A stretch of 64,000 nt of DNA, taken from contig JAEHOE010000009.1 of assembly GCA_016858145.1 (NCBI GenBank), positions 434,001 through 498,000 of the forward strand. The letters run 5' to 3'. Each line of letters begins with the position of its first letter. Position 1 is the stretch's first letter. Below are positions 1 to 64,000 of the stretch, piece after piece. The position numbers were made by a program, and so were the translations under genes. The DNA comes from Edaphochlamys debaryana (lineage: Eukaryota > Chlorophyta > Chlorophyceae > Chlamydomonadales). Under the pieces are notes generated by a model that worked only from the letters and a program-made list of their open reading frames with translations, searched no databases and was not told where the DNA came from.

Positions 1-365
1 CAACGTTTCTTGCCAGGACCATATATGCTGGACACGTTCGGCATGCCTAGCGTCCTCATTTCAGGGGCATTCCGCTGTCTGGCGCGGCTACGTTGGGTTA
101 AATCGTGGTGTGCACTGTACCAACGGCCCAAGTTATCACAGTATGTATCGTGAACGACAAAGCTTTGCATAGAGAAGCACAGAAAGTTACTGAGCGTTAT
201 GTGTGGCGCGAGTCCACCAAAGCCCTAGCTCCATCGCACGGTCGCTTCCCGCCGTTTCCCTCCACCGCCGGCCCTCGCCAGAGATCGCTCACCCTGGCAA
301 GTGCCCCCACCCAACTCATAGCTGGACCTGTTTACAACTCGTGCACCCGCACCTGCTGAACTGGG
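1..365. other. Left edge, no gene recognised
   Basis: Short overlapping open frames here lack protein-like composition, and no module of the repeated family is visible. The stretch lies just downstream of the decayed minus-strand copy that ends at 366, so it would be its 3' flank. Confidence 0.4.
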
Positions 366-2075
366 CTACACTCGTCTGGGCTGGCCCCTTCTGTCTGGAC
401 CTTCAAATCCAATCCATCTCACCAGCCTTTGCACATGTCTAGCACCCGATGGCCACTGATGGCCAAGCTCCCCCACGGACGACAGGTAGCTCGCCTCCCA
501 CAGCGCGGTCCACAGCTCCGGAAGGTGCCGGGCGCTGGCCGCCGCCGCCGCCACCTGGCTCGGGCTCATCAGCGGCCGGCTGCCCCACGCAGCGCCGCCG
601 CCCTCGCCCGGCCCCAGCTCATCCCTCAGCGCCGCAAAGTGGACCGCCGAGAGCGCCGCCAGCAGATCCGGCCGGCCCTGCCACAGCCCCGCCGCCGCCA
701 GGCCGGAACGCAGGGCGCTGACGTGGGCGGTCACCGCTGCGAGGGAGAGCGCCGGAGCCCCGGCAGCAGCGGAAGAGGAGGAGGCCGCGGAGGTCGAGCC
801 GGGAGGCGGCGATGGGGAAGGGAAACGGGGACGAGGTAACGCGAAAAGCAAGGCCAGCAAAGTACAATCCAAGCCCAAGCACGACTGGTGAGGTTCGGGC
901 GGCGGTGGTGGCGGGGGAAGGCGGAGCATGGCCGTGAGCCCCGTCAGCACGAGGCGTGTGTCCAGGAGGGGGGCGGCGGCGGCGCGACCGCAGGCCGCCT
1001 CGAGCGCATGTACCCAATAATGAGGGAAGGGCTAGCGTCAAAAGCCGAGAGGGTGGAGATGGACAGCAGAAGACAGCTCCGGCTGCAAGTTCTTTAAGAG
1101 CACACACATTCGTGCTCACCTGCTCTCTTCCGTGCACCACCTTGCCCAGGTTGGGATCCTCCACAGCCCACGGAGCCCGAACAGCAGCATCCGAGCAGCC
1201 TCAGCCCCCGCCCTGCCGCCTCCGTGCAGGCCCTCAGCAGCTGCCAAGTCCACCACATACACAGCCCCGCCCGCTGCTGCCTGCGCCTCCTCCCCCGCCA
1301 CCGGCGGCGCGTACAGGCACACGACCGCCGGCGCCCCGCCGTACGAGTGTACGGCGAGGCCCAGGTGCGTGCACGCACGGCAGTGCTGCAGCATGGCCGC
1401 CAGGGCGGGGGTGAAGGGGTCGAACATAACGCTAGCACACAGGAGCATGAGAGAGAGGTTAGAGCAGGGCAACACAAGTTAGGGCTCAGGGGCGGGGGGC
1501 AGGAGGGCGACACCCGGCGCCGTTGCGGCGGGTGCCTTTGCTCATTACCGGTGATGTGGGGGCCGCGGGGGGAAAGGGGCGACGACACGCACGTCGCCCG
1601 CCCTGCGCCGCCGCTGTACGTACCGCCGCACGTGCCGCAGTCCTGTCCTCAAGAGCTGCCGCCAATGTTGTGCCGCCGGCAGCGGTGGCAGGTGAGGCTG
1701 CCGTCACGCTCGAGGCGGCGCCCGCGGCGGCGGCAGTCGCCGTGAGGCACTGCTGGCCGTGATCGCCTCCGGCGGAGCGGCTTCACGGAGCCTTGCTTGG
1801 CTAGGCCGGCGCCCCGCAACGTCCGATTCGTCCAAGTGTCAGGGGTCACTTGTGGTATGGTGGCCGAAGAGATGCAGGGCGACAACCAGTGGGCCCAGGC
1901 AGTAGTGACATTCACCCACGGGCCCATCCTCTTGCTCCGTTCCCACGGACCACCCCACCTGCAGCCGTGCGGCGAACACGTCCGGCTCCTCCTCGCACAG
2001 CTTCCGCAGCTTTAGCGGGGGCTTGGCGGGGGCTTGGCGCCACTGGCGCCCCTACGCTTTGATACCAGCTCGCCC
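366..2075 (-). pseudogene. Decayed copy of the LOTUS-like / exonuclease-fold family
   Basis: This is a 5'-truncated relic of the family that fills the window. Reading down the minus strand, a fragment of one LOTUS-like module ends in LCEEEPDVF with a normal donor at about 1958. A degenerate version of the PDTWMVRL exon follows (about 1870-1430), then the exonuclease-fold core starting at [11 protein letters not shown] (about 1425-1130), and the C-terminal exon with stop at 366. Evidence of decay: a base is missing in the conserved GLRGLLEDP segment near 1150, so the frame is lost; the last exon has lost its AG acceptor (around 1010); extra sequence interrupts the Pro-rich region (about 830-900); a 13-nt duplication and missing sequence truncate the first module near 2030-2075. 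No start codon or upstream modules exist before the divergent gene at 2475. A rearranged functional gene is possible but unlikely. Confidence 0.7.
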
Positions 2076-2474
2076 AGACGCCGTGCAAAGCTGACAAGCG
2101 CGCGACCCGGGGCCTCTTCCAGCGCGCGAGGCGGCCGGCGTCATTGGGGGGCAGAGGGCAGGGCGGCGTGATTGCACGGCGCGGGGAGGGTGGGCTGGAT
2201 GGGCAGGCGCCGCGCAGGTGGTGACTGTCTCTTGCGACTGGCACGCAGGGCACGCCTTTGGCGTAAGGCGGTCGCTCAGAACGAAGACGCGACCTGTCGC
2301 GCGCCCACTCGTGAATTTCGTACTTGTTGAGATCGGACCGACTGCGGCCTTCCGAGCGCCTTTCTTATAGTATTTGTGCCAGTTGAACATAGTAGTATTG
2401 CACGCTCACATCCACGCCTTCGCCTTGGGGGCGGGGGGTATGCGGGGGGTAAAACTGGCAACCTCGCGACCGTG
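2076..2474. promoter_or_regulatory. Upstream region of the U-box/ankyrin gene
   Basis: This 400-base gap separates the broken minus-strand copy from the plus-strand gene starting at 2475. An AT-rich stretch with TTATAGTATT at about 2364-2373 is the only TATA-like sequence I see. It lies about 110 bases before the chosen start codon and would fit a core promoter. No other motif is convincing. Confidence 0.3.
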
Positions 2475-5400
2475 ATGGACTTCCTTTCCCTCGTCGTGCA
2501 AGTAGTGCAGCTAGCGAAAGCGTTAGCAGACCAGATTAAGAGTTTGAAGGAGCTCAAGGGAGATGCGATACATCTTTCAAGGCAAATTAGGGCAGTCGAG
2601 GACGTCGTCGAGCTGGCGCGCGAGGACCTGGAGAAATGCGCTGCGGACGGCCGTCGGACAGCGGCGGAGAACGCTCTCAAGGTGCGAGGCCTGGATGCGT
2701 GGGCCCACTTGGACCCGGTCTCATGGTCTGTCCACCACGCCACGCAACCCCCACGTCCCGCCCCCCCGCTCAGAACGTCCTGGCCTGCCTGCAAGAGTGC
2801 CAGAAGCTGGTCAAGAAGCTAAGCTCGCAGGGAAGGCTGGTACAGTTTGTCCGCGCAGGTAGACCCACAGGCAGGCCCGGCCGCTGCCGCCAAATCGCCC
2901 ATGCGGCGGCGTGGGCTGCCCCGCGCTGTCAACCGGCGGGTGGATGGGCAGTGGCTGGCCGGGAAGGGTGCAGCAGTCCTGGGTCTTCTGAGCTTTACGT
3001 AAGCCGCTGTTCCCGTACCCTCCCGTACATGGCGTGTCGTCATGCGTCATCAGGTGACCACGTGGCTGACGTCAGGGCCTCCACGTCAAAGCTGGCGGCG
3101 TCCCTAGCGCCGCTGCAGGCGGTGCTGGGGCTGCAGCAGCAGGCGGAGCTGCGGGACGAGTTCGAGGCGGTGCGGGCGGGGCTGACCAACGTGCGCCTGG
3201 AGGTGAGATCCGCATCCGCCGTCCGAAGCAAACGCCAGCAGGCGGCGGTGCGCACATGCCCTCATCCTGGGTCACTCCCATCTGGGAAGATCGGTCTGTG
3301 TGGGGCAGGGACACCTCGCTAGCTCTTACCCGCCTCCCGCCATCCCTGCCTGTATCAACCTCAACTCCGCCCAGGTCCTGCGCGGCATGGAGGAGCAGGG
3401 CGCTGAGATGCGGGAGCACCTGGAGCGGCTAGAGGCGGCCAGCACGCTGAGCAGCGCCCAGCGGGAGGCGGAGATGCGGCGGGTGGTCCTGGGCTGCCTG
3501 CGGGAGGCGGGCCTGGCGGGCGACGCGGCAGCGGGGTCCCGCAGCCCTCGCAACAGGTGCGTGTGGGTGCTTGGCGGGCAACGTTGCTGCGTACCTACCG
3601 GGTGCGTGGGGCGGGAGTAGTGGAGGGCGGGCAGGGATGGGTGCTGAGTGGGCGCACGAGCGTGATGAGCGAGCAAGCGCTGCTGCTGGCCTAGCTGAGT
3701 GACGAGCCTACCTGACCTAGCTGATGGCCTCGCTTCTTGGGCGGATTCCTCGAGCGCACCTAGCTCATGACCTCAAACTCCTCATGACGGTTAATGGGAC
3801 TCCTCGATGGATCGCACCCGTGCGTGCGCCGCAGGATCTGCAGTCCATGCTGCAGGCCCTGCAGCGGGAGGCCCACAGCCTTCGCGCGGAGAAGGAGGAG
3901 GCCGAGGCGCACTACCTGGAGCAAGTCATGGCGGCCCTGAGCCTGGGCGAGCCTGGGGCAGTAGCGGGAGGGGCAGGCGGCGGCAGCAGCGGGGGCGGCG
4001 GCACTGGCAGGCCGCCGCTGCCCGGCGGCGTGCCTGCGTCGTTCGTGTGCCCCATCAGGCTCCAGGTCATGCGGGACCCGGCCATGGTGGTGGAGACGGG
4101 CTGCACGTACGAGCGGAGCGCCATCGAGCGCCACCTCGCCAGCAAGGGTACGGACCCGCTCACAAGTGAGTTGTACGGCAGAGTGCCGCCGCGCATTACG
4201 CATGCATCGTTGCAGCCCCTATGAGGCCCCATGTGCAGTACGATACATCAACGTGCGTACGTACGGTAGACGCATGCCCCGAGCGACCCTTGTGGCTAGC
4301 TCGGCAGAGCGTTGCGCAGCATGCATTGCGCATGCATCGCACCGGGTGTGTGTGCATGCCGTACCTGTGCTGCATGCTCGCGGCGCGACATCCACTGTCC
4401 GCACACGTCCATGCTCGTTGTCTACCGGTACGTGTTCATACCCTGCCTCTCCCCTTGTGCACGTTCATGTGCAGACGTCAAGCTCACGTCCAAGCTGGTG
4501 GCGCCAAACCGGGGCCTCCGCGACACCATCGAGGAGTGGCTCCAGCGCAAGGGCCTCTCACCGGAGCAGGCGGATACCATGCCGGTGCTGACGGCGGCGG
4601 GCCCCGGGCTCCCACCGGCATCAGCAGCCGCCGCCGCCGCAGGGTCGTCGGGGGTGGCAGGGCCGAGCGGGCAGGAGGCCCAGCGGCAGCGGCAGCGGCA
4701 GCGGGAGGAGGCTGGCCACGAGCTGCTGCTGGCGTGTGGGACGGGGGAGTGGGACAGGGCCCTGGAGCTGCTGGCGGCTGACCCCCTGCCGCACCTGGAG
4801 GCGACCAACGAGGTGAGGCCGGTGAGCCGCGCGCAGGCATGCACCCGGCAGGAGCAACTGTACCACGCACGCACAGGCGAATGAAGTGCCCCAGCCATCC
4901 ACTCGCTCACCCGCCCGACCCTCTCTCGGGGCACTCATCCGCCGCCCGCTTGGCATCCCGGTTGTCCATTCCGTCCCCGTCTTCCTGCCGCCGCCCCATA
5001 TCGTTGCTCAGCACGCGCGGACCGCTCGGCCTCTCCCGGCCGCAAAACTCTTTGTGCGCTCCTGGCAGCGGCCTCTCCGTCTGCCCCTGTCGCCCCTGCT
5101 TGCTTGACCCTGCTCGCATGCCTCCCCCTGCCTCAATCCCCCGCAACCTGCCACGCATACCCGACACACACCTCTGCATGCTCCCCTCCCCAACCTCCAT
5201 GCATGAGCCCGACAGTTAGTTCCCGGTGTCTATCCGTCCTCTGCCGTACCTTCGTGCCGCTCAGCACCCGCCCGTACATCTCTATCCTGACCTGCGCCCC
5301 CCGACCCCCCGACCCCCACACCTGCGCAGGACGGCGCCACCCCTCTCATCATGTCCGCTATCCACGGCAACGTCGAGGTCGTGAGAGCGCTCCTAGCTGC

Positions 5401-8018
5401 CGGAGCGCGGACTGAGCCGGCTGGTAAAGTGCGTGGACTGCGGTGGCTGGCTGGGCTTGGGTGCATCTGCTGGCAGCCCGCAGCGGCATGCAGTGTCAGC
5501 ACTGGGTCGTGACAGCCCCGGGCGGAGCGTGGGGTCGGCGGGGACATGAGTGAGGGACGGGTGCCGGGGATGCATGCATCCAGCCCCCTCATTGTTACTG
5601 CCCGTCCTCCACCCCATCCAACCTCCACCGCACACGGCTGTCCCCCCCTGTGGCCCCATGACAACGCCTCGCCCGCCGCGTGGCACGGATGCAGCCCTCC
5701 ACGACCCCGCACGACGGAAGCCCACACGACCCTCCCCTTGCCCCCTCACACAACCCGCCCCATACCTCATCACCAGTCGCTGCTGCCCCACAACCCCTGC
5801 CCCTGCCCCTGCGCCTGCGCAGGACGGCGCCACACCCCTCATCGCCGCCGCCTACTCGGGCCACGCCCAAGTCGCCAGGGCGCTTCTCGCCGCCGGCGCG
5901 CGGATCGAGGCCGCTAGACAGGTGGGGGACAGGTGGGGTGGTTGGCGCGGCGGCTGCGGCGCGGTTACGTTGTGAGGGCGGGCGGGCGGTAATAAGGAAG
6001 GTCAGGCTACATCCTAGCTTGGACGCGGGCCTATACCCCTGATCCTATTCCCTGGCTGTCCCCCCCTCCCACCTTAAGCTAGCCGTGGCCAGTGCCCTGC
6101 CGTACACTACCGTACTTCCGTACCGGTACTGCCACACCTCACCGGTCCCTCCTGCGCCCCGGCGCCCCCTCGCTCGGGCCCTCACCGCCCCCGCCGCACC
6201 GAACAGGACGGCGCGACACCCCTCATCATCGCCGCCTTCCTTGGCCACACCGAGGTCGTCGAGGTGCTCCTAGCTGCCGGCGCGAGGGCCGATGATGTGG
6301 CTGACGAGGTGTGTGTGTGGCTAGCTGCTGTGATGTGGCTGGGCTGCTGGAGTGCGTGGTGAACCTCGCCCCCTCAAGCCCACAACGAGCCCCGTGCTTT
6401 GACGAATATTAAGCAACCATAGGTCCGGTTGCATGACTCAAACCTTACCGGCCCTTCCCTTGCACAGTACGGCTCTACCCCCCTCATCGCCGCCGCCGTG
6501 GAGGGCCGCACGGAGACCGTCGGGGCCCTCCTCGCTGCCGGCGCGAGAACCGAGGCAGCAAACTTGGTGAGCGGCGTGGTTCGTTGAAGCCCCACCCTCC
6601 TCGCTCCACAGGCGGTGGCTTGGTCGGGATGCCGCGTGGTGCAGTGGCGGCCCCTCGAGCGTGATGCTGCGGATGGGAGTTGCCGTACCGTCTGCGTGGC
6701 CTGCTGACCCTACCGCGGCGCGCGCCCTTAAGGCAAGCTTGCGCAGCCTCCGTAGAATAAGGCCTGCACCAGAGTGACCTGACCTGAACCTGCCGGCCCC
6801 TTCTGCCCTCCCCCGACCGCACTCACACCCACACGCCTGCGTAGGACGGCGATACCCCTCTCATCGCCGCCGCCGCCGCGGGGCACACGGAGACCGTCAG
6901 GGCGCTCCTAGCTGCCGGCGCGCGGATCGAGGCAGCCACACAAGTGAGGCCCTCGCTCGCTCAGCCTTGCCTCCGCTGCCGTACGTCCGTACCGCCCGCA
7001 CCCGCGCGTAGATTTCGTGACCTGCGCCCCCGACCCCCGGCCCCACACCTGCACAGGGAGGAACCACCTCGCTCGGCCTCGCCGCCCAGAAAGGCCACAC
7101 GGAGACCGTCACGGTGCTCCTCGCTGCCGGCGCGAGGGTCGAGGCGGCTGACGAGGTGCATTTAGATGCTTGGGTTTATGCGCGATAAGAAGGTGCCAGT
7201 GCCGATAAGGTGTGTGTGCGGCTGCTGTGGCTGGATTGATGTCGTACCGGCATGGGGAGGCACTGACGGGGGCAACCGGGGGTACCTAGGGGGCTGCCTG
7301 GTGCGGCTGGCAGCTCACTTTGGGAGCGGCCGGGGTCCCGGTAGGTTGTACTGCTGTACTGCTGTACCGCTGTACCGGTATACTGCTGTGCCTCTGTACT
7401 GCGGCCTGGATGGACGGAAGGCCGATCCCCTCACCGCGCTCCCCCGCATGCGTTGACGCCCCTTGCACTCCGCTCCTTACATCTGTTCCCCGCTCCTTTT
7501 GCTCTCCGAAAGGGCGCCCCACCCCGCATGCATCGCCGCCCTGCCTGCCCGCAGAAGGGCTTCACGGCGCTGGTCTGTGCGGCCGTGTACGGCCACGTGG
7601 ACACCGTACGGGCGCTGCTGGCGGCGGGCGCCAGCAAGACGGCCAGAGGCGTGAGTCCCGTCCCTCCTCGTCGCGCCCGCCTGGCGCGGGCCCCGGTTCC
7701 CGGTTCCCCTGCCCCTCGCGCTCACATGAGGCCACGCCCCCGCCCAGCCCACGCTGCCTCTACCCCTGTGTCCGCGCCACAACACCGTTCCCCGTACCAC
7801 TCCCCATGCAACTCCCTTTGCCACCCGCGTGTGTCGCGTCCACCTGTCTCCGCGCCTCACAGCCCGCCGCGCGTCGCCCCCCCTCCCTTGCCTGCCCTTC
7901 AAGCCCTTCCCTATCCCCTGCCCCCCCCCCGCCCGTGTGTCCTCAGAGCCGCAGGACGGCCCGGGAGTGGGCCGAGAAGATAGGCCACACAGAGGCCGCC
8001 CAGCTGCTCCGGGGCTAG
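2475..8018 (+). CDS. Helical-bundle / U-box / ankyrin-repeat protein (putative E3 ubiquitin ligase)
   Basis: Fourteen exons: 2475-2681, 2774-2858, 3054-3202, 3375-~3560, 3835-4165, 4475-4812, 5330-5428, 5823-5921, 6207-6308, 6468-6566, 6845-6943, 7057-7155, 7555-7650, 7947-8018; about 685 aa. The N-terminus (MDFLSLVVQVVQ...) is an amphipathic helical bundle like the MLKL/plant PUB N-terminal domain, followed by coiled-coil (exons 2-5). Exons 5-6 encode a U-box, the E2-binding fold of E3 ligases: FVCPIRLQVMRDPAMV, TGCTYERSAIERHL, DPLTN, then PNRGLRDTIEEW. The tail has about eight ankyrin repeats (DGATPLI..AA..GH.E.VRALLAAGAR), each on one exon of 32-34 codons with all introns in phase 0. The most obvious donor after exon 4 (3557) leaves the wrong phase; a weaker one at 3561 keeps frame, so that junction is uncertain. 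An in-frame upstream ATG at 2376 exists, but the MDF start matches the domain boundary. Role inferred: ubiquitylation of targets recognised by the ankyrin repeats. Confidence 0.85.
7340..7404. repeat. Short tandem repeat in an intron (TACTGCTG type)
   Basis: Repeats of the type GTACTGCTGTACTGCTGTAC, with slightly varied units, sit in the intron between the sixth and seventh ankyrin exons. The same motif recurs near 28940. Confidence 0.5.
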
Positions 8019-8743
8019 CGCTGCCGTCGGGAGGCCGGAGGCCGGGAGGCCGGAGGCCCCTCCTCCCCCAGGCGGCGGAGTGGAACGAGAGCCTGCGGTC
8101 ATGGAATAGCGAAGGGGGCACGTGTGGGGCGGGGGGCCGTGTCACGGGGGGCACGGGGCGGGGGGGCACGGGGCGGGGAGGCTGCTGGGAGGACGGGGAG
8201 CGGACGGAGCGGGGCGGGCCGCAGGCTGGTGGGGGCGGAGGTTCGAGCGGGCGCAGAGGGCGCTCGGGTTTTGTGTGTCGACTGTAGGGAAGCGGTAGTG
8301 AGGCACGAGGAGGCTGGGGAGGCTGGGGCGTGCAGGCTTGCGCAGTTGCGCTGGCATCACTGACGGAAACTAAAGTGCAGGAAGAGCTGCGGTGACGCTG
8401 GGGCGGGGCGAAGGCATGAGCACCGGGCGGCTTCCTTCCCTCGTCGCGACAAGAGGAGGACGTAGCCTTACTGATTGTGCTGTGCGTGCTGCGCATCTGT
8501 GGGGTCATGTTCGACACGGGCGTGCGGTGGGCTCAGTTCTAATTATCGACGGACAGAGCGAAGAATGGCGTGGGACTGACGGGCGATGAGAGGTGCTGGG
8601 ATGCGGGGTATGGGCCGGTGGGATGTGACAGGAAGCTCCCTTGAGCCGTTACCTGACTAGGACCGTGGTGCAAGCAACTTGCTTGAAGGTGTTGGCCGTT
8701 TGTCCGTACCCCCAGAGGTTGTACCTTGTACGATGGAGAACCG

Positions 8744-8789
8744 GCAAGCCTCCCTAACGAAAGACGATAAGGCGCACAGGGAGGCTTGC
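8744..8789. repeat. Perfect 12-bp hairpin
   Basis: GCAAGCCTCCCT at 8744-8755 is answered by its exact reverse complement at 8778-8789 around a 22-base loop. It lies in the shared 3' region of two convergent genes, about 100 bases before a TGTAA. It could be an RNA hairpin in the 3' UTR or a relic of a small inverted-repeat element. Confidence 0.5.
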
Positions 8790-8882
8790 GTGCATGGGGC
8801 ATGTATGGAGGGGCTGCCGGGCGCACCGGCAGGCAGCCGATGCCTGTCGGCAGAGCCCTTCATCACGTGACACCATATACAT

Positions 8883-8887
8883 TGTAA
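8883..8887 (+). terminator. Candidate poly(A) signal TGTAA of the U-box/ankyrin gene
   Basis: TGTAA is the usual volvocine polyadenylation signal. This is the first one I see after the stop at 8018, which would give a 3' UTR of about 870 bases, an ordinary length for these algae. Confidence 0.4.
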
Positions 8888-9326
8888 AACTACGTGCCTC
8901 TCATCCTTATCAGGTTCCCCGCCGCCACACACGTCTGCCGCGCAATCGACCGGCAGCCGCCGCCCCAGCACACGACCGCTAGCTTCCAAGGCCAAGTGTT
9001 CCGTCCGTACCATAGGCGCCCGCCAAAGGTCAATCCGACGAAGCCAGTAGCTCCAGCGTCTGATCACCTGGCGGCCGGCCGCCCTGCCGGTCCTCTAAGT
9101 TGGGCCGGTCCGAAGCCCGAGCGCTCCTTAGCAAAAGCTCCGTGCGTGACTTCCCTCCAAATCAAGGTCAATCCTCCTGACCCCACCTCCAGCAACTGCT
9201 GAACGCGGCTACGGTCACCTATGCTGGCCCTTTTTGCCTCGAGCTTTCCTTGCTCCCTCAAGAAGCCGCGGCGGCACCAACCTAGCACCTCTACCTCTAC
9301 CTCTCTACCTAGCTCTACCTATACCT

Positions 9327-10270
9327 CTATCTAAGGCCAGCCTCCCCAATGCACGCCAGGTAGCTCGCCTCCCACAGCGCCGTCCACAGCTCGGGAAGGT
9401 GCCGGGCGCCGGCCGCCGCCGCCGCCACCTGGCTCGGGCTCAGCGGCCGGCTGCCCCACGCAGCGCCGCCGCCCTCGCCCGGCCCCAGCTCATCCCTCAG
9501 CGCCGCAAAGTGGACCGCCGAGAGCGCCGCCAGCAGATCCGGCCGGTCCGCCCACAGCCCCGCCGCCGCCAGGCCGGAGCGCAGGGCGCTGACGTGGGCG
9601 GTTACGGCTGCGAGGGAGAGCGACGGAGCCCCGGCAGCGGAGGAGGAGGAGGAGGCCACGAAGGTTGAGGGAGGCGGCGGGGGCAGGGGAAGGCGGAGCA
9701 TGGCCGTGAGCCCCGTCAGCACGAGGCGTGTGTCCAGCAGGGGGGCGGCGGCGGCGCCACCCCAGGCCGCCTCGAGCACTCGCACCTGCACGCCGGGGGC
9801 GCACGGATCGGGTAGAGTTTGTTCCAGGGTTTGTTCCAGGGTATGCGCTGTCCGCAAAAGAGGCCCCTAGGCCTTGGCCCCAAGGCACCCGTGGCTGACA
9901 GCCCCGCCCGTCCTCCCTCACCTGCTCTCTCCCGTGCACCACCTTGCCCAGAGCCGGGTCCTCCATCAGCCCACGGAGCCCGAACAGCAGCATACGCGCA
10001 GCCTCGGCCCCCGCCCTGCCGCCGCCGTGCAGCCCTTCAGCGGCACGCAAGTCCACCACATACACAGCGGCATCCGCTGCCGCCTGCGCCTCCTCCCCCG
10101 CCACCGGCGGCGCGTACAGGCACACGACCGCCGGAGCCCCGCCGTACGAGTGTACGGCAAGGCCCAGGTGTGTGCACGCACGGCAGTGCTGCAGCATGGC
10201 CGCCAGGGCGGGGGTGAAGGGGTCGGACACGACGATGACAGGGGCGGGGGGCAGGGCGGCGGTCGGAGGT
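9327..10270 (-). other. Exonuclease-fold region of the giant gene (pseudo-catalytic)
   Basis: The last two exons hold the 3'-5' exonuclease-like domain. Landmarks compared with the EXD1/Egalitarian consensus: strand 1 reads [11 protein letters not shown] where D-x-E is expected (A-x-H here). The helix after the insertion reads [18 protein letters not shown] where H-D-x-R-x-D is expected. The domain ends [20 protein letters not shown] where Y-A-A-x-D is expected. The conserved DTR after the second motif is kept. The alignment was made from memory of the family. Confidence 0.6.
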
Positions 10271-13200
10271 GCTGCGGCGGGGTGTGGCGGTGGTGGCGGG
10301 ATGGGGAGTGGAGGCGATGGCTGGTGGTGCGGCCCCAATATCGCCAGCCCCAGCTGAGGCTCCGGAGCTGGTACCGGCGGTACCGGCACCGGTATGGGGA
10401 TGGGCACTCTGCACCCGTGCGGTGACACGGTCAGGCCGTCAACGTGCGAGCTCCGCCCAGCCTGCGCCTGCAGAGCCTCCGGCACGGCTTCGCCCTCCCC
10501 TCCCACTGTAGCCGTTTCGGAGGATACCGCCGGTCCAGACACGGCCTCCGGCCGCTCCTGCTTGGTCTCTGCCGCCGGATGCAGCGCAGCATTCGACGCC
10601 GTGGCTTGGGCCGCCCCCATGGCGTGCGGCACCGCCGCTGCCGCCCTCGTTGCCGCCATCGTGCCGTGCTGGGTGTGCGGGGCTATGCCAGCCGCCGTGG
10701 CCTGGGCCGCCGCCAAATCCCTCGCCGCCTTCGCCTCGTCGCCCAGCCCCTCCCCAGCCGTCGCCGGGCCAGGCCGAGCTTGCACCCCCGTGCTTGCCCG
10801 CACCCCGCCCAGCGCTGCCAGCTCGGCGCACACCAATCGTACCATCCAGACACCGGGGGCCTGTCAGGGGAAAGGGGAGGGACGAGGCAACAATAGGTCA
10901 GGGCGCTGGGCACGGGACCCGGCACTGGACTGCAGGACGTTGGGTGAGGCGAATGATGGCAAGTGGGAGACAGGGAAGTGGCGAGAGCCCGACGAGGAAG
11001 GTTAGGAAGGAGCTCTTCTTTCCAGCGCACGGCTCAGCTAGCTGTGGGTCCGGCGGCAGACTACCTCGCAAAGGTCTCGTAATCCTTGCCTTGCGCCCAC
11101 CCTCCTACCCTGACCCGATCTCATCGGTGCATCCAGACCAGTATTCCTCCTCCGCTGAACCGCACCTGCAGCCACACCGCAAACACGTCCGGATCCTCCT
11201 TGCACAGCGCCCGCAGCCGCGCCACGGGCGGGCCCGAACCTCCCGCCAGCAGATGGGGCCACATGGTCTCGAGAACGGCATCCAGACTCAGCTCGTGCCC
11301 CGGCGCCATGGCCAGGCCCCGTGCCACGTAGCGCTTGGCCAGCATGCGGAGCCTCTCGGGCTCGAGCTCGGGTGCTGGGCCGGGCGTTGGGAAGCGCGCA
11401 AAGAGCGCCTTCCACACGTGCTTCTTGCCCCCAGAAGGTGCCGCGTTCTCAGCGGCACTCGGCTGAGGCCCGCTGGCGTTGCTCCGACTCAGAGCCCATG
11501 CGTTGGGGCTGGGTGGTGCGGCCATCGGCGCCGCCGTCGAGCTGCCGCTCCCCAGGGGCCCCGCCGGCGCTGCTGCGCTTGCCAGACCCCCCGATGCGGA
11601 TGGGGCTGCAGCGGTCTCCGTCGCTGCCCTGGCTGCCACCGCCGCCTCGCCCAGCCGGGCCAGTGCCGCCCACACCAGCCGTACCATGGGCGTGCTCGGA
11701 GGCTGTCGGGGATGGAGGAGATCATAGGTCACCTTTACAGTAATCCAGAATGGCCACATGTAACACCGGTCGTGGACTGCATCCTAGGCCCCACCCGCCA
11801 CCCGCCCGCACGCCCTCTCCACACGCACACACATCCAGCCCTCACCTGCATCCAGACGTGAAACACGTCCGGCGCCTCCTCGCACAGCTCCCGCAGTTTG
11901 CGGGGGGGCTTGACGCCGCCCATGAGCCGGGGCACCTCTGAGCCCAGGAAGGCGAAGGTGAGCTCGTGAGAGGGCGCCTCCGCCAGTACCTTTGCCGCCA
12001 GGCGCTTAGCGGCGTTCTCCGTGCGCTCGCCCGTTGCGGGGAAGCGCTCAGATAGCGCGTTCCACAGCTGCTTGCTGGGTCTGTGCATATCTGCAGCGCC
12101 GGCGGTGGCTGACGGAGAGCCGGCGGCGGCGCTATGGGCACCGACGGCCGCGGCCGCCGGCGGCTTCTCGCCAGCGAGCTCTGCCGCTGGCGCCACGAGG
12201 GTGGGGCACACCAGCCTCACCACGGCGTCGCTGGCACCCTGCAGCACGAAAGAGGAGCTACGATCAGGATACCGTGTGCGGAGGGCAGGAAGAGAAGGCA
12301 GCCAGAAAGTGAATGGGCTTGAATGGGTCAAGAGCATCGGCACCGCACACGCCCCTATCGTTGCGGAGTGCTCGCACCCCACCACGTGCCCCTGTGCCCC
12401 TGCTGCCCCTGTCATGCCCCACCTGTATGACCACACGGAACACGTCGGGCTCCTCGTCACAGAGCGCCCTCAGCTTGCCGGGCGGCTTCATACCGCCCGT
12501 GTGCCGGGGCAGCTCCGATCCGATCTGGGTCAGATGCAGCTGGAAGCGGGGTGGCGCCATGGCCAGGAGCCGAGCGATGCCCCGCTTCGCCGCCGCAACC
12601 AGACGAGTGCCGCCATCATCGGACTCGGTGTCTGGGGTTTTGGGTGGGGCAGGGAAGCGGCGGAGCAGGGCTTCCGAGAGCCGCTGCGCCGCGGACGTGG
12701 CAGTGCCAAAGCCGCTCGGGCCGGCCGCCATTGTCGCTGCCTGCATCTGCTGTGGGCTCAGCCGTGCCTGCTCCTGCAGGGTCGTCGGCCCCGACGGGCG
12801 CGAGCCCCCCTCAGGCCATGAGCCCGTGTCGGATAGGCTGGGCAGCTCCCCCTCGGCAGCCGCGGCCTGGGGCCCCGTGGTGCCGGCCGCCGCCTCGCCC
12901 AGCGCTGCCAGCTCAGCCCACAGCAGCCGCACCGCCCAGGTGCCGCGAGGCTGCGAGAAGGGGGAAGAATGAGAACGAGTTTGATAAAGGGCACACATAC
13001 CGTATAACGACAGGAGCGGAGCCCATTAAGACTGGAGCCCGTCGTTTCATCCTCGGCTACGGCCAGCTGGGTACAAGTGGTGGGAGTCTTTGCAGCGGCC
13101 ACTCGGCGGCCCCGCAGCCTGCCCCCAAACCTCTCCCACCTGCTCCCACACGGCGAACACGTCCGGCTCCTCCTCGCACAGCGCCCGCAGCCGCTCAAGG

Positions 13201-16200
13201 GGAGGGCCCGAGCCCGCGAGGAGCCGCAGATGCTCTGGTGCCGCACTCAGAAGGGCGCCTACGCTCAGCTCGTGCCCAGGCGCCGTGGCCAGGGCCTTGG
13301 CGACGTAGCGCTTGGCCGCCGCCCAAAGTCGTTCAGGCTCGAGCTCGGGACCACTGCCGGGAGAGGGGAAGCGGCCGATGAGGGCTGCCTGGAGCTGAGT
13401 ACTTGTGGCCGGCGCGCCACCCGAGCAGGCAGCAGTGGTGCTGTGGACAGCCGCGTTTCTCGTCGCCCCAGGGGCGGGCCCCGGGCCAGCGCCCCAGACC
13501 AGGCGCACCATGCAGTGCGTGGGCGGCTGCTGCGGGGTTGCAAGCCAGCCAAGCCGGGAATATCAATGCGGGCTGTGAGGGTTCAGAGCTTCATCTACAG
13601 CAGAACCATACATACGGGGCCCCCTGTCGATCCCTCCCTCCCACCCTCCCCACCTGCTCCCACACGACAAACACGTCCGGCTCCTCCTCGCACAGCGCCC
13701 GCAGACTGCGGGGAAGCTTGACGCCGCCCAAGAGCCTGGGCACCTCTGAGCCTAAGGACGAGAGGGACAGCTCGTACCTCGGTGCCCCGGCCAGCAATTG
13801 GGCGGCGGCGCGCTTGGCGGCGAGTGCGAGGCGGTTGGGGTCATTGGGGCTGAGCGGCCGGAAGCGGTGGACGAGTGCCGACAGAAGCTGCCCCTGCGGC
13901 GACGGCGCAGCAGGGGCGCGGCCGGCGCCGCCAGCACCTGCTCGTACCTCCGCCGCCACCGCCCCTGCTGCGGGCTGCCGCCCTGCCGCCGCCTCTGTCC
14001 CCTCCACTCCTTCCACGGCCGCCGCCCCTGCCGCCCGCCGCAGCGCCGCCACGTCCAGGCGAAGCCACTCCTGCCCACCGCTCGTGCGTCCCAAGCAGAA
14101 AGCGCCCCGGCTCCCGGGGGCGAGCAGGAAGGGCTTGAGCTGGGGCCACTTGTAGGCAGGGTTGCGCCACAGGCCTGAGCGGCATTGGCCAAAGCGGGAG
14201 GCGTCGGCACGCCGGAGGCAGTAGACAAGAAGATAAGAAGCGGGCGTTCAGCTCAACGCAGCTGCCTTAAAATCCTTTTGCCCCCCATCGCCTGCCTGCA
14301 GTGTCACCTGTGCAGTCCCCAGCAAACACACCAAGGCTGCAGCCCCTCCCTTATTCAGCTCCTCCCACCTGTGGGCTCCTTGCGCAGGTGAGTTACGAGC
14401 TGGGGCATGGCGCATGCCAGCTCCCCCGTGTGCGGCTGGGGGCTGGACGCGAGCCAGGCGGCGATGGCACGACGGACGACGTTCTCGGGCAGGCCCTGGT
14501 CCGACAGCCCATTGCCCGGGAAGGCCTGGGGGATAAGGGCCGCAAGCTCCGCAGCAGCAGCCGCCGCTGGTCCTGGCAGCGCTTTCAGCGCCGCCCTTGC
14601 CGCGGCTCCCTGCGCCGAAGGCACGGCAGGTTCCACTGCCGCTGCCGCCACCATGGCCTTGGCCGTCGCCGCTGCCGCTGCCTTGCCCAGCGCTGCCAGC
14701 TCGGCCCACACCAGCCTCACCCTCAAGGTTCCAGGGGGCTGCGAGGAATGAAGCCGGGATCACAGATGTGGAACAGAGAGCCGCATGAGGGGAAGCTCCC
14801 CAAGCCCCTCCCTGCTGCCTCGGCGTATGTTAAGTAAGAGCCTCCCAGTAAGAGCCTCCCACGAAGAGCAGCTCTTCTTCATGACTTCCCGCACTCTACC
14901 ACCCTCGTTCCACCCCACCTGCAGCCGTACGGCGAACACGTCCGGCTCCTCTTCGCACAGCGCCCGCAGCCGCTCAAGGGGAGAGCCCGAGCCCACTGGG
15001 AATCGCAGTTGCTCGGGTGCCGCGCTCAGAAGGGCGCCGATGCTCAGCTCGTGCCCAGGCGCCATTGCGAGGGCCTTAGCCACGTGGCGCTTGGCCGCGC
15101 TGCGAAACCGCTCCGCCTCCAGCTCGAAAGCAGCGCCCGGAAAAGGGAAGCGCGCAAGAAGCGCCGTGCGCAGGGCTCTCTGGGTGGCAGTGGCGCTGGA
15201 AGGAGCCGGCGGAGGCCTCGAGCGCGCGGCATGTGCCGTTGCCAGCGGGGCAGGCCTCGGGCCAGCGCCCAACAGCAGGCGCACCATGCAGTGCGTGGAT
15301 GGCTGCGGCGGGAGGGCCAACGAATACAGTGAAGTGATGTGAGCGATCAGAGCTAGGCCAGTCAATGCGGTGTGCTCTACTGTGCCATCCCACCAACCCG
15401 CAGCCTCGCTAGCCACCCACCTGCAGCCGTACGGCGAAAACGTCTGGCTCCTCCTCGCACAGCGCCCGCAGCCTTCGCGGGGGCTTGGCGCCGTTCAGGA
15501 CCCTCGGCACCAGCTCCTCCAGGCGCGCAAGGCTGAGCTCGCCAGAGGGCGTCTCGTCGAGGAGGAAAGCGACGGCCCGCTTGGCCGCGTTTTCGAGGCA
15601 CCGGGGGTCAGTGGGGGCGAGTGACGGAAACCGGCGCTGGAGGGCCTCGTGGAGAGACTCGCGCGGTGGCGACGGCGGCGGCGGCGGTGGCGGCGGCGGC
15701 GGCGGAGCAGCCGCGGCGGCACCCGGTGGTGGCGGCGGAGCGGCGGCTGTGGGAGCTGGTGACGTCACCAGCGGAAGCGCTTGCGTGGATGAGTAATCCG
15801 CCACGGTCCGTGGCGACGCCGCGTCCCCAGCCGCGGCCACGCCTGCCACGGCTGCGGTTTCTGATGACTCAGTGGCGGGCACCAGGGCAGCCGCTGCCAC
15901 CATAGCCTCCGCCGCGTCTGCCCCTATCGCTTCCACCTCCACGTCAGCCGCCCGCCGCAGCGCCGCCACGTCCAGGCGCACCCACTCGTGGCCCTTGCCC
16001 GCTTCGCCCCCCACCACAAACACGCCCTGGCTCTCGGGCGCGAGCAGGAAGGGCTTGAGCTTGGGCCACTTGTATGCGGGGTTGCGCCAGGGGCCTGAGG
16101 AGCATGAGCAGGCAGGTTGACAATGAGGGCACGATCAACTGACGATGAAGTGAAAATGAGGCGTGGCGACGCCCCTCTTGATTGGTGTACGGTTTCCCTC

Positions 16201-17335
16201 CAGCAACCCGGCAAGCACGTCAACCCCTTTGTACAACCTCGCTCACCCCTAGGGTACCTCCGCAGGTGCTCCCCCAGCTGGGGCATGGCGCATGTCAGCT
16301 CCCCGGCGTGCGGCTGGGGGCTGGTTGCGAGCCAGGCGGCGATGGCTCGACGGGAGGTGGCCTCGGGCAGGCCCTGGGCCGACAGCCCATCTCCCGGGAA
16401 GGCCCGGGGAATCAGGGCCGCCAGCTCCGCAGGGTCCATGGCTCCCAGCAGTGCGGCCAGGGCTCCCTCTGACGCGGTTCCCTCCGCCGCCGCATCACCT
16501 CTCGTGACATCAGAACCGGCGGCCTCGACCGGCAAGGCCCTGTCCCCCGGCCCTGACCCTGGCCCCTCACCCCGCACAGCGCCATCTGGCGTGCGTGCGT
16601 CCTCAACAGCCGGCGCTGCGGCGGCCTGCTCCGCTTCCGCCGGGGCGGCCGAGCAGGCCGCGCCATGCGACGTTGTTGAAGGCCCCGCCGTCTCCACTGC
16701 CGCTGCCGCTGCCGCTGCCAGTGCCGCCTCCGTAGCCTTGGCTGCCATCCCCAGCGCCGCCAGCTCGGCGCACACCAGCCGCACACTCCAGAAACCGGGG
16801 GCCTTGCATGGAAGGAAGGAGGAGGGAAACGCAGGAAGACTCACATGGAAGGAGGGAAGGAGGAGGAAAAGCAGGGAGGCGTAGGGAGGGCATGCCGGCA
16901 TCCAATGACCCCCCGCCCAACCTTCCTTCCCACCTGCTCCCGCACGGCGAACACGTCGGACTCCTCCTCGCACAGCGCCCGCAGCCGCTCCAGGGGAGGG
17001 CCCGAGCCTCCCTCCAGAAGGTGGGGCCACATGGTCTGGAGGATAGCGTCCAGAAGGAGTTCGTGCGCCGGCTCCCTGGTGAGGACCTTGGCGACGTAGC
17101 GCTTAGCCTCCGCCCAGAGCCGCTGAGGCTCGAGCTCCGGAGCAGGGCCGGGGGACGGGAAGCGGCGGTTGAGGGCAGCATAGAGGTGCTTGGACGTGCA
17201 GGGGACCGCCCGGACTGCCGCCTGTGGGCCGCCTTCGCCTTCGGCGCCTACAGACGTTGCTGCTCCCGCCAACGACACTTCCCCCGGGTCAGTAAACAGA
17301 TTATCCTCATATCCGGCGGCCGCTTCGCTGCTCAT
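9327..17335 (-). CDS. Giant multi-LOTUS-like protein with C-terminal exonuclease-like domain
   Basis: Twelve exons on the minus strand: 17335-16934, 16802-16247, 16094-15421, 15302-14919, 14738-14369, 14174-13654, 13526-13140, 12950-12423, 12238-11846, 11702-11166, 10860-9922, 9785-9327. They join in a single open frame of 2,049 codons plus stop, a strong sign of an intact gene. It encodes about eight modules of one type (RFP...AKRYVAK.LA..P.HEL, then [14 protein letters not shown], intron, WMVRLV) and two of a second type ([14 protein letters not shown]...RRAIAAWLA, intron, [18 protein letters not shown]...WVRLD). Both resemble the winged-helix LOTUS/OST-HTH RNA-binding domain. A Pro-Val hinge leads to an EXD1/Egalitarian-like 3'-5' exonuclease fold ([50 protein letters not shown]) without the expected acidic residues. 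The ATG at 17335 is chosen because nothing upstream looks like a module; an acceptor-like CAG at about 17370 leaves room for a further 5' exon. Confidence 0.8.
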
Positions 17336-18162
17336 GTCGCTGGCTTCGGCGGGGGGCGACACGTCCTGCGAGTAGGGGTAGGGCGGGGCTACCTGTGACG
17401 GTTACTCGCTGAACGGTGACATGTAGCAGCAATATAGCTTCAAAGGTCCAGGAACCCGCGGCGTGGCGTAAATTCCGCGTACCGGGACAATGGCCACGCC
17501 CGAAAGTGCTCGTTTAAGAGTCTGGACGTCACCAGCTGCTCACACACGCACACCAGCTGACCAGGTTCAGCAGGTAGGGGGCGACCAGCAGCAGTCGCCC
17601 GGCCGAGTTCCCAAGACCTCGCTTTTCGCCAAGGCGATAGAAGCGAGAAGCGCTTATAATTTATCCTCGGGCACTAGCGCTCTGATGGTGCATGGCTCGC
17701 GACGTCTTGTGAGGTCATCCCGCGCGCCATACATTCATCGTAACTGGCTGGCTGAACCAACTACAGCATAAAACGGATTATCCATAATTGTGTGTGTGCT
17801 TGAAGGCCCATGAAGCCCGGTTAAGCAGATCCAAGTGCGCCAGATCCGCGCCACCTGTCCGGGTGAGGCGGGCCCCTTCCGCCAAGGCGCCAACCCTCCC
17901 CAGCCCGTCACCTGCCCCAGTCGTGTGCACTTCACCTGCCCAGGGGCATCCCTGAGGGAATAGCGTGGTAAGCTGACGGCTGTCCCTGCAGCCGGCCAAG
18001 CCGTGCCAAGCATGGCCTTCCCGACGTTGCCCCGCGGCGACTGATGGTCCACTCTTGATCACCTCTGCAACTCGGCCAAAATCGGAATCATATGCCCAGC
18101 GAGTGCTCTCTCCTGGTCCAGGCCGTGCCCTCGTGCGTGCTTGCATTACGCGCTTCGTCGCC
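17336..18162. promoter_or_regulatory. Upstream region of the giant gene
   Basis: No exon is convincing apart from the acceptor-like CAG at about 17370. The stretch presumably carries the promoter of the minus-strand gene starting at 17335. The segment around 18055-18110 is an imperfect copy of 18580-18640, so the local host sequence was already duplicated before the MITE inserted. Confidence 0.35.
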
Positions 18163-18170
18163 TCTGCGAC
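18163..18170. repeat. Target-site duplication, left copy (TCTGCGAC)
   Basis: Identical to 18577-18584 on the other side of the MITE. Removing the element and one copy gives a sequence resembling the tandem host copy near 18060. Confidence 0.8.
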
Positions 18171-18576
18171 CAGGGTTGCCAATACGTATCAGTCCCCGTA
18201 TTGATACGGATACGTATTAATACGGATACGGCCTCTCGCTGCCGTATTAATACGGCATGCGGCGCGGGGGTACCGGCCGGGCAGCCGGGAGCCGGCGGCG
18301 GGGGGGGGGTTGCTGGGGTGCTGGGGTGCGTCGGTCGGCAGCTCAGCCGTCCGTTCCGCCGTAGCCAATGCCCTGCGCGTTCCCTGCGCTTCTATGTGAA
18401 CGCGGAGCGCATTCGCTCGTGCACAAGACGGCAGTATGGGCTGCCGTACGCTGCCGTATTAATACGGCTGGGCGCCGCCGTATTAGAGCCGTATCAAGCC
18501 CTATTAGCGAGGAGGGGGCCGTATTGCGTATTAATACGCGTATTGGCCCCGTGGGCTGCCGTATTGTGCAACCCTG
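18171..18576. mobile_element. 406-bp hAT-type MITE
   Basis: The element begins CAGGGTTGCCAATACG and ends CGTATTGTGCAACCCTG, near-perfect terminal inverted repeats. It is flanked on both sides by the same 8 bases, TCTGCGAC (18163-18170 and 18577-18584). An 8-bp target duplication with CAGGG termini is the signature of the hAT superfamily. It has no coding capacity, so it is a non-autonomous MITE. Its interior is unusually AT-rich for this genome and carries repeated palindromes of the type GCCGTATTAATACGGC (18241-18256, again near 18460). Confidence 0.85.
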
Positions 18577-18584
18577 TCTGCGAC
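18577..18584. repeat. Target-site duplication, right copy (TCTGCGAC)
   Basis: Matches 18163-18170 exactly and abuts the right inverted repeat of the MITE. Confidence 0.8.
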
Positions 18585-19115
18585 TCTGCCAAGATCGAAT
18601 CATATGCTCATAGTGCTCCCTCTTTGGCGCTCAGACTGGGCCGCGGCATCAGGTGCCTCTGGAATGGCAGCTCTCCAGCTTGCTGAGTCCCTCCTTGGCC
18701 TCACATCCCACACATCCTCGCAACAGTCGCAAGAAGCAGGGCGGGTCCACCTTGCTTCGCCCACCCCATGCGGTAATGGGTTTCATGCGTTTCAGCTCGT
18801 GCCCACCTCCCCCACACTCCAGGCCCCGCAAGGGAGAACACAACCGAGTACCGCGGCGATTACCCTGGAGCTTGCGCTTAGTCTGATTCCTGACTGGCGA
18901 ACTGGTGTGAAAGCCATTGACCCGACCTAGCGATCGACACGTTCAGGAAGCCCACCTCATTGCCCTCCGCCACCAGTTCTCCGCCCCGCCCCGCGCCCGC
19001 TCCGCGCCTGCAAGCGAGGGAGTCACTCTGCAAGACCAAAAGCAAAATAAGCGACGCTGCCATGGCCACATGGACCCTGCCCTGACCTCATGGGCCCCGG
19101 CCGTCGCCACTGCTG

Positions 19116-22100
19116 TTACGGCATCCGCAACCCCACCTCCCCCACAGACGCCAGGTAGCTCGCCTCCCACAGCGCCGGCCACAGCTCCGGAAGGTGCCGG
19201 GCGCTGGCCGCCGCCGCCGCCACCTGGCTCGGGCTCAGCGGCCGGCTGCCCCACGCAGCGCCGCCGCCCTCGCCCGGCCCCAGCTCATCCCTCAGCGCCG
19301 CAAAGTGGACCGCCGAGAGCGCCGCCAGCAGATCCGGCCGGTCCGCCCACAGCCCCGCCGCCGCCAGGCCGGAGCGCAGGGCGCTGACGTGGGCGGACAC
19401 CGCTGCGAGGGAGAGCGACGGAGCCCCGTCAGCAGCGGACGAGGAGGAGGCCACGAAGGTTGAGGGAGGCGGTGGAGGCGGCGGCGGTGGCTGGGGAAGG
19501 CGGAGCATGGCCGTCAGCCCCGTCAGCACCAGGCGTGTGTCCAGGAGGGGGGCGGCGGAGGCCCCACCCCAGGCCGCCTCGAGCACTCGCACCTGCACGC
19601 CGGGGGCGCACGGATCTGGTTATGCTCGGTTCAGGGTATGTCAGCACAGAAGAGAAACATTCCTGCGCTGCGCAGAAGTCCCTATCTAGGCCTTGCCCAC
19701 AAGAACCCATCGGCTGAAAGCCCCGCGCGTCCCCTCTCACCTGCCCTCTTCCGTGCACCACCTTGCCCAGAGCCGGGTCCTCCAGCAGCCCACGGAGTCC
19801 GAACAGCAGCAGCCGAGCAGCCTCGGCCCCCGCCCTGCCGCCGCCGTGCAGCCCTTCAGCGGCAGTCAGGTCCACCACATACACCGCGCCGCCCGATGCC
19901 ACTCCACCCTCGGCCGCTCCCGCCTCCGCCACTGGCGGCGCGTACAGGCACACGACTGCCGGATCCCCGCCGTACGAGTGTACGGCAAGGCCCAGGTGTG
20001 TGCACGTACGGCAGTGCTGCAGCATGGCCGCCAGGGCGGGGGTGAAGGGGTCGGACACGACGAGGACGAGAGGCCGAGGAAGAAGCAGCTCCGACACAGC
20101 GTTAACGGCCGTCTCGGTCACCGGGGCTGGCGATGGGGCTGGCACCGGCACCGGCACTGGGACGGGTATCGGTATCGGGATTGGGGCGAACCCCGGCGGC
20201 GGGAGCAGAGTGGGGCCCACCACCTCCGGCGGTCGCTTCGCCGTGGGGGGTGCTGGGACTGGCACCGGAACCGGAACCGGAACCGGGGCAGACATCGGCG
20301 GTAGCACAGGCACGGGCACGGGCACCGGGACTCGCATCGGCACCGGCGCGGCCTCGGGTTGCAGCCCCGCGGTGCCAGCCGCCGCCGCACCCAGCGATGC
20401 GAGCTCGGCACCCGCCACGGTCTCCTCCACTCCCTCCGCTGCGGCCGCCCGCCTCAGAGACGGCACATCCAGGCACACCCAGTCGGACCCGAGCACCTTG
20501 CCGTCCGCAACGGCAAACACGCCCCGGCTCTCGGGGGCGAGAAGGAAAGCCTTGAGCCGGGGCCACTTGTAGGCCGGGTTGGGCCACAGGTCTGCCGATC
20601 AAGGGCAAGTTGGGTAGGGACGTACAGAACCGGTAACGGTTGGGAAATGCAAGGCCTCCCGCGTTCGGCTGTGCTTGGCAGAGTTAGCACTCTACCGGTA
20701 CCCACCGCCCACCGCCTTGGGACGCAGCTTCAGCTCACGTTTGTCAGCCGGGCGCACCTGCATGCTCGCTGCGGAGGTGCTGGCCCACGAGATTGACCTT
20801 GCAGGCGTGGGGCGCGAGGCCCGGGCCGGGGCTGGACGCGAGCCAGGCGGCGATGGCTCGACGGGCGGCGGCCTCGGGCAGGCCCTTGGCCGACAGCCCA
20901 TCGCCCGGAAAGGCCCGGGGGATGAGGGCCGCCAGCTCATCAGGGTCTGATGCCGGGTGTGCAGGCAGCGCAGCAGGGGCCTCCTCTGCGTGTGCGGAAA
21001 CCGACGCCGCCTTCGCCTTGCCCAGCTTCGCCAGCTCGGCCCACATGAGCCGCACCATCCAGACACCGGGGGCCTGAGGACGGAGGGAAGTCCGGGCGTA
21101 AGGCACCGTGTGTTCCCCTGTGAAGGAACAGGAAACCCCGTCAAGAAGATCACCCCATGCCCTTGACTGATGCCTCTCCCACAATCCCCCCGCCCACCTG
21201 CTCCCACACGGCGAACACGTCCGGCTCCTCCTCGCACAGCGCCCGCAGCCGCTCCAAGGAAGGGCCCGAGGCCCCCTCCAGCACATGAGCCCACATGGTC
21301 TTGAGGATGCAATCAAGCGGCAGCTCGTGACGCGGCGCCTTGGCGAGGACTTCGGCCGCGTAGCGCTTGGCCGCCATGCGGCGCCGCTGAGGCTCCAGCA
21401 CGGCCCTTCGAGCGATAGGCGGGAAGCGGGTCCTCAGGGCCGCCCACAGGGACTTGGAGCTCGCTGGGGTTGAGCAGAAACCAGCAGCACGGACGCAAAC
21501 AGGAGGACTAGCCGCCTCCACCGCACTGGGCCCAGACGCAGAGGCACCTGTGTCGCCGAGCCCACTGCGGCCGGCCGCCGCCCCGGCAGCGGGGCCTGGC
21601 GGCGCCTCTGCGCCCCGCTCTGCCGCAGGGGACGATGCCGGAATCGGCACGGGAACCATGGGGGCTGGCGCTGCGATGAGGGGAGGCTTCGGGCGCGGCA
21701 GCGACAGCGGCTGCGGTTGCAGTCCCGAAACTGGAGCGGGCGGTTGCGCAGGCATGGCTGGTTCACCGGCCGGGCCGAGCAGCTCGTCTTCCGCCGCCGC
21801 CACGGCTGGTACGAGGGCGACCTCCACCGGCTGCTGTCCCGACGATGCGGCGGGAAGCTTCTCTCCTATCGCCGCTCCCACCACAGCAGCCTTCGCCTCT
21901 GTGCTGCCGCTGACGTCCGCCGCCGGGCCTTGCTGAGCGTGGGGTGCCGGGCCAGCCGCCACCTCGCCGAGCGCCTCCTGCGCAATGGTCGCCGCCGGAG
22001 GGGTAGTTGCCGCCGCCGCCGCGGCCGTCGCCAGCACCGCAGCCGCAGCTGCGGCCGCTGCTGCTGCTGCCGCCGCGCCCAGCGCCGCTAGCTTGGGGCA

Positions 22101-24947
22101 CACCAGGCGCACCATCCAGGTGTCAGGAGGCTGTCAGGAGGAGGGGAGCGTCGATTCAGGAAAATGAATATAAATAGAGCAACGCCGGACTCGCGCCCTG
22201 GCGTGGGTTAAGGAGGGCGGGTCGGTTAGGATACCGGTATGTACCGGTACGAGCCAGCCCGCAAACCCATACATGTGGTTGCTATGCCGGCGGGCCGCCA
22301 GCCGCACCTGCAGCCACACGGCGAACACGTCCGGCTCCTCCTCGCACAGCGCCCGCAGCCGCTCCAGGGGAGGGCCCGAGCCCCTCTCCAGCAGGTGGGC
22401 GTGCATGTCCCGCAGGACGGTGTCCAGGCTCAGCTCGTGACCCGGCGGAGCCTCCGCCAGACTCCGTGCGACGTAGCGCTTGGCGCCCATGCGAAGCCGC
22501 TGCGGCTCGCAGTCCAGCCCTTGGCCGGGGGACGGGAAGCGAGCCAAGAGCTCACCTTGCAGCGCCGTGGCCGCATCGCCGACCGGCTGAGACCAGATCA
22601 GCCGCACCGTCCAAGTGCTCGGCGCCTGTCAGGTGCGGTCAGCGGCGCACAACAGAGTGGGTTACGCTCGGCTGAGAATGATTGACGAAGCGGGCTCCGG
22701 GAGAGCGTTGGACTCTTGCTTTTCCCCTCTGGACCCACTCCGCCCGCCCACCGCTCAACCCACGCACCCCGCCGAGCGCTAGCTCAGTCCGCGCTCCCCA
22801 CCTGGAACAACATTGTGAACACGTCCGGCTCCTCCTCGCACAGCGCCGCAGCCACTCCAGGGGCAGCTCTGTGCCGCCGCCTAGCTTGTGGGGCGGCATG
22901 GTCTGGAGGATACCGTCCAGGCTCAGCTCCTGGCCGGGCGCCCTGGCGAGGGCCTTAGCGACGCAGCGCTTTGCCGCGAGACGGAGCCGCTCCGCACCCG
23001 GCTCGGGCGCAGGGCCGGAGCCACTGAAGCACTCCCGAAGCACCCGCAGCACGACCTTCCTGCTGAGGACTGAGGACCCCACACCAGGGGCTGCCGGCTC
23101 TGCTGCGTTGCCTACAGCGTTGCTGACGGCGCTGGTACCTGCCTCCATGGCGGCAGCGGCACTACCATCCATTGCTCCTGCTGACGACGCTGCCGGTGCG
23201 CCCGAGTCAGTGGGACCCAAAAACGCGGCGGGGGTCTCGGCCGTGGGCAGGAGCGAGGAGCCAGCGGTGTCCGTGCCTTGAGAGCCAATCGTGGCGGCGT
23301 CTGCGGCGGCAAGTCTCGCCGACGCAGATGGACCGGCAGCCCCGCCCAGCGCCGCCAGCTTGGGGCAGACCAACCGTACCACGGGTGCACCCAGCAGGGG
23401 CTGCGGGAGGCACAGAGAGGGGCACCAGAACACAGGTACCTTCGTTGCCCCACCGGTGGGGCACTGGCGGCCGAAATTTGACACTTGGGGCAGTGCTGTG
23501 GCTACTCGCTCGTGGCTACAACAGCACCCGTGGCGCCAAGGGATCGAGTACGCCTCTACCTGCACACATCTCGACCCTCTCACACACTCGCACCCCACCT
23601 GCTCCCACACGTGAAATACGTCCAGCTCCTCCTCGCACAGCGCCCGCAGACTGCGGGGGGGCTTTACGCCGCCCATGAGCTTCGGGACCAGCTCGCCTAG
23701 CCGCGCGAAGGTCAGCTCACGGCCCAGTGCCTCCGCCAGCAGCTTGGCGACTGCACGCTTGGCGGCGTTGGCGGCTCGCTCGCCCGGTGCGGGGTTGGGG
23801 CTGAGTGCCGGGAAGCGGCTGTACAGGGCTGAAGCCAGCTGCTTGCTAGGCGCGGCCGGCAGTCCAACAGCAGTGTTGGCGGCGCCGGATTGAGAGCTAC
23901 CGGCGAGCTCCGCCGTGCTGAGGGTGGTCGAGCCCGCAGCGGCGGAGGCCGCTGATGGCTGTGAGCCGGCTGCACGGCTGCCCGCCTTTGCAGCCGCCGC
24001 CGCCGACGGCGGCTTCCCACCGCCTGCCAGCTCCGCCGCCAGAGCCAGGAGGGCGGGGCACACCAGCCGTACCGCCACATCGCCGCCCTCCTGCGAGGAG
24101 AGAAAGCGTTGCGGAGATCTATGCATAAGTGCCCTGTCGTACCTGTACGGACGTGTGGAACACGCCCGGGTCCTCGTCACACCATGCCCGCAGTACTTCT
24201 AGCGGCGTCCCCCCGCCCGTGTGCCGGGGCAGCTCCGCTCCGATCTGGGTCAGGCGCAGCTCGAACAGCGGCGGCGCCAGGGCCAGGCGCCGCGCGACGC
24301 CGCGCTTCGTCGCCGCAACCAGACGAGTGCTGCCGTCGTCGGCATCACCGTCAGTAGAAGGGCACTTGGGCGGGGCAAGGAAACGGCGGTAGAGGGCGTC
24401 CGACAGGCGCTGGGCTGCGCTGACGGGCGGGAGGCCTGCGCCGCTGCTCCCGCCCACGGTCCATCTTGGCCCGCGCAGCGCATCCACGTCCAGCCGAGCG
24501 ACGTCGCGGTTTGCGCCGTCCATCTCGACCACAAACACGCCCCGGCTCTCGGGCGCGAGCAGGAAAGGCTTGAGCTTGGGCCAGGCGTAGGCCGGGTTGA
24601 GCCAGAAAGCTGCGATCGGTAGGACAAGAGGGTTCGGGTCGGATGGCACCTTCGCGCAAGCTACCGGAGGTTAGGAAGGATGCTGTGGTGAGGACGGAGA
24701 TGTGGGGCCGACGGAATGGGTAGCAAGAAGCTGCTGCATTACCTCCCGGTGCCTCACCCGCGTGCTGCAACCGCAGGTAATGCCCCAGGTTCGACAGTTG
24801 CACGGACAGCTGACCCAAGCTCGGCTCAGGGCTCGAGGCGAGCCAGGTCCCGATAATACGGCGCAGCTCGGTCTCGGGCAGCCCGTGCGCGGAGACGCCG
24901 TTGCCGGGAAATGCCGTGGCAATTAGCGCCAAGATCTCCGCCGACAT
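19116..24947 (-). CDS. Multi-LOTUS-like / exonuclease-fold protein with one frameshift
   Basis: Nine exons: 24947-24758, 24609-24143, 24090-23599, 23400-22802, 22625-22308, 22130-21198, 21073-20758, 20591-19741, 19592-19116. All junctions keep frame except inside exon 4, which is one base short (599 nt). The conserved [12 protein letters not shown] segment is split by a missing C near 22850 (GCGCCGCAG where sister copies have GCGCCCGCAG). With that base the product would be about 1,547 aa. Order: an AFPGNG/GLPE start exon and [13 protein letters not shown] module, about five [13 protein letters not shown] modules, a second [19 protein letters not shown] module, a long Pro-Val hinge, then the exonuclease fold. 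The ATG at 24947 opens the same kind of 190-nt first exon as in the copy at 40714. The single missing base may be a real mutation or a homopolymer sequencing error. Confidence 0.75.
22840..22856 (-). other. Single-base frameshift in exon 4
   Basis: Every other module of this type has CCC in the codons for RALCEEE; here one C is absent. Translation then runs into RCARRSRT, the +1 reading of the conserved block. Confidence 0.75.
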
Positions 24948-25389
24948 TCTCTCGGTCGAACCGCGACCTCCACCACACGAGTACCTCAAGTTCACTATAT
25001 TTAGCCTACAGAGTGCCTCAAGGGCTGCCTTGCATCGCCTCAGAAACGGTAAGAGCTGACGATCGCTGCCATGGTTGCTCTGGAAGAGCGTTAGCAAGCT
25101 TGCATAGTGCTGCTAATACAGCATCGCGCTGCAGCGTGTTTGTCCTGCCCCCAAACTGGTTTTGTTGGAACCCGCGCTGTTGCAATCGGCTGCCGTCACG
25201 GGCAGCAGCATCTCACCTCACGGGTCAGCACGGTGGCACGACAGCCCGCAGCGGTCGTGTCTCTTCGCGACCCCCGTTCGCACGGGTCGTTACCCATATC
25301 TTCCCCCAAACCATCCGCTATGTAAGCTCCACCGCCCCTCAGGGATGCCCCTCCGTCGGCCCATACCTCAGGGGTCGCCGCACAACGTG
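24948..25389. promoter_or_regulatory. Upstream region of the 24947 gene
   Basis: This gap lies between the start of one family copy and the 3' end of the next, both on the minus strand. The AT-rich ACTATATTTAGCC at about 24993-25005 is a possible TATA-type element roughly 50 bases upstream of the start codon. Nothing else stands out. Confidence 0.3.
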
Positions 25390-27784
25390 CTACGTGCACC
25401 CTTCCAAGGTGCTCAGTTCTCCCGCTGACGCCAGGTAGCTCGCCTCCCACAGCGCCGTCCACAGCTCCGGAAGATGCCGGGCGCTGGCCGCCGCCGGCGC
25501 CACCTGGCTCGGGCTCAGCGGCCGGCTGCCCCACGCAGCGCCGCCGCCCTCGCCCGGCCCCAGCTCATCCCTCAGCGCCGCAAAGTGGACCGCCGAGAGC
25601 GCCGCCAGCAGATCCGGCCGGTCCGCCCACAGCCCTGCCGCCTGTCCCTCTCCGCCACTTCCTCGCTGCTGACTCCACGAATGGCACGCGCTTTGGCAGG
25701 CCCCGCCAACGGCATCGCAGCCGCTGCAGGCCTGAGTGCCACGGGCTGCGAAACGAAGCGTGCACGCCCTCGCCCGGGCCCATTGCCCACGCACCTGCCT
25801 TGTAGCTGCAGCACGACAGTCGGGCGGAAGCAACACGCCTGTGGCATGCCCTCCAGGCCGGGCCTTCAGCGGGACCTCGCCCGACTGCCCCGCCCCATCC
25901 TGCCCCCGCGCCGGCCGTCTCGCCGCACGGCAGCCTTGGCCCCTGCATGGTGCCTTCGTCCCTATCGTTGCCACCACGCCCTCGGAAGCGCCGCGAGCCA
26001 TGTGGGTCGGGAGGCGCCATGTGGGTCGGGAGCCGCCGCCGCGTCGCCCAGGGTTATGAGGCGCTCCTGTCAGGGAGTAAGCGGGGGTGGGAGGGAGGGC
26101 GGTCGGTGCGCGCAGGCACGTTGCAGGGAGCCAGATGCGCCGCTCGTCGTCTTGCCAGCCTTGTGCCCATGCCGCACCTCGAAGCCCATTGCCCTGCCAG
26201 ACCACAAGCAAGCTTTCCTCTCTAAATGCCCCGCCCAAGCCATGCGCCCGCCCTACCCGCCCTGCTATCCACAGAACCCACCACCCATGGTGCTCCGGTA
26301 ACACTAACCTCCCCAATTGTACCCTTCCCCCCTTTGTACCTGCTGCGACACTTCGAACACGTTCGGCTCCTCATCACACAGCCCCTGGAGAGCCGACTTG
26401 GACCGCTTCTTGCTCTTCCACATGTGCCAGGGAATGCCCAGGTACAGGTCCTGCAGGCCCATCTCGTGCCCGGGGGCCCCCGCCATCATCCGAGCTACCG
26501 CCCGCTTGAGCGTCCTGTCCACAAGCAGACCTGCCCGCTCCGGAACGTCCTGGGCGGGCGTGGGGAAGCGGCCCAGGAGGGACCTTTGCAGCGCCTTGAC
26601 CGCCCCCGGAGGCCCCGGCGCCACGGCCGCAGCGCGGCGGGAGGGGCCGCGGGGCAGGCCACGGGAGGCCGCCGGCGGCCCCTGGATGGGCCGAAGCCGA
26701 CGGTGATGGTCCGAGCCGGGACAAGGGCAGCTCCCGCTGTCGGTCCAGGGATGTGGCCAGCGCATGGGCTGCGGGGGTGTGCTGGCCGGCCAGCGCCAGG
26801 AGCGTGGGGCACACGAGCCGTGCGTAATCCGTGCCGGCCTGCGGTACGGCATCAAGAGAGGTTGCGGTTCATGGTAAGAAGGCATGTGCACCGAGCGCTG
26901 GGTGACGAAGTCCGAGCAAGCGCCCTGCCATTAGTGGAGGCAAGAAGCCCTCCCCAAAATGCACTGCATTGCCCAGCTTCACACCTCGTGGAACACCTCA
27001 AACACCCTCGGCGCCTGCTTCAGCAGACCCTTGATGAGCGAACCAGGAGGCCGCCGGTCTGCAGTGTGCGTGGCGCAGCAGCACCGCCCCGAGCGGCCCC
27101 AGCGGCATCTCGTGCGGCGGCGGAGCGTCGGCAAGCACCCTCGCGGCGGCCCGCTGCGCCAGGACACGCAGCCAGGCTGAGGCGCTGGGATGGAAGGGTT
27201 CCGTCGGGGAAGAGGCGCTCGAGAGCCTGTGTGAGGCGCTGCGCCGCGGGAGACTCTGGGGGTGGCTCGTTGATGGCAGGCGTTGGAGGGGAGGGAGGAG
27301 GGGAAGATGGTGCCGGTGCGGAGGAGCGTGCCGGCGGCGGCTGGGGGCGCTTCGTTGGCGCCGCGCGTTGCGTGGTTGAGGTAGTGAAGGAGCGGGCCCT
27401 GACGCCCGCCAGCATGCAGGAATCGGTTGAAGGGTGCAAGGCCGAGGACGACCGGGCAACGTCCCCGCTGAGATCGTGGATGGAGCCGCTGCGGGAGGAG
27501 CCAGACCCGGCCGCCGCCGACCTTGCCATCGCTGCGACCTGCCCCGCTGCACAGCGTGCCAGCGGGGAACGACATGCGGGGGCGTTGGCGTCTGACGTTG
27601 GGCCCCAGCCAGCTTCAGAGGATCTAGGCCCGGCCGCCGCCGTCGCTGCCGCTGGGGCGAGCCCCATGCAGCCCGGTAGGCCAGCGGCCTGCCCCTGGGC
27701 GCCTTGGTCTAGACGGGCGAGGCCGCCTTTGCTGGGCCCATGCAGGTTCCGAAACATGCCCCAGATCCCGGGTGCAAGAATCAA
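25390..27784 (-). pseudogene. Degenerate family copy lacking the exonuclease core
   Basis: Recognisable pieces in order: a module near 27270-26980 (LTQALERLF, AQRAAARVLADAP, LIKGLLKQAPRVFEV) split over three frames; an exon starting at about 26846 with ARLVCPTLLALA; a module at about 26600-26340 (LLGRFPTP, GLCDEEPNVFEVSQQ) in another frame; and the C-terminal end [18 protein letters not shown] to the stop at 25390. Between 26330 and 25640 the whole [19 protein letters not shown] core is missing and unrelated sequence is present. At least three frame changes and the lost core argue for a pseudogene. The first exon may instead belong to a diverged gene that my splice choices miss. Confidence 0.6.
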
Positions 27785-28952
27785 GAAGGGATGCAGCGTG
27801 GGGCAGGAGTAGCCCGGCGGGCCTGGCCACTGACCTGGGGGTTGGGGGGCGAGCGCGAGATGGGACGGGAGCGTCAGCCGGGCCAGCAGCTCATCCCGGG
27901 CGGAGCGCCTAAGGGCAGTCCAGGCAGAAGTCGAGGCTTACCTACAGGAAGCACCCCCGACCTCCCGCCCTCACTCGCGAGCTGCTTGCCAGAAAGTTCC
28001 GCAATGGAAACATCCGCGCGAGACAGCTGCTGCAGTCGTGCTGCGAAATCCATACAGCATTATAGCTACTCAGGAAGACTCATGCTGCCAAGGATACTGG
28101 AAGCGCACGCGGTCAACATGAATATGTAAGCGACTACGTGGCCCGTGCGTGTTGCGAATGCGTGTTGCGTGAGTTGCAGAGGGAGTTATAGCGCAACAGC
28201 TTGGCATGCTTGTGGACATGCAGTGGTGTGCTCACGGCAGTCTTCCTGGCATGGCCCGGATCGCGCCCTTCCTCCTCGCCCGTTCTCGCCTACCGGCACC
28301 GCCCGCGGCCCAGCACCGAGGCCCCACGCACGGGCACGAGCTGCTGCGAGGTGCCAGGAGGTCCCGCATGGATCTCTCTTCAGGTCTCAGCTCTTACATC
28401 TGCCGTCAGCCTTCAGCCCCCATCCTTCGAAGTGGACCCGGTCCGGAACCCTGGGCCATGGCCGCACCGCGCAGCCCTGCACCCCCGGGTAATGCCCTAC
28501 AGCCGCCCCACCTAGGCCGAACCCTGCAAGGCCCGGCGCCTAGCCAGTGGGGCACTCAGGTAGCCCTTGCGGCACCACTGCGGCACTCGAGTCCGCTTCC
28601 TCGGCGACACCCTCGCCCTTCACCTCGGACCTCCTCGCTACAACGCGCCCATCCCAAGGCACTTTCTTTACGGCCAACCTCGACGATCGCGCTACTCCCC
28701 CGCCAGGATCGTACGTCGAGGGGCGCTGGTTAGGACGCCAAACGCCCCACTGGCCCGGGGTGCCCATGGGCCAATTGCTGGCCTCCAAAGCCGCAGGTCG
28801 AAGGGACGCCGTGGACTCTCCACTCTCCCCACATTCCACTCCGCTCAGTACAACTCGCCCGCCCGGATGGCCCATCAGCGGTCCATCACTGGCCCCCAAA
28901 ATCGCAGGTGGCGTGACGCCGTGAGTCCTCTCCGCTGGTACTGCTGTACTGC
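27785..28952. other. Intergenic region
   Basis: The 5' side of the degenerate minus-strand copy (27785 onward) and the 3' flank of the SPF45 gene (up to 28952) share this stretch. Open frames here are long only because of base composition. I see no exon with protein-like sequence. A TACTGCTG repeat unit sits at about 28939-28951. Confidence 0.45.
28394..28398 (-). terminator. Candidate poly(A) signal of the SPF45 gene
   Basis: TTACA on the plus strand reads TGTAA on the minus strand, about 555 bases after the stop at 28953. Confidence 0.4.
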
Positions 28953-31900
28953 TCAGTCGAACTCGCCCGCCCGCGGCGCCAGCTCGTCGGCCGTGAACCG
29001 CTCCTCGGGGAAGAAGCACACACGCACCTGCCGCCCCGCGAAGAAGCGGCCCTGGGTGGGTGGGGGAAAGGGTGGGAGGGAGGAGGGAGGTGAGGGCCAG
29101 GTGGGGAACTTAAAGGAGGATTGTGGTCTGGCTCTGGCTCAAGTAGCGCCCCCATCCAGTAACGGTCCCCGCCATGGGCGTGTGGCCTCACGCAGCGTGT
29201 GCACGCTTCTGCAATGCCCTCCAACGGCATAAAGATAACGAAGGTGATCTTATCACCGCCCCTCCTCCTCTCGAGCACCGCCCCCACCGCCCCCACCTGC
29301 AGGTCCACCGCCGCCTTGGTGGCGCTCTCCTGGCGCTCGAACTGCACGAAGATGCGGACCGCCTCCTCCTGGGGTGGGGTGGGGGGCACGAGGCGGGGCA
29401 GGAGGTGCGTGTTCGTTGCTAAGGTTGTTGGGGCGAGTGTGAACAACCCCCAGCCCAGGGACACTTGAAGCCGCTGGAACACGGTTGGCATCCCGGCATC
29501 ACGACTGTAGCTACGCGCCACTCCGCGGCACCGGATGCCGTGAACCCACCTCCACGTATCCCGGCGTGGTGACCTCGAAGATGAGTACGGACAGCACCTT
29601 GCCGTACTTTGTCAGCTCCTGGCCCACCTGTCAGGGCATGGGGAAGGGGGGCAGGGGGACAGCAGTTCAGCGGTTGGAGGCAAGGGACAGAAGACCTGGA
29701 CGGGGCAGACCTCCTCCCACCCTCGCCTCCCCTCTTCTTTTGCCCCCAAGGTCACCACCTGGCCAACATCCGTAGATTCCGTACTGCATCGATGCGTGCC
29801 CCCATCACCCCATCCTCCCCTCCCCCTCCCCCACCTCCCTCCCCCTTACACCCCCCAAGGCCTCACCTCCTCCTCCAGCTCCTCGTCCACCTGCCCCGGC
29901 CCCACCATGTTGCGCATGCAGATGACGCGGGAGGGAGCGCCCGTGAGCACGGCGCCTGCGGGTCGGGAGGGGCGGACGGGTCACGTAGTCGGTTCGACAG
30001 GGTCATGTGTGCGTGGCGAACCAGGGAGAACAGGCACACATGCAGGGGGCGAGCGGGCCGTGAGGGCGGGCGAGAGGTGGCACTAGCGTCCAGCTAATTT
30101 AGGCCGACATGGAAAGCGCGAGGACTGCAGATGACGCTGGTGGAACTGGCGCTGCACGCAATTTGGATGTGAACATGTTGGCCGGGCACCCACCCTTGGG
30201 CCGCTTTGCGTCCGGCTCCCCGCCCGTGGGCGCCCGCCCCGGGGCCTCCACGATCACTCCCGCGCGCGCATTGGTCTTTTGGGCCACCAGCGGGTTGGCA
30301 ATGCCCTGCAGGGGTGCGAAGGGGGATGAAGTGAGAAGAATGAAGTGAGCGCACGGCGTGCAGTACGGTGCAGCAGCTTTAGCCTCGCCAGCGGGCTCGC
30401 CGCGGCCCATGTGTTTGGGACGCTGGGCGGAGGAAGGGCGGAGGCCCTACGCAGCGGACGTGTGCATCTGTTCAAAAAGTCTGCTTCACTCGTCTGCTCT
30501 CACACGACGTTCCCGTCCCCCGGTGCGCCGCGCCGCGCGCCCCGCCTGGCGCCCGCCCCAGAAACACCCATCCCACCGGCACTCCCCAGTCCCACCCACG
30601 CCAATGCCCCTCCACCGACCCCCGGGGGCAGCCCCTACAGCACAAGGCCCCTGGTGGGCCCACCGGGAGACACCCACCTGGCGGTTCTTGCCCAGGCCCT
30701 CGCCCTCGCGCCACCCCATCTTCTCCAGAAGCTTCTGGGCCAGGGACATGCCCTTGCCGGCGCCTGGGGGGCCCCGTGGGAGCGGTGCAGGGGGCGGTGC
30801 AGGGGTTGGGGAGGGACGGGGTTGCGAAGCAAGGAAGGGAGGGACGGGGAAATCGATGGGGAGAGGCGTGCAGCGCAGCGCAGTGCACCGGAGCGCGGAG
30901 CACCCGGTGACCAACATCGTTCCCGCAGCGCAGAGCACGGGAGCACGGGGCGGCATGTGACCAACATCGTTCCCTTCTAGGCTGCGAAGCCTGACCGACT
31001 CAGGTGTGGCTGCCCCTCTCAGCACCGCTAGCGTCCCCCTCTGCACCCTCTTCCACCACACCCCACACCGCACACCCCACCCACCGTCCGCTCCAGGCGC
31101 GCCTCCCGGCGGGCCCATGGCCGCACTGCCACCCGGGGGCCCCATGCCCCCGGCCGCCGCCGCGCCGCCGCCGCCCCCGGGAGGATCCGCGATGCGTCCC
31201 CGCCGCGCAAAGGCGTCGTCCCCCGTCATGCCCATGGCGGCCCGCCGCTTGTTGTACTCGTCCATGCTCATCACGCCGCTGCCGCCGCCACCGCCGCCGC
31301 CGCTGCTGCTGCCAGCGGCTGAGGAGCCCCAGCGCTCCTCCTCCTGCGGGGGAAGGAGCCAAAGCCGGGAGAAGCCGTGGCAAGAACGTCCCCAGGCACC
31401 GCGACCTCGAAGCTCGAACCTCATACGACGCGTCGCGTCAGACTCGCCCGCAGCCCCTCAGCACGCGGGCCCCTCCAGCTGCACCCCCCACCTGCCATGC
31501 AAAGCCGCGCCGCCTCCCGAACACAACTGGATACACCTACATCAGGGCCCCCCCACCCATACAAGTGGGCCGCCCCCACCTGCTTCCGCAGCCGCTCCGC
31601 CTCCGCCTCCATCTCCTTGACCTTGGCCTGGCGCTCCGCCTCCGCCTCCGCGGCCTTGCGCGCGCGCTCGCGGGCTGCCACGACCTGAGGTTTAGGCCCG
31701 GCATTGGGGAGGGCAAGGTGGATTGGGGCGAGGGGCATGGGCAGGCAGCTGGGCTGAAGCACAGGAGCTTCAGCAGGGGGTGCCAATGGCTTGTGCAGAT
31801 GGCTTTGTGGTGCATCGTCATGCGGAGCGGGCAGCCCGGGAGCGCCACCTGCCATGCAGCCACCCGCCGTACACCGTGTGCCGTACACCGCCGTACACCG

Positions 31901-32814
31901 TCGTTGCGCACGCGGCGGAGCGCAACATTATGTACAGCCCCCCACATACACCGTGCAGTACGGCAGGAGCAGCACCGCCGTACCTCCTCGTAGTCGTTGG
32001 GGCGCATGGGGTCGTACTCGTCCTGGATGGGCTTGCCGTCCCGAGCCGTGAAGATGGCGCTGCTCACGCCCACGGAGCTGCCGGAAGCTGCCGGCCCAGG
32101 GCCCGACGCCACCACGGCCACGCCGCCGCCGGCTGCGTCGCTGGGCGTGAGCGATCCGCTGCCGCCGCTGGCGAGTGCCCCCTCCCCGGCGGTGCCCGGT
32201 GGTCCGCGGCCGCCCGTGCGGCCTGTGATGGGTATCCCTCTGCGGGATGGGGGGTGCGGGGTGAGTGGGGGAGGCGGGGAAGAGGTGGAGGTGTGGGGGT
32301 GCGGTTGGGGGGCGCAGGGCGGGGGCAGAACGGGGTGGCGGAGGGGCAGGGGCGGGCGAGCGTGATCAAGTGCAGTGGGGAGGCTGGACTTCGGAGGGCA
32401 TGTGGGGGTCAGGAGGCTCAGCCCATGCCGGTCCCGCTCACACCAAGCTCCCTCAGTCCCCCTTTGCTCCAGATCAGCCCTTGAGCCGGTCTGCCCCTCA
32501 GCCGCCGCCTTGCCCGTGCCATGTCCCGTGGTGCCCTTCCTCCTGGGGCCCCTCAGCAGTTGCTGGCGACGGGCCTGGCCCCAAGCTCCAACAGCCCCCG
32601 CGCACCTGGCGGGACCACCCCTGCCAGGCCCTGCTCTCCCTCCGGCCGCTGCCGCCGCCCGAAGCACGGAAGGAGGCGGCTTGAAGGCGGGGCTGGGGGC
32701 CGGCTTCTTGAGGGAGGGTGGGGCCATTTTGGCATCCACCGGCCCCCAGCCCGTCGGCGCTCCGCCAGCATCGGTGCTGTTCTTAGCCTGCGGTAGATCG
32801 CCGTAGAGGCTCAT
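28953..32814 (-). CDS. RBM17: Splicing factor SPF45/RBM17 (plant DRT111) homologue
   Basis: Ten exons: 32814-32606, 32239-31984, 31684-31580, 31343-31085, 30763-30678, 30305-30194, 29955-29867, 29627-29550, 29368-29297, 29051-28953; all phases agree and give 454 aa. Diagnostic parts: N-terminus MSLYGDLP; the EYDPMRPNDYEE motif; a charged helix (ARERARKAAEAEAERQ); a Gly-rich linker with MSMDEYNKRRAAMG; a G-patch (SLAQKLLEKMGWREGEGLGKN); and a C-terminal RRM of the U2AF-homology type (VICMRNMVGPGQVDEELEEE, KYGKVLSVLIFEV, AVRIFVQFERQESATKA, GRFFAGRQVRVCFF, ending DELAPRAGEFD). The R-F-F of the last RRM strand matches the R-x-F loop with which SPF45 binds ULM peptides of SF3b155 and U2AF65. It acts in the nucleus in 3' splice-site choice. 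Length and order match the plant protein. Confidence 0.93.
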
Positions 32815-33636
32815 GGTTCGGTGTCTAGACCGACAGGCAGGGCGGAGCAGGCCGGAATGCCCTCGGCGCGTGCGCTCCCACGCAGGCTGCTGCTACGTTG
32901 GTACCTAGCTTCAATGCTCAATGCTATGACATGGTGCCTGCATGGCAGAAAACTCGTGATAGAGCACCTGGGCGCGAAATGCACGCTGCACACAAGCAGC
33001 CGTGTGAACAGCGATGTGCGTCGGGGCCTAGACAATATGGTGCTAAATGGTGGCTTGTGCACGGCCTGTGCACGGCCTGTGCTGCTGGCGTGCTGGGACC
33101 GTCCATGCGGGCGCGCAACACCGATCAGGGCTAAGCGTCAAAACCCCGGCCCCCGGCCCACTCCAGTGCCTTTCCCCGACTACTAGCGCTTACCTGCACA
33201 CTTGCCGGCTGCCACAGCGACAACGTTTCTCTCGGTCGGAGTCTTGGTCACTGAAGCACGCAGAGACTTACAGGCACTCGCAGCACGATGCAGGTAGGCC
33301 AGGACTCAGCGGGCTCACTAGGCTATGACTTGGCCTGGCCGCATCGCTCCGAAGCATCGGCTCTGGCCCCAGGCTGTCTGCCTGCAGCCGCTACCAACTC
33401 TCAGCTATGCTCTTCGACGCCCTTGACTTGACGCGTCGGGTTGCTACCGGTTTGTCTCTTGGCGCTGACAGGTGTCGTCAATCACAGCCGGCAAGGTCCG
33501 GCCGACCTTTGGCCGGCGATCGGTTGTGGTGCGCTGCTCGTCGAACGGCTCTGGTGAGAAGGACTGCGCGGCTGTCCTGTGCACACCTACCTTGCGCAAC
33601 ACCGCGTGACATGCTCTCCCGGCACGTTGCACGCAG
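32815..33636. promoter_or_regulatory. Divergent promoter region between SPF45 and the membrane-protein gene
   Basis: SPF45 reads left from 32814 and the next gene reads right from about 33637, so this 820-base stretch should carry both promoters and the unseen first exon(s) of the right-hand gene. ATG codons at 33288 (followed at once by a GTAGGC donor) and 33407 are candidate starts, but I cannot choose. Confidence 0.35.
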
Positions 33637-34744
33637 GCCCGTCGCTGAGCCGGCCGGGCGGTGCGTCGCGGTTCTCCAGTGAGTAACGCATCTGGGGCAG
33701 TCAGGGCACCCTGCCTCAGCGGGTCAACCGGCGGCCGGGCTGGCTCTCCACCGTCCGCCGGCAGGCCATCCCGTCGACCACCTCCCAACCCTCCGGTCCC
33801 CTGGCTGCCTGTTCTCTCCCACCCCCCTGCAGTTGGGTCCGATGACGATGTGCCCTACGATGCTCAGGGCGACCTGCCCACCATTGCCCTCCGCCCTTCT
33901 GGTGGCGCCTTCCGGTGGGGCGGGGCTTGACAGGTTCTGGAGCACAGGCTGTTGCGCGGGCTGCTTCGGCCACAGAATCACACTCGGCCCACCACTCTGC
34001 CCCTCCAAACGCCACTCTGACGGTGTATCTGCCCTGGCTGCCTCTTGTCCTGCCCGCAGCGGCATCCCCACTGAGCCCGTGGGCACCGCCGGCAACGTGG
34101 GGGCCCTCGAGTTCGGCCGCCCCGGCGGCGGCGCCACTCGCTTCCACATGCCCACCTCCTCCACCGTCACCCCCGCCAGCGGGCCCTCCTCCTCACGTAG
34201 GTTTTTGTGAGGTTGCCTCATACGCCGTGTGCAGGCCTGCAAGCCGTCATTCAAACTGCCTCCTCTCGACCCACATCGATACCCGGCCTGCCGCCTGCAC
34301 CCTGCCCCCTCCCGACCCATCTCCCGACCCACATCGGTTGACACTCCTCTTCCTCCGCCGCGCCGCGCAGTGGAGACGCCCTCGCGCTTCTCGCGCCCCT
34401 CCGGCGGCGGCTCGCGCATGATGTTCCCCAGCGCCGCCGTTGGCGGCGGCGACGGCGGCTCGACCGGCGGCAGCGGCGGCTCGGGCGGCAGCGGCGGCAA
34501 CGGCGGCTCGGGCGGCAGCAGCGGCGCTAGCCCCGACGAGACGCCGCTGACCTTCACCAACGTGTTCCCCTGGGTGATCATCTACGTGGCCACCTGCGCC
34601 GGGCTGTACACCGCCCACAGCAAGTATTTCGCCAAGCCGCCGCCCAAGAAGGCCTGCTGCGGCTGCAAGAAGTCCGGCGCCACCACCACCCCCGCGGCCC
34701 CCGCGGCGGCGGACGGCAAGGCCGCCGCCAAGGGCAAGAAGTGA
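33637..34744 (+). CDS. Small Gly/Ser-rich single-span membrane protein, unknown
   Basis: The supported exons are 33637-33678, 33833-33914, 34060-34196 and 34371-34744. Their phases match (leftovers 1, 2 and 1), giving at least 210 residues and a stop at 34742. The start lies in an upstream exon I could not fix. The product has a loose N-terminal region (PSLSRPGGASRFS, then DDDVPYDAQGDLPT), a Gly-Ser run (GGSGGSGGSGGNGG), one hydrophobic span (NVFPWVIIYVATCAGLY) and a short Cys/Lys-rich tail (KKACCGCKK...KAAAKGKK). With the span near the C-terminus, it could be a tail-anchored or single-pass protein of the endomembranes. I do not recognise the family. It is head-to-head with the SPF45 gene. 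Confidence 0.6.
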
Positions 34745-36343
34745 GCGGGCACAGCGGCCTAGTTGGATTGAGTGGATTCAGCGGCTCGGGCGGATCCAGC
34801 AGATCCAACGGTGTGAGCGGATTGGATCCAGCGGCTGGAGCTGGAGATAAAGCGGGGTGGACCTGCTGGGGCTCAGCGCTGCCGCCTGGCGGCGGAGGGC
34901 GGCGCTTGAGAGGAAGGCATAGGCGGGTGGAGCGAGGCCTCGCAAGGGCGGAGGCAGGGCGCAGTGGAGGTTGAGTGAGGCTATCGAGGGCGGCCTGCGG
35001 CCGCGGTAGATGGACGGCTGCATTACAGCTGCAGCGCACGAGGGGCCCTACCAGAGCAGCGGCAAAGGGCCGAGGCGCTGGTTTCGGAGACGGGGACGGC
35101 CACGGTCACGGCGACAGCTGCTGAGGGCTGCCCTGCTCACGGAGCAGCCGCGGTATGGGGTATGGAGTGGGTATGGGCTTGCTTGCGTCTTCGCGGACCC
35201 TGGCCTCGTTGCCTGGCGCATGAGAACTTGTGGAGCTCGGAGCACTCGGGACGGGCGGCTGTCGAATGGATGCATGCTACCTGGAGCATGCTGCGGCCCG
35301 GCCGACCTAAAACAGTGTGGCCTGCGGTGGCGCGGAGGAGAGGTGGCTTTTACTAAGCAGTGCAGTGCAGTACGACAGATAGTACGACGACAGTTGTGAC
35401 AGTTGCGAGCTGGCGGCCTCGCGTGGTACGGGCTTGCGATGTGATGTGCAGTGGGTGGTTTGGGTGTTGACACTTGATTGGTTGAGGGCTGTGATTCATG
35501 GCCTCATGGTTTTGGGTGCGTGCCGGCTTTCCTTCGGCTCGAACGTTTGCGTGCTCGGGCTTCTTTCTCTCCGCATTACAAGGCAGAGCCGCATCGGCGC
35601 CGCCTGCGAAGGCCTTCTTTGCTCCTGTTACGTTCGGCGCGGTCCGCTGCGCTCGTCTTGAGGGCGGCGACTGGACGGATTGGGACCGGGGCAGCCCCTA
35701 TTGAAGGCTGCTCCGCGGCTCGGAGGCGTGTGGAGGAGGTATTCGTTCGTGTTGTGTGCCATGCGGGGCCTGGGGTGTTTGCCCCTTCGGACGCTGCGTG
35801 GGGCACGACGGCGCGTGCTGGTGTGGGGTTGCCCGGACGGACCTGTGCAGGAGCGGTTGATCCTGTCGGGTGTAATCACTTGCGGACGTGCGTCCAAGAG
35901 GATCCGAGCACCGATGCGCCGCCCTGGCTACCGAGTGCTGCCGAGCTGCGAACCATCAGGTAAGGTTTTGGGAGGGCTGTGTTGAGGGCATGGGATGCAT
36001 CAGGGCTGCGTGGGGTCGTCGCTGGGTGCCAAGGGCCGATGCCGTTCGTGTTGACCCGTGAGGCGGGATGCACGGCCCGTGACGGCGGCCAGTTGCGACG
36101 GCGCAGGCAGCGACACAGAGCAAGACCTGGTCCGGGTCAAACTTTTAGCGCGATGCTGGGTTAGCCCCACTTCCTGCACCTCTCTCGGGCTCTCTGCTCC
36201 CCGCTTGCGACGACCGCGCCGTCCATGGCATTCAGCGTGCGTGCGCACCTTACACAATATGCTCCAGTCGCAACCCCTTGAGTGATACTAGTGCCCAACA
36301 ACCGACAGGCCGGGCAAGGCAGTGGCATCGCGGCGAAGGCGTC
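34745..36343. promoter_or_regulatory. Intergenic region and promoter of the 36344 gene
   Basis: No exon is convincing. A TGTAA at 35871 may end the upstream membrane-protein transcript, though that would be a long 3' UTR. The last 550 bases share blocks with the region upstream of the sister gene at 40714: 35806 (ACGACGGCGCGTGCTGGT) with 40215, and 36052 (GACCCGTGAGGCGGGAT) with 40384. The promoter therefore seems to have duplicated with the gene. Confidence 0.45.
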
Positions 36344-39300
36344 ATGTCAGCGACTGCGATCATCGCGGCGGTGTTCCCCGGCGACAGCCTCTCAGCTCAA
36401 GGGCTTCCTGAAACCAAGCTGCGTCGCATTATCGCAACTTGGCTCGCCTCGAGCGAAGACCCAAGCGTGGGGCGGCTAGCGGCGCAACTGCTGATCCTCA
36501 ACCATTGGCTTCGCCAGAAGCAGGCGGGTGAGCTGCTAGGTCCGTGCCCCCGCTGCCCCTCACCTGGTCTCAGCCCAGCGCGAGTACAGGCCAGGGCTTA
36601 TCCGCCTGCTTTGCACACATGTAGAACCGCTGCCCCTGCTTACCTGTTCATCTACCCTTCCGACCCTTGCCTCCCCGGCAGATCTTTGGCTTCACCCGGC
36701 GTACGCCTGGCCCAAGCTCAAGCCCTTTCTGCTCGCGCCCGAGAGCCAGGGCGCGTTCGTGGTCGAGGAGGACGTCGCAAGCCGCGACGTTGTCCGCCTC
36801 GACATGGACGCTCTGCGGCGCGCAGCGGCAGGACGGGTCACCGCCGTCAGCGCAGGCGACGCCGGCGGCCCCTTGAAGTCCGCTGCTCACCGGCTGAACG
36901 ACGCCCTGCTCCGTCGCTTCCCGGCCCCGCCCAAGACCTCAGACGTCGACGGAGATGACCACGGCTTCGCGCGGCTGAGCGCTGCCGCCAAGCGCGGCAT
37001 CACGTGGCTTCTGGCCATGGCGCCACCCCGGTTCCAGCTGCACCTGACCCAGATCGGGGGGGACCTGCCGCGGTACATGGGCGGTATGAAGCCGCCGGGC
37101 AAGCTGAGGGCGCTCTGTGACGAGGAGCCCGACGTGTTCCACACGTTCGTACAGGTACGACAGTGTTACCGACCCCGGCGAGAATAGGGATTAGGCTGGC
37201 GGATGTAACTAACCTCCGCCGTCGCATTCGCAGAACGGCAGCGATGCACTGGTGCGGCTGGTGTGCCCCGCCTTCCTCGCGCTGGCGGCGGAGCTCGCGG
37301 GCGAGAAGCAGGCGACCGCCGCCAACCCACCTCCGCCAATCGGCCCTGGCAGCTCTGGAGCCGCCACCTCGCCGCCGCCGTTTGGCCTCGGCGGCTCCGG
37401 TGCTATCGATACCGGTCAGGGCGACATGAGCACCGGCAAGCAGCTGTGGAATGCGCTGTTTGAGCGCTTTCCAGCGACGGGCGATCGGACGGCCAACGCC
37501 GCCAAGCGCGCGGCCGCCAGACTCCTGGCTGGGTCGCCCTCGCACGCCATCCCCTTGGCGACCTTGGGCTCTGAGGTGCCCAAGCTCATGGGCGGCGTCA
37601 AGCCCTCTCGCAAGCTGCGGACGCTGTGCGAGGAGGAGCCGGACGTGTTCGCCGTCTGGCTGCAGGCGAGTGGGAGCAAGGACGGGGCGGGGCAGGCTAA
37701 GGCTGGCGTAGCAAGGCGTAGCAAGCAGGGCTAGCAGGGCTTGGCATGCGATGCCCCAGATTGCCGCTGCTAGCGTGTGCGCAGTGCTGACCGCGGTGCT
37801 CCTCGCCCACAGCCCCCGAGCACCTGCATGGTGCGGCTGGTGTGGGCGGCGCTGGCCCGGCTGGGCGAGGCGGCGGTGGCCAGGGCGGCGGCCGGGACCT
37901 CTGCTGCGTCGTGCAGCGCCTGGGCTCCAGACTCCTACGCCGCAGCACCAGCGGGCCCGCTGTACGGCGGCGGCGAGGCGGCCGCTGCATGGGGTGCGGC
38001 ACCGGATGGAGAGGGGGATGAGACGGACGACCTGCTAGCCCTCATGGGCGTGGGTTCGGCTGGGGCGCATCCTCATCAGGCGTGGCAGGCGGCGGGGCCC
38101 CCGGCGCCTCCACCCGGGCCCCGCCCCATCGCGGCGGGCGCCCTGCCTGCTGCGGGATCCACAGTGAGGAAGAAGGCGATATGGAGCGCGCTGTTGGCGC
38201 GCTTCCCCTCTCCCGGCCGAGCGCCGGAGTTGGAGCCGGAGCGGCTCCGCATGGGCGCCAAGCGCTTCGTCGCCAAGGGCCTGGCGGAGGCACCGGGGCA
38301 CGAGCTGGAGCTCGATGACTTGGTTCGGGGCCTGCCGCCACACCTGCTTCAGGGCAGCGTGGGGCCAGTCGTGGACCAGCTTTGGGCGCTGTGCGAGGAG
38401 GAGCCGGACGTGTTCGCCGTGTGGCTGCAGGTGAGGCGGAGCTGTTGCGGTTTGGCAAGCAGGGAGCGAGGCGGCTGAGTCAAGGAGGCTTAGTATCCCT
38501 CTCGATGGCGTGATGTGCTTGCCTTATGAGTTGAGCGCCTGCCAGCTTCCAGCGCCTGTCCGACTGGCCTTCTGCCAATTCTAGCTCCTTTACCCTCCCC
38601 ATCACAGCCGCCGAGCACGTGGCTGGTGCGGCTAGTGTGGACTGAGCTGGCGGCGCTGGGCGAGGCGGCGGCCGGCACGGCACCGCGCCCTCAGCACGGC
38701 ACGGTGACGGCAGCGGGGATGGCGGCGGGGGACGAGCAGGTGTTGCCCGTCCCCGCCCTCGTACCGGCCGTGGTGGTGGACCGGCCGGCCTCGGTGCCGG
38801 CTCCGCTCCCACAACCGCGCTCACAGCCCGTGCCGGTGCCGATCCCGGTCCCGGTCCCAGTCCCGATGCCGATGCCGATGCCGGTGCCAGTCCCTGCGGC
38901 GGAGTCCGGCCTCGAGGCGCCACCGGCGGCGGCGCTCCTGCCGGACGCGCCTGAAAGGCTGGTGTCCGACCCCTTCACCCCCGCCCTGGCGGCCATGCTG
39001 CAGCACTGCCGTGCGTGCACACACCTGGGCCTTGCCGTACACTCGTACGGCGGGGCTCCGGCGGTCGTGTGCCTGTACGCGCCGCCGGTGGTGGACGCAG
39101 CGGAGGCAGGAGTGGCGGAGGCAGGGGCCGCGGCGGTGTATGTGGTGGACTTGACGACCGCAGAGGGCTTGCGCGGCGGCGGCAGGGCGGGGGCTGACGC
39201 TGCGCGGATGCTGCTGCTCAGCCTGCGATCGCTGCTGGAGGATGAGAACGTGGGCAAGGTGGTGCACGGAAGGGAGCAGGTAGGCGCATGCACGTAGAGG

Positions 39301-39941
39301 GCCGAACGGGGTTGCAAGTCGTTTTTGATTGGCTAAGGGCCTTCCTTGAGAGCAGGTGGACAGGGCTGCGGGGTGCTGTTTCTATGCCGTCTCTTGTGAG
39401 CTTGCGTGCCCGTAGCTATGCCCTGACCCGGGTCGTCCCTGGCATGTAGGTTCGTGCGCTCGAGGCGGCCTGCGGGGGTGCGGTTGTCACTCCCCTGCTC
39501 GACACACGACTCGTGGTCAAGGGTCTGGCGGCGATGATGGACCTGCCGCCGCCACCGCCACCGCCGCCGCCACCACCCCCGCCGCCTCCGGGATTCGCTG
39601 CAAGCACTGCCGGCCGCTCCTTGGCTGGATCTGGAATGGAGCCCGCTGCGATAGCGAGCGCCCACGTCAGCGCGCTGCGCTCCGGCCTGGCGGCGGCGGG
39701 GCTGTGGGCGGACCGACCGGATCTGCTGGCGGTGCTCTCGGCGGTCCACTTTGCGGCGCTGAGGGATGAGCTGGGGCCGGGCGACGGCGGCGGCGCTGCG
39801 TGGGGCAGCCGGCCGCTGAGCCCGAGCCAGGTGGCGGCGGCGGCGGCCAGCGCCCGGCACCTCCCGGAGCTGGAGACGGCGCTATGGGAGGCGAGCTATG
39901 CGGTGTCCGCGGGGAAGGTGGGGCTGCGGATGCTAGGATAG
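36344..39941 (+). CDS. LOTUS-like / exonuclease-fold protein, compact intact copy
   Basis: Six exons: 36344-36527, 36682-37154, 37234-37665, 37813-38430, 38608-39279, 39450-39941; all phases agree, product 956 aa. Order: AFPG-type half module (VFPGDSLSAQGLPE...RRIIATWLASS), completed after a phase-1 intron by [18 protein letters not shown] and VRLD; three modules of the second type, each ending LC(D/E)EEPDVF and completed after a phase-0 intron by VRLVCP or VRLVW; a Pro-Val/Pro-Met hinge; then the exonuclease fold ([52 protein letters not shown]). Intron 3 starts with GC (CAG|GCGAGT at 37666), a rare GC-AG intron where sister genes have GT. The first ATG in frame with the module is at 36344. 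This is the cleanest reference copy for the family. Confidence 0.82.
37666..37812 (+). other. GC-AG intron
   Basis: The donor reads CTGCAG|GCGAGT, while equivalent donors in the paralogs read CTGCAG|GTGAGG. Splicing here gives a 432-nt exon (144 codons) in phase with its neighbours, so a GC donor fits. Read-through instead runs to a stop at 37734. Confidence 0.65.
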
Positions 39942-40713
39942 CGGTGGCGACGGGGTCTGGTGCTTGAAGCGCGGATGCAAGGCGGTCGGCCCATGAGGCC
40001 ATGGCATGTTGTGCTTCCCTGCGCGAGGGTGTCGGCAGCTGACGTATGCACTCGTGCCTGTGACCATGTCAGCGGTAGCGTTTGTATGGTCTTGCAGAAT
40101 GGCTCTCTCGCTGCAGACGTGAGTTGGGCGTGGTGCAGAAGACTGTTGGCGGAGGGGGATGCGGTGGGCTTTCGGAAGATGTCGTTCGTTCGAAGATGTC
40201 GATGTTTGCTGCGGACGACGGCGCGTGCTGGTACGGGGTCGCTCGCCGGGCCTGCAGGGAGCGGTTGCTCGTTCCAAGAGCGCCTGAGTCTTGACGCGTA
40301 GCGCCCCGAGGTGAAGTGCCGGCAGGTGAGGGAGGTCGGGCTGGGCGGGCATGGGAAGGCACGACCTGTGCCGCGACCCGGTGGCGACCCGTGAGGCGGG
40401 ATCTCGCACCCGTGACGGTAAATACAGATTTGATGCATAAGGCAGCCCCGCGCGGCTCTGTGGGCCGCAAACTCAATAACTTGGTCTGTGGTGCTCGCAG
40501 AGTGCATCGCGCACCACACCGCCCTGGCCCGGCTCACAACAATCGCTGCAGTTTCGTGGCCTTACTTCGCGTGGCAGCAGCACAAGTTTTCCGCAGCTGC
40601 GATGCCATGATCAGGCCTAACAGGCTGCAGCTGTCATAGGCGACGGCTTCGCGGTCGCGGTCGCGGTCGCGGTCGCGGTCGCGGTCGCGGTCGCGGTCGC
40701 GGTGTTGAGCGCC
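39942..40713. promoter_or_regulatory. Spacer between tandem family copies
   Basis: The 3' flank of the first copy (39974 onward, GCGCGGATGCAAGG...) resembles the 3' flank of the second copy at 55028. The right part resembles the promoter side of the first copy. Together these mark a tandem duplication unit of gene plus spacer. No exon is seen. Confidence 0.45.
40651..40704. repeat. Hexanucleotide tandem repeat (GGTCGC)n
   Basis: About eight uninterrupted copies of GGTCGC end ten bases before the start codon at 40714, so they lie in the 5' UTR or core promoter of that gene. The sister gene at 36344 lacks it. Confidence 0.85.
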
Positions 40714-41359
40714 ATGGCATTGGAGATCGTGTTCTACATCGGCGTGGCCTTTCCCGGCAGTGGCGTCTCAGCTCAAGGCCTGCCCGAGGCCAAGCTGCGC
40801 CGCATTATCGCAACCTGGCTTGCCTCGAGCCCTGATCAGAGCTTGGGTCAGCTGTCGGCGCAGCTCCCCAACCTGGGCCACTTCCTCAAGCTGCAGCATG
40901 CGGGTACGTGATGAGCTGGGGGCCTGGGGCACTCAGGAGGACAGTCCACCCAGAGTCCTTTGTCTCCTTCTCTCCTCTGCGGCCTAAACTGAGGCTGAGC
41001 CGGTGTGAACTGGTTCAAGTGTCATAGCTCATAGGTCACCCTGCCCATCCCCACCTCGCGCCGTCCTGCCTCCCTCCCAGGCACATGGCTCAACCCGGCC
41101 TACGCCTGGCCCAAGCTCAAGCCCTTCCTGCTCGCGCCCGAGAGCCGGGGCGCGTTCGTGATTGAGTCAGACGCCGCAAACCGCGACATCGTCCGACTGG
41201 ACACGAGAGCTCTGCGACGGGCAGCGTCTGCACGGACACTGGCGGCGGCGGGCCCGAGTATCGGCTCCGGCGGAGCTGGTGCCGCCGCCGGGACTGCCAC
41301 ATCCGCGGCGCAGCGGCTGTCGGAAGCCCTGCTCTTCCGCTTCCCTGCCCCACCTAAAC

Positions 41360-44123
41360 GGGCAACCCCACTGCACCATGCCACCAACACGAACCCCTCA
41401 AGTATAGATCGACTGCGCCCCTTCCAGCAGAACTGCGCACCATTGCCGCCGACGACCCCCGACTCGCCAGCTTTGTCGACGCAAACAGCACTCCACAACC
41501 CAACACACAGAAGCTGATCACGCGCTTTTACCCGCGAAAACAAGCCCAGCCCGAATGGACCGGCTGGGCGGTCAACGGCACACCAGCAGACACCCCGCCC
41601 CTGGCACAACAACCCCCGGACGCAACCCCTGCCTCCGACAACCCAGACGCCGCCATGCATGATAACAACCCCGCCCCACCCGCCCCAACTAACCCGAGGA
41701 GCGCCGCAACCCACCGCATAGGCCGCCCCCGCCCCAACGCCCGGCAGCGCCAGAAGGAGTTCATTGAGAACAACACCAGGACCTCTCACCCCAGCCTAAA
41801 GCGCAACCCTGCTTATCACAGTTCCATTTATGATCCAGACCCCGACGAGCAACCGCCCGCGACGGCCAACTGGCGCGTGCGCCGGAGCCCTGCTGGACCC
41901 CCGCGGGCAGCAGGCGCCAACCCAGCACAGCCCGCCCTCACTGATCCCCCAACGCACCAGGGTGAAGCACTGTTTCTCATGAACGCCCGAACAGCGTTCA
42001 AAGCGCTGATGGCCGATATCCCCACCCTTGGCTGGATACCACAAGGGCATCCGCCGGCCTGGCGCAGCCGCTTCAAGGACCCCGCCAACGGCCCTAACAT
42101 CTCTAGACATATTCAAGCCCGCTTGGATGAGCCCAAACCCCTCTACTGGGACACGGTCTCTGACAACGGGGAAACCCACCGGACCCGCAACACGGTACTG
42201 GATTACCTTGCTGAGATACCCCCGCAACCAGCGGGTGGCCAAGACCCTGAAGGCCCCGCCACCCCACAAACAGCGTGGCCATGGCATGGCGAGCAGAGAC
42301 TGGATATCAGCCGAGAGGACCCCGTAGCTCCCAGCCCGCCCGCCCGCCCCCCCCATAGGCGACCACCCACAACAGGTGCTCGTCGTACACGCATGAAGAA
42401 GGCCCCCATTAAAAGGGACTGGCGGCTGGCCCGCCGGCAGATCCTAGACGGGACTATCCGCCTCCGTGACACAACCCATAAAGATGCGATTCTCTCCACT
42501 CAGCTAGTCTTCTGCCTTTATAATGATACTGAAGAAGTTGAACAGGTTGTGGCCGGGCCCTACCACACCAACACCACACTACCCCCCACGGGCGCAGGAC
42601 CACGCAAACGAAACCGCAACACACCAGCCCCCCCAACCGCCGTAGAGCCACAGACGGCAGAGCTACAGCAGACCCTAGCAACCCTTAAGCGCGAACGCCC
42701 GGAACTGGAAGCCTCCATCACCACCGCGTCCCAAAAATACTTCCTAGTAAGATGGAAGGACAGCATTGTGCCCCTCGGAGCTATCAAAGCGTATGAAGAC
42801 CTCTGCTACAAGCCGGACCGGATGAGCCGAGCCGGCACACGCCATGATGGCACCGCACGGACCACCCACGGAGGGTACGGTACCGGTATAGGCGAACACA
42901 TGCGCCGTATCACTTGGAAACCCTCAACCGAGCCTGGCGCCACCATGACTCAGGGCCACGGCCTAGAATGGGTCAAGGCCGTACATAGCCACCTCACGCG
43001 CACCGCCGGACCTGCCCCCAAGCGCACTAAGCGCGGACTCGACGAGCACCTTAGCAACGAACAGCGACAAGGACTCTGGCAGCCCCCACCTGACCCACTC
43101 ACCCTCACCCGTCACCAGACCCTGCACGCCCACATAACCATTGAGCCGCACGCAGCAAACCCCGATCTTGACATCACCCCCACCGGCAGGTATGAACTGG
43201 CCGTACCCAATGACGCTGGACACCCTGCCCGGGTGTACAACCCTACCGGCCGGTGCATAGGCACCGTTCCACAGGACCGCCTCGCAGTCTTGTGGGAGCG
43301 GTACGACCACCACAGAGTATACTACCCCGACACGCACACAGCCCACACAGCGGGAGGACCACGTCCCTTCCCAGAAGACCTAGCAAGGCTACTACTCCGC
43401 ACAGCAGCGCAATCTAAGCGCAAAGGCAAAAACACGAATGCGCCAACTGTCCCAGCAGCCGCTCTCCCCGAAGCCCTGCGAACAGCAGTCCAAGCCGCCC
43501 TCGGGGAACCACCCACCGAATGCTTTACCGGTCCCCTCACGGCCTCCGCACGAACCATAAGATATTACTCCGACAACGAGGCAGATCAGCTGTTTGGTGC
43601 CGACGTAGGCATGTTCAAGCACATCTGGTCCGGCCCCCACCTTGTGTATGCCCCCGGCCAACCAAACATAGCACGCGACACACTTGACTGGGCCCTAGCC
43701 TGCGCTGAGGCTGTGACAGATGCCCCGCTCGCCATGGTCCTGATTACCAATAGGAAACTGTGCGGGCCATACACGCTCCGGCTTGGCCATCCAAATATTA
43801 CAGCCGTGGGCACCCTAACCAAAGACCCGGCGCCCAATAATGCGGCCCCTGAGGATGAGAACCGAGTGACAGAGAAAAGAACGGCCCTTGATGTCCTGTT
43901 GGTTACCAACAACCCGGAATTGCCCCCCGTTGAGGATCAAGTGTACCTTGCAGGCACACCTGACCGCCTAACTAATGCTTTGCGAGAGGTGGAGGGCTAC
44001 ACGCTCAAGCCCGCACAGCCCCCTGCTCAGAGCTCAAACCCCCCAAATCCCTCTAACCCCTCCAGCCGGATCCGGAAGGCCCTTCACGCCCTTCAACACC
44101 GCCCACGGTCAGACCTGCCCTGA
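41360..44123 (+). CDS. Retroelement polyprotein, N-terminal part (fragment)
   Basis: The frame is open from the insertion boundary (no start needed upstream of the ATG at 41655) to the TGA at 44121. A Pro-rich first part leads to a chromodomain-like stretch (KYFLVRWKDSIVPLGAIKAY, about 42736-42795). The last third contains ECFTGPLTASARTIRYY, then LFGADVGMFKHIW and PLAMVLITNRK (about 43515-43760). Its spacing resembles the PCIF1-type N6-adenine methyltransferase domain (ECFASPLN..., FGS..., PLSFIVFIPEW), although the NPPF catalytic motif is not evident. The following codons continue in the same frame into the RNase H part. Confidence 0.55.
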
Positions 44124-45746
44124 TACACGGGGGCGGTAGACACCACCGACCCCACAACCCTGGCGCCGCTGCTCACCGAGTTAACCAGTAAGTTCCCGGA
44201 CACGTTCCCCAGACAACACAACGCAAATGCCGCCATCTACACAGACGGCAGCGCCCGTAAGCAACCCGACGGCGCACACACGCTAGGAGCCTCCATGTAC
44301 GACCCCACTAAAGATGCAGGCGACCGCACAACCCACATAGACCCCAATGGAGGGCAAGTGAACACCATCACACGTGCAGAGCTCTCGGCCATAGCCTTTG
44401 CCCTTCGGGACTCCACTGAGAGACCAGACTTGACCGTCTGGACAGACAGCGTTGCCTCCCTCTACCTAACACGCAGGATGCTATTCAACCCCCTGCGACT
44501 GACCCTATCTAAACACCGCGCCCTCCTGTCCTGCATTGCAGGGTTGATCTGGACCCGAAGCAACAACGGGCTCCACACTGCCCTAAGAAAATGCCCCGCC
44601 CATGTAGGAGTGGCCGGCAATGAAGCAGCCGACAAAGGAGCTACCGACGTCGCCAAAGGTATCATCCCTGAAGAACAACTGCGCACAGAAACATCAGACA
44701 ATGCACCGTTTGAAAGCCTCCCCGCCTGGGCCATATCTGCCAAGGATGGACGATGGGCCAACGACCTCAACCGGGGCATCCTGGGGCTTATGCCAGCCAG
44801 TGTCCACTACGGGTACACGAATGAAGGTATCTATGCAGGGCTGTGGCATCAAGCCCTAGAACACATTTGCCCCCACACCAGCCACGCAGGCTATGACCAC
44901 CACAAGACCACCGGCCTATGGAAACGAGTATTTGACTACCGCTGGGGCCAGCTGTGGAATGCTAAACTCGCTAAGCGGTTTCAATGCCCCCTCTCAGGAA
45001 AGCGCGGATCAGGGCCGACTTCAGATGGGCTCTGCCCTCTGTGCAAGGCACTTGGTGCCCGCACCCAAGACGGCGGCGGACATATGTTGGGCGGCTGTAT
45101 AGAACCCGGCCTCAAGGGGCACTACATTGCCCGGCACAATGAAGCAGTGCAGGTTATTGCTCGATGTATAAGGCAGTACAGCCCCTCCGGCGGCTGTTAT
45201 ATGGTTATGGACGCCAACGCAGCTGCCAACACCCCCGACTACTCCGCAGGCACACGCCTCCCCCCATGGCTCTTCCCAAGCAAGGGGAGTACGTATGCTT
45301 GTCCCCACCGCCCCGATCTGCTGCTTATCCCAGGCCTCCCCCTGCGTGAAGGTATGCGACCTGACTACAAGCCGCCGCCACGCACGGCCCGGGCAACAAT
45401 AACTATCCACATCGTGGAAGTTGGCTACTGCTCGGACCTCAACCACCCTGACAAGGCGGCGGCAAAGCTGCTGCAGCATCAGGAGCTTGCGACCATGCTA
45501 AGAGCTGAGGGATGGAGAGTGGAACTGACGCCTACGCATGTAGTGACACTTGGGTTCGGCGGCACAATCTCTAAGACATTACCCAAGCTGCTGACGACAG
45601 TATTTAGGATCCCAACGGTCTTGGCTCGGAACTGCTGTTTGAAACTCCACCGGATGGCTGTTATCAGGCTGAACAACATTGTAGCGCACAGACGCAACCT
45701 AGAACGCAAGGCACATGGGAACCACTTTGCACCAGGCCGAGAGTAG
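44124..45746 (+). CDS. Retroelement RNase H / zinc knuckle / PD-ExK-like endonuclease part
   Basis: This continues the frame of the previous entry after one TGA; the first internal ATG is at 44295. RNase H residues are all visible: IYTDGSA (first Asp), TRAELSAIAFAL (Glu), WTDSVASLYL (Asp) and HVGVAGNEAADKGA (His and last Asp), about 44215-44650. A CCHC-type knuckle follows (CPLCKALG...GGGHMLGGC, about 45031-45100). Then comes RPDLLLIPG followed by ITIHIVEVGYCSDLN (about 45310-45440), which reads like the PD...E-x-x core of a restriction-like endonuclease, with a conserved-looking tail (TPTHVVTLGFGGTI). It ends at a TAG at 45744. It probably served target cleavage and removal of RNA after reverse transcription. 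Confidence 0.75.
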   Translation, partial: YTGAVDTTDPTTLAPLLTELTSKFPDTFPRQHNANAAIYTDGSARKQPDGAHTLGASMYDPTKDAGDRTTHIDPNGGQVNTITRAELSAIAFALRDSTERPDLTVWTDSVASLYLTRRMLFNPLRLTLSKHRALLSCIAGLIWTRSNNGLHTALRKCPAHVGVAGNEAADKGATDVAKGIIPEEQLRTETSDNAPFESLPAWAISAKDGRWANDLNRGILGLMPASVHYGYTNEGIYAGLWHQALEHICPHTSHAGYDHHKTTGLWKRVFDYRWGQLWNAKLAKRFQCPLSGKRGSGPTSDGLCPLCKALGARTQDGGGHMLGGCIEPGLKGHYIARHNEAVQVIARCIRQYSPSGGCYMVMDANAAANTPDYSAGTRLPPWLFPSKGSTYACPHRPDLLLIPGLPLREGMRPDYKPPPRTARATITIHIVEVGYCSDLNHPDKAAAKLLQHQELATMLRAEGWRVELTPTHVVTLGFGGTISKTLPKLLTTVFRIPTVLARNCCLKLHRMAVIRLNNIVAHRRNLERKAHGNHFAPGRE

Positions 45747-45953
45747 GTTTTACTAAGTGATGGACCTGCCGGGGCGAGGGCCCGGCGGGTGCGGCCAAGG
45801 CAGTGGCCGGTGGTGGGGCGTTGATTCTGCCCCGCCCCCTTAACCCCGAAGTGGGGCACGCACGGGTTCGCCCGTTGCGTAGCTATTATTATTATTATTG
45901 CCTGATGATGAAATTTCTATTATTAAAAATGTGGGCGGGAAACTTTCTGTAAA

Positions 45954-46050
45954 GGACCCAGGCGGTAGGGGAGAAGGCAGCCCGGGACCCAGGCAATAGG
46001 TGGGAAGCAACAGGTAGCCCGGGACCCAGGCCGTGGGTGGGGGAGGGCGG
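45954..46050. repeat. Three imperfect ~33-bp tandem repeats
   Basis: The unit GGGACCCAGGC(G/A/C)..TAGGTGGG...AGCCC occurs three times just after the retroelement tail, with a further decayed unit near 46138. Its function is unknown; it may belong to the element into which the retroelement inserted. Confidence 0.6.
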
Positions 46051-47070
46051 GTTTTGCGCGCGTGAGGGCGGGGTTTGGAGGGTGTATGTAGGCAAAGGAA
46101 GTGCGGGCCACTGGGTGCCCACGCACCCAGTTAGCCGGACCCAGGCCTGGGGATGGGGACGAGCGGCAGCTGGGCGCAAAGTGCGGTGGGGGATGTGGGT
46201 GGGAGGCGTGCTGCCGACTGCTGTCCTGCTGGGGTGTGGCATCCGCGAGCCCGCGGGGCCCGGCCGAAAAGTACGGGAAAGTGGAGTAACCGCGACAGGT
46301 GGGAAGGGCTGGACGTGAACAGCGGCAGCATTTGTGAGGCCGCCTTTCTTCAGTACCAGCAAGGCGTGCTTGCTGGTGTTGAGCGGTGGTTGGGAAGAAC
46401 TGGCCACGTGTTGCGTGTTTGTCGCTCGGTCCGGTCGCTCGTTGGGGTGTCAAGTTTCCCAGATACCTTCCCGGATACCTTTCAGCAAGGACTCAGCAGT
46501 AAACTTCTCAGCACTCACTATCGCGAACGCGATATATCTTTCGTCACAGGAGCTGGCCTTGTGCACGTAATTGCCAGATAGCGCGGTCCTGTCTGGAGCG
46601 CACGTTGCGCGTTGACCACAGCGGACACGTTTCATACGCTGAAGCAGCGTTGGCGAACAGTTGCGGTGGGTATCAGCCGTCGATTGTGGGGCTCAAGGCG
46701 AACGTATTTTTTAGCGGTAGCTAGCTCGTCAGCTTGTCGCCAAGAACACAAGGGAGTAGAGGTTGCGACTGAGTGCGGTGAAGATGAGGAGGCACGCACG
46801 GAAGACCGGTGCTAATACAGGCGTCAGGCGTGGTGTCCCCGTGAGGTGGACGGTCAGCCCCGCTCAATAGGGAAATTCCCCTGGCTCCCTGCCCATCCTT
46901 TCCGCTAGCCCCGCTCAGTACAGTCCGTTCCCCCCATCCCCTACCTCACGTGCAGTAGCCGGGCAGTCGGCGATGTCCCTGCAGAGGTGGTTGGCCCCTC
47001 CCTTGCGCCTCTAAGTGCGTGTTCCCCCGACTGGCCCCTGGCATTGGACCTGCTCGTATCGACACGGCTC
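46050..47070. other. Insertion interior, no gene recognised
   Basis: I see only short compositional open frames here and no splice-bounded exon. Confidence 0.4.
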
Positions 47071-47077
47071 GGGGGCC

Positions 47078-47687
47078 CTATAGCCAGTGCTGCTATCTTC
47101 CTGGGGCTTGGCTCTTGGCTATGACCGAAAGTACCCCCTCCAGGGGCCGTGGCTTTCGGTACATGTGCACGAAAGTTGGCTTTCGCAGGCTTTCGGTTTC
47201 GGTACAAGGGGTTGGGAGGCCGTGTTGCAGCTGGCACATTCGTGCCCTGCACTAGGGCCCCTCGTCAGAAAGTGTTCCCCGCTACAGGAACCTTGATTCC
47301 TGTCCTTGCAGAGCTCAGAAGGCACACAGGAGGCACCGTGCGGTGCGGCGTTAGCATGATTGCCTTGTCGTCGGGAAGTGTTCCCCGTCGAGCAACCCCC
47401 CTGTAAACCCTGTCTCCTTGGCGTGCCAGCGCTCCGGGAGCGTGCAACTGACACCATGAACCCTTGTGCCGGGTAGACTTTGTCAGAAAGTGTTCCCCAG
47501 CTTGGCCCAGACGCACGAAAGGGGGTCAACAGGGGCCAAATCCTTCGGTACATGGGCACGAAACATGGTTCCGCAGGGGGAAATCCTTCGTGACCCCTGC
47601 ACGAAAGTTGCCAAAACGCTTTCGTGCAGAGCCCTCAGAATCGAAACTTGCACGAGAACGAAAGGAAGATAGCAGCACTGCCTATAG
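47078..47687. mobile_element. Inverted-repeat-bounded element, about 610 bp
   Basis: CTATAGCCAGTGCTGCTATC... at 47078-47102 is repeated in reverse complement at 47663-47687 with one mismatch over 25 bases. The similarity fades outward over another 15-20 bases. Inside, a GTCAGAAAGTGTTCCCC block occurs three times (about 47264, 47366, 47483) and several CGAAAG/CTTTCG motifs point both ways. There is no coding capacity. It could be a MITE or a folded satellite-like repeat; I found no target duplication. Confidence 0.55.
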
Positions 47688-48141
47688 CAAAGCCGTCGTC
47701 GACCGCACCCATGACCCGGGCTCGTCCCCTCGTCCCCTGGGATTGCACTTCGCTGGCCTTTCACGGTAACCTCGTCCCCGGTTCCCATTCCCCTTAGCCC
47801 CAGCGCGCACAGATGGGGGGTTGCGCACTCACTCGCCTCTGCCTGACCATGAGTACGGCAGGAACCCAAGGGTCTATTTCACAGCCCCGCTTCCGTACTG
47901 CCCGCCCGACGCAGCCCGACGCCCCTGAGTTCCAGGCCCGCTAGGCCCTCGTCCTCGCTCAGGCGACCCCCGCCTCTCGCGGGTCCCCTTCCCTGCCTCC
48001 GCGCCTCTCCTCTCACCTCTCCACACGGTAGCAACGCACGCTTCCTCTCCTGCTCGCTTCCTCAAGTCCGTCTCAGCCGCTCTCCTCGCCACTTCGCCTC
48101 CTCGCTCGCCTCCTCGCTGTTTCGCCTCCGTCCTCGGCCCC

Positions 48142-48265
48142 TCAGCGCTGGGGCGTCTTGGCCCTGCGTATCCGCTCCACCTCCTCCCGTACCGCCCGCT
48201 GCACCTCGGGCAGCTCCCGGGCCTTGCCGTCCCGCAGCACGCCCGCATCGATGATCTGGATCCGA
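48142..48265 (-). pseudogene. C-terminal exon remnant of an unknown gene
   Basis: Reading the minus strand after an AG at about 48266 gives IIDAGVLRDGKARELPEVQ and then a basic helix (VREEVERIRRAKTPQR) to a TGA at 48142. The sequence is clearly protein-like, unlike its surroundings. Upstream in the same frame there is a stop (about 48303) and no partner exon I can identify, so it looks like a stranded last exon carried within the insertion. I do not recognise the family. Confidence 0.4.
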
Positions 48266-49216
48266 GATTCGGGGGTCCAGAATCGGATTGAGGGCGGCGG
48301 CCATTAAGGGGGAGGAGTTGGTAAGGATCACAAAACCGATGATGATGTCAAGCTTTGTAACCGGGTCCGATGCTCCCGGGAGGGCCCTTCATGCAATCGC
48401 GTGGTATGGTGGCTTCGATCGAGTAGGGCCGTCGGTCGCTCGTGTTTCGCATCCCGAGCATCCGCGTCCTGCCTCGCTCGTTCCCCTCCCGGCCGCCTTC
48501 CCAACTCATCCGATTCACGCAGGATACACATGCCAAGGCTGGGCAGGCACCATGCTCTGGTCTCGGTCTTGCCGGCGGTCGTGCCTCCTCAACGGCGCTC
48601 TGGCGGCCATCTCGGGAGAAGGGGAGACCGGGACGCCATCCCGGCACCGACACGTCACGAGCTACATGACATTTCGTGGTCATTGGCTGTATTCATGTGT
48701 ACCGGTGTGTTAGCTAGCGGAGATGTTAGCGGCGTGCTGTGCATAGAGCATTTGGGGCCTTGCACGGGTCAAGGACCAGTGCTGCCGAGAGTACAGCAGC
48801 GGGCCCGCCGCGTCCCGCAAACAACACAAGCAACAACCATGACGGGCCCCAAATCATGCCCCGCATGTGATGCACGAAGCGCAGCGGCCTCTACTGACGT
48901 GTTATAGAAGTCCCGCTGGCGTCTTCTGGACGCACACCTGTCTTCCCAACATGCAGAATCCTGGGCCTAGCGCCGCGGGGCGGGCCCAAGCACTGTTTAG
49001 ACTGAACTTCCTTGAAGCTGGAGAAAAGGCCCGAGGCCTGAATGGGGTAGTCAATCGAACATGCGTGCGGACACGGTTCACAGCGCAGGGACGCCTGGGC
49101 GCTCCACGGGGTGTACGGGTCGGCGGATGGACTAGATGGACGCGCGCGAAACACATTCCACGCCGGCCCACGAACGAGCACAGCAGCTACTTCTTTTTGA
49201 AGGATTCCGTGTTGAA

Positions 49217-49584
49217 TTAGGCATAGCGCTCGTTCCGGGCTCGATCAGCGAGAATAAGCCGAAGTCGGCACCACAACCTCTTCGCGTTAACGTTGAGTGC
49301 ACGCAAAGTTGACGGAACTGCCTCGCTCATAGCCTTAAGCTGCACGCTGTCTCTTGATAGAAAACCGGATTGCTCCACGGCTGTGGTTGCAACTTGGTGC
49401 GCGCCAAGAATAACTACCTCAAGTTGAGGATTATACCCGTATATCATGCCATAGAAGCACGCAGGCGAGGGGTCCCAGTCTGGGCGGGCCAAGCGGCGAT
49501 CGGTATATAGAGATGTACATGCCATACCAACACGGCCACGCGGCGAGCGAGGCGTACCAAAGTATGGGGTGCATAATATTGTTG
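49217..49584 (-). CDS. Unknown open frame inside the insertion
   Basis: After a TAA the frame reads RPTILCTPYFGTPRSP..., with an ATG at 49525 (MACTSLYTDRRLARPDWDPS), then FYGMIYGYNPQLEVVILGAH and LRALNVNAKRLWCRLRLILA, ending RNERYA at 49217. It uses far more AT-ending codons than the host genes and is rich in aromatic and aliphatic residues, so it looks like real but foreign or ageing coding sequence, perhaps a transposon protein fragment. No motif assigns it. Confidence 0.4.
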
Positions 49585-50016
49585 GTCTTTAAGGCCACTC
49601 CTGTAGCCTTAGGATGTTGTGGGACAGGGCCGGGCTGGGCCTGAACTGGGTACGCCCGTGCTAGATCGGACGGGCCGGATGGACCCTGGGATGGACCTGG
49701 GACCCCCTAGACCCCCAAGGCGCCTCACGGGCAAGACTGCCACTTTTAAATAACTGGACGTAAGCAACGCACCTACTGTTGGAGCTCGGAAGTTTCGTGG
49801 TGCAAGCCGACATGGGCAGGGTAGGTGGGCCTGGCCGTGCCTGGCTAGCGGGGCATGCACATCGCCGTACGGGCCTGGTGGAGGCAGGCCCGCCGTGTCG
49901 CCATATAACCTGCAAGCTTCACAGTCAATGGTCAAACCGTGAACATTGCTTAGTCGACCCGCTGCCGGCGACGAGCAACCGCGAGCCTCGTCCGAGCTCA
50001 GCGAGCGACCATTGCG

Positions 50017-50883
50017 ATGGCATCAACCAGCGACGCCTCAGCGACTGTGAAGCCTGAGGCTGTGGAAATCAAGGTCGAGGATAGCACCTCGAATGTGGTA
50101 GCGGAGCTGAAGAAGGCCAACGAGGAACTGAAGAAGGCAAACAAAAAGGACCCCAAGCCCTTGCCGACGGGTATCAAGCCACGCCGTGAGCCATTTCGCG
50201 GCCTCTGGGGAGGGATGTGCACTTAATGCAACAGCATGGGCTTTAGCGGCTGGTCATTGGGGCCGCCGAGCGACTTGTTGCGACGACCCTTGCCCACCTT
50301 GATCGATCCCGTGCCCTCGCCCTCCCCGCGTGCAGGCCTCCTCCTGCCGGTGCTTGTGTTGTGCATCATGACGCCCATTCTCCTTGGCATCTGCCTGCCG
50401 GTGAGGCATAGCGGAAGGCAAAGGCCGCCGGCAGGCGGAAGGGGGGAATATGAACTGGCCCGGGGTAACCGGGGAGGGGGCGCGGGGCCGGCGTGGGCAT
50501 GCCGTTGACAGGATCCTGCGTTCGCCCTGCAGACCTTTTACGCTGCGAAGAAGGCCCGCGATGACGAGATGACGAGCTCGTCGTTCATGTGCAACCTGTA
50601 CGCGGACGACAAGCAGGCAAGTCGGGGTGGGCCCCCCAAGCCCCCATGTACCCAGTCCGCGGCTCCGGCCTGTGTGCCCGATGCGAGAAGCAGATGCGGT
50701 GATTGCATGGCCTCAAGGGCGATGGTGGTGCCCTACCTGACGCGCGAGGGGATGCGGCTGCGCAAGGCACGCAAGGAGGTGTTTCGGACGCTGGTGGAGA
50801 AGAAGATGGAGCCGAAATGGGTGGACGGGGCGGGGATCAGCGTCGTCGGTGACGACGGCAAGCGCGTGCGATACGAAGGCTAG
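50017..50883 (+). CDS. Small coiled-coil / single-span membrane protein, unknown
   Basis: Three exons, 50017-50185, 50336-50400 and 50533-50883, join in frame to 194 aa. Exon 1 carries an acidic start and a Lys/Glu heptad run (VVAELKKANEELKKANKK) and ends at a strong GTGAGC donor. Exon 2 is one hydrophobic span (LLLPVLVLCIMTPILLGICL). Exon 3 is soluble and basic (RLRKARKEVFRTLVEKKMEP) and ends GDDGKRVRYEG. Without splicing the first frame stops at 50223. The exon 3 segment after YADDKQ could hide a further GC-AG intron. The gene lies within the insertion, so it may be cargo. I do not recognise the family. Confidence 0.5.
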
Positions 50884-51010
50884 CTGGACGGTTGTGAATC
50901 TTGTGATGACGTTTCTACGTCGGTGCTGAGGCAGGACGTTGATTGGGGCTCATGAAGCCTTTTGGCTCGTTTGGGCCCCGCAGCCATGAAGCTGTGTAAC
51001 GATCATCATC

Positions 51011-51567
51011 ATGGCCTCAACGCTCCGCCCTGGACAACCATCTGCGCAGGCGGCACTGGTCCAGAGGTACAACGCCTTCTCAATCCTCCAGGTGTGTTCC
51101 CCGCTAGCTCCATGCACTCCATGCGCGCAAGGCTTCTATCCTCGCTCCCCGCACGTTCAGCCCAAACTGGGCCACCTTCTGCCCTCTGTCACCAACCCGG
51201 CCTGTCCCCCTCCCTCCAGGACGCCTCCACGGCCATCCCGCGGCCGCCCTCACCTCCAAACCCGCCCAGCCCTCCCGCCCGGCAGCAGCAGCCACGCAGC
51301 CAAGCTCGCCCGCCCACCCCCCCGCCGCCGCCTCCCTCCCCCCCCGTTGACGACATGTACAAGCGGGCCTACGAGAACCTTGTCAAGGTGCGGGAACCGA
51401 CGTCCAGCCAATGGGGGGTGGGGTGCGCATGGAGGGAGGCTGCCACAGATCCAAGGGGCCGATTGCTGCTTGCCCCGAGGCACGTCACCTCACGACGTGT
51501 GTCCGTACCCCTCCGCTTGCAGGCTGAGGGGCAGTACTTCAGGGAGCTCGCGCAGACGTGCAATGTG
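51011..51567 (+). CDS. 5' exons of an unknown gene, truncated by the insertion boundary
   Basis: Three phase-0 exons are visible: 51011-51091 (MASTLRPGQPSAQAALVQRY...), 51220-51387 (a Pro-rich run PPSPPNPPSPPARQ, then DDMYKRAYENLVK) and 51523-51567 (AEGQYFRELAQTCNV), the last followed by GTGAGA. The next acceptor-like site is the CCCCAG at 51683, which is already the broken LOTUS-family exon; splicing into it from phase 0 shifts that exon out of frame. The gene therefore seems cut off inside its third intron by the insertion boundary. Function unknown. Confidence 0.45.
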
Positions 51568-54500
51568 GTGAGACGCGTGAAGGGCAGAAGAAGTCCCGAT
51601 GAGGGGAGGGCACGTGCGGGCCCCTACCCGCCGCTTGCTTCCTCGCTCTGCACCCACGCACCTACCTCTCCCTCCCTCCCCAGACACCGAGTCCGATGAC
51701 GGCAGCACTCGTCTGGTTGCGGCGGCGAAGCGGGGCATCGCTCGGCTCCTGGCCATGGCGCCTCCCCGCTTCCAGCTGCATCTGACCCAGATCGGATCGG
51801 AGCTGCCGCGGCACACGGGCGGGATGCGGCCACCCGGCAAGCTGAGGGCGCTCTGTGACGAGGAGCCCGACGTGTTCCTAGTGGCCATACAGGTGGGGCG
51901 ATTTGCACAGGGCCTTCCCCCAACACGCGGGGCATGCAGGGTGCCTGGTGCGTGACATCCCCTCCTGCCTCCTGACATCAGCCCTGGCTGCCAGTAACCG
52001 GCGGCGTGTGTCCTTTGCCTCATAACGCCTCCGTGTTGGTCTGCTCTGTAGGGTGCCAGCGAGGCCGTGGTGCGGCTGGTGTGCCCCACCCTCCTGGCGC
52101 TAGCGGAGGAGCTGGCAGGCGGGAAGCCGGCGGCAGCGGCCATCAGAGCGGGCAGCGGCGCCGCCAGCCTACCGTCAGAAGCCGCCGGCGCTGCGGGCAT
52201 GCTCACCCCCGGCAAGCAGCTGTGGACGGCGCTGACCAACCGCTTCCCAGCGGCCCTCGGCCCGAACGCGGCGCCGGGCGAGCGCACGGAGAACGCCGCT
52301 AAGCGCCTGGCGGCGAAGCTGCTGGCGGAGGCGCCCTCGCACGAGCTCACCTTCGCCTTCCTGGGCTCAGAGGTGCCGCGGCTCATGGGCGGCGTCAAGC
52401 CCCCGCGCAAGCTCCGAGAGCTGTGCGAGGAGGACCCGGACGTGTTTTACGCCTGGATGCAGGTGAGGGCTGCTGGATGTGTGTGCGTGTGGAGGCAGGA
52501 CGCGCGGGTGGCCTTAGGTGGGGCCTAGTCTGCGGTCCACTGCCGGTGGTGCATGTGGCCTTGGTGGAACGCACGGGGCAGAGTGCGTATGTACTCGGAA
52601 GCCTCCGGTGCAGGGCCTACCCGCACGCACAATGCACCCGGGGTCTAGGCTGCAGTCTTCAACCGGACGGTACCTGTGTACGGTAGCGTCTACCAGCAAA
52701 GGCAACGCGTTCGTGTGAAGGCAGATGTCCTTTGCCCCCCTCCTGTATGTGCCTCCCGACAGCCCCCGAGCACGCCCATGGTGCGGCTGGTGTCGCCAGC
52801 ACTGGCTCGGCTTGGGGAGGCGGTGGTGGCAGCCAGGGCTGCGGGGGAGGCCGCTGCCGCCCAACCCGGATCAGGGGCTCTGGCAAGCGCAGCAGCGCCG
52901 GCGGGGCCGCTGGAGAGCGGCAGCTCGACGGCAGCGCTACCTCCGGCGAGCAAGAAAGGGTTTTACAAGACCCTCTTTGCTCGGTTCCCCGAACCCGGCA
53001 AGGCGCCGCACATGGAGCCCCTGCGGTGCCGGATCATGGCCAAGCGTTACGTCGCCCGGGGCCTGGCCACCGCGCCGAGTCACGAGCTACCGCTGGACAC
53101 CATCCTCCAGACCATGTGGAAACACCTGCTGGCGAACGGGACGGGATCTCCCGTGGAGAGACTGAGGGCGCTGTGCGAGGAGGAGCCGGACGTGTTCTCC
53201 GTGTGGCTGCAGGTGAGGAATCCTTCAGACGCAGCGGGCGATTGCCCAAGGAGGTTTGGGTGCCGTGCAGTGAGGCGGAGGGGGGGAAGCTGTTGCGGTT
53301 TGGCGACCAGGGAGTGAAAAGTCGTCAGATGCAGTGGGCGCTTGCGCAAGGAGGCGTGGGTGCTGTGCAGTGCGGTGCCTGATACATATTGCGGCATGAA
53401 CGGGCATGGACATGGGCAAAGAGGGACAAGGCCCCGAGCCGCCGTGCTGCTACCTTTGCGGTGCTTTCACCCAATCAAATGCCTCCTTCTCGGCTCCCTT
53501 CCCCGCTCTTCGCAGGTGCCCGGCACCTGGATGGTGCGGCTGGTGTGGGCCGACCTGGTGGCCCCGGCGGGAGAGGCGGCGGCGGGCACCACGGGGCCCC
53601 AGGCCGCGGCTGCCGAGGGGGAGCTGCCCAGCCTAGTCGACACGGCGTCATGGCCTGCGCTGGCCTCGCGCCCGTCGGGGCCCGCGACCCTGCAGCCGCC
53701 ACCGCAGCCGCGCCCAAAACAGGTGCCTGTCGCTGGGCAGGCACCGGCGCCAGTACCAGTCCCGGTGCCAGTCCCGGTGCCGGTGCCGGTGACCGAGCCG
53801 GCGCTTGACGCTTCGACGGAGCCGCTCCTCCCTCAGCCCCTCGTCCTCGTCGTGTCCGACCCCTTCACCCCCGCCCTGGCGGCCATGCTGCAGCACTGCC
53901 GTGCGTGCACACACCTGGGCCTTGCCGTACACTCGTACGGCGGTACTCCGGCGGTCGTGTGCCTGTACGCGCCGCCTGCGCCGGGGCCGGAGGCGGAGGC
54001 GGAGGGACCGAGAGCGGCCGGCGCTTTGTATGTGGTGGACGTGGCGGTTCCTGAAGGGGGGATGGCGGGGGCGGAGGCTGCTAGGATGCTGCTGCTCAGC
54101 CTCCGTTCGCTGCTGGAGGATGCGAACGTGGGCAAGGTGGTGCACGGACGGCAGCAGGTGAGCCCGAGTCTTCTTCATTCTAGTGTGACTGATTTTAGCG
54201 CGGCCTCTTCGCCGCCTGACGCTGGCTCTTCTCTCTTCTCCTAGGGTCCTTGGGTGTTCACCGCCTCTTCTGTGCTTACATACCCTTAACCGAGTATGAC
54301 CCGATCTGTGCGCCCCCGGCGTGCAGGTGCGAGTGCTCGAGGCGGCCTGGGGTGGGGCCTCCGCCGCCCCCCTGCTGGACACACGCCGCGTGGTAAAGGG
54401 TCTGGCAGCTATGCTTGACCTGCCGCCGCCGCCGCCTCCCTCGGCCAGCTCTTCGTCTTCCGCTGGGGCTTCGTCGCTCTCCCTCACAGCGGTGACCGCC

Positions 54501-54773
54501 CACGTCAGCGCCCTGCGCTCCGGGCTGGCGGCGGCGGGGCTGTGGGCGGACCGGCCGGATCTGCTGGCGGCGCTCTCGGCGGTCCACTTTGCGGCGCTGA
54601 GGGATGAGCTGGGGCCGGGCGATGGCGGCGGCGCTGCGTGGGACAGCCGGCCGCTGAGCCCGAGCCAGGTGGCGGCGGCGGCGACCAGCGCCCGGCACCT
54701 TCCGGAGCTGTGGACTGCGCTGTGGGAGGCGAGCTACCTGGCGTCTGTGGGGGAGGTGGAGATGAGGCAGTAG

Positions 54774-55744
54774 GGAGGTGGGACAGCGGCAATCGCGGTG
54801 ACGGGGATGCCGATATATAGCTATCGTGCTATAGCAGTAGTGCGCAGGGCATTGCCTTACTAAGCTGAGGAGGATGACGGTAGCAACCTGCAGCTTCGGC
54901 CTGTCAGGACGAGGCGTGGGCGCGTTGCCAGGGCAGGCTACCCGCGATGGGCGTCAGGAGCATGTGTTTGGGCGTCCGGTCGTGTCCGGGGCTCCGGGCG
55001 ACGGGTCTGGACGGCTGGTACCTGTTGCGCGGATGCAAGGAGTTCGGCCGTTGAGGCCAGGAGCACACGGTATTTCCCAGCACGAGGGAGCATGTGACCT
55101 GGTCCGGCATGGTGAATGAATGCCTCGCTCACTCTCGGCTTGCTTAGAAGTGCGTGCGTGGCGGCCTTGTTGACTCCTCATGGTGCAGAAGCTTGTTATG
55201 CCCTTGACCTGGATGGAGGGACCCGCGGCCAGCCGCACATACATTACCTGTAACCTGCGACAGACGAGCCGGCGGCGAGGACATACTTGACAGTCATATC
55301 CTGTAGGACAGTCCTGGCCGGGCTTGGTGGGTAAAGGGAGGTCGCTGAGTGGGGCAGGTCGCCTCCGCCACCCGCGACCTGCGACTGTGCGAGCCCGTGA
55401 CCCGCGACCTACCTCCCGCGACCCGTGATACGCGATCGCAGTTTGCTACTGAACGGAACGCATACTGAATCTTTGCTCTTAAAGCGCACAGCCCACATAC
55501 TAGTCTATAGCCTTATAGGCTCAATTAGAGCAGCAGGCTCGCTCGACGCGAGAATGGCGGGATGACCGCGAGCAGCCGCTCAAGGACAGCACGCCGACTC
55601 CTCATGGTACGTGCTGTTCCGGGTTCAGTATTGAGGCCCTCAGAGCGGGCTAGATCGTCGGGGCTGCTGCCTCGGGAGCCCCGAGGCACGACATCAATCG
55701 ACACACGACTTAAGCGTCGAGGCAGCCTTCTGTTGGAGCTGACG
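54774..55744. promoter_or_regulatory. Spacer between the split gene and the 55745 gene
   Basis: It begins with a 3' flank similar to that of the gene ending at 39941 (compare 55028 with 39974). A tract of GCGACC-type repeats lies at about 55366-55440, and a moderately AT-rich stretch at 55440-55530 may be the core promoter of the next gene. An in-frame ATG at 55562 would add about 60 residues without family resemblance, so I did not use it. Confidence 0.4.
55249..55253 (+). terminator. Candidate poly(A) signal TGTAA
   Basis: It lies about 475 bases after the stop at 54773, the expected place for the 3' end of the split gene's transcript. Confidence 0.35.
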
Positions 55745-58700
55745 ATGGCAAAGGGTCTTCAGCTCAGCACGGCGGAGGCGGAGGACCTCATCCCCCGAGC
55801 CTTCCCGGGGGACAAGCTGTCGTACCAGGGCCTGCCCGAGGCCGCCGTCCGTCGAGCCATCGCCGCCTGGCTTGCAACCAGCCCGTATCAGGGAGCCTCT
55901 CCGCTCTCTGCCCGTCTGTCCAGCGTCAGCCCATTCCTCTGTGGGGAGCTGCCAGGTAGGGTGTCACTGCAAACAGGCTTGCCTCACGCATGCCCTTCGC
56001 ACGTCGCCTCGTTTCCACTCAACCCGCCTGCATACATGCTCCGCAGACTTCTTCGCCCAGCCGAGGCACAAGCTGTGGTTCAATAAGTTATTCCTTGCGC
56101 CGGAGAGCCGGGGCGTGTTCGTGGTGGAGCAGCCAGAGCCGGGGGGCGCTGTGTGGGTGCGGCTCGACGTGGCGGCACTGCAGCGGGCAGCGCGAGGCTA
56201 CTGCGACCCACCGCCACCGCCCTCACCAGCGGACTTCCCCGCGCTCCAGGCCGTCTCGGTCGCTGGCAGCAGCCACCGCCCCGCAGCACCAACACCACCG
56301 CAGCAGGCCCCGGAGTTCCCTCCGCATCCTTCCAGATGCCTCCAGGCGGCCTTGCGTGACCGCCTGCCGCTGCCCCTCTCCACCGGCGCCGCTGCTGCTG
56401 AGTGGGAGCTGGCGCCTGGCCCCGAGCTCGAGGCCGCGCGCTGCCGGGTAACCGCTAAGCGCTACCTGGCAGAGGTGCTGGCGGCGGCCCTCCCCGGCCA
56501 CCAGCTCACCCTCGCGGCTGCCTGGGAGCGACTGCCGCAGGCCCTGCGCTCGAGGTTAGAGCTGGAGGGAGGCGGCTCGGGCCCGCCGCTGGAGCAGGGG
56601 AGCGGCGGGGCGGTGGGGAGTCTGCGGGCGCTGTGCGAGGAGGAGCCGGACGTGTTCGCCGTATGGCTGCAGGTGCGGGCGGGAGTGGTGGAGTGGTGGG
56701 GTGCGTGGAAGGTGGAGGGCATGGGAGGCATTCACGCACCTCCCCCCTCCCTCCCCAGCTCCCCAGCACATGGGTGGTGCGGCTGGCATGCGAGGAGCTG
56801 GCGAAGCTGGGGGAGGAGGCTGCGGCTGCCGCCCAGGAGGCGACGTCAGCAGCTGCGACGGGCGTCGAGGCAGCTGATGACGCGGACGACGCCAGGGCGA
56901 GCTCCGCGCGTGGCGAGGCCTCTGCCGCTGCAGCCCCTCGCCCTGTCCGCGTCCCCGGGTCCGTCGAGGCGGGGGCGGGCCTCGAGGACACCCCGTCGCC
57001 ACACCCCGTCGGTGAGGAGCCTAGCCCCGAGGGCGCCCCGTCGTCGCCTGCAGCAGCCATGCGCGAGCTCATCGCTGCGGCGTTTCCCGGCGGCGGGCTG
57101 TCGGCCCGGGGCCTCCCCGAGACCGCCATGCGCCGCGTCATTGCGGCACGCCTCGCCTCGAGCCCCCAGCCGAAGTACGGCGAGCGCACCGCACTGCTGC
57201 CGCAGCTCGGGGAGTACCTGCGCCATGAGCATGCGGGTGAGGCGGGTTCAGAATGAAGGGGCGGGCTGCACCCCATGTCCTAGCTAGCCGTAAGGGTAAG
57301 GCCAGGTGCTAGGGGAGCCACTCAGTTGGTCCTAACACGCGTCTCACCCCGACACTTCGGGGCCGTCCCGCAAGGCACGTGGCTCAACGCGGCGTACACC
57401 TGGCCGAAGCTCTGCGCCTTCCTGCTCGCCAAGGAGAGCCAGCAAGTCTTTGCGGTCGAGGCACGCCAGGAGGGCAGGAGTGGGCTCGCCTGGACGTGGT
57501 GGCGCTGCGGCGGGCGGCGGCGGCACGAGCAGGTGCTGGCGGCGCCGCTGCCGCCACCTCCGCTGCCGCTGTCGCTGCCGCTGCGCTGGCTGGAACAGTT
57601 GGGGAATCGGCGATACCGCTGGCGGAGGCTGGAGAGGAGGCTCGAGCAGCGGCGACGGTGGCGGAGACAAGAGACGCCGGGGACCCAGTCGGAAAGAGGC
57701 GGAGGCGGAGACGGGGACAGAACCTCGATAGCTCCGAAGCGGCGGCGGTGGCGGACACAGAAGCAGGGGATGCCGGTCCGTCGACGTCCTCGGGCGCTAC
57801 CCACCCTGTCGTAAGGGAGCGGGGTGCTGCAGCGGGGCCTGCTGCGGAGGCGATGGAGGAGGCCGCCAGCCCTCCCATAGCAATGGGGCAGCCGGCTGTG
57901 AACCCTGCAGAGCTGGTGCCGCTCATCCCCCGGGCCTTCCCGGGCGATGGGCTGTCGGCCCAGGGCCTGCCCGAGGCCGCCGCCCGTCGAGCCATCGCCG
58001 CCTGGCTCGCATCCAATCCCTGCCCGGGCCTCGCGCCCCACGCCAGCAAGCTAACACACCTCGGCGACCACCTCTGCAGCGTGTACGCAGGTGCGCATGC
58101 TTCACTTATAGTCGCTCCTATTAGCCTCGCTCAGGCGTGCGCGGGAATGCCTTCAGCATTGATGGCACTTAGCATGCTTGTGCCGCTTTGCCCTCATCAT
58201 CCAGACGTGTGGCACGATCCCGCCTACGCCTGGCCCAAGCTCAAGACGTTTCTGCTCGCGTCCGCTAGCCAGGGCGTGTTCGTGATTGAGGGCACGCCGG
58301 GAGGGCAGGAGTGGGTCCGCCTGGACACAGCGGCTCTGCGGCGGGCGGCGGCGGCGCCGAGAGCGGTGGGGGCAGAGGCGGCAGCGGCCGAGCTGCCGAC
58401 GTCGGCAAGCGCAGCGACCGCTAAGGCTCCGGCGGCGAGGGCTGCGGCTGGGGCTGCGGCTGGGGCCGTCATGGCCGCAGCGAGCGTGAGGCTGACCCAG
58501 GCCCTCGCGCGGCGCTTCCCCCACCCGGAGCACGGAGACGCCGCCAACGCGGGTCTGGCTGCCTCGGCCAAGCGAGGCATAGCCCGCATCCTGGCCACGG
58601 CGCCGCCACCGCACTCCATGCTCCTTGGCACCGTGGGCGAGGCGCTGAACCGCATGCTGGGCGGACCCGGGCCTGCGGGCAAGGCCGGAAGGCTGCAGAA

Positions 58701-61700
58701 GCTGTGCGTGCAGGAGCCCGACGTGTTCCGAGTCACGACGCCGGTAAGTACGGGTGCCGCGTTGCGAGGGCTCACACTAGCCGATGACTGCAGTAGTATC
58801 CCAAAGGCGCCCTGCACCCTGCACCTTGCATGCATCCTGCTGAAGGGCCCTTGCTGTAACTCCCACACAGCAGGGCGTTGGCACCGTCTATGTGGCCCTC
58901 GTGTGCCCCACCCTCCTGCCGCTGGCGGCGGAGCTTGCAGAGGCCGAGCGGTCAGCGCCCGCGGCGGCGTTGGTCAGGGCCAAGTCTGCAACGGCGGTGG
59001 GGGCAGCGATGGCGGCCGGTGCGACATGCCCACACGGCGCCGCCGCCGCCGCGGCCGCCCCCGTCCTGCCCTCGTCCCAGGAGCAGCTGCAGACCGCCCT
59101 CCTCAGCCGCTTCCCGCCACTGGGCTTCGATGACCCCAGGAGCCTTCCACGCGTCGTCAAGCGAGCCGTCGCGCGCCTGCTGGCCGGTGCACCGGGGCAC
59201 GAGCTGAGCTCTGCCCGCCTGAGGGAGCTGGTGCCGGTGCTCCTGGGAGGCACCAGGGCCCCAGACGAGCTGCTCACCTGGTGCGAGGATGAGCCGGACG
59301 TGTTCGGTGTGTGGCTCGAGGTGCGTTACTATGGAGCCGGACTGACGTGGGAAAATGCGGGGCAGCCGGGGCTACAACCTGTAACTACAACCTGTACTAT
59401 CCCCGCGACACGACGTGAGGTAAACTCCTGCTGCTTACCTGCCGCAGCCGCCGAGCACATGGACGGTGCGGCTCAGGTCGGAGGAGCTTGCCCGGCTGGG
59501 CGAGGCGGCGGCGCCCAGCGCTGCGGTATCGCCGCATTCGCCGGTGGGGGCCCCGGAGGAGGAGGACGTTCGTGACCTCATCGCCCGGGCGCTGCCCAAC
59601 ACCCACGCCCCCGGCAAGGTCCCGTCCAACCTGCTCCGTCGTATCGTGGCGTCTTGGCTGGCTGGCAGCCCGGACCCCAGCGTGGGGCCGCTCGCGGCGC
59701 TGCTGCCCAGGCTGGGAGACCACCTGCGGACGGAGCACGCGGGTAAGAGCGCGAGGCCGGCTGGGGCTCGAGGGGAAGAGCGAAGGGTAGTGAGGGCACT
59801 GCGCAGCCGGGAGAGAGAAAGAAAGAGTTAGACCCGCTTCCATTGGGTGGAAGGATGCACTGAGCACGCCCGCTCCCGCCCAGCGGCATGGCTGCTGCGC
59901 GTCCCTCGGCACCCCGCTCGCTCGCTCGTGCCTTGCCCTAGCTCACCTCGGCTTCTCAACAGCTGCCCCTTGCTCGCCCGCCTCAGGCCTATGGCTCAAG
60001 CGCAGGTACGCCTGGCCCAAGCTCAAGACCTTCCTGCGGGCAGCCGAGGGCAAGGGCGTGTTCACCGTCGTGCGAGAGCCGGGCGGTCGGGAATGGGTGC
60101 GCCTGGACACAGCCGCGCTGCGGCGGGCGGCGGCAGCAGAAGCAGCAGGAGGAGCAGCAGCCACCACCGCAGCCTCCTCCGCAGCCCCGGGGACGCAGTG
60201 CTCAGCAGCGCCTGCCGCGACTGCTGCCACCACCGCGCCACCAGCCACGGCCATGGCGCAACCCGCCGGCCGTGCATCTTCGGCATCGGCTCCAGCCGCC
60301 GCCGCTGCCGCCCTGCCGTCACCCCAGGAGCAGCTGCAGACGGCGCTTCGCAACCGCTTCCCGCCACTTGGCCCCAACGACCCCAACCGCCTGGCGCACG
60401 TTGCCAAGCGCGCTACGGCACAAGTGCTTGCCGAGGCTCCGGGGCACGAGCTGAGCTTCGCGCGGTTGGGCGAGCTGGTGCCGAAGCGAATGGGCGGTGA
60501 GAAGCAGGCGCGAAAGCTGCGGGCGCTGTGCGAGGAGGAGCCGGACGTGTTCGCCGTGTGGCTGCAGGTGAGATGGGTGGGAGAGAAAAAGGGCGTGCGG
60601 GGGTGCGTGATGGGACCTTCGCTGGGCCCGTGCCGCCCTGTTTCACTCTGGCCACTCTGGCGTGTCTCCACTGCAGCCCCCTGACACCTGGATGGTACGG
60701 CTGCTGGGGGGTGCCGGAAGCCTCGAGGCCGCTCCGGCGGAGGCGGTCGGGGCCACTGGCAGTGCCACTGCTGCCGCCGCCTCCAGCGTGACGGCACGCG
60801 CACCAGCCGCCGTCGCTGATGGCGGAAGAGCAGCGGCAGCGGAGGCAACCGAAAGCGCGGTCGTGGGGGGTGACATGGAGGCCGCCCACATCCACAGCGG
60901 GGCGGCGGCCCTAGGCAACGTTGCCGTTGCCATCAGCGAGACCTTTGCCGTCCAATTCCCGCCGCCGACCCTGCATGGTGTGCCTGTGCCCATCCCGGTG
61001 CCGGTGCCGGTGCCGGTGCTCGAGGACCGGCCCTCGCTCGCGCCCCTGGACCTGGACGTACCATTACTGGGGTGGGCAGGGGAAGCGGCCACTCCAGCCG
61101 CCGCCCTGCTCCCTCAGCCCCTCGTCCTCGTCGTGTCCGACCCCTTCACCCCCGCCCTGGCGGCCATGCTGCAGCACTGCCGTGCGTGCACACACCTGGG
61201 CCTTGCCGTACACTCGTACGGCGGGGCGCCGGCGGTCGTATGCCTGTACGCGCCGCCCGTGGCGGGGGCGGTAGAGGCAGGAGTGGCGGGGGTGGAGGCG
61301 GCGGGGACGGGAGCGGACGTGGCCCAGGCGGGGGCGGGGACGGAGGCCGCGGCGGCGGCTGCGATGGGCGCGGGAACGGAGCTTGGGGAGGCAGAGGTGG
61401 CGGCAGCGACGGGCGCAGCGGTTTACCTGGTCGACCTCACAGCCGCCAGGGAGCTCCACGGCGGCGGGGAGGCGGGGGCGGATGCGGAACGCATGTTGCT
61501 GTTCGGCGTGGGCTCGCTGCTGGTCAACGCCGGAATCGAGAAGGTGGCGCACGGACGGTGGCAGGTAGGCAGGGCCTGTGTGGGGTCTGTGTGGGCTTGG
61601 GGAACGGAAGAGGGTGATAAAACACGTGCGGACACTGGTTCGCGGGTTCCTGATCTGACCTTTGCGAGCCACACCTTTGCCAGTCCCGCACCTTGACTAG

Positions 61701-62229
61701 GCGAGTTGGCTGCACGGCTCAGACGGTGGTTGAGCGCCCGAGCCCTGCCTTGGCCTGGCAGATATCTGCGCTCGAGGCGGCCTGCGGTGGCGTCGTCACG
61801 ACCCCCCTCCTGGACACACGCCGTGCAGTCAAGGGGTTGGCGGCGATGCTGGACCTGCCGCCGCCACCGCCGCCGCCTCCCTCCTCAGCCTCCGCGGCCA
61901 CCTCCTCCTCCGCTGCAGCCGGGGTTTCGCCGCTCTCCCTCGTAGCGGTGACCGCCCACGTCAGTGCCCTGCGCTCAGGCCTGGCGGCGGCGGGGCTGTG
62001 GGCGGACCGGCCGGATCTGCTGGCGGCGCTCTCGGCGGTCCACTTTGCGGCGCTGAGGGATGAGCTGGGGCCGGGCGAGGGCGGCGGCGCTGCGTGGGGC
62101 AGCCGGCCGCTGAGTGCGAGTCAGGTGGGCGCGGCGGCTGCAAGCGCCCGGCACCTTCCCGAGCTGCTCGTTGCTCTGCTTCAGGCCTGCTATCAGGCCA
62201 CAGCAGGAGACCTGGGCTCACGCCGATGA
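55745..62229 (+). CDS. Multi-LOTUS-like / exonuclease-fold protein with one frameshift
   Basis: Ten exons: 55745-55955, 56047-56672, 56759-57236, 57375-58090, 58205-58743, 58874-59320, 59448-59742, 59987-60567, 60677-61564, 61762-62229. Phases agree except in exon 4, which is one base short: GAGGCACG near 57460 where the sister exon at 58290 has GAGGGCACG. With that base the product would be about 1,749 aa. This copy is richest in the AFPGD/GLPE...WPKLK module (four), alternating with four of the [14 protein letters not shown] type. One first-type module is atypical (HKLWFNKLFLAPES). The exonuclease fold has a longer Ala/Gly insertion (GVAGVEAAGTGADVAQ...) and a divergent second motif (EKVAHGRWQ). 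The acceptor at 58871-58873 is a NAGNAG, so one Gln may vary. The start at 55745 (MAKGLQLS) matches the short N-termini of the relatives. Confidence 0.75.
57456..57466 (+). other. Single-base frameshift in exon 4
   Basis: Two G are present where the sister exon has three. Before this point translation follows TWLNAAYTWPKL...FAVE; after it, WARLDVVALRRAA is in the neighbouring frame. Confidence 0.7.
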
Positions 62230-64000
62230 TCATAGACTGGTGTTCGGGACCTGCCGCCGCCTCCAATGCGAGCCGGCCGGGCCGCGGAAACTGGTGGCAC
62301 TTATCGCGACGTCTCGCCGCTCCCCGTATTACTGGGGGTCGCGTGGACGATTCATGGACGGGCTGACGACAAGGGGCTGCGACGAGGGGCTGCGACGAGG
62401 GGCTGACGAGTGACGACGAGGGGCTGTTGTGGCCTGCTATGCCGCAAGACCGCGTGGCAGCAGGTCCGCACGGGCATCAGCACCCGTTGACAGCCCACGT
62501 GCGGGACGCATCAGTCTCTGGTTCGGGGGCGACGTCAACCGGGACTGACCGGAGACACGATGGATCAACGGCCCGGACTGTTGTGCCGCTGGGAGAGTCT
62601 GGAGTGGGTGCCTCATCCTGCCTCATCCCAAGCGGATAGGGCTAATGGTGAGCCACTGAGGGCGAGTACCAGTAGGCTGGTGTTGTCTTTCCGATGTGCG
62701 AAGGGCCTGGACTGTCGGGATCAGGGCTGATGGCGAGCCACTGGGCATTGGCTTGGTTAAGTTGTAGAGACTGATTTTGTTGTCCCAACCTGAAACGACA
62801 TGGCAACATGCCTGGACTCTAGGGAAACGATGCGTTTTGCTGCGGGGCTGGCGCGGGCGCGGCGGGTGTTGGGCGGAAGTTTGCGTGTTTCGCGTGTCTC
62901 AGCGTCGGTCGCCACGTCGCTCGCGCATGCTATGGCGCACCTCTACCCCTGCCGTGTAGCTTTTACACCTAACTCCATTTGCCAAGCCTTCTAGCTCGCG
63001 TCTTGCGACTGAACAAGCGTCGGCCACGAGCAAGCCTTGCCGACCTGCAATTGAAACTACGCAAGCTACAAACATGAGTCGTGCAGCTGTATCTCAAAGC
63101 ACCGTAGTGCGTTGCGGATAGAAGCGGCAGGCAGCGGCCGAGCCTTGACCACATGCACATAGCGGCCTTCTCTGTGGTCGGCCCAGCAGGCTATGGCAAC
63201 ATAGCGAATAGTCCCTGGGAGGGCCATGCGAAGCCGCACCGCGTGAGAGGAGCTCCGCCCTCCGCGACAGGCAGCGCCAGCTCGGCATTCCGCAGCACCC
63301 TGGGCCCCGAGTCCCGCCTGCCGGACGTCTACTTCAATGTAGGTGGCGGGCATGGTTCAGGCTGGAATGGCCCCCCGGGATGTCCCTTCCCCCCCTGACA
63401 CTCCAGACGTGTCGCCATGCGCAGGCCTTGTCCCCCGGCTCGCTGCGCCGGCTGCACGACTGCACTGCCCCCTCATGACCTCCTGGAGCTTAACGGGAAC
63501 CCCTCGTGCCCGTGAGGCAGGTCACCCGGATCTTGATACCGGTACCGGTGTCGGAGGGCAGGAGTCCAGCCTGTGGGGGGGCAGGAACTCTGGGGAACTC
63601 TTTCCTCTCGTGGTCGGACCGCGCCGAGGGTGTGGGGCAGGGACGGCCCTACCTAGCATGGGGTCAGCAGCTCTCAACGCTGGCGCTGGCGGCAGATGCT
63701 GTGACCCAGCGGAGGAATGGGGAGAGAGCTGCCGCTGCCGCCGCTGCCAGGCCCCGCAACCCGTGAGGCGCCGCATCGAGACATTCGAGGCTCCCTGAAG
63801 GCCCGGAGGCTGCAACTGCTACACCAGAGGCTGCAATGGCATACTGAATTAAGATTGTCGCGTTGTGGTTGAGTTGGCTTGCGCCGCGGTTCGGGATGTC
63901 GCGATGCCGAGGTCACCTCAAGCTGGGAGCTAGTCCCGCGAGGCGCTGCGCTTGGTTTCGGGGCTTTCAGGTGTTGTGCGATTGACACACAGCAGCCACT
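62230..64000. other. Right edge, possible exon fragments
   Basis: The 3' flank of the last family gene is followed by sequence without family modules. A protein-like stretch at about 63210-63342 (WEGHAKPHRVRGAPP, then LGPESRLPDVYFN) ends in a GTAGGT donor. A second at about 63422-63520 follows a CGCAG acceptor (ALSPGSLRRLHDC...). Both may be exons of a plus-strand gene continuing past the window, but the frame is not secure. Confidence 0.3.
62364..62425. repeat. Short tandem repeat (GACGAGGGGCTGC type)
   Basis: About four imperfect 13-16-bp units lie in the 3' flank of the 55745 gene. Confidence 0.55.

Follow-up and report, generated by a model that had tools for sequence, protein, structure and literature searches.

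An Egalitarian-like arrangement of LOTUS-like modules and an exonuclease-homology domain in a clustered gene family of the green alga Edaphochlamys debaryana

Egalitarian, known as an mRNA-transport adaptor in Drosophila, contains three LOTUS-like domains followed by an exonuclease-homology domain (ExoHD), and its RNA pocket is formed by ED1, ED2, the ExoHD and the XAD around bent stem-loops (PMC13186709). Its putative catalytic residues are described as lying about 15 Å from the RNA and as dispensable for RNA binding and function (PMC13186709); in the literature found, the link between Egalitarian and LOTUS dates from 2026. Drosophila MARF1 combines one RRM with six LOTUS domains (PMC6168497). 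Furthermore, at least 32 RNA-binding genes (NCL), described as of unknown function, are located in tandem on chromosome 15 of the related alga C. reinhardtii (PMC8226300).

A gene family of E. debaryana was found to share features with each of these systems. As in Egalitarian (PDB 9RVY, 9RW3, 9RW4), LOTUS-like winged-helix domains, flexible linkers and then an RNase-D-like ExoHD follow each other in one chain, and the solved Egalitarian structures were among the top matches to both parts of the algal proteins. Egalitarian has three such domains, carries a four-helix XAD at its C-terminus and interacts with BicD; the algal proteins encoded in the window contain 4–10 modules of two types, have lost the testable catalytic acids, and belong to clustered multicopy families. 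A long tandem LOTUS string is shared with the RNA-regulatory protein MARF1, which has an RRM in place of the algal RNase-D-like ExoHD, and lineage-specific tandem expansion is shared with the RNA-binding proteins of NCL, which are of another domain type (helical repeats). To our knowledge, no LOTUS string occurs with EXD1, Nibbler or other RNase-D-like domains.

An earlier reading of the locus from sequence only had held that no system of this form was described, which is incorrect, since Egalitarian contains both LOTUS-like domains and an ExoHD (PMC13186709). What is new here is that the Egalitarian layout occurs in a green alga, at about 20 loci in several clusters, with a probably dead ExoHD and as many as ten modules. 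Among the papers listed by literature searches combining LOTUS, OST-HTH or Egalitarian with Chlamydomonas or green algae, none reported an algal LOTUS-ExoHD family, and the terms "Egalitarian", "RNase D" and "Chlamydomonas" are absent from the main text of the 2010 OST-HTH paper (PMC2848206). The likeness to Egalitarian may reflect common descent or an independent fusion of two common folds; the sequences are too dissimilar to tell which.

Seven homologous loci and their exon structure

The window, i.e. the whole stretch of 64,000 nucleotides analysed, corresponds to positions 434001–498000 of contig C9 in the 141.9 Mb genome and is included in a gene cluster of about 85 kb. The assembly of E. 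debaryana, which is called unicellular, has been described previously, with genes annotated by BRAKER with RNA-seq (PMC8226300). Six-frame all-against-all comparison and HMM searches confirmed the proposal that seven copies on both strands, between positions 366 and 62229, share two module types (A and B) and one C-terminal domain. These are seven homologous loci and not seven intact genes (Table 1): g2, g5 and g7 look intact, g3 is frameshifted, g6 is interrupted, and g1 and g4 are relics.

Table 1. Positions of the loci and associated features in the window (modules listed from N to C terminus; C1 and C2, parts of the C-terminal domain)
Feature	Position	Strand	Description
g1	366–2128	-	Relic; C2 part 369–1013, C1 part 1161–1430 then frame break, A-module fragments 1956–2128
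g2	9327–17335	-	Complete, 12 exons, 2,049 aa; A-B-A-A-B-A-A-A-A-A-ExoHD
g2 ExoHD	9327–10233	-	C1 9922–10233; C2 9327–9785
g3	19116–24947	-	B-A-A-A(frameshifted)-A-A-B-ExoHD; frame lost in A module near 22846
g4	25393–27817	-	Relic; C2 3′ fragment about 25414–25647, A module 26337–26597, A fragment 27070–27180
g4 B fragment	27698–27817		Weak (E = 0.017)
G-patch ORF	30489–31457	-	Between g4 and g5; PF01585, E = 2.8e-8
g5	36344–39941	+	Complete, 6 exons, 956 aa; B-A-A-A-ExoHD
g5 exons	36344–36527, 36682–37154, 37234–37665, 37813–38430, 38608–39279, 39450–39941	+	
g5 ExoHD	38959–39938	+	38959–39279 and 39450–39938; domain feature 38959–39938
g6	40714–54773	+	B-A(interrupted)-A-A-ExoHD
g6 insertion	about 41361–51683		About 10.3 kb, lower G+C, in first A-module exon
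921-aa ORF	41358–44120	+	In g6 insertion
RNase H ORF	44124–45743	+	In g6 insertion; PF00075, E = 5.7e-11
g7	about 55745–62229	+	B-A-B-B-A-A-B-A-ExoHD; one B module damaged near 57460
g7 ExoHD	61130–62229	+	61130–61564 and 61762–62226, stop to 62229

Altogether, 25 A modules or fragments, 10 B modules, and whole or partial C-terminal domains at seven places were detected; 13 of the 25 A modules were HMM seeds, and the count leaves out the fragment at 27070–27180 and the front part of the interrupted module (41314–41361). Full-length A modules scored from 6e-40 to 1e-17 with the HMM, and the same A-module family was recovered by seed-free BLAST. The prediction of up to ten modules per protein was right, g2 containing eight A and two B modules, while the neighbouring protein P0005 contains three.

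The A module was shown to consist of a core of about 81 residues followed, after a phase-0 intron, by a final strand encoded in the next exon, where the continuation reads x-VRL. An in-frame acceptor preceding this last wing strand was found by acceptor scan in 20 of the 25 A modules (a 21st listed match, at 58489, is spurious); the remaining five are three modules of g7, where P0006 reads across the junction, and two relics. Each B module is encoded by two exons, with a phase-1 intron between them in the gene models made, and the C-terminal domain also occupies two exons. The splice junctions are conserved across copies. All 11 introns of g2 are GT-AG, and its frame ends in a single terminal stop; g5 has one GC donor, the intron after an A module beginning with GC instead of GT at 37666–37667 (CAG/GCGAGT). 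For g1, no AG acceptor was present in front of the C2 part. In g2, g5 and g6, the ExoHD and the three A modules preceding it correspond to each other by position, while the N-terminal arrays differ and contain likely intragenic module duplicates.

Only g7, among the window copies, matched an annotated protein, HYH03_003357 (P0006; 1,680 aa), of which residues 782–1649 match at 95–99%; the annotated C-terminus departs from the open frame of the window near the end. P0003, P0005 and P0006 are all annotated NCBI proteins of the same contig, which carries HYH03_003349, HYH03_003357 and HYH03_003358. No annotated g5 protein was returned by two protein-database searches whose length range covers g5. 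In g6, the portion 3′ of the insertion is open (719 aa). The insertion is probably a retroelement, as suggested by its RNase H ORF; its 921-aa ORF showed no Pfam match, no reverse transcriptase was found in it, and a search for terminal repeats of the insertion found none.

Folds of the modules and the C-terminal domain

Structure prediction had been named beforehand as the test that could refute the sequence-only reading, and it returned LOTUS-like A modules and an RNase-D-like C-terminal domain. Comparison of AlphaFold2 models with the PDB placed the A module, a LOTUS-type winged helix, beside structures of TDRD5, TDRD7, Oskar and Egalitarian, with cullin WHB and other winged helices tying with LOTUS in VIA Z. 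The claim that all modules are LOTUS-like thus stands for A and is tentative for B. The B module has a predicted H-H-H-E-E order, which identifies it as a winged helix by predicted topology only, and may tentatively be called LOTUS-like; in the B-versus-A profile comparison P was 0.045, with 5 of 100 shuffles reaching the score. Because only A modules were covered by the VIA results for the first model, nothing follows from the B module being missing there.

The C-terminal domain showed a DEDD exonuclease fold and was placed, with modest scores, beside the RNase-D-like exonucleases Rrp6, EXD2, Exd1 and Egalitarian; its profile alignment to RNase D beat 60 of 60 shuffles. LOTUS-like modules at the N-terminal side and an ExoHD at the C-terminal side are thus combined in one polypeptide, as seen in the open models of g2 and g5, in P0003, P0005 and P0006, and in the structure matches. 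The proposed EXD1/Egalitarian-like nuclease was therefore borne out as a fold, but the testable catalytic acids are absent. Catalytic D28 is replaced by Ala in all 15 sequences aligned, and no acid is found at the D85 position in any of them (V/A/T/C/Y/N/F; Gln in the RNase D profile alignment). E30 falls in a gap, and D155 is not reliably aligned; by eye, Asp occurs at this motif III position in one of 15 sequences, the 491-aa relative P0002. An active RNase-D-type nuclease was rejected on the basis of the missing acids, and because these are gone the ExoHD is probably a dead, RNA-binding fold. It may contain an unrelated metal site.

The XAD is probably absent from the algal proteins: g5 ends 22 residues after RHLPEL, the last ExoHD motif, and the end of P0001 falls on Egl 728 in the VIA alignment (9rw3_D). 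The motif [STV]QT, which we take to be the dynein light chain site, was absent from all six proteins P0001–P0006.

None of 20 spliced modules and none of five full proteins passed the curated cut-off of Pfam OST-HTH (PF12872); a six-frame PF12872 search matched no control genome and is uninformative. No meaningful Pfam match was obtained for ten ORFs of the window, P0001–P0002, seven ExoHD members, the 20 modules or the five full proteins, and PDB sequence and profile searches gave chance-like rows only. No Pfam family at all was detected at E ≤ 1 in P0003–P0006 or g5, and so neither an RRM nor an NYN domain, the latter being the nuclease of mammalian MARF1. Routine annotation would miss this family, because Pfam recognised neither half in the proteins scanned.

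Predicted recognition of structured RNA

It is fairly probable, in our view, that the proteins of this cluster are of the Egalitarian type and bind RNA without catalysis. Each window protein would be a flexible string of 4–10 winged-helix modules with low-complexity linkers and a terminal dead ExoHD. Several modules would act together with the ExoHD to hold structured RNA (stem-loops or G-rich RNA), as in Egalitarian, the target would be set by number and subtype of the modules, and recurrent duplication would yield related readers with different arrays. Such cooperative gripping is the best-supported reading because the order of the parts matches that of Egalitarian, and non-catalytic recognition of structured RNA is the most likely function. 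Transport through BicD and dynein is an unlikely output in the alga; BicD is an animal protein.

The modules could instead form a protein scaffold, docking a helicase (as LOTUS domains do with Vasa) or other proteins for an RNP granule, with the ExoHD as a structural platform. This is suggested by the tie of cullin WHB and other winged helices in VIA Z, and by the ExoHD being acidic in all five copies compared, which counts against RNA binding, as does the probable absence of the XAD. However, the long module strings with an ExoHD match Egalitarian, and the long strings match MARF1, and not the LOTUS proteins that recruit Vasa, which carry few LOTUS domains; a scaffold is regarded as unlikely.

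The combination of a LOTUS string and a dead ExoHD might be an ancient RNA-reader design predating animals and the coupling to BicD and dynein, expanded in E. debaryana to a repertoire in which exon-encoded modules are gained or lost for new RNA specificities; we regard this as possible though doubtful. The Egalitarian layout in a green alga raises the question of whether it is a general RNA-recognition architecture that existed before it was used in transport. A natural test of how module number relates to RNA specificity is offered by copies that have closely similar ExoHDs but 4, 8 or 10 modules.

Spread in the genome, relatives and selection

A search of the genome contigs with the C-terminal domain of g2 gave 42 exon matches (21 on C9, 9 on C65, 7 on C166, 3 on C46, and one weak match each on C187 and C4), counts which are lower bounds. 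Grouped by position, they represent at least about 20 ExoHD loci on four contigs (10 on C9, of which seven in the window, five on C65, four on C166 and one on C46), the weak matches on C187 and C4 being counted beyond these. On C20 (221–243 kb, P0004, HYH03_005705), modules were found on both strands with no ExoHD detected, a module-only branch of the family.

A midpoint-rooted tree of 15 sequences with two long branches (seven of C9, three of the five loci of C65, three of the four of C166, P0001 and P0002) showed one supported clade for the sampled copies of each of the three contigs, and the 13 E. debaryana sequences grouped together. The expansions therefore look local. Relatives were searched within limited protein lengths; no LOTUS module was found by HMM in P0001 or P0002, the gene models of which may be partial. 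The start of P0002 resembles the end of a B module, and its model is probably truncated.

Pairwise dN/dS, computed for the two exons of the C-terminal domain, for three A-module positions and for a single B exon, was below 1 in all 38 comparisons (0.21–0.82), which share sequences, are thus not independent, and leave out g1, g4, P0003 and P0005. These values show purifying constraint, and the copies, including g3 and g6, have thus been kept as proteins. A transposon origin of the cluster genes was rejected because the genes contain introns and are under constraint; the g6 insertion alone is retroelement-like. The DEDDy ORFs of Bdelloid retroelements were set aside, since they are described as keeping all invariant residues except that DEDD has become DEED (PMC5408684).

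Different arrays might also recognise different invading RNAs, as a fast-turnover repertoire against foreign or transposon RNA. The number of ExoHD-bearing loci on four contigs, the grouping of sampled copies into one clade per contig (C9, C65 and C166), the birth and death of copies visible within the window and the intragenic duplication of modules agree with this. However, averaged diversifying selection is not supported by the dN/dS values, so that the suggested self/non-self role of a diversifying cluster gained no backing there, although copy and module number do vary; moreover, NCL is another tandemly expanded RNA-binding family, for which the function is given as unknown (PMC8226300). 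A defence repertoire of this kind is considered rather improbable.

A mostly decaying array, with one or two working genes, pseudogene neighbours and nothing beyond an ancestral function, is very improbable: the relics g1 and g4, the frameshift in g3 and the interruption of g6 point to it, and the lack of an annotated g5 protein, together with a low hhalign probability, raises it and slightly weakens RNA recognition by Egalitarian-type proteins, but both g2 and g5 have open frames and undamaged splice sites, P0003, P0005 and P0006 are annotated, and constraint extends to g3 and g6.

C65 carries a cluster of the family that is built differently: at about 98–108 kb, B-type modules lie in very long frames, open for up to 2,293 aa, and at 85 kb (L078) one B module is read through where an intron would usually be present.
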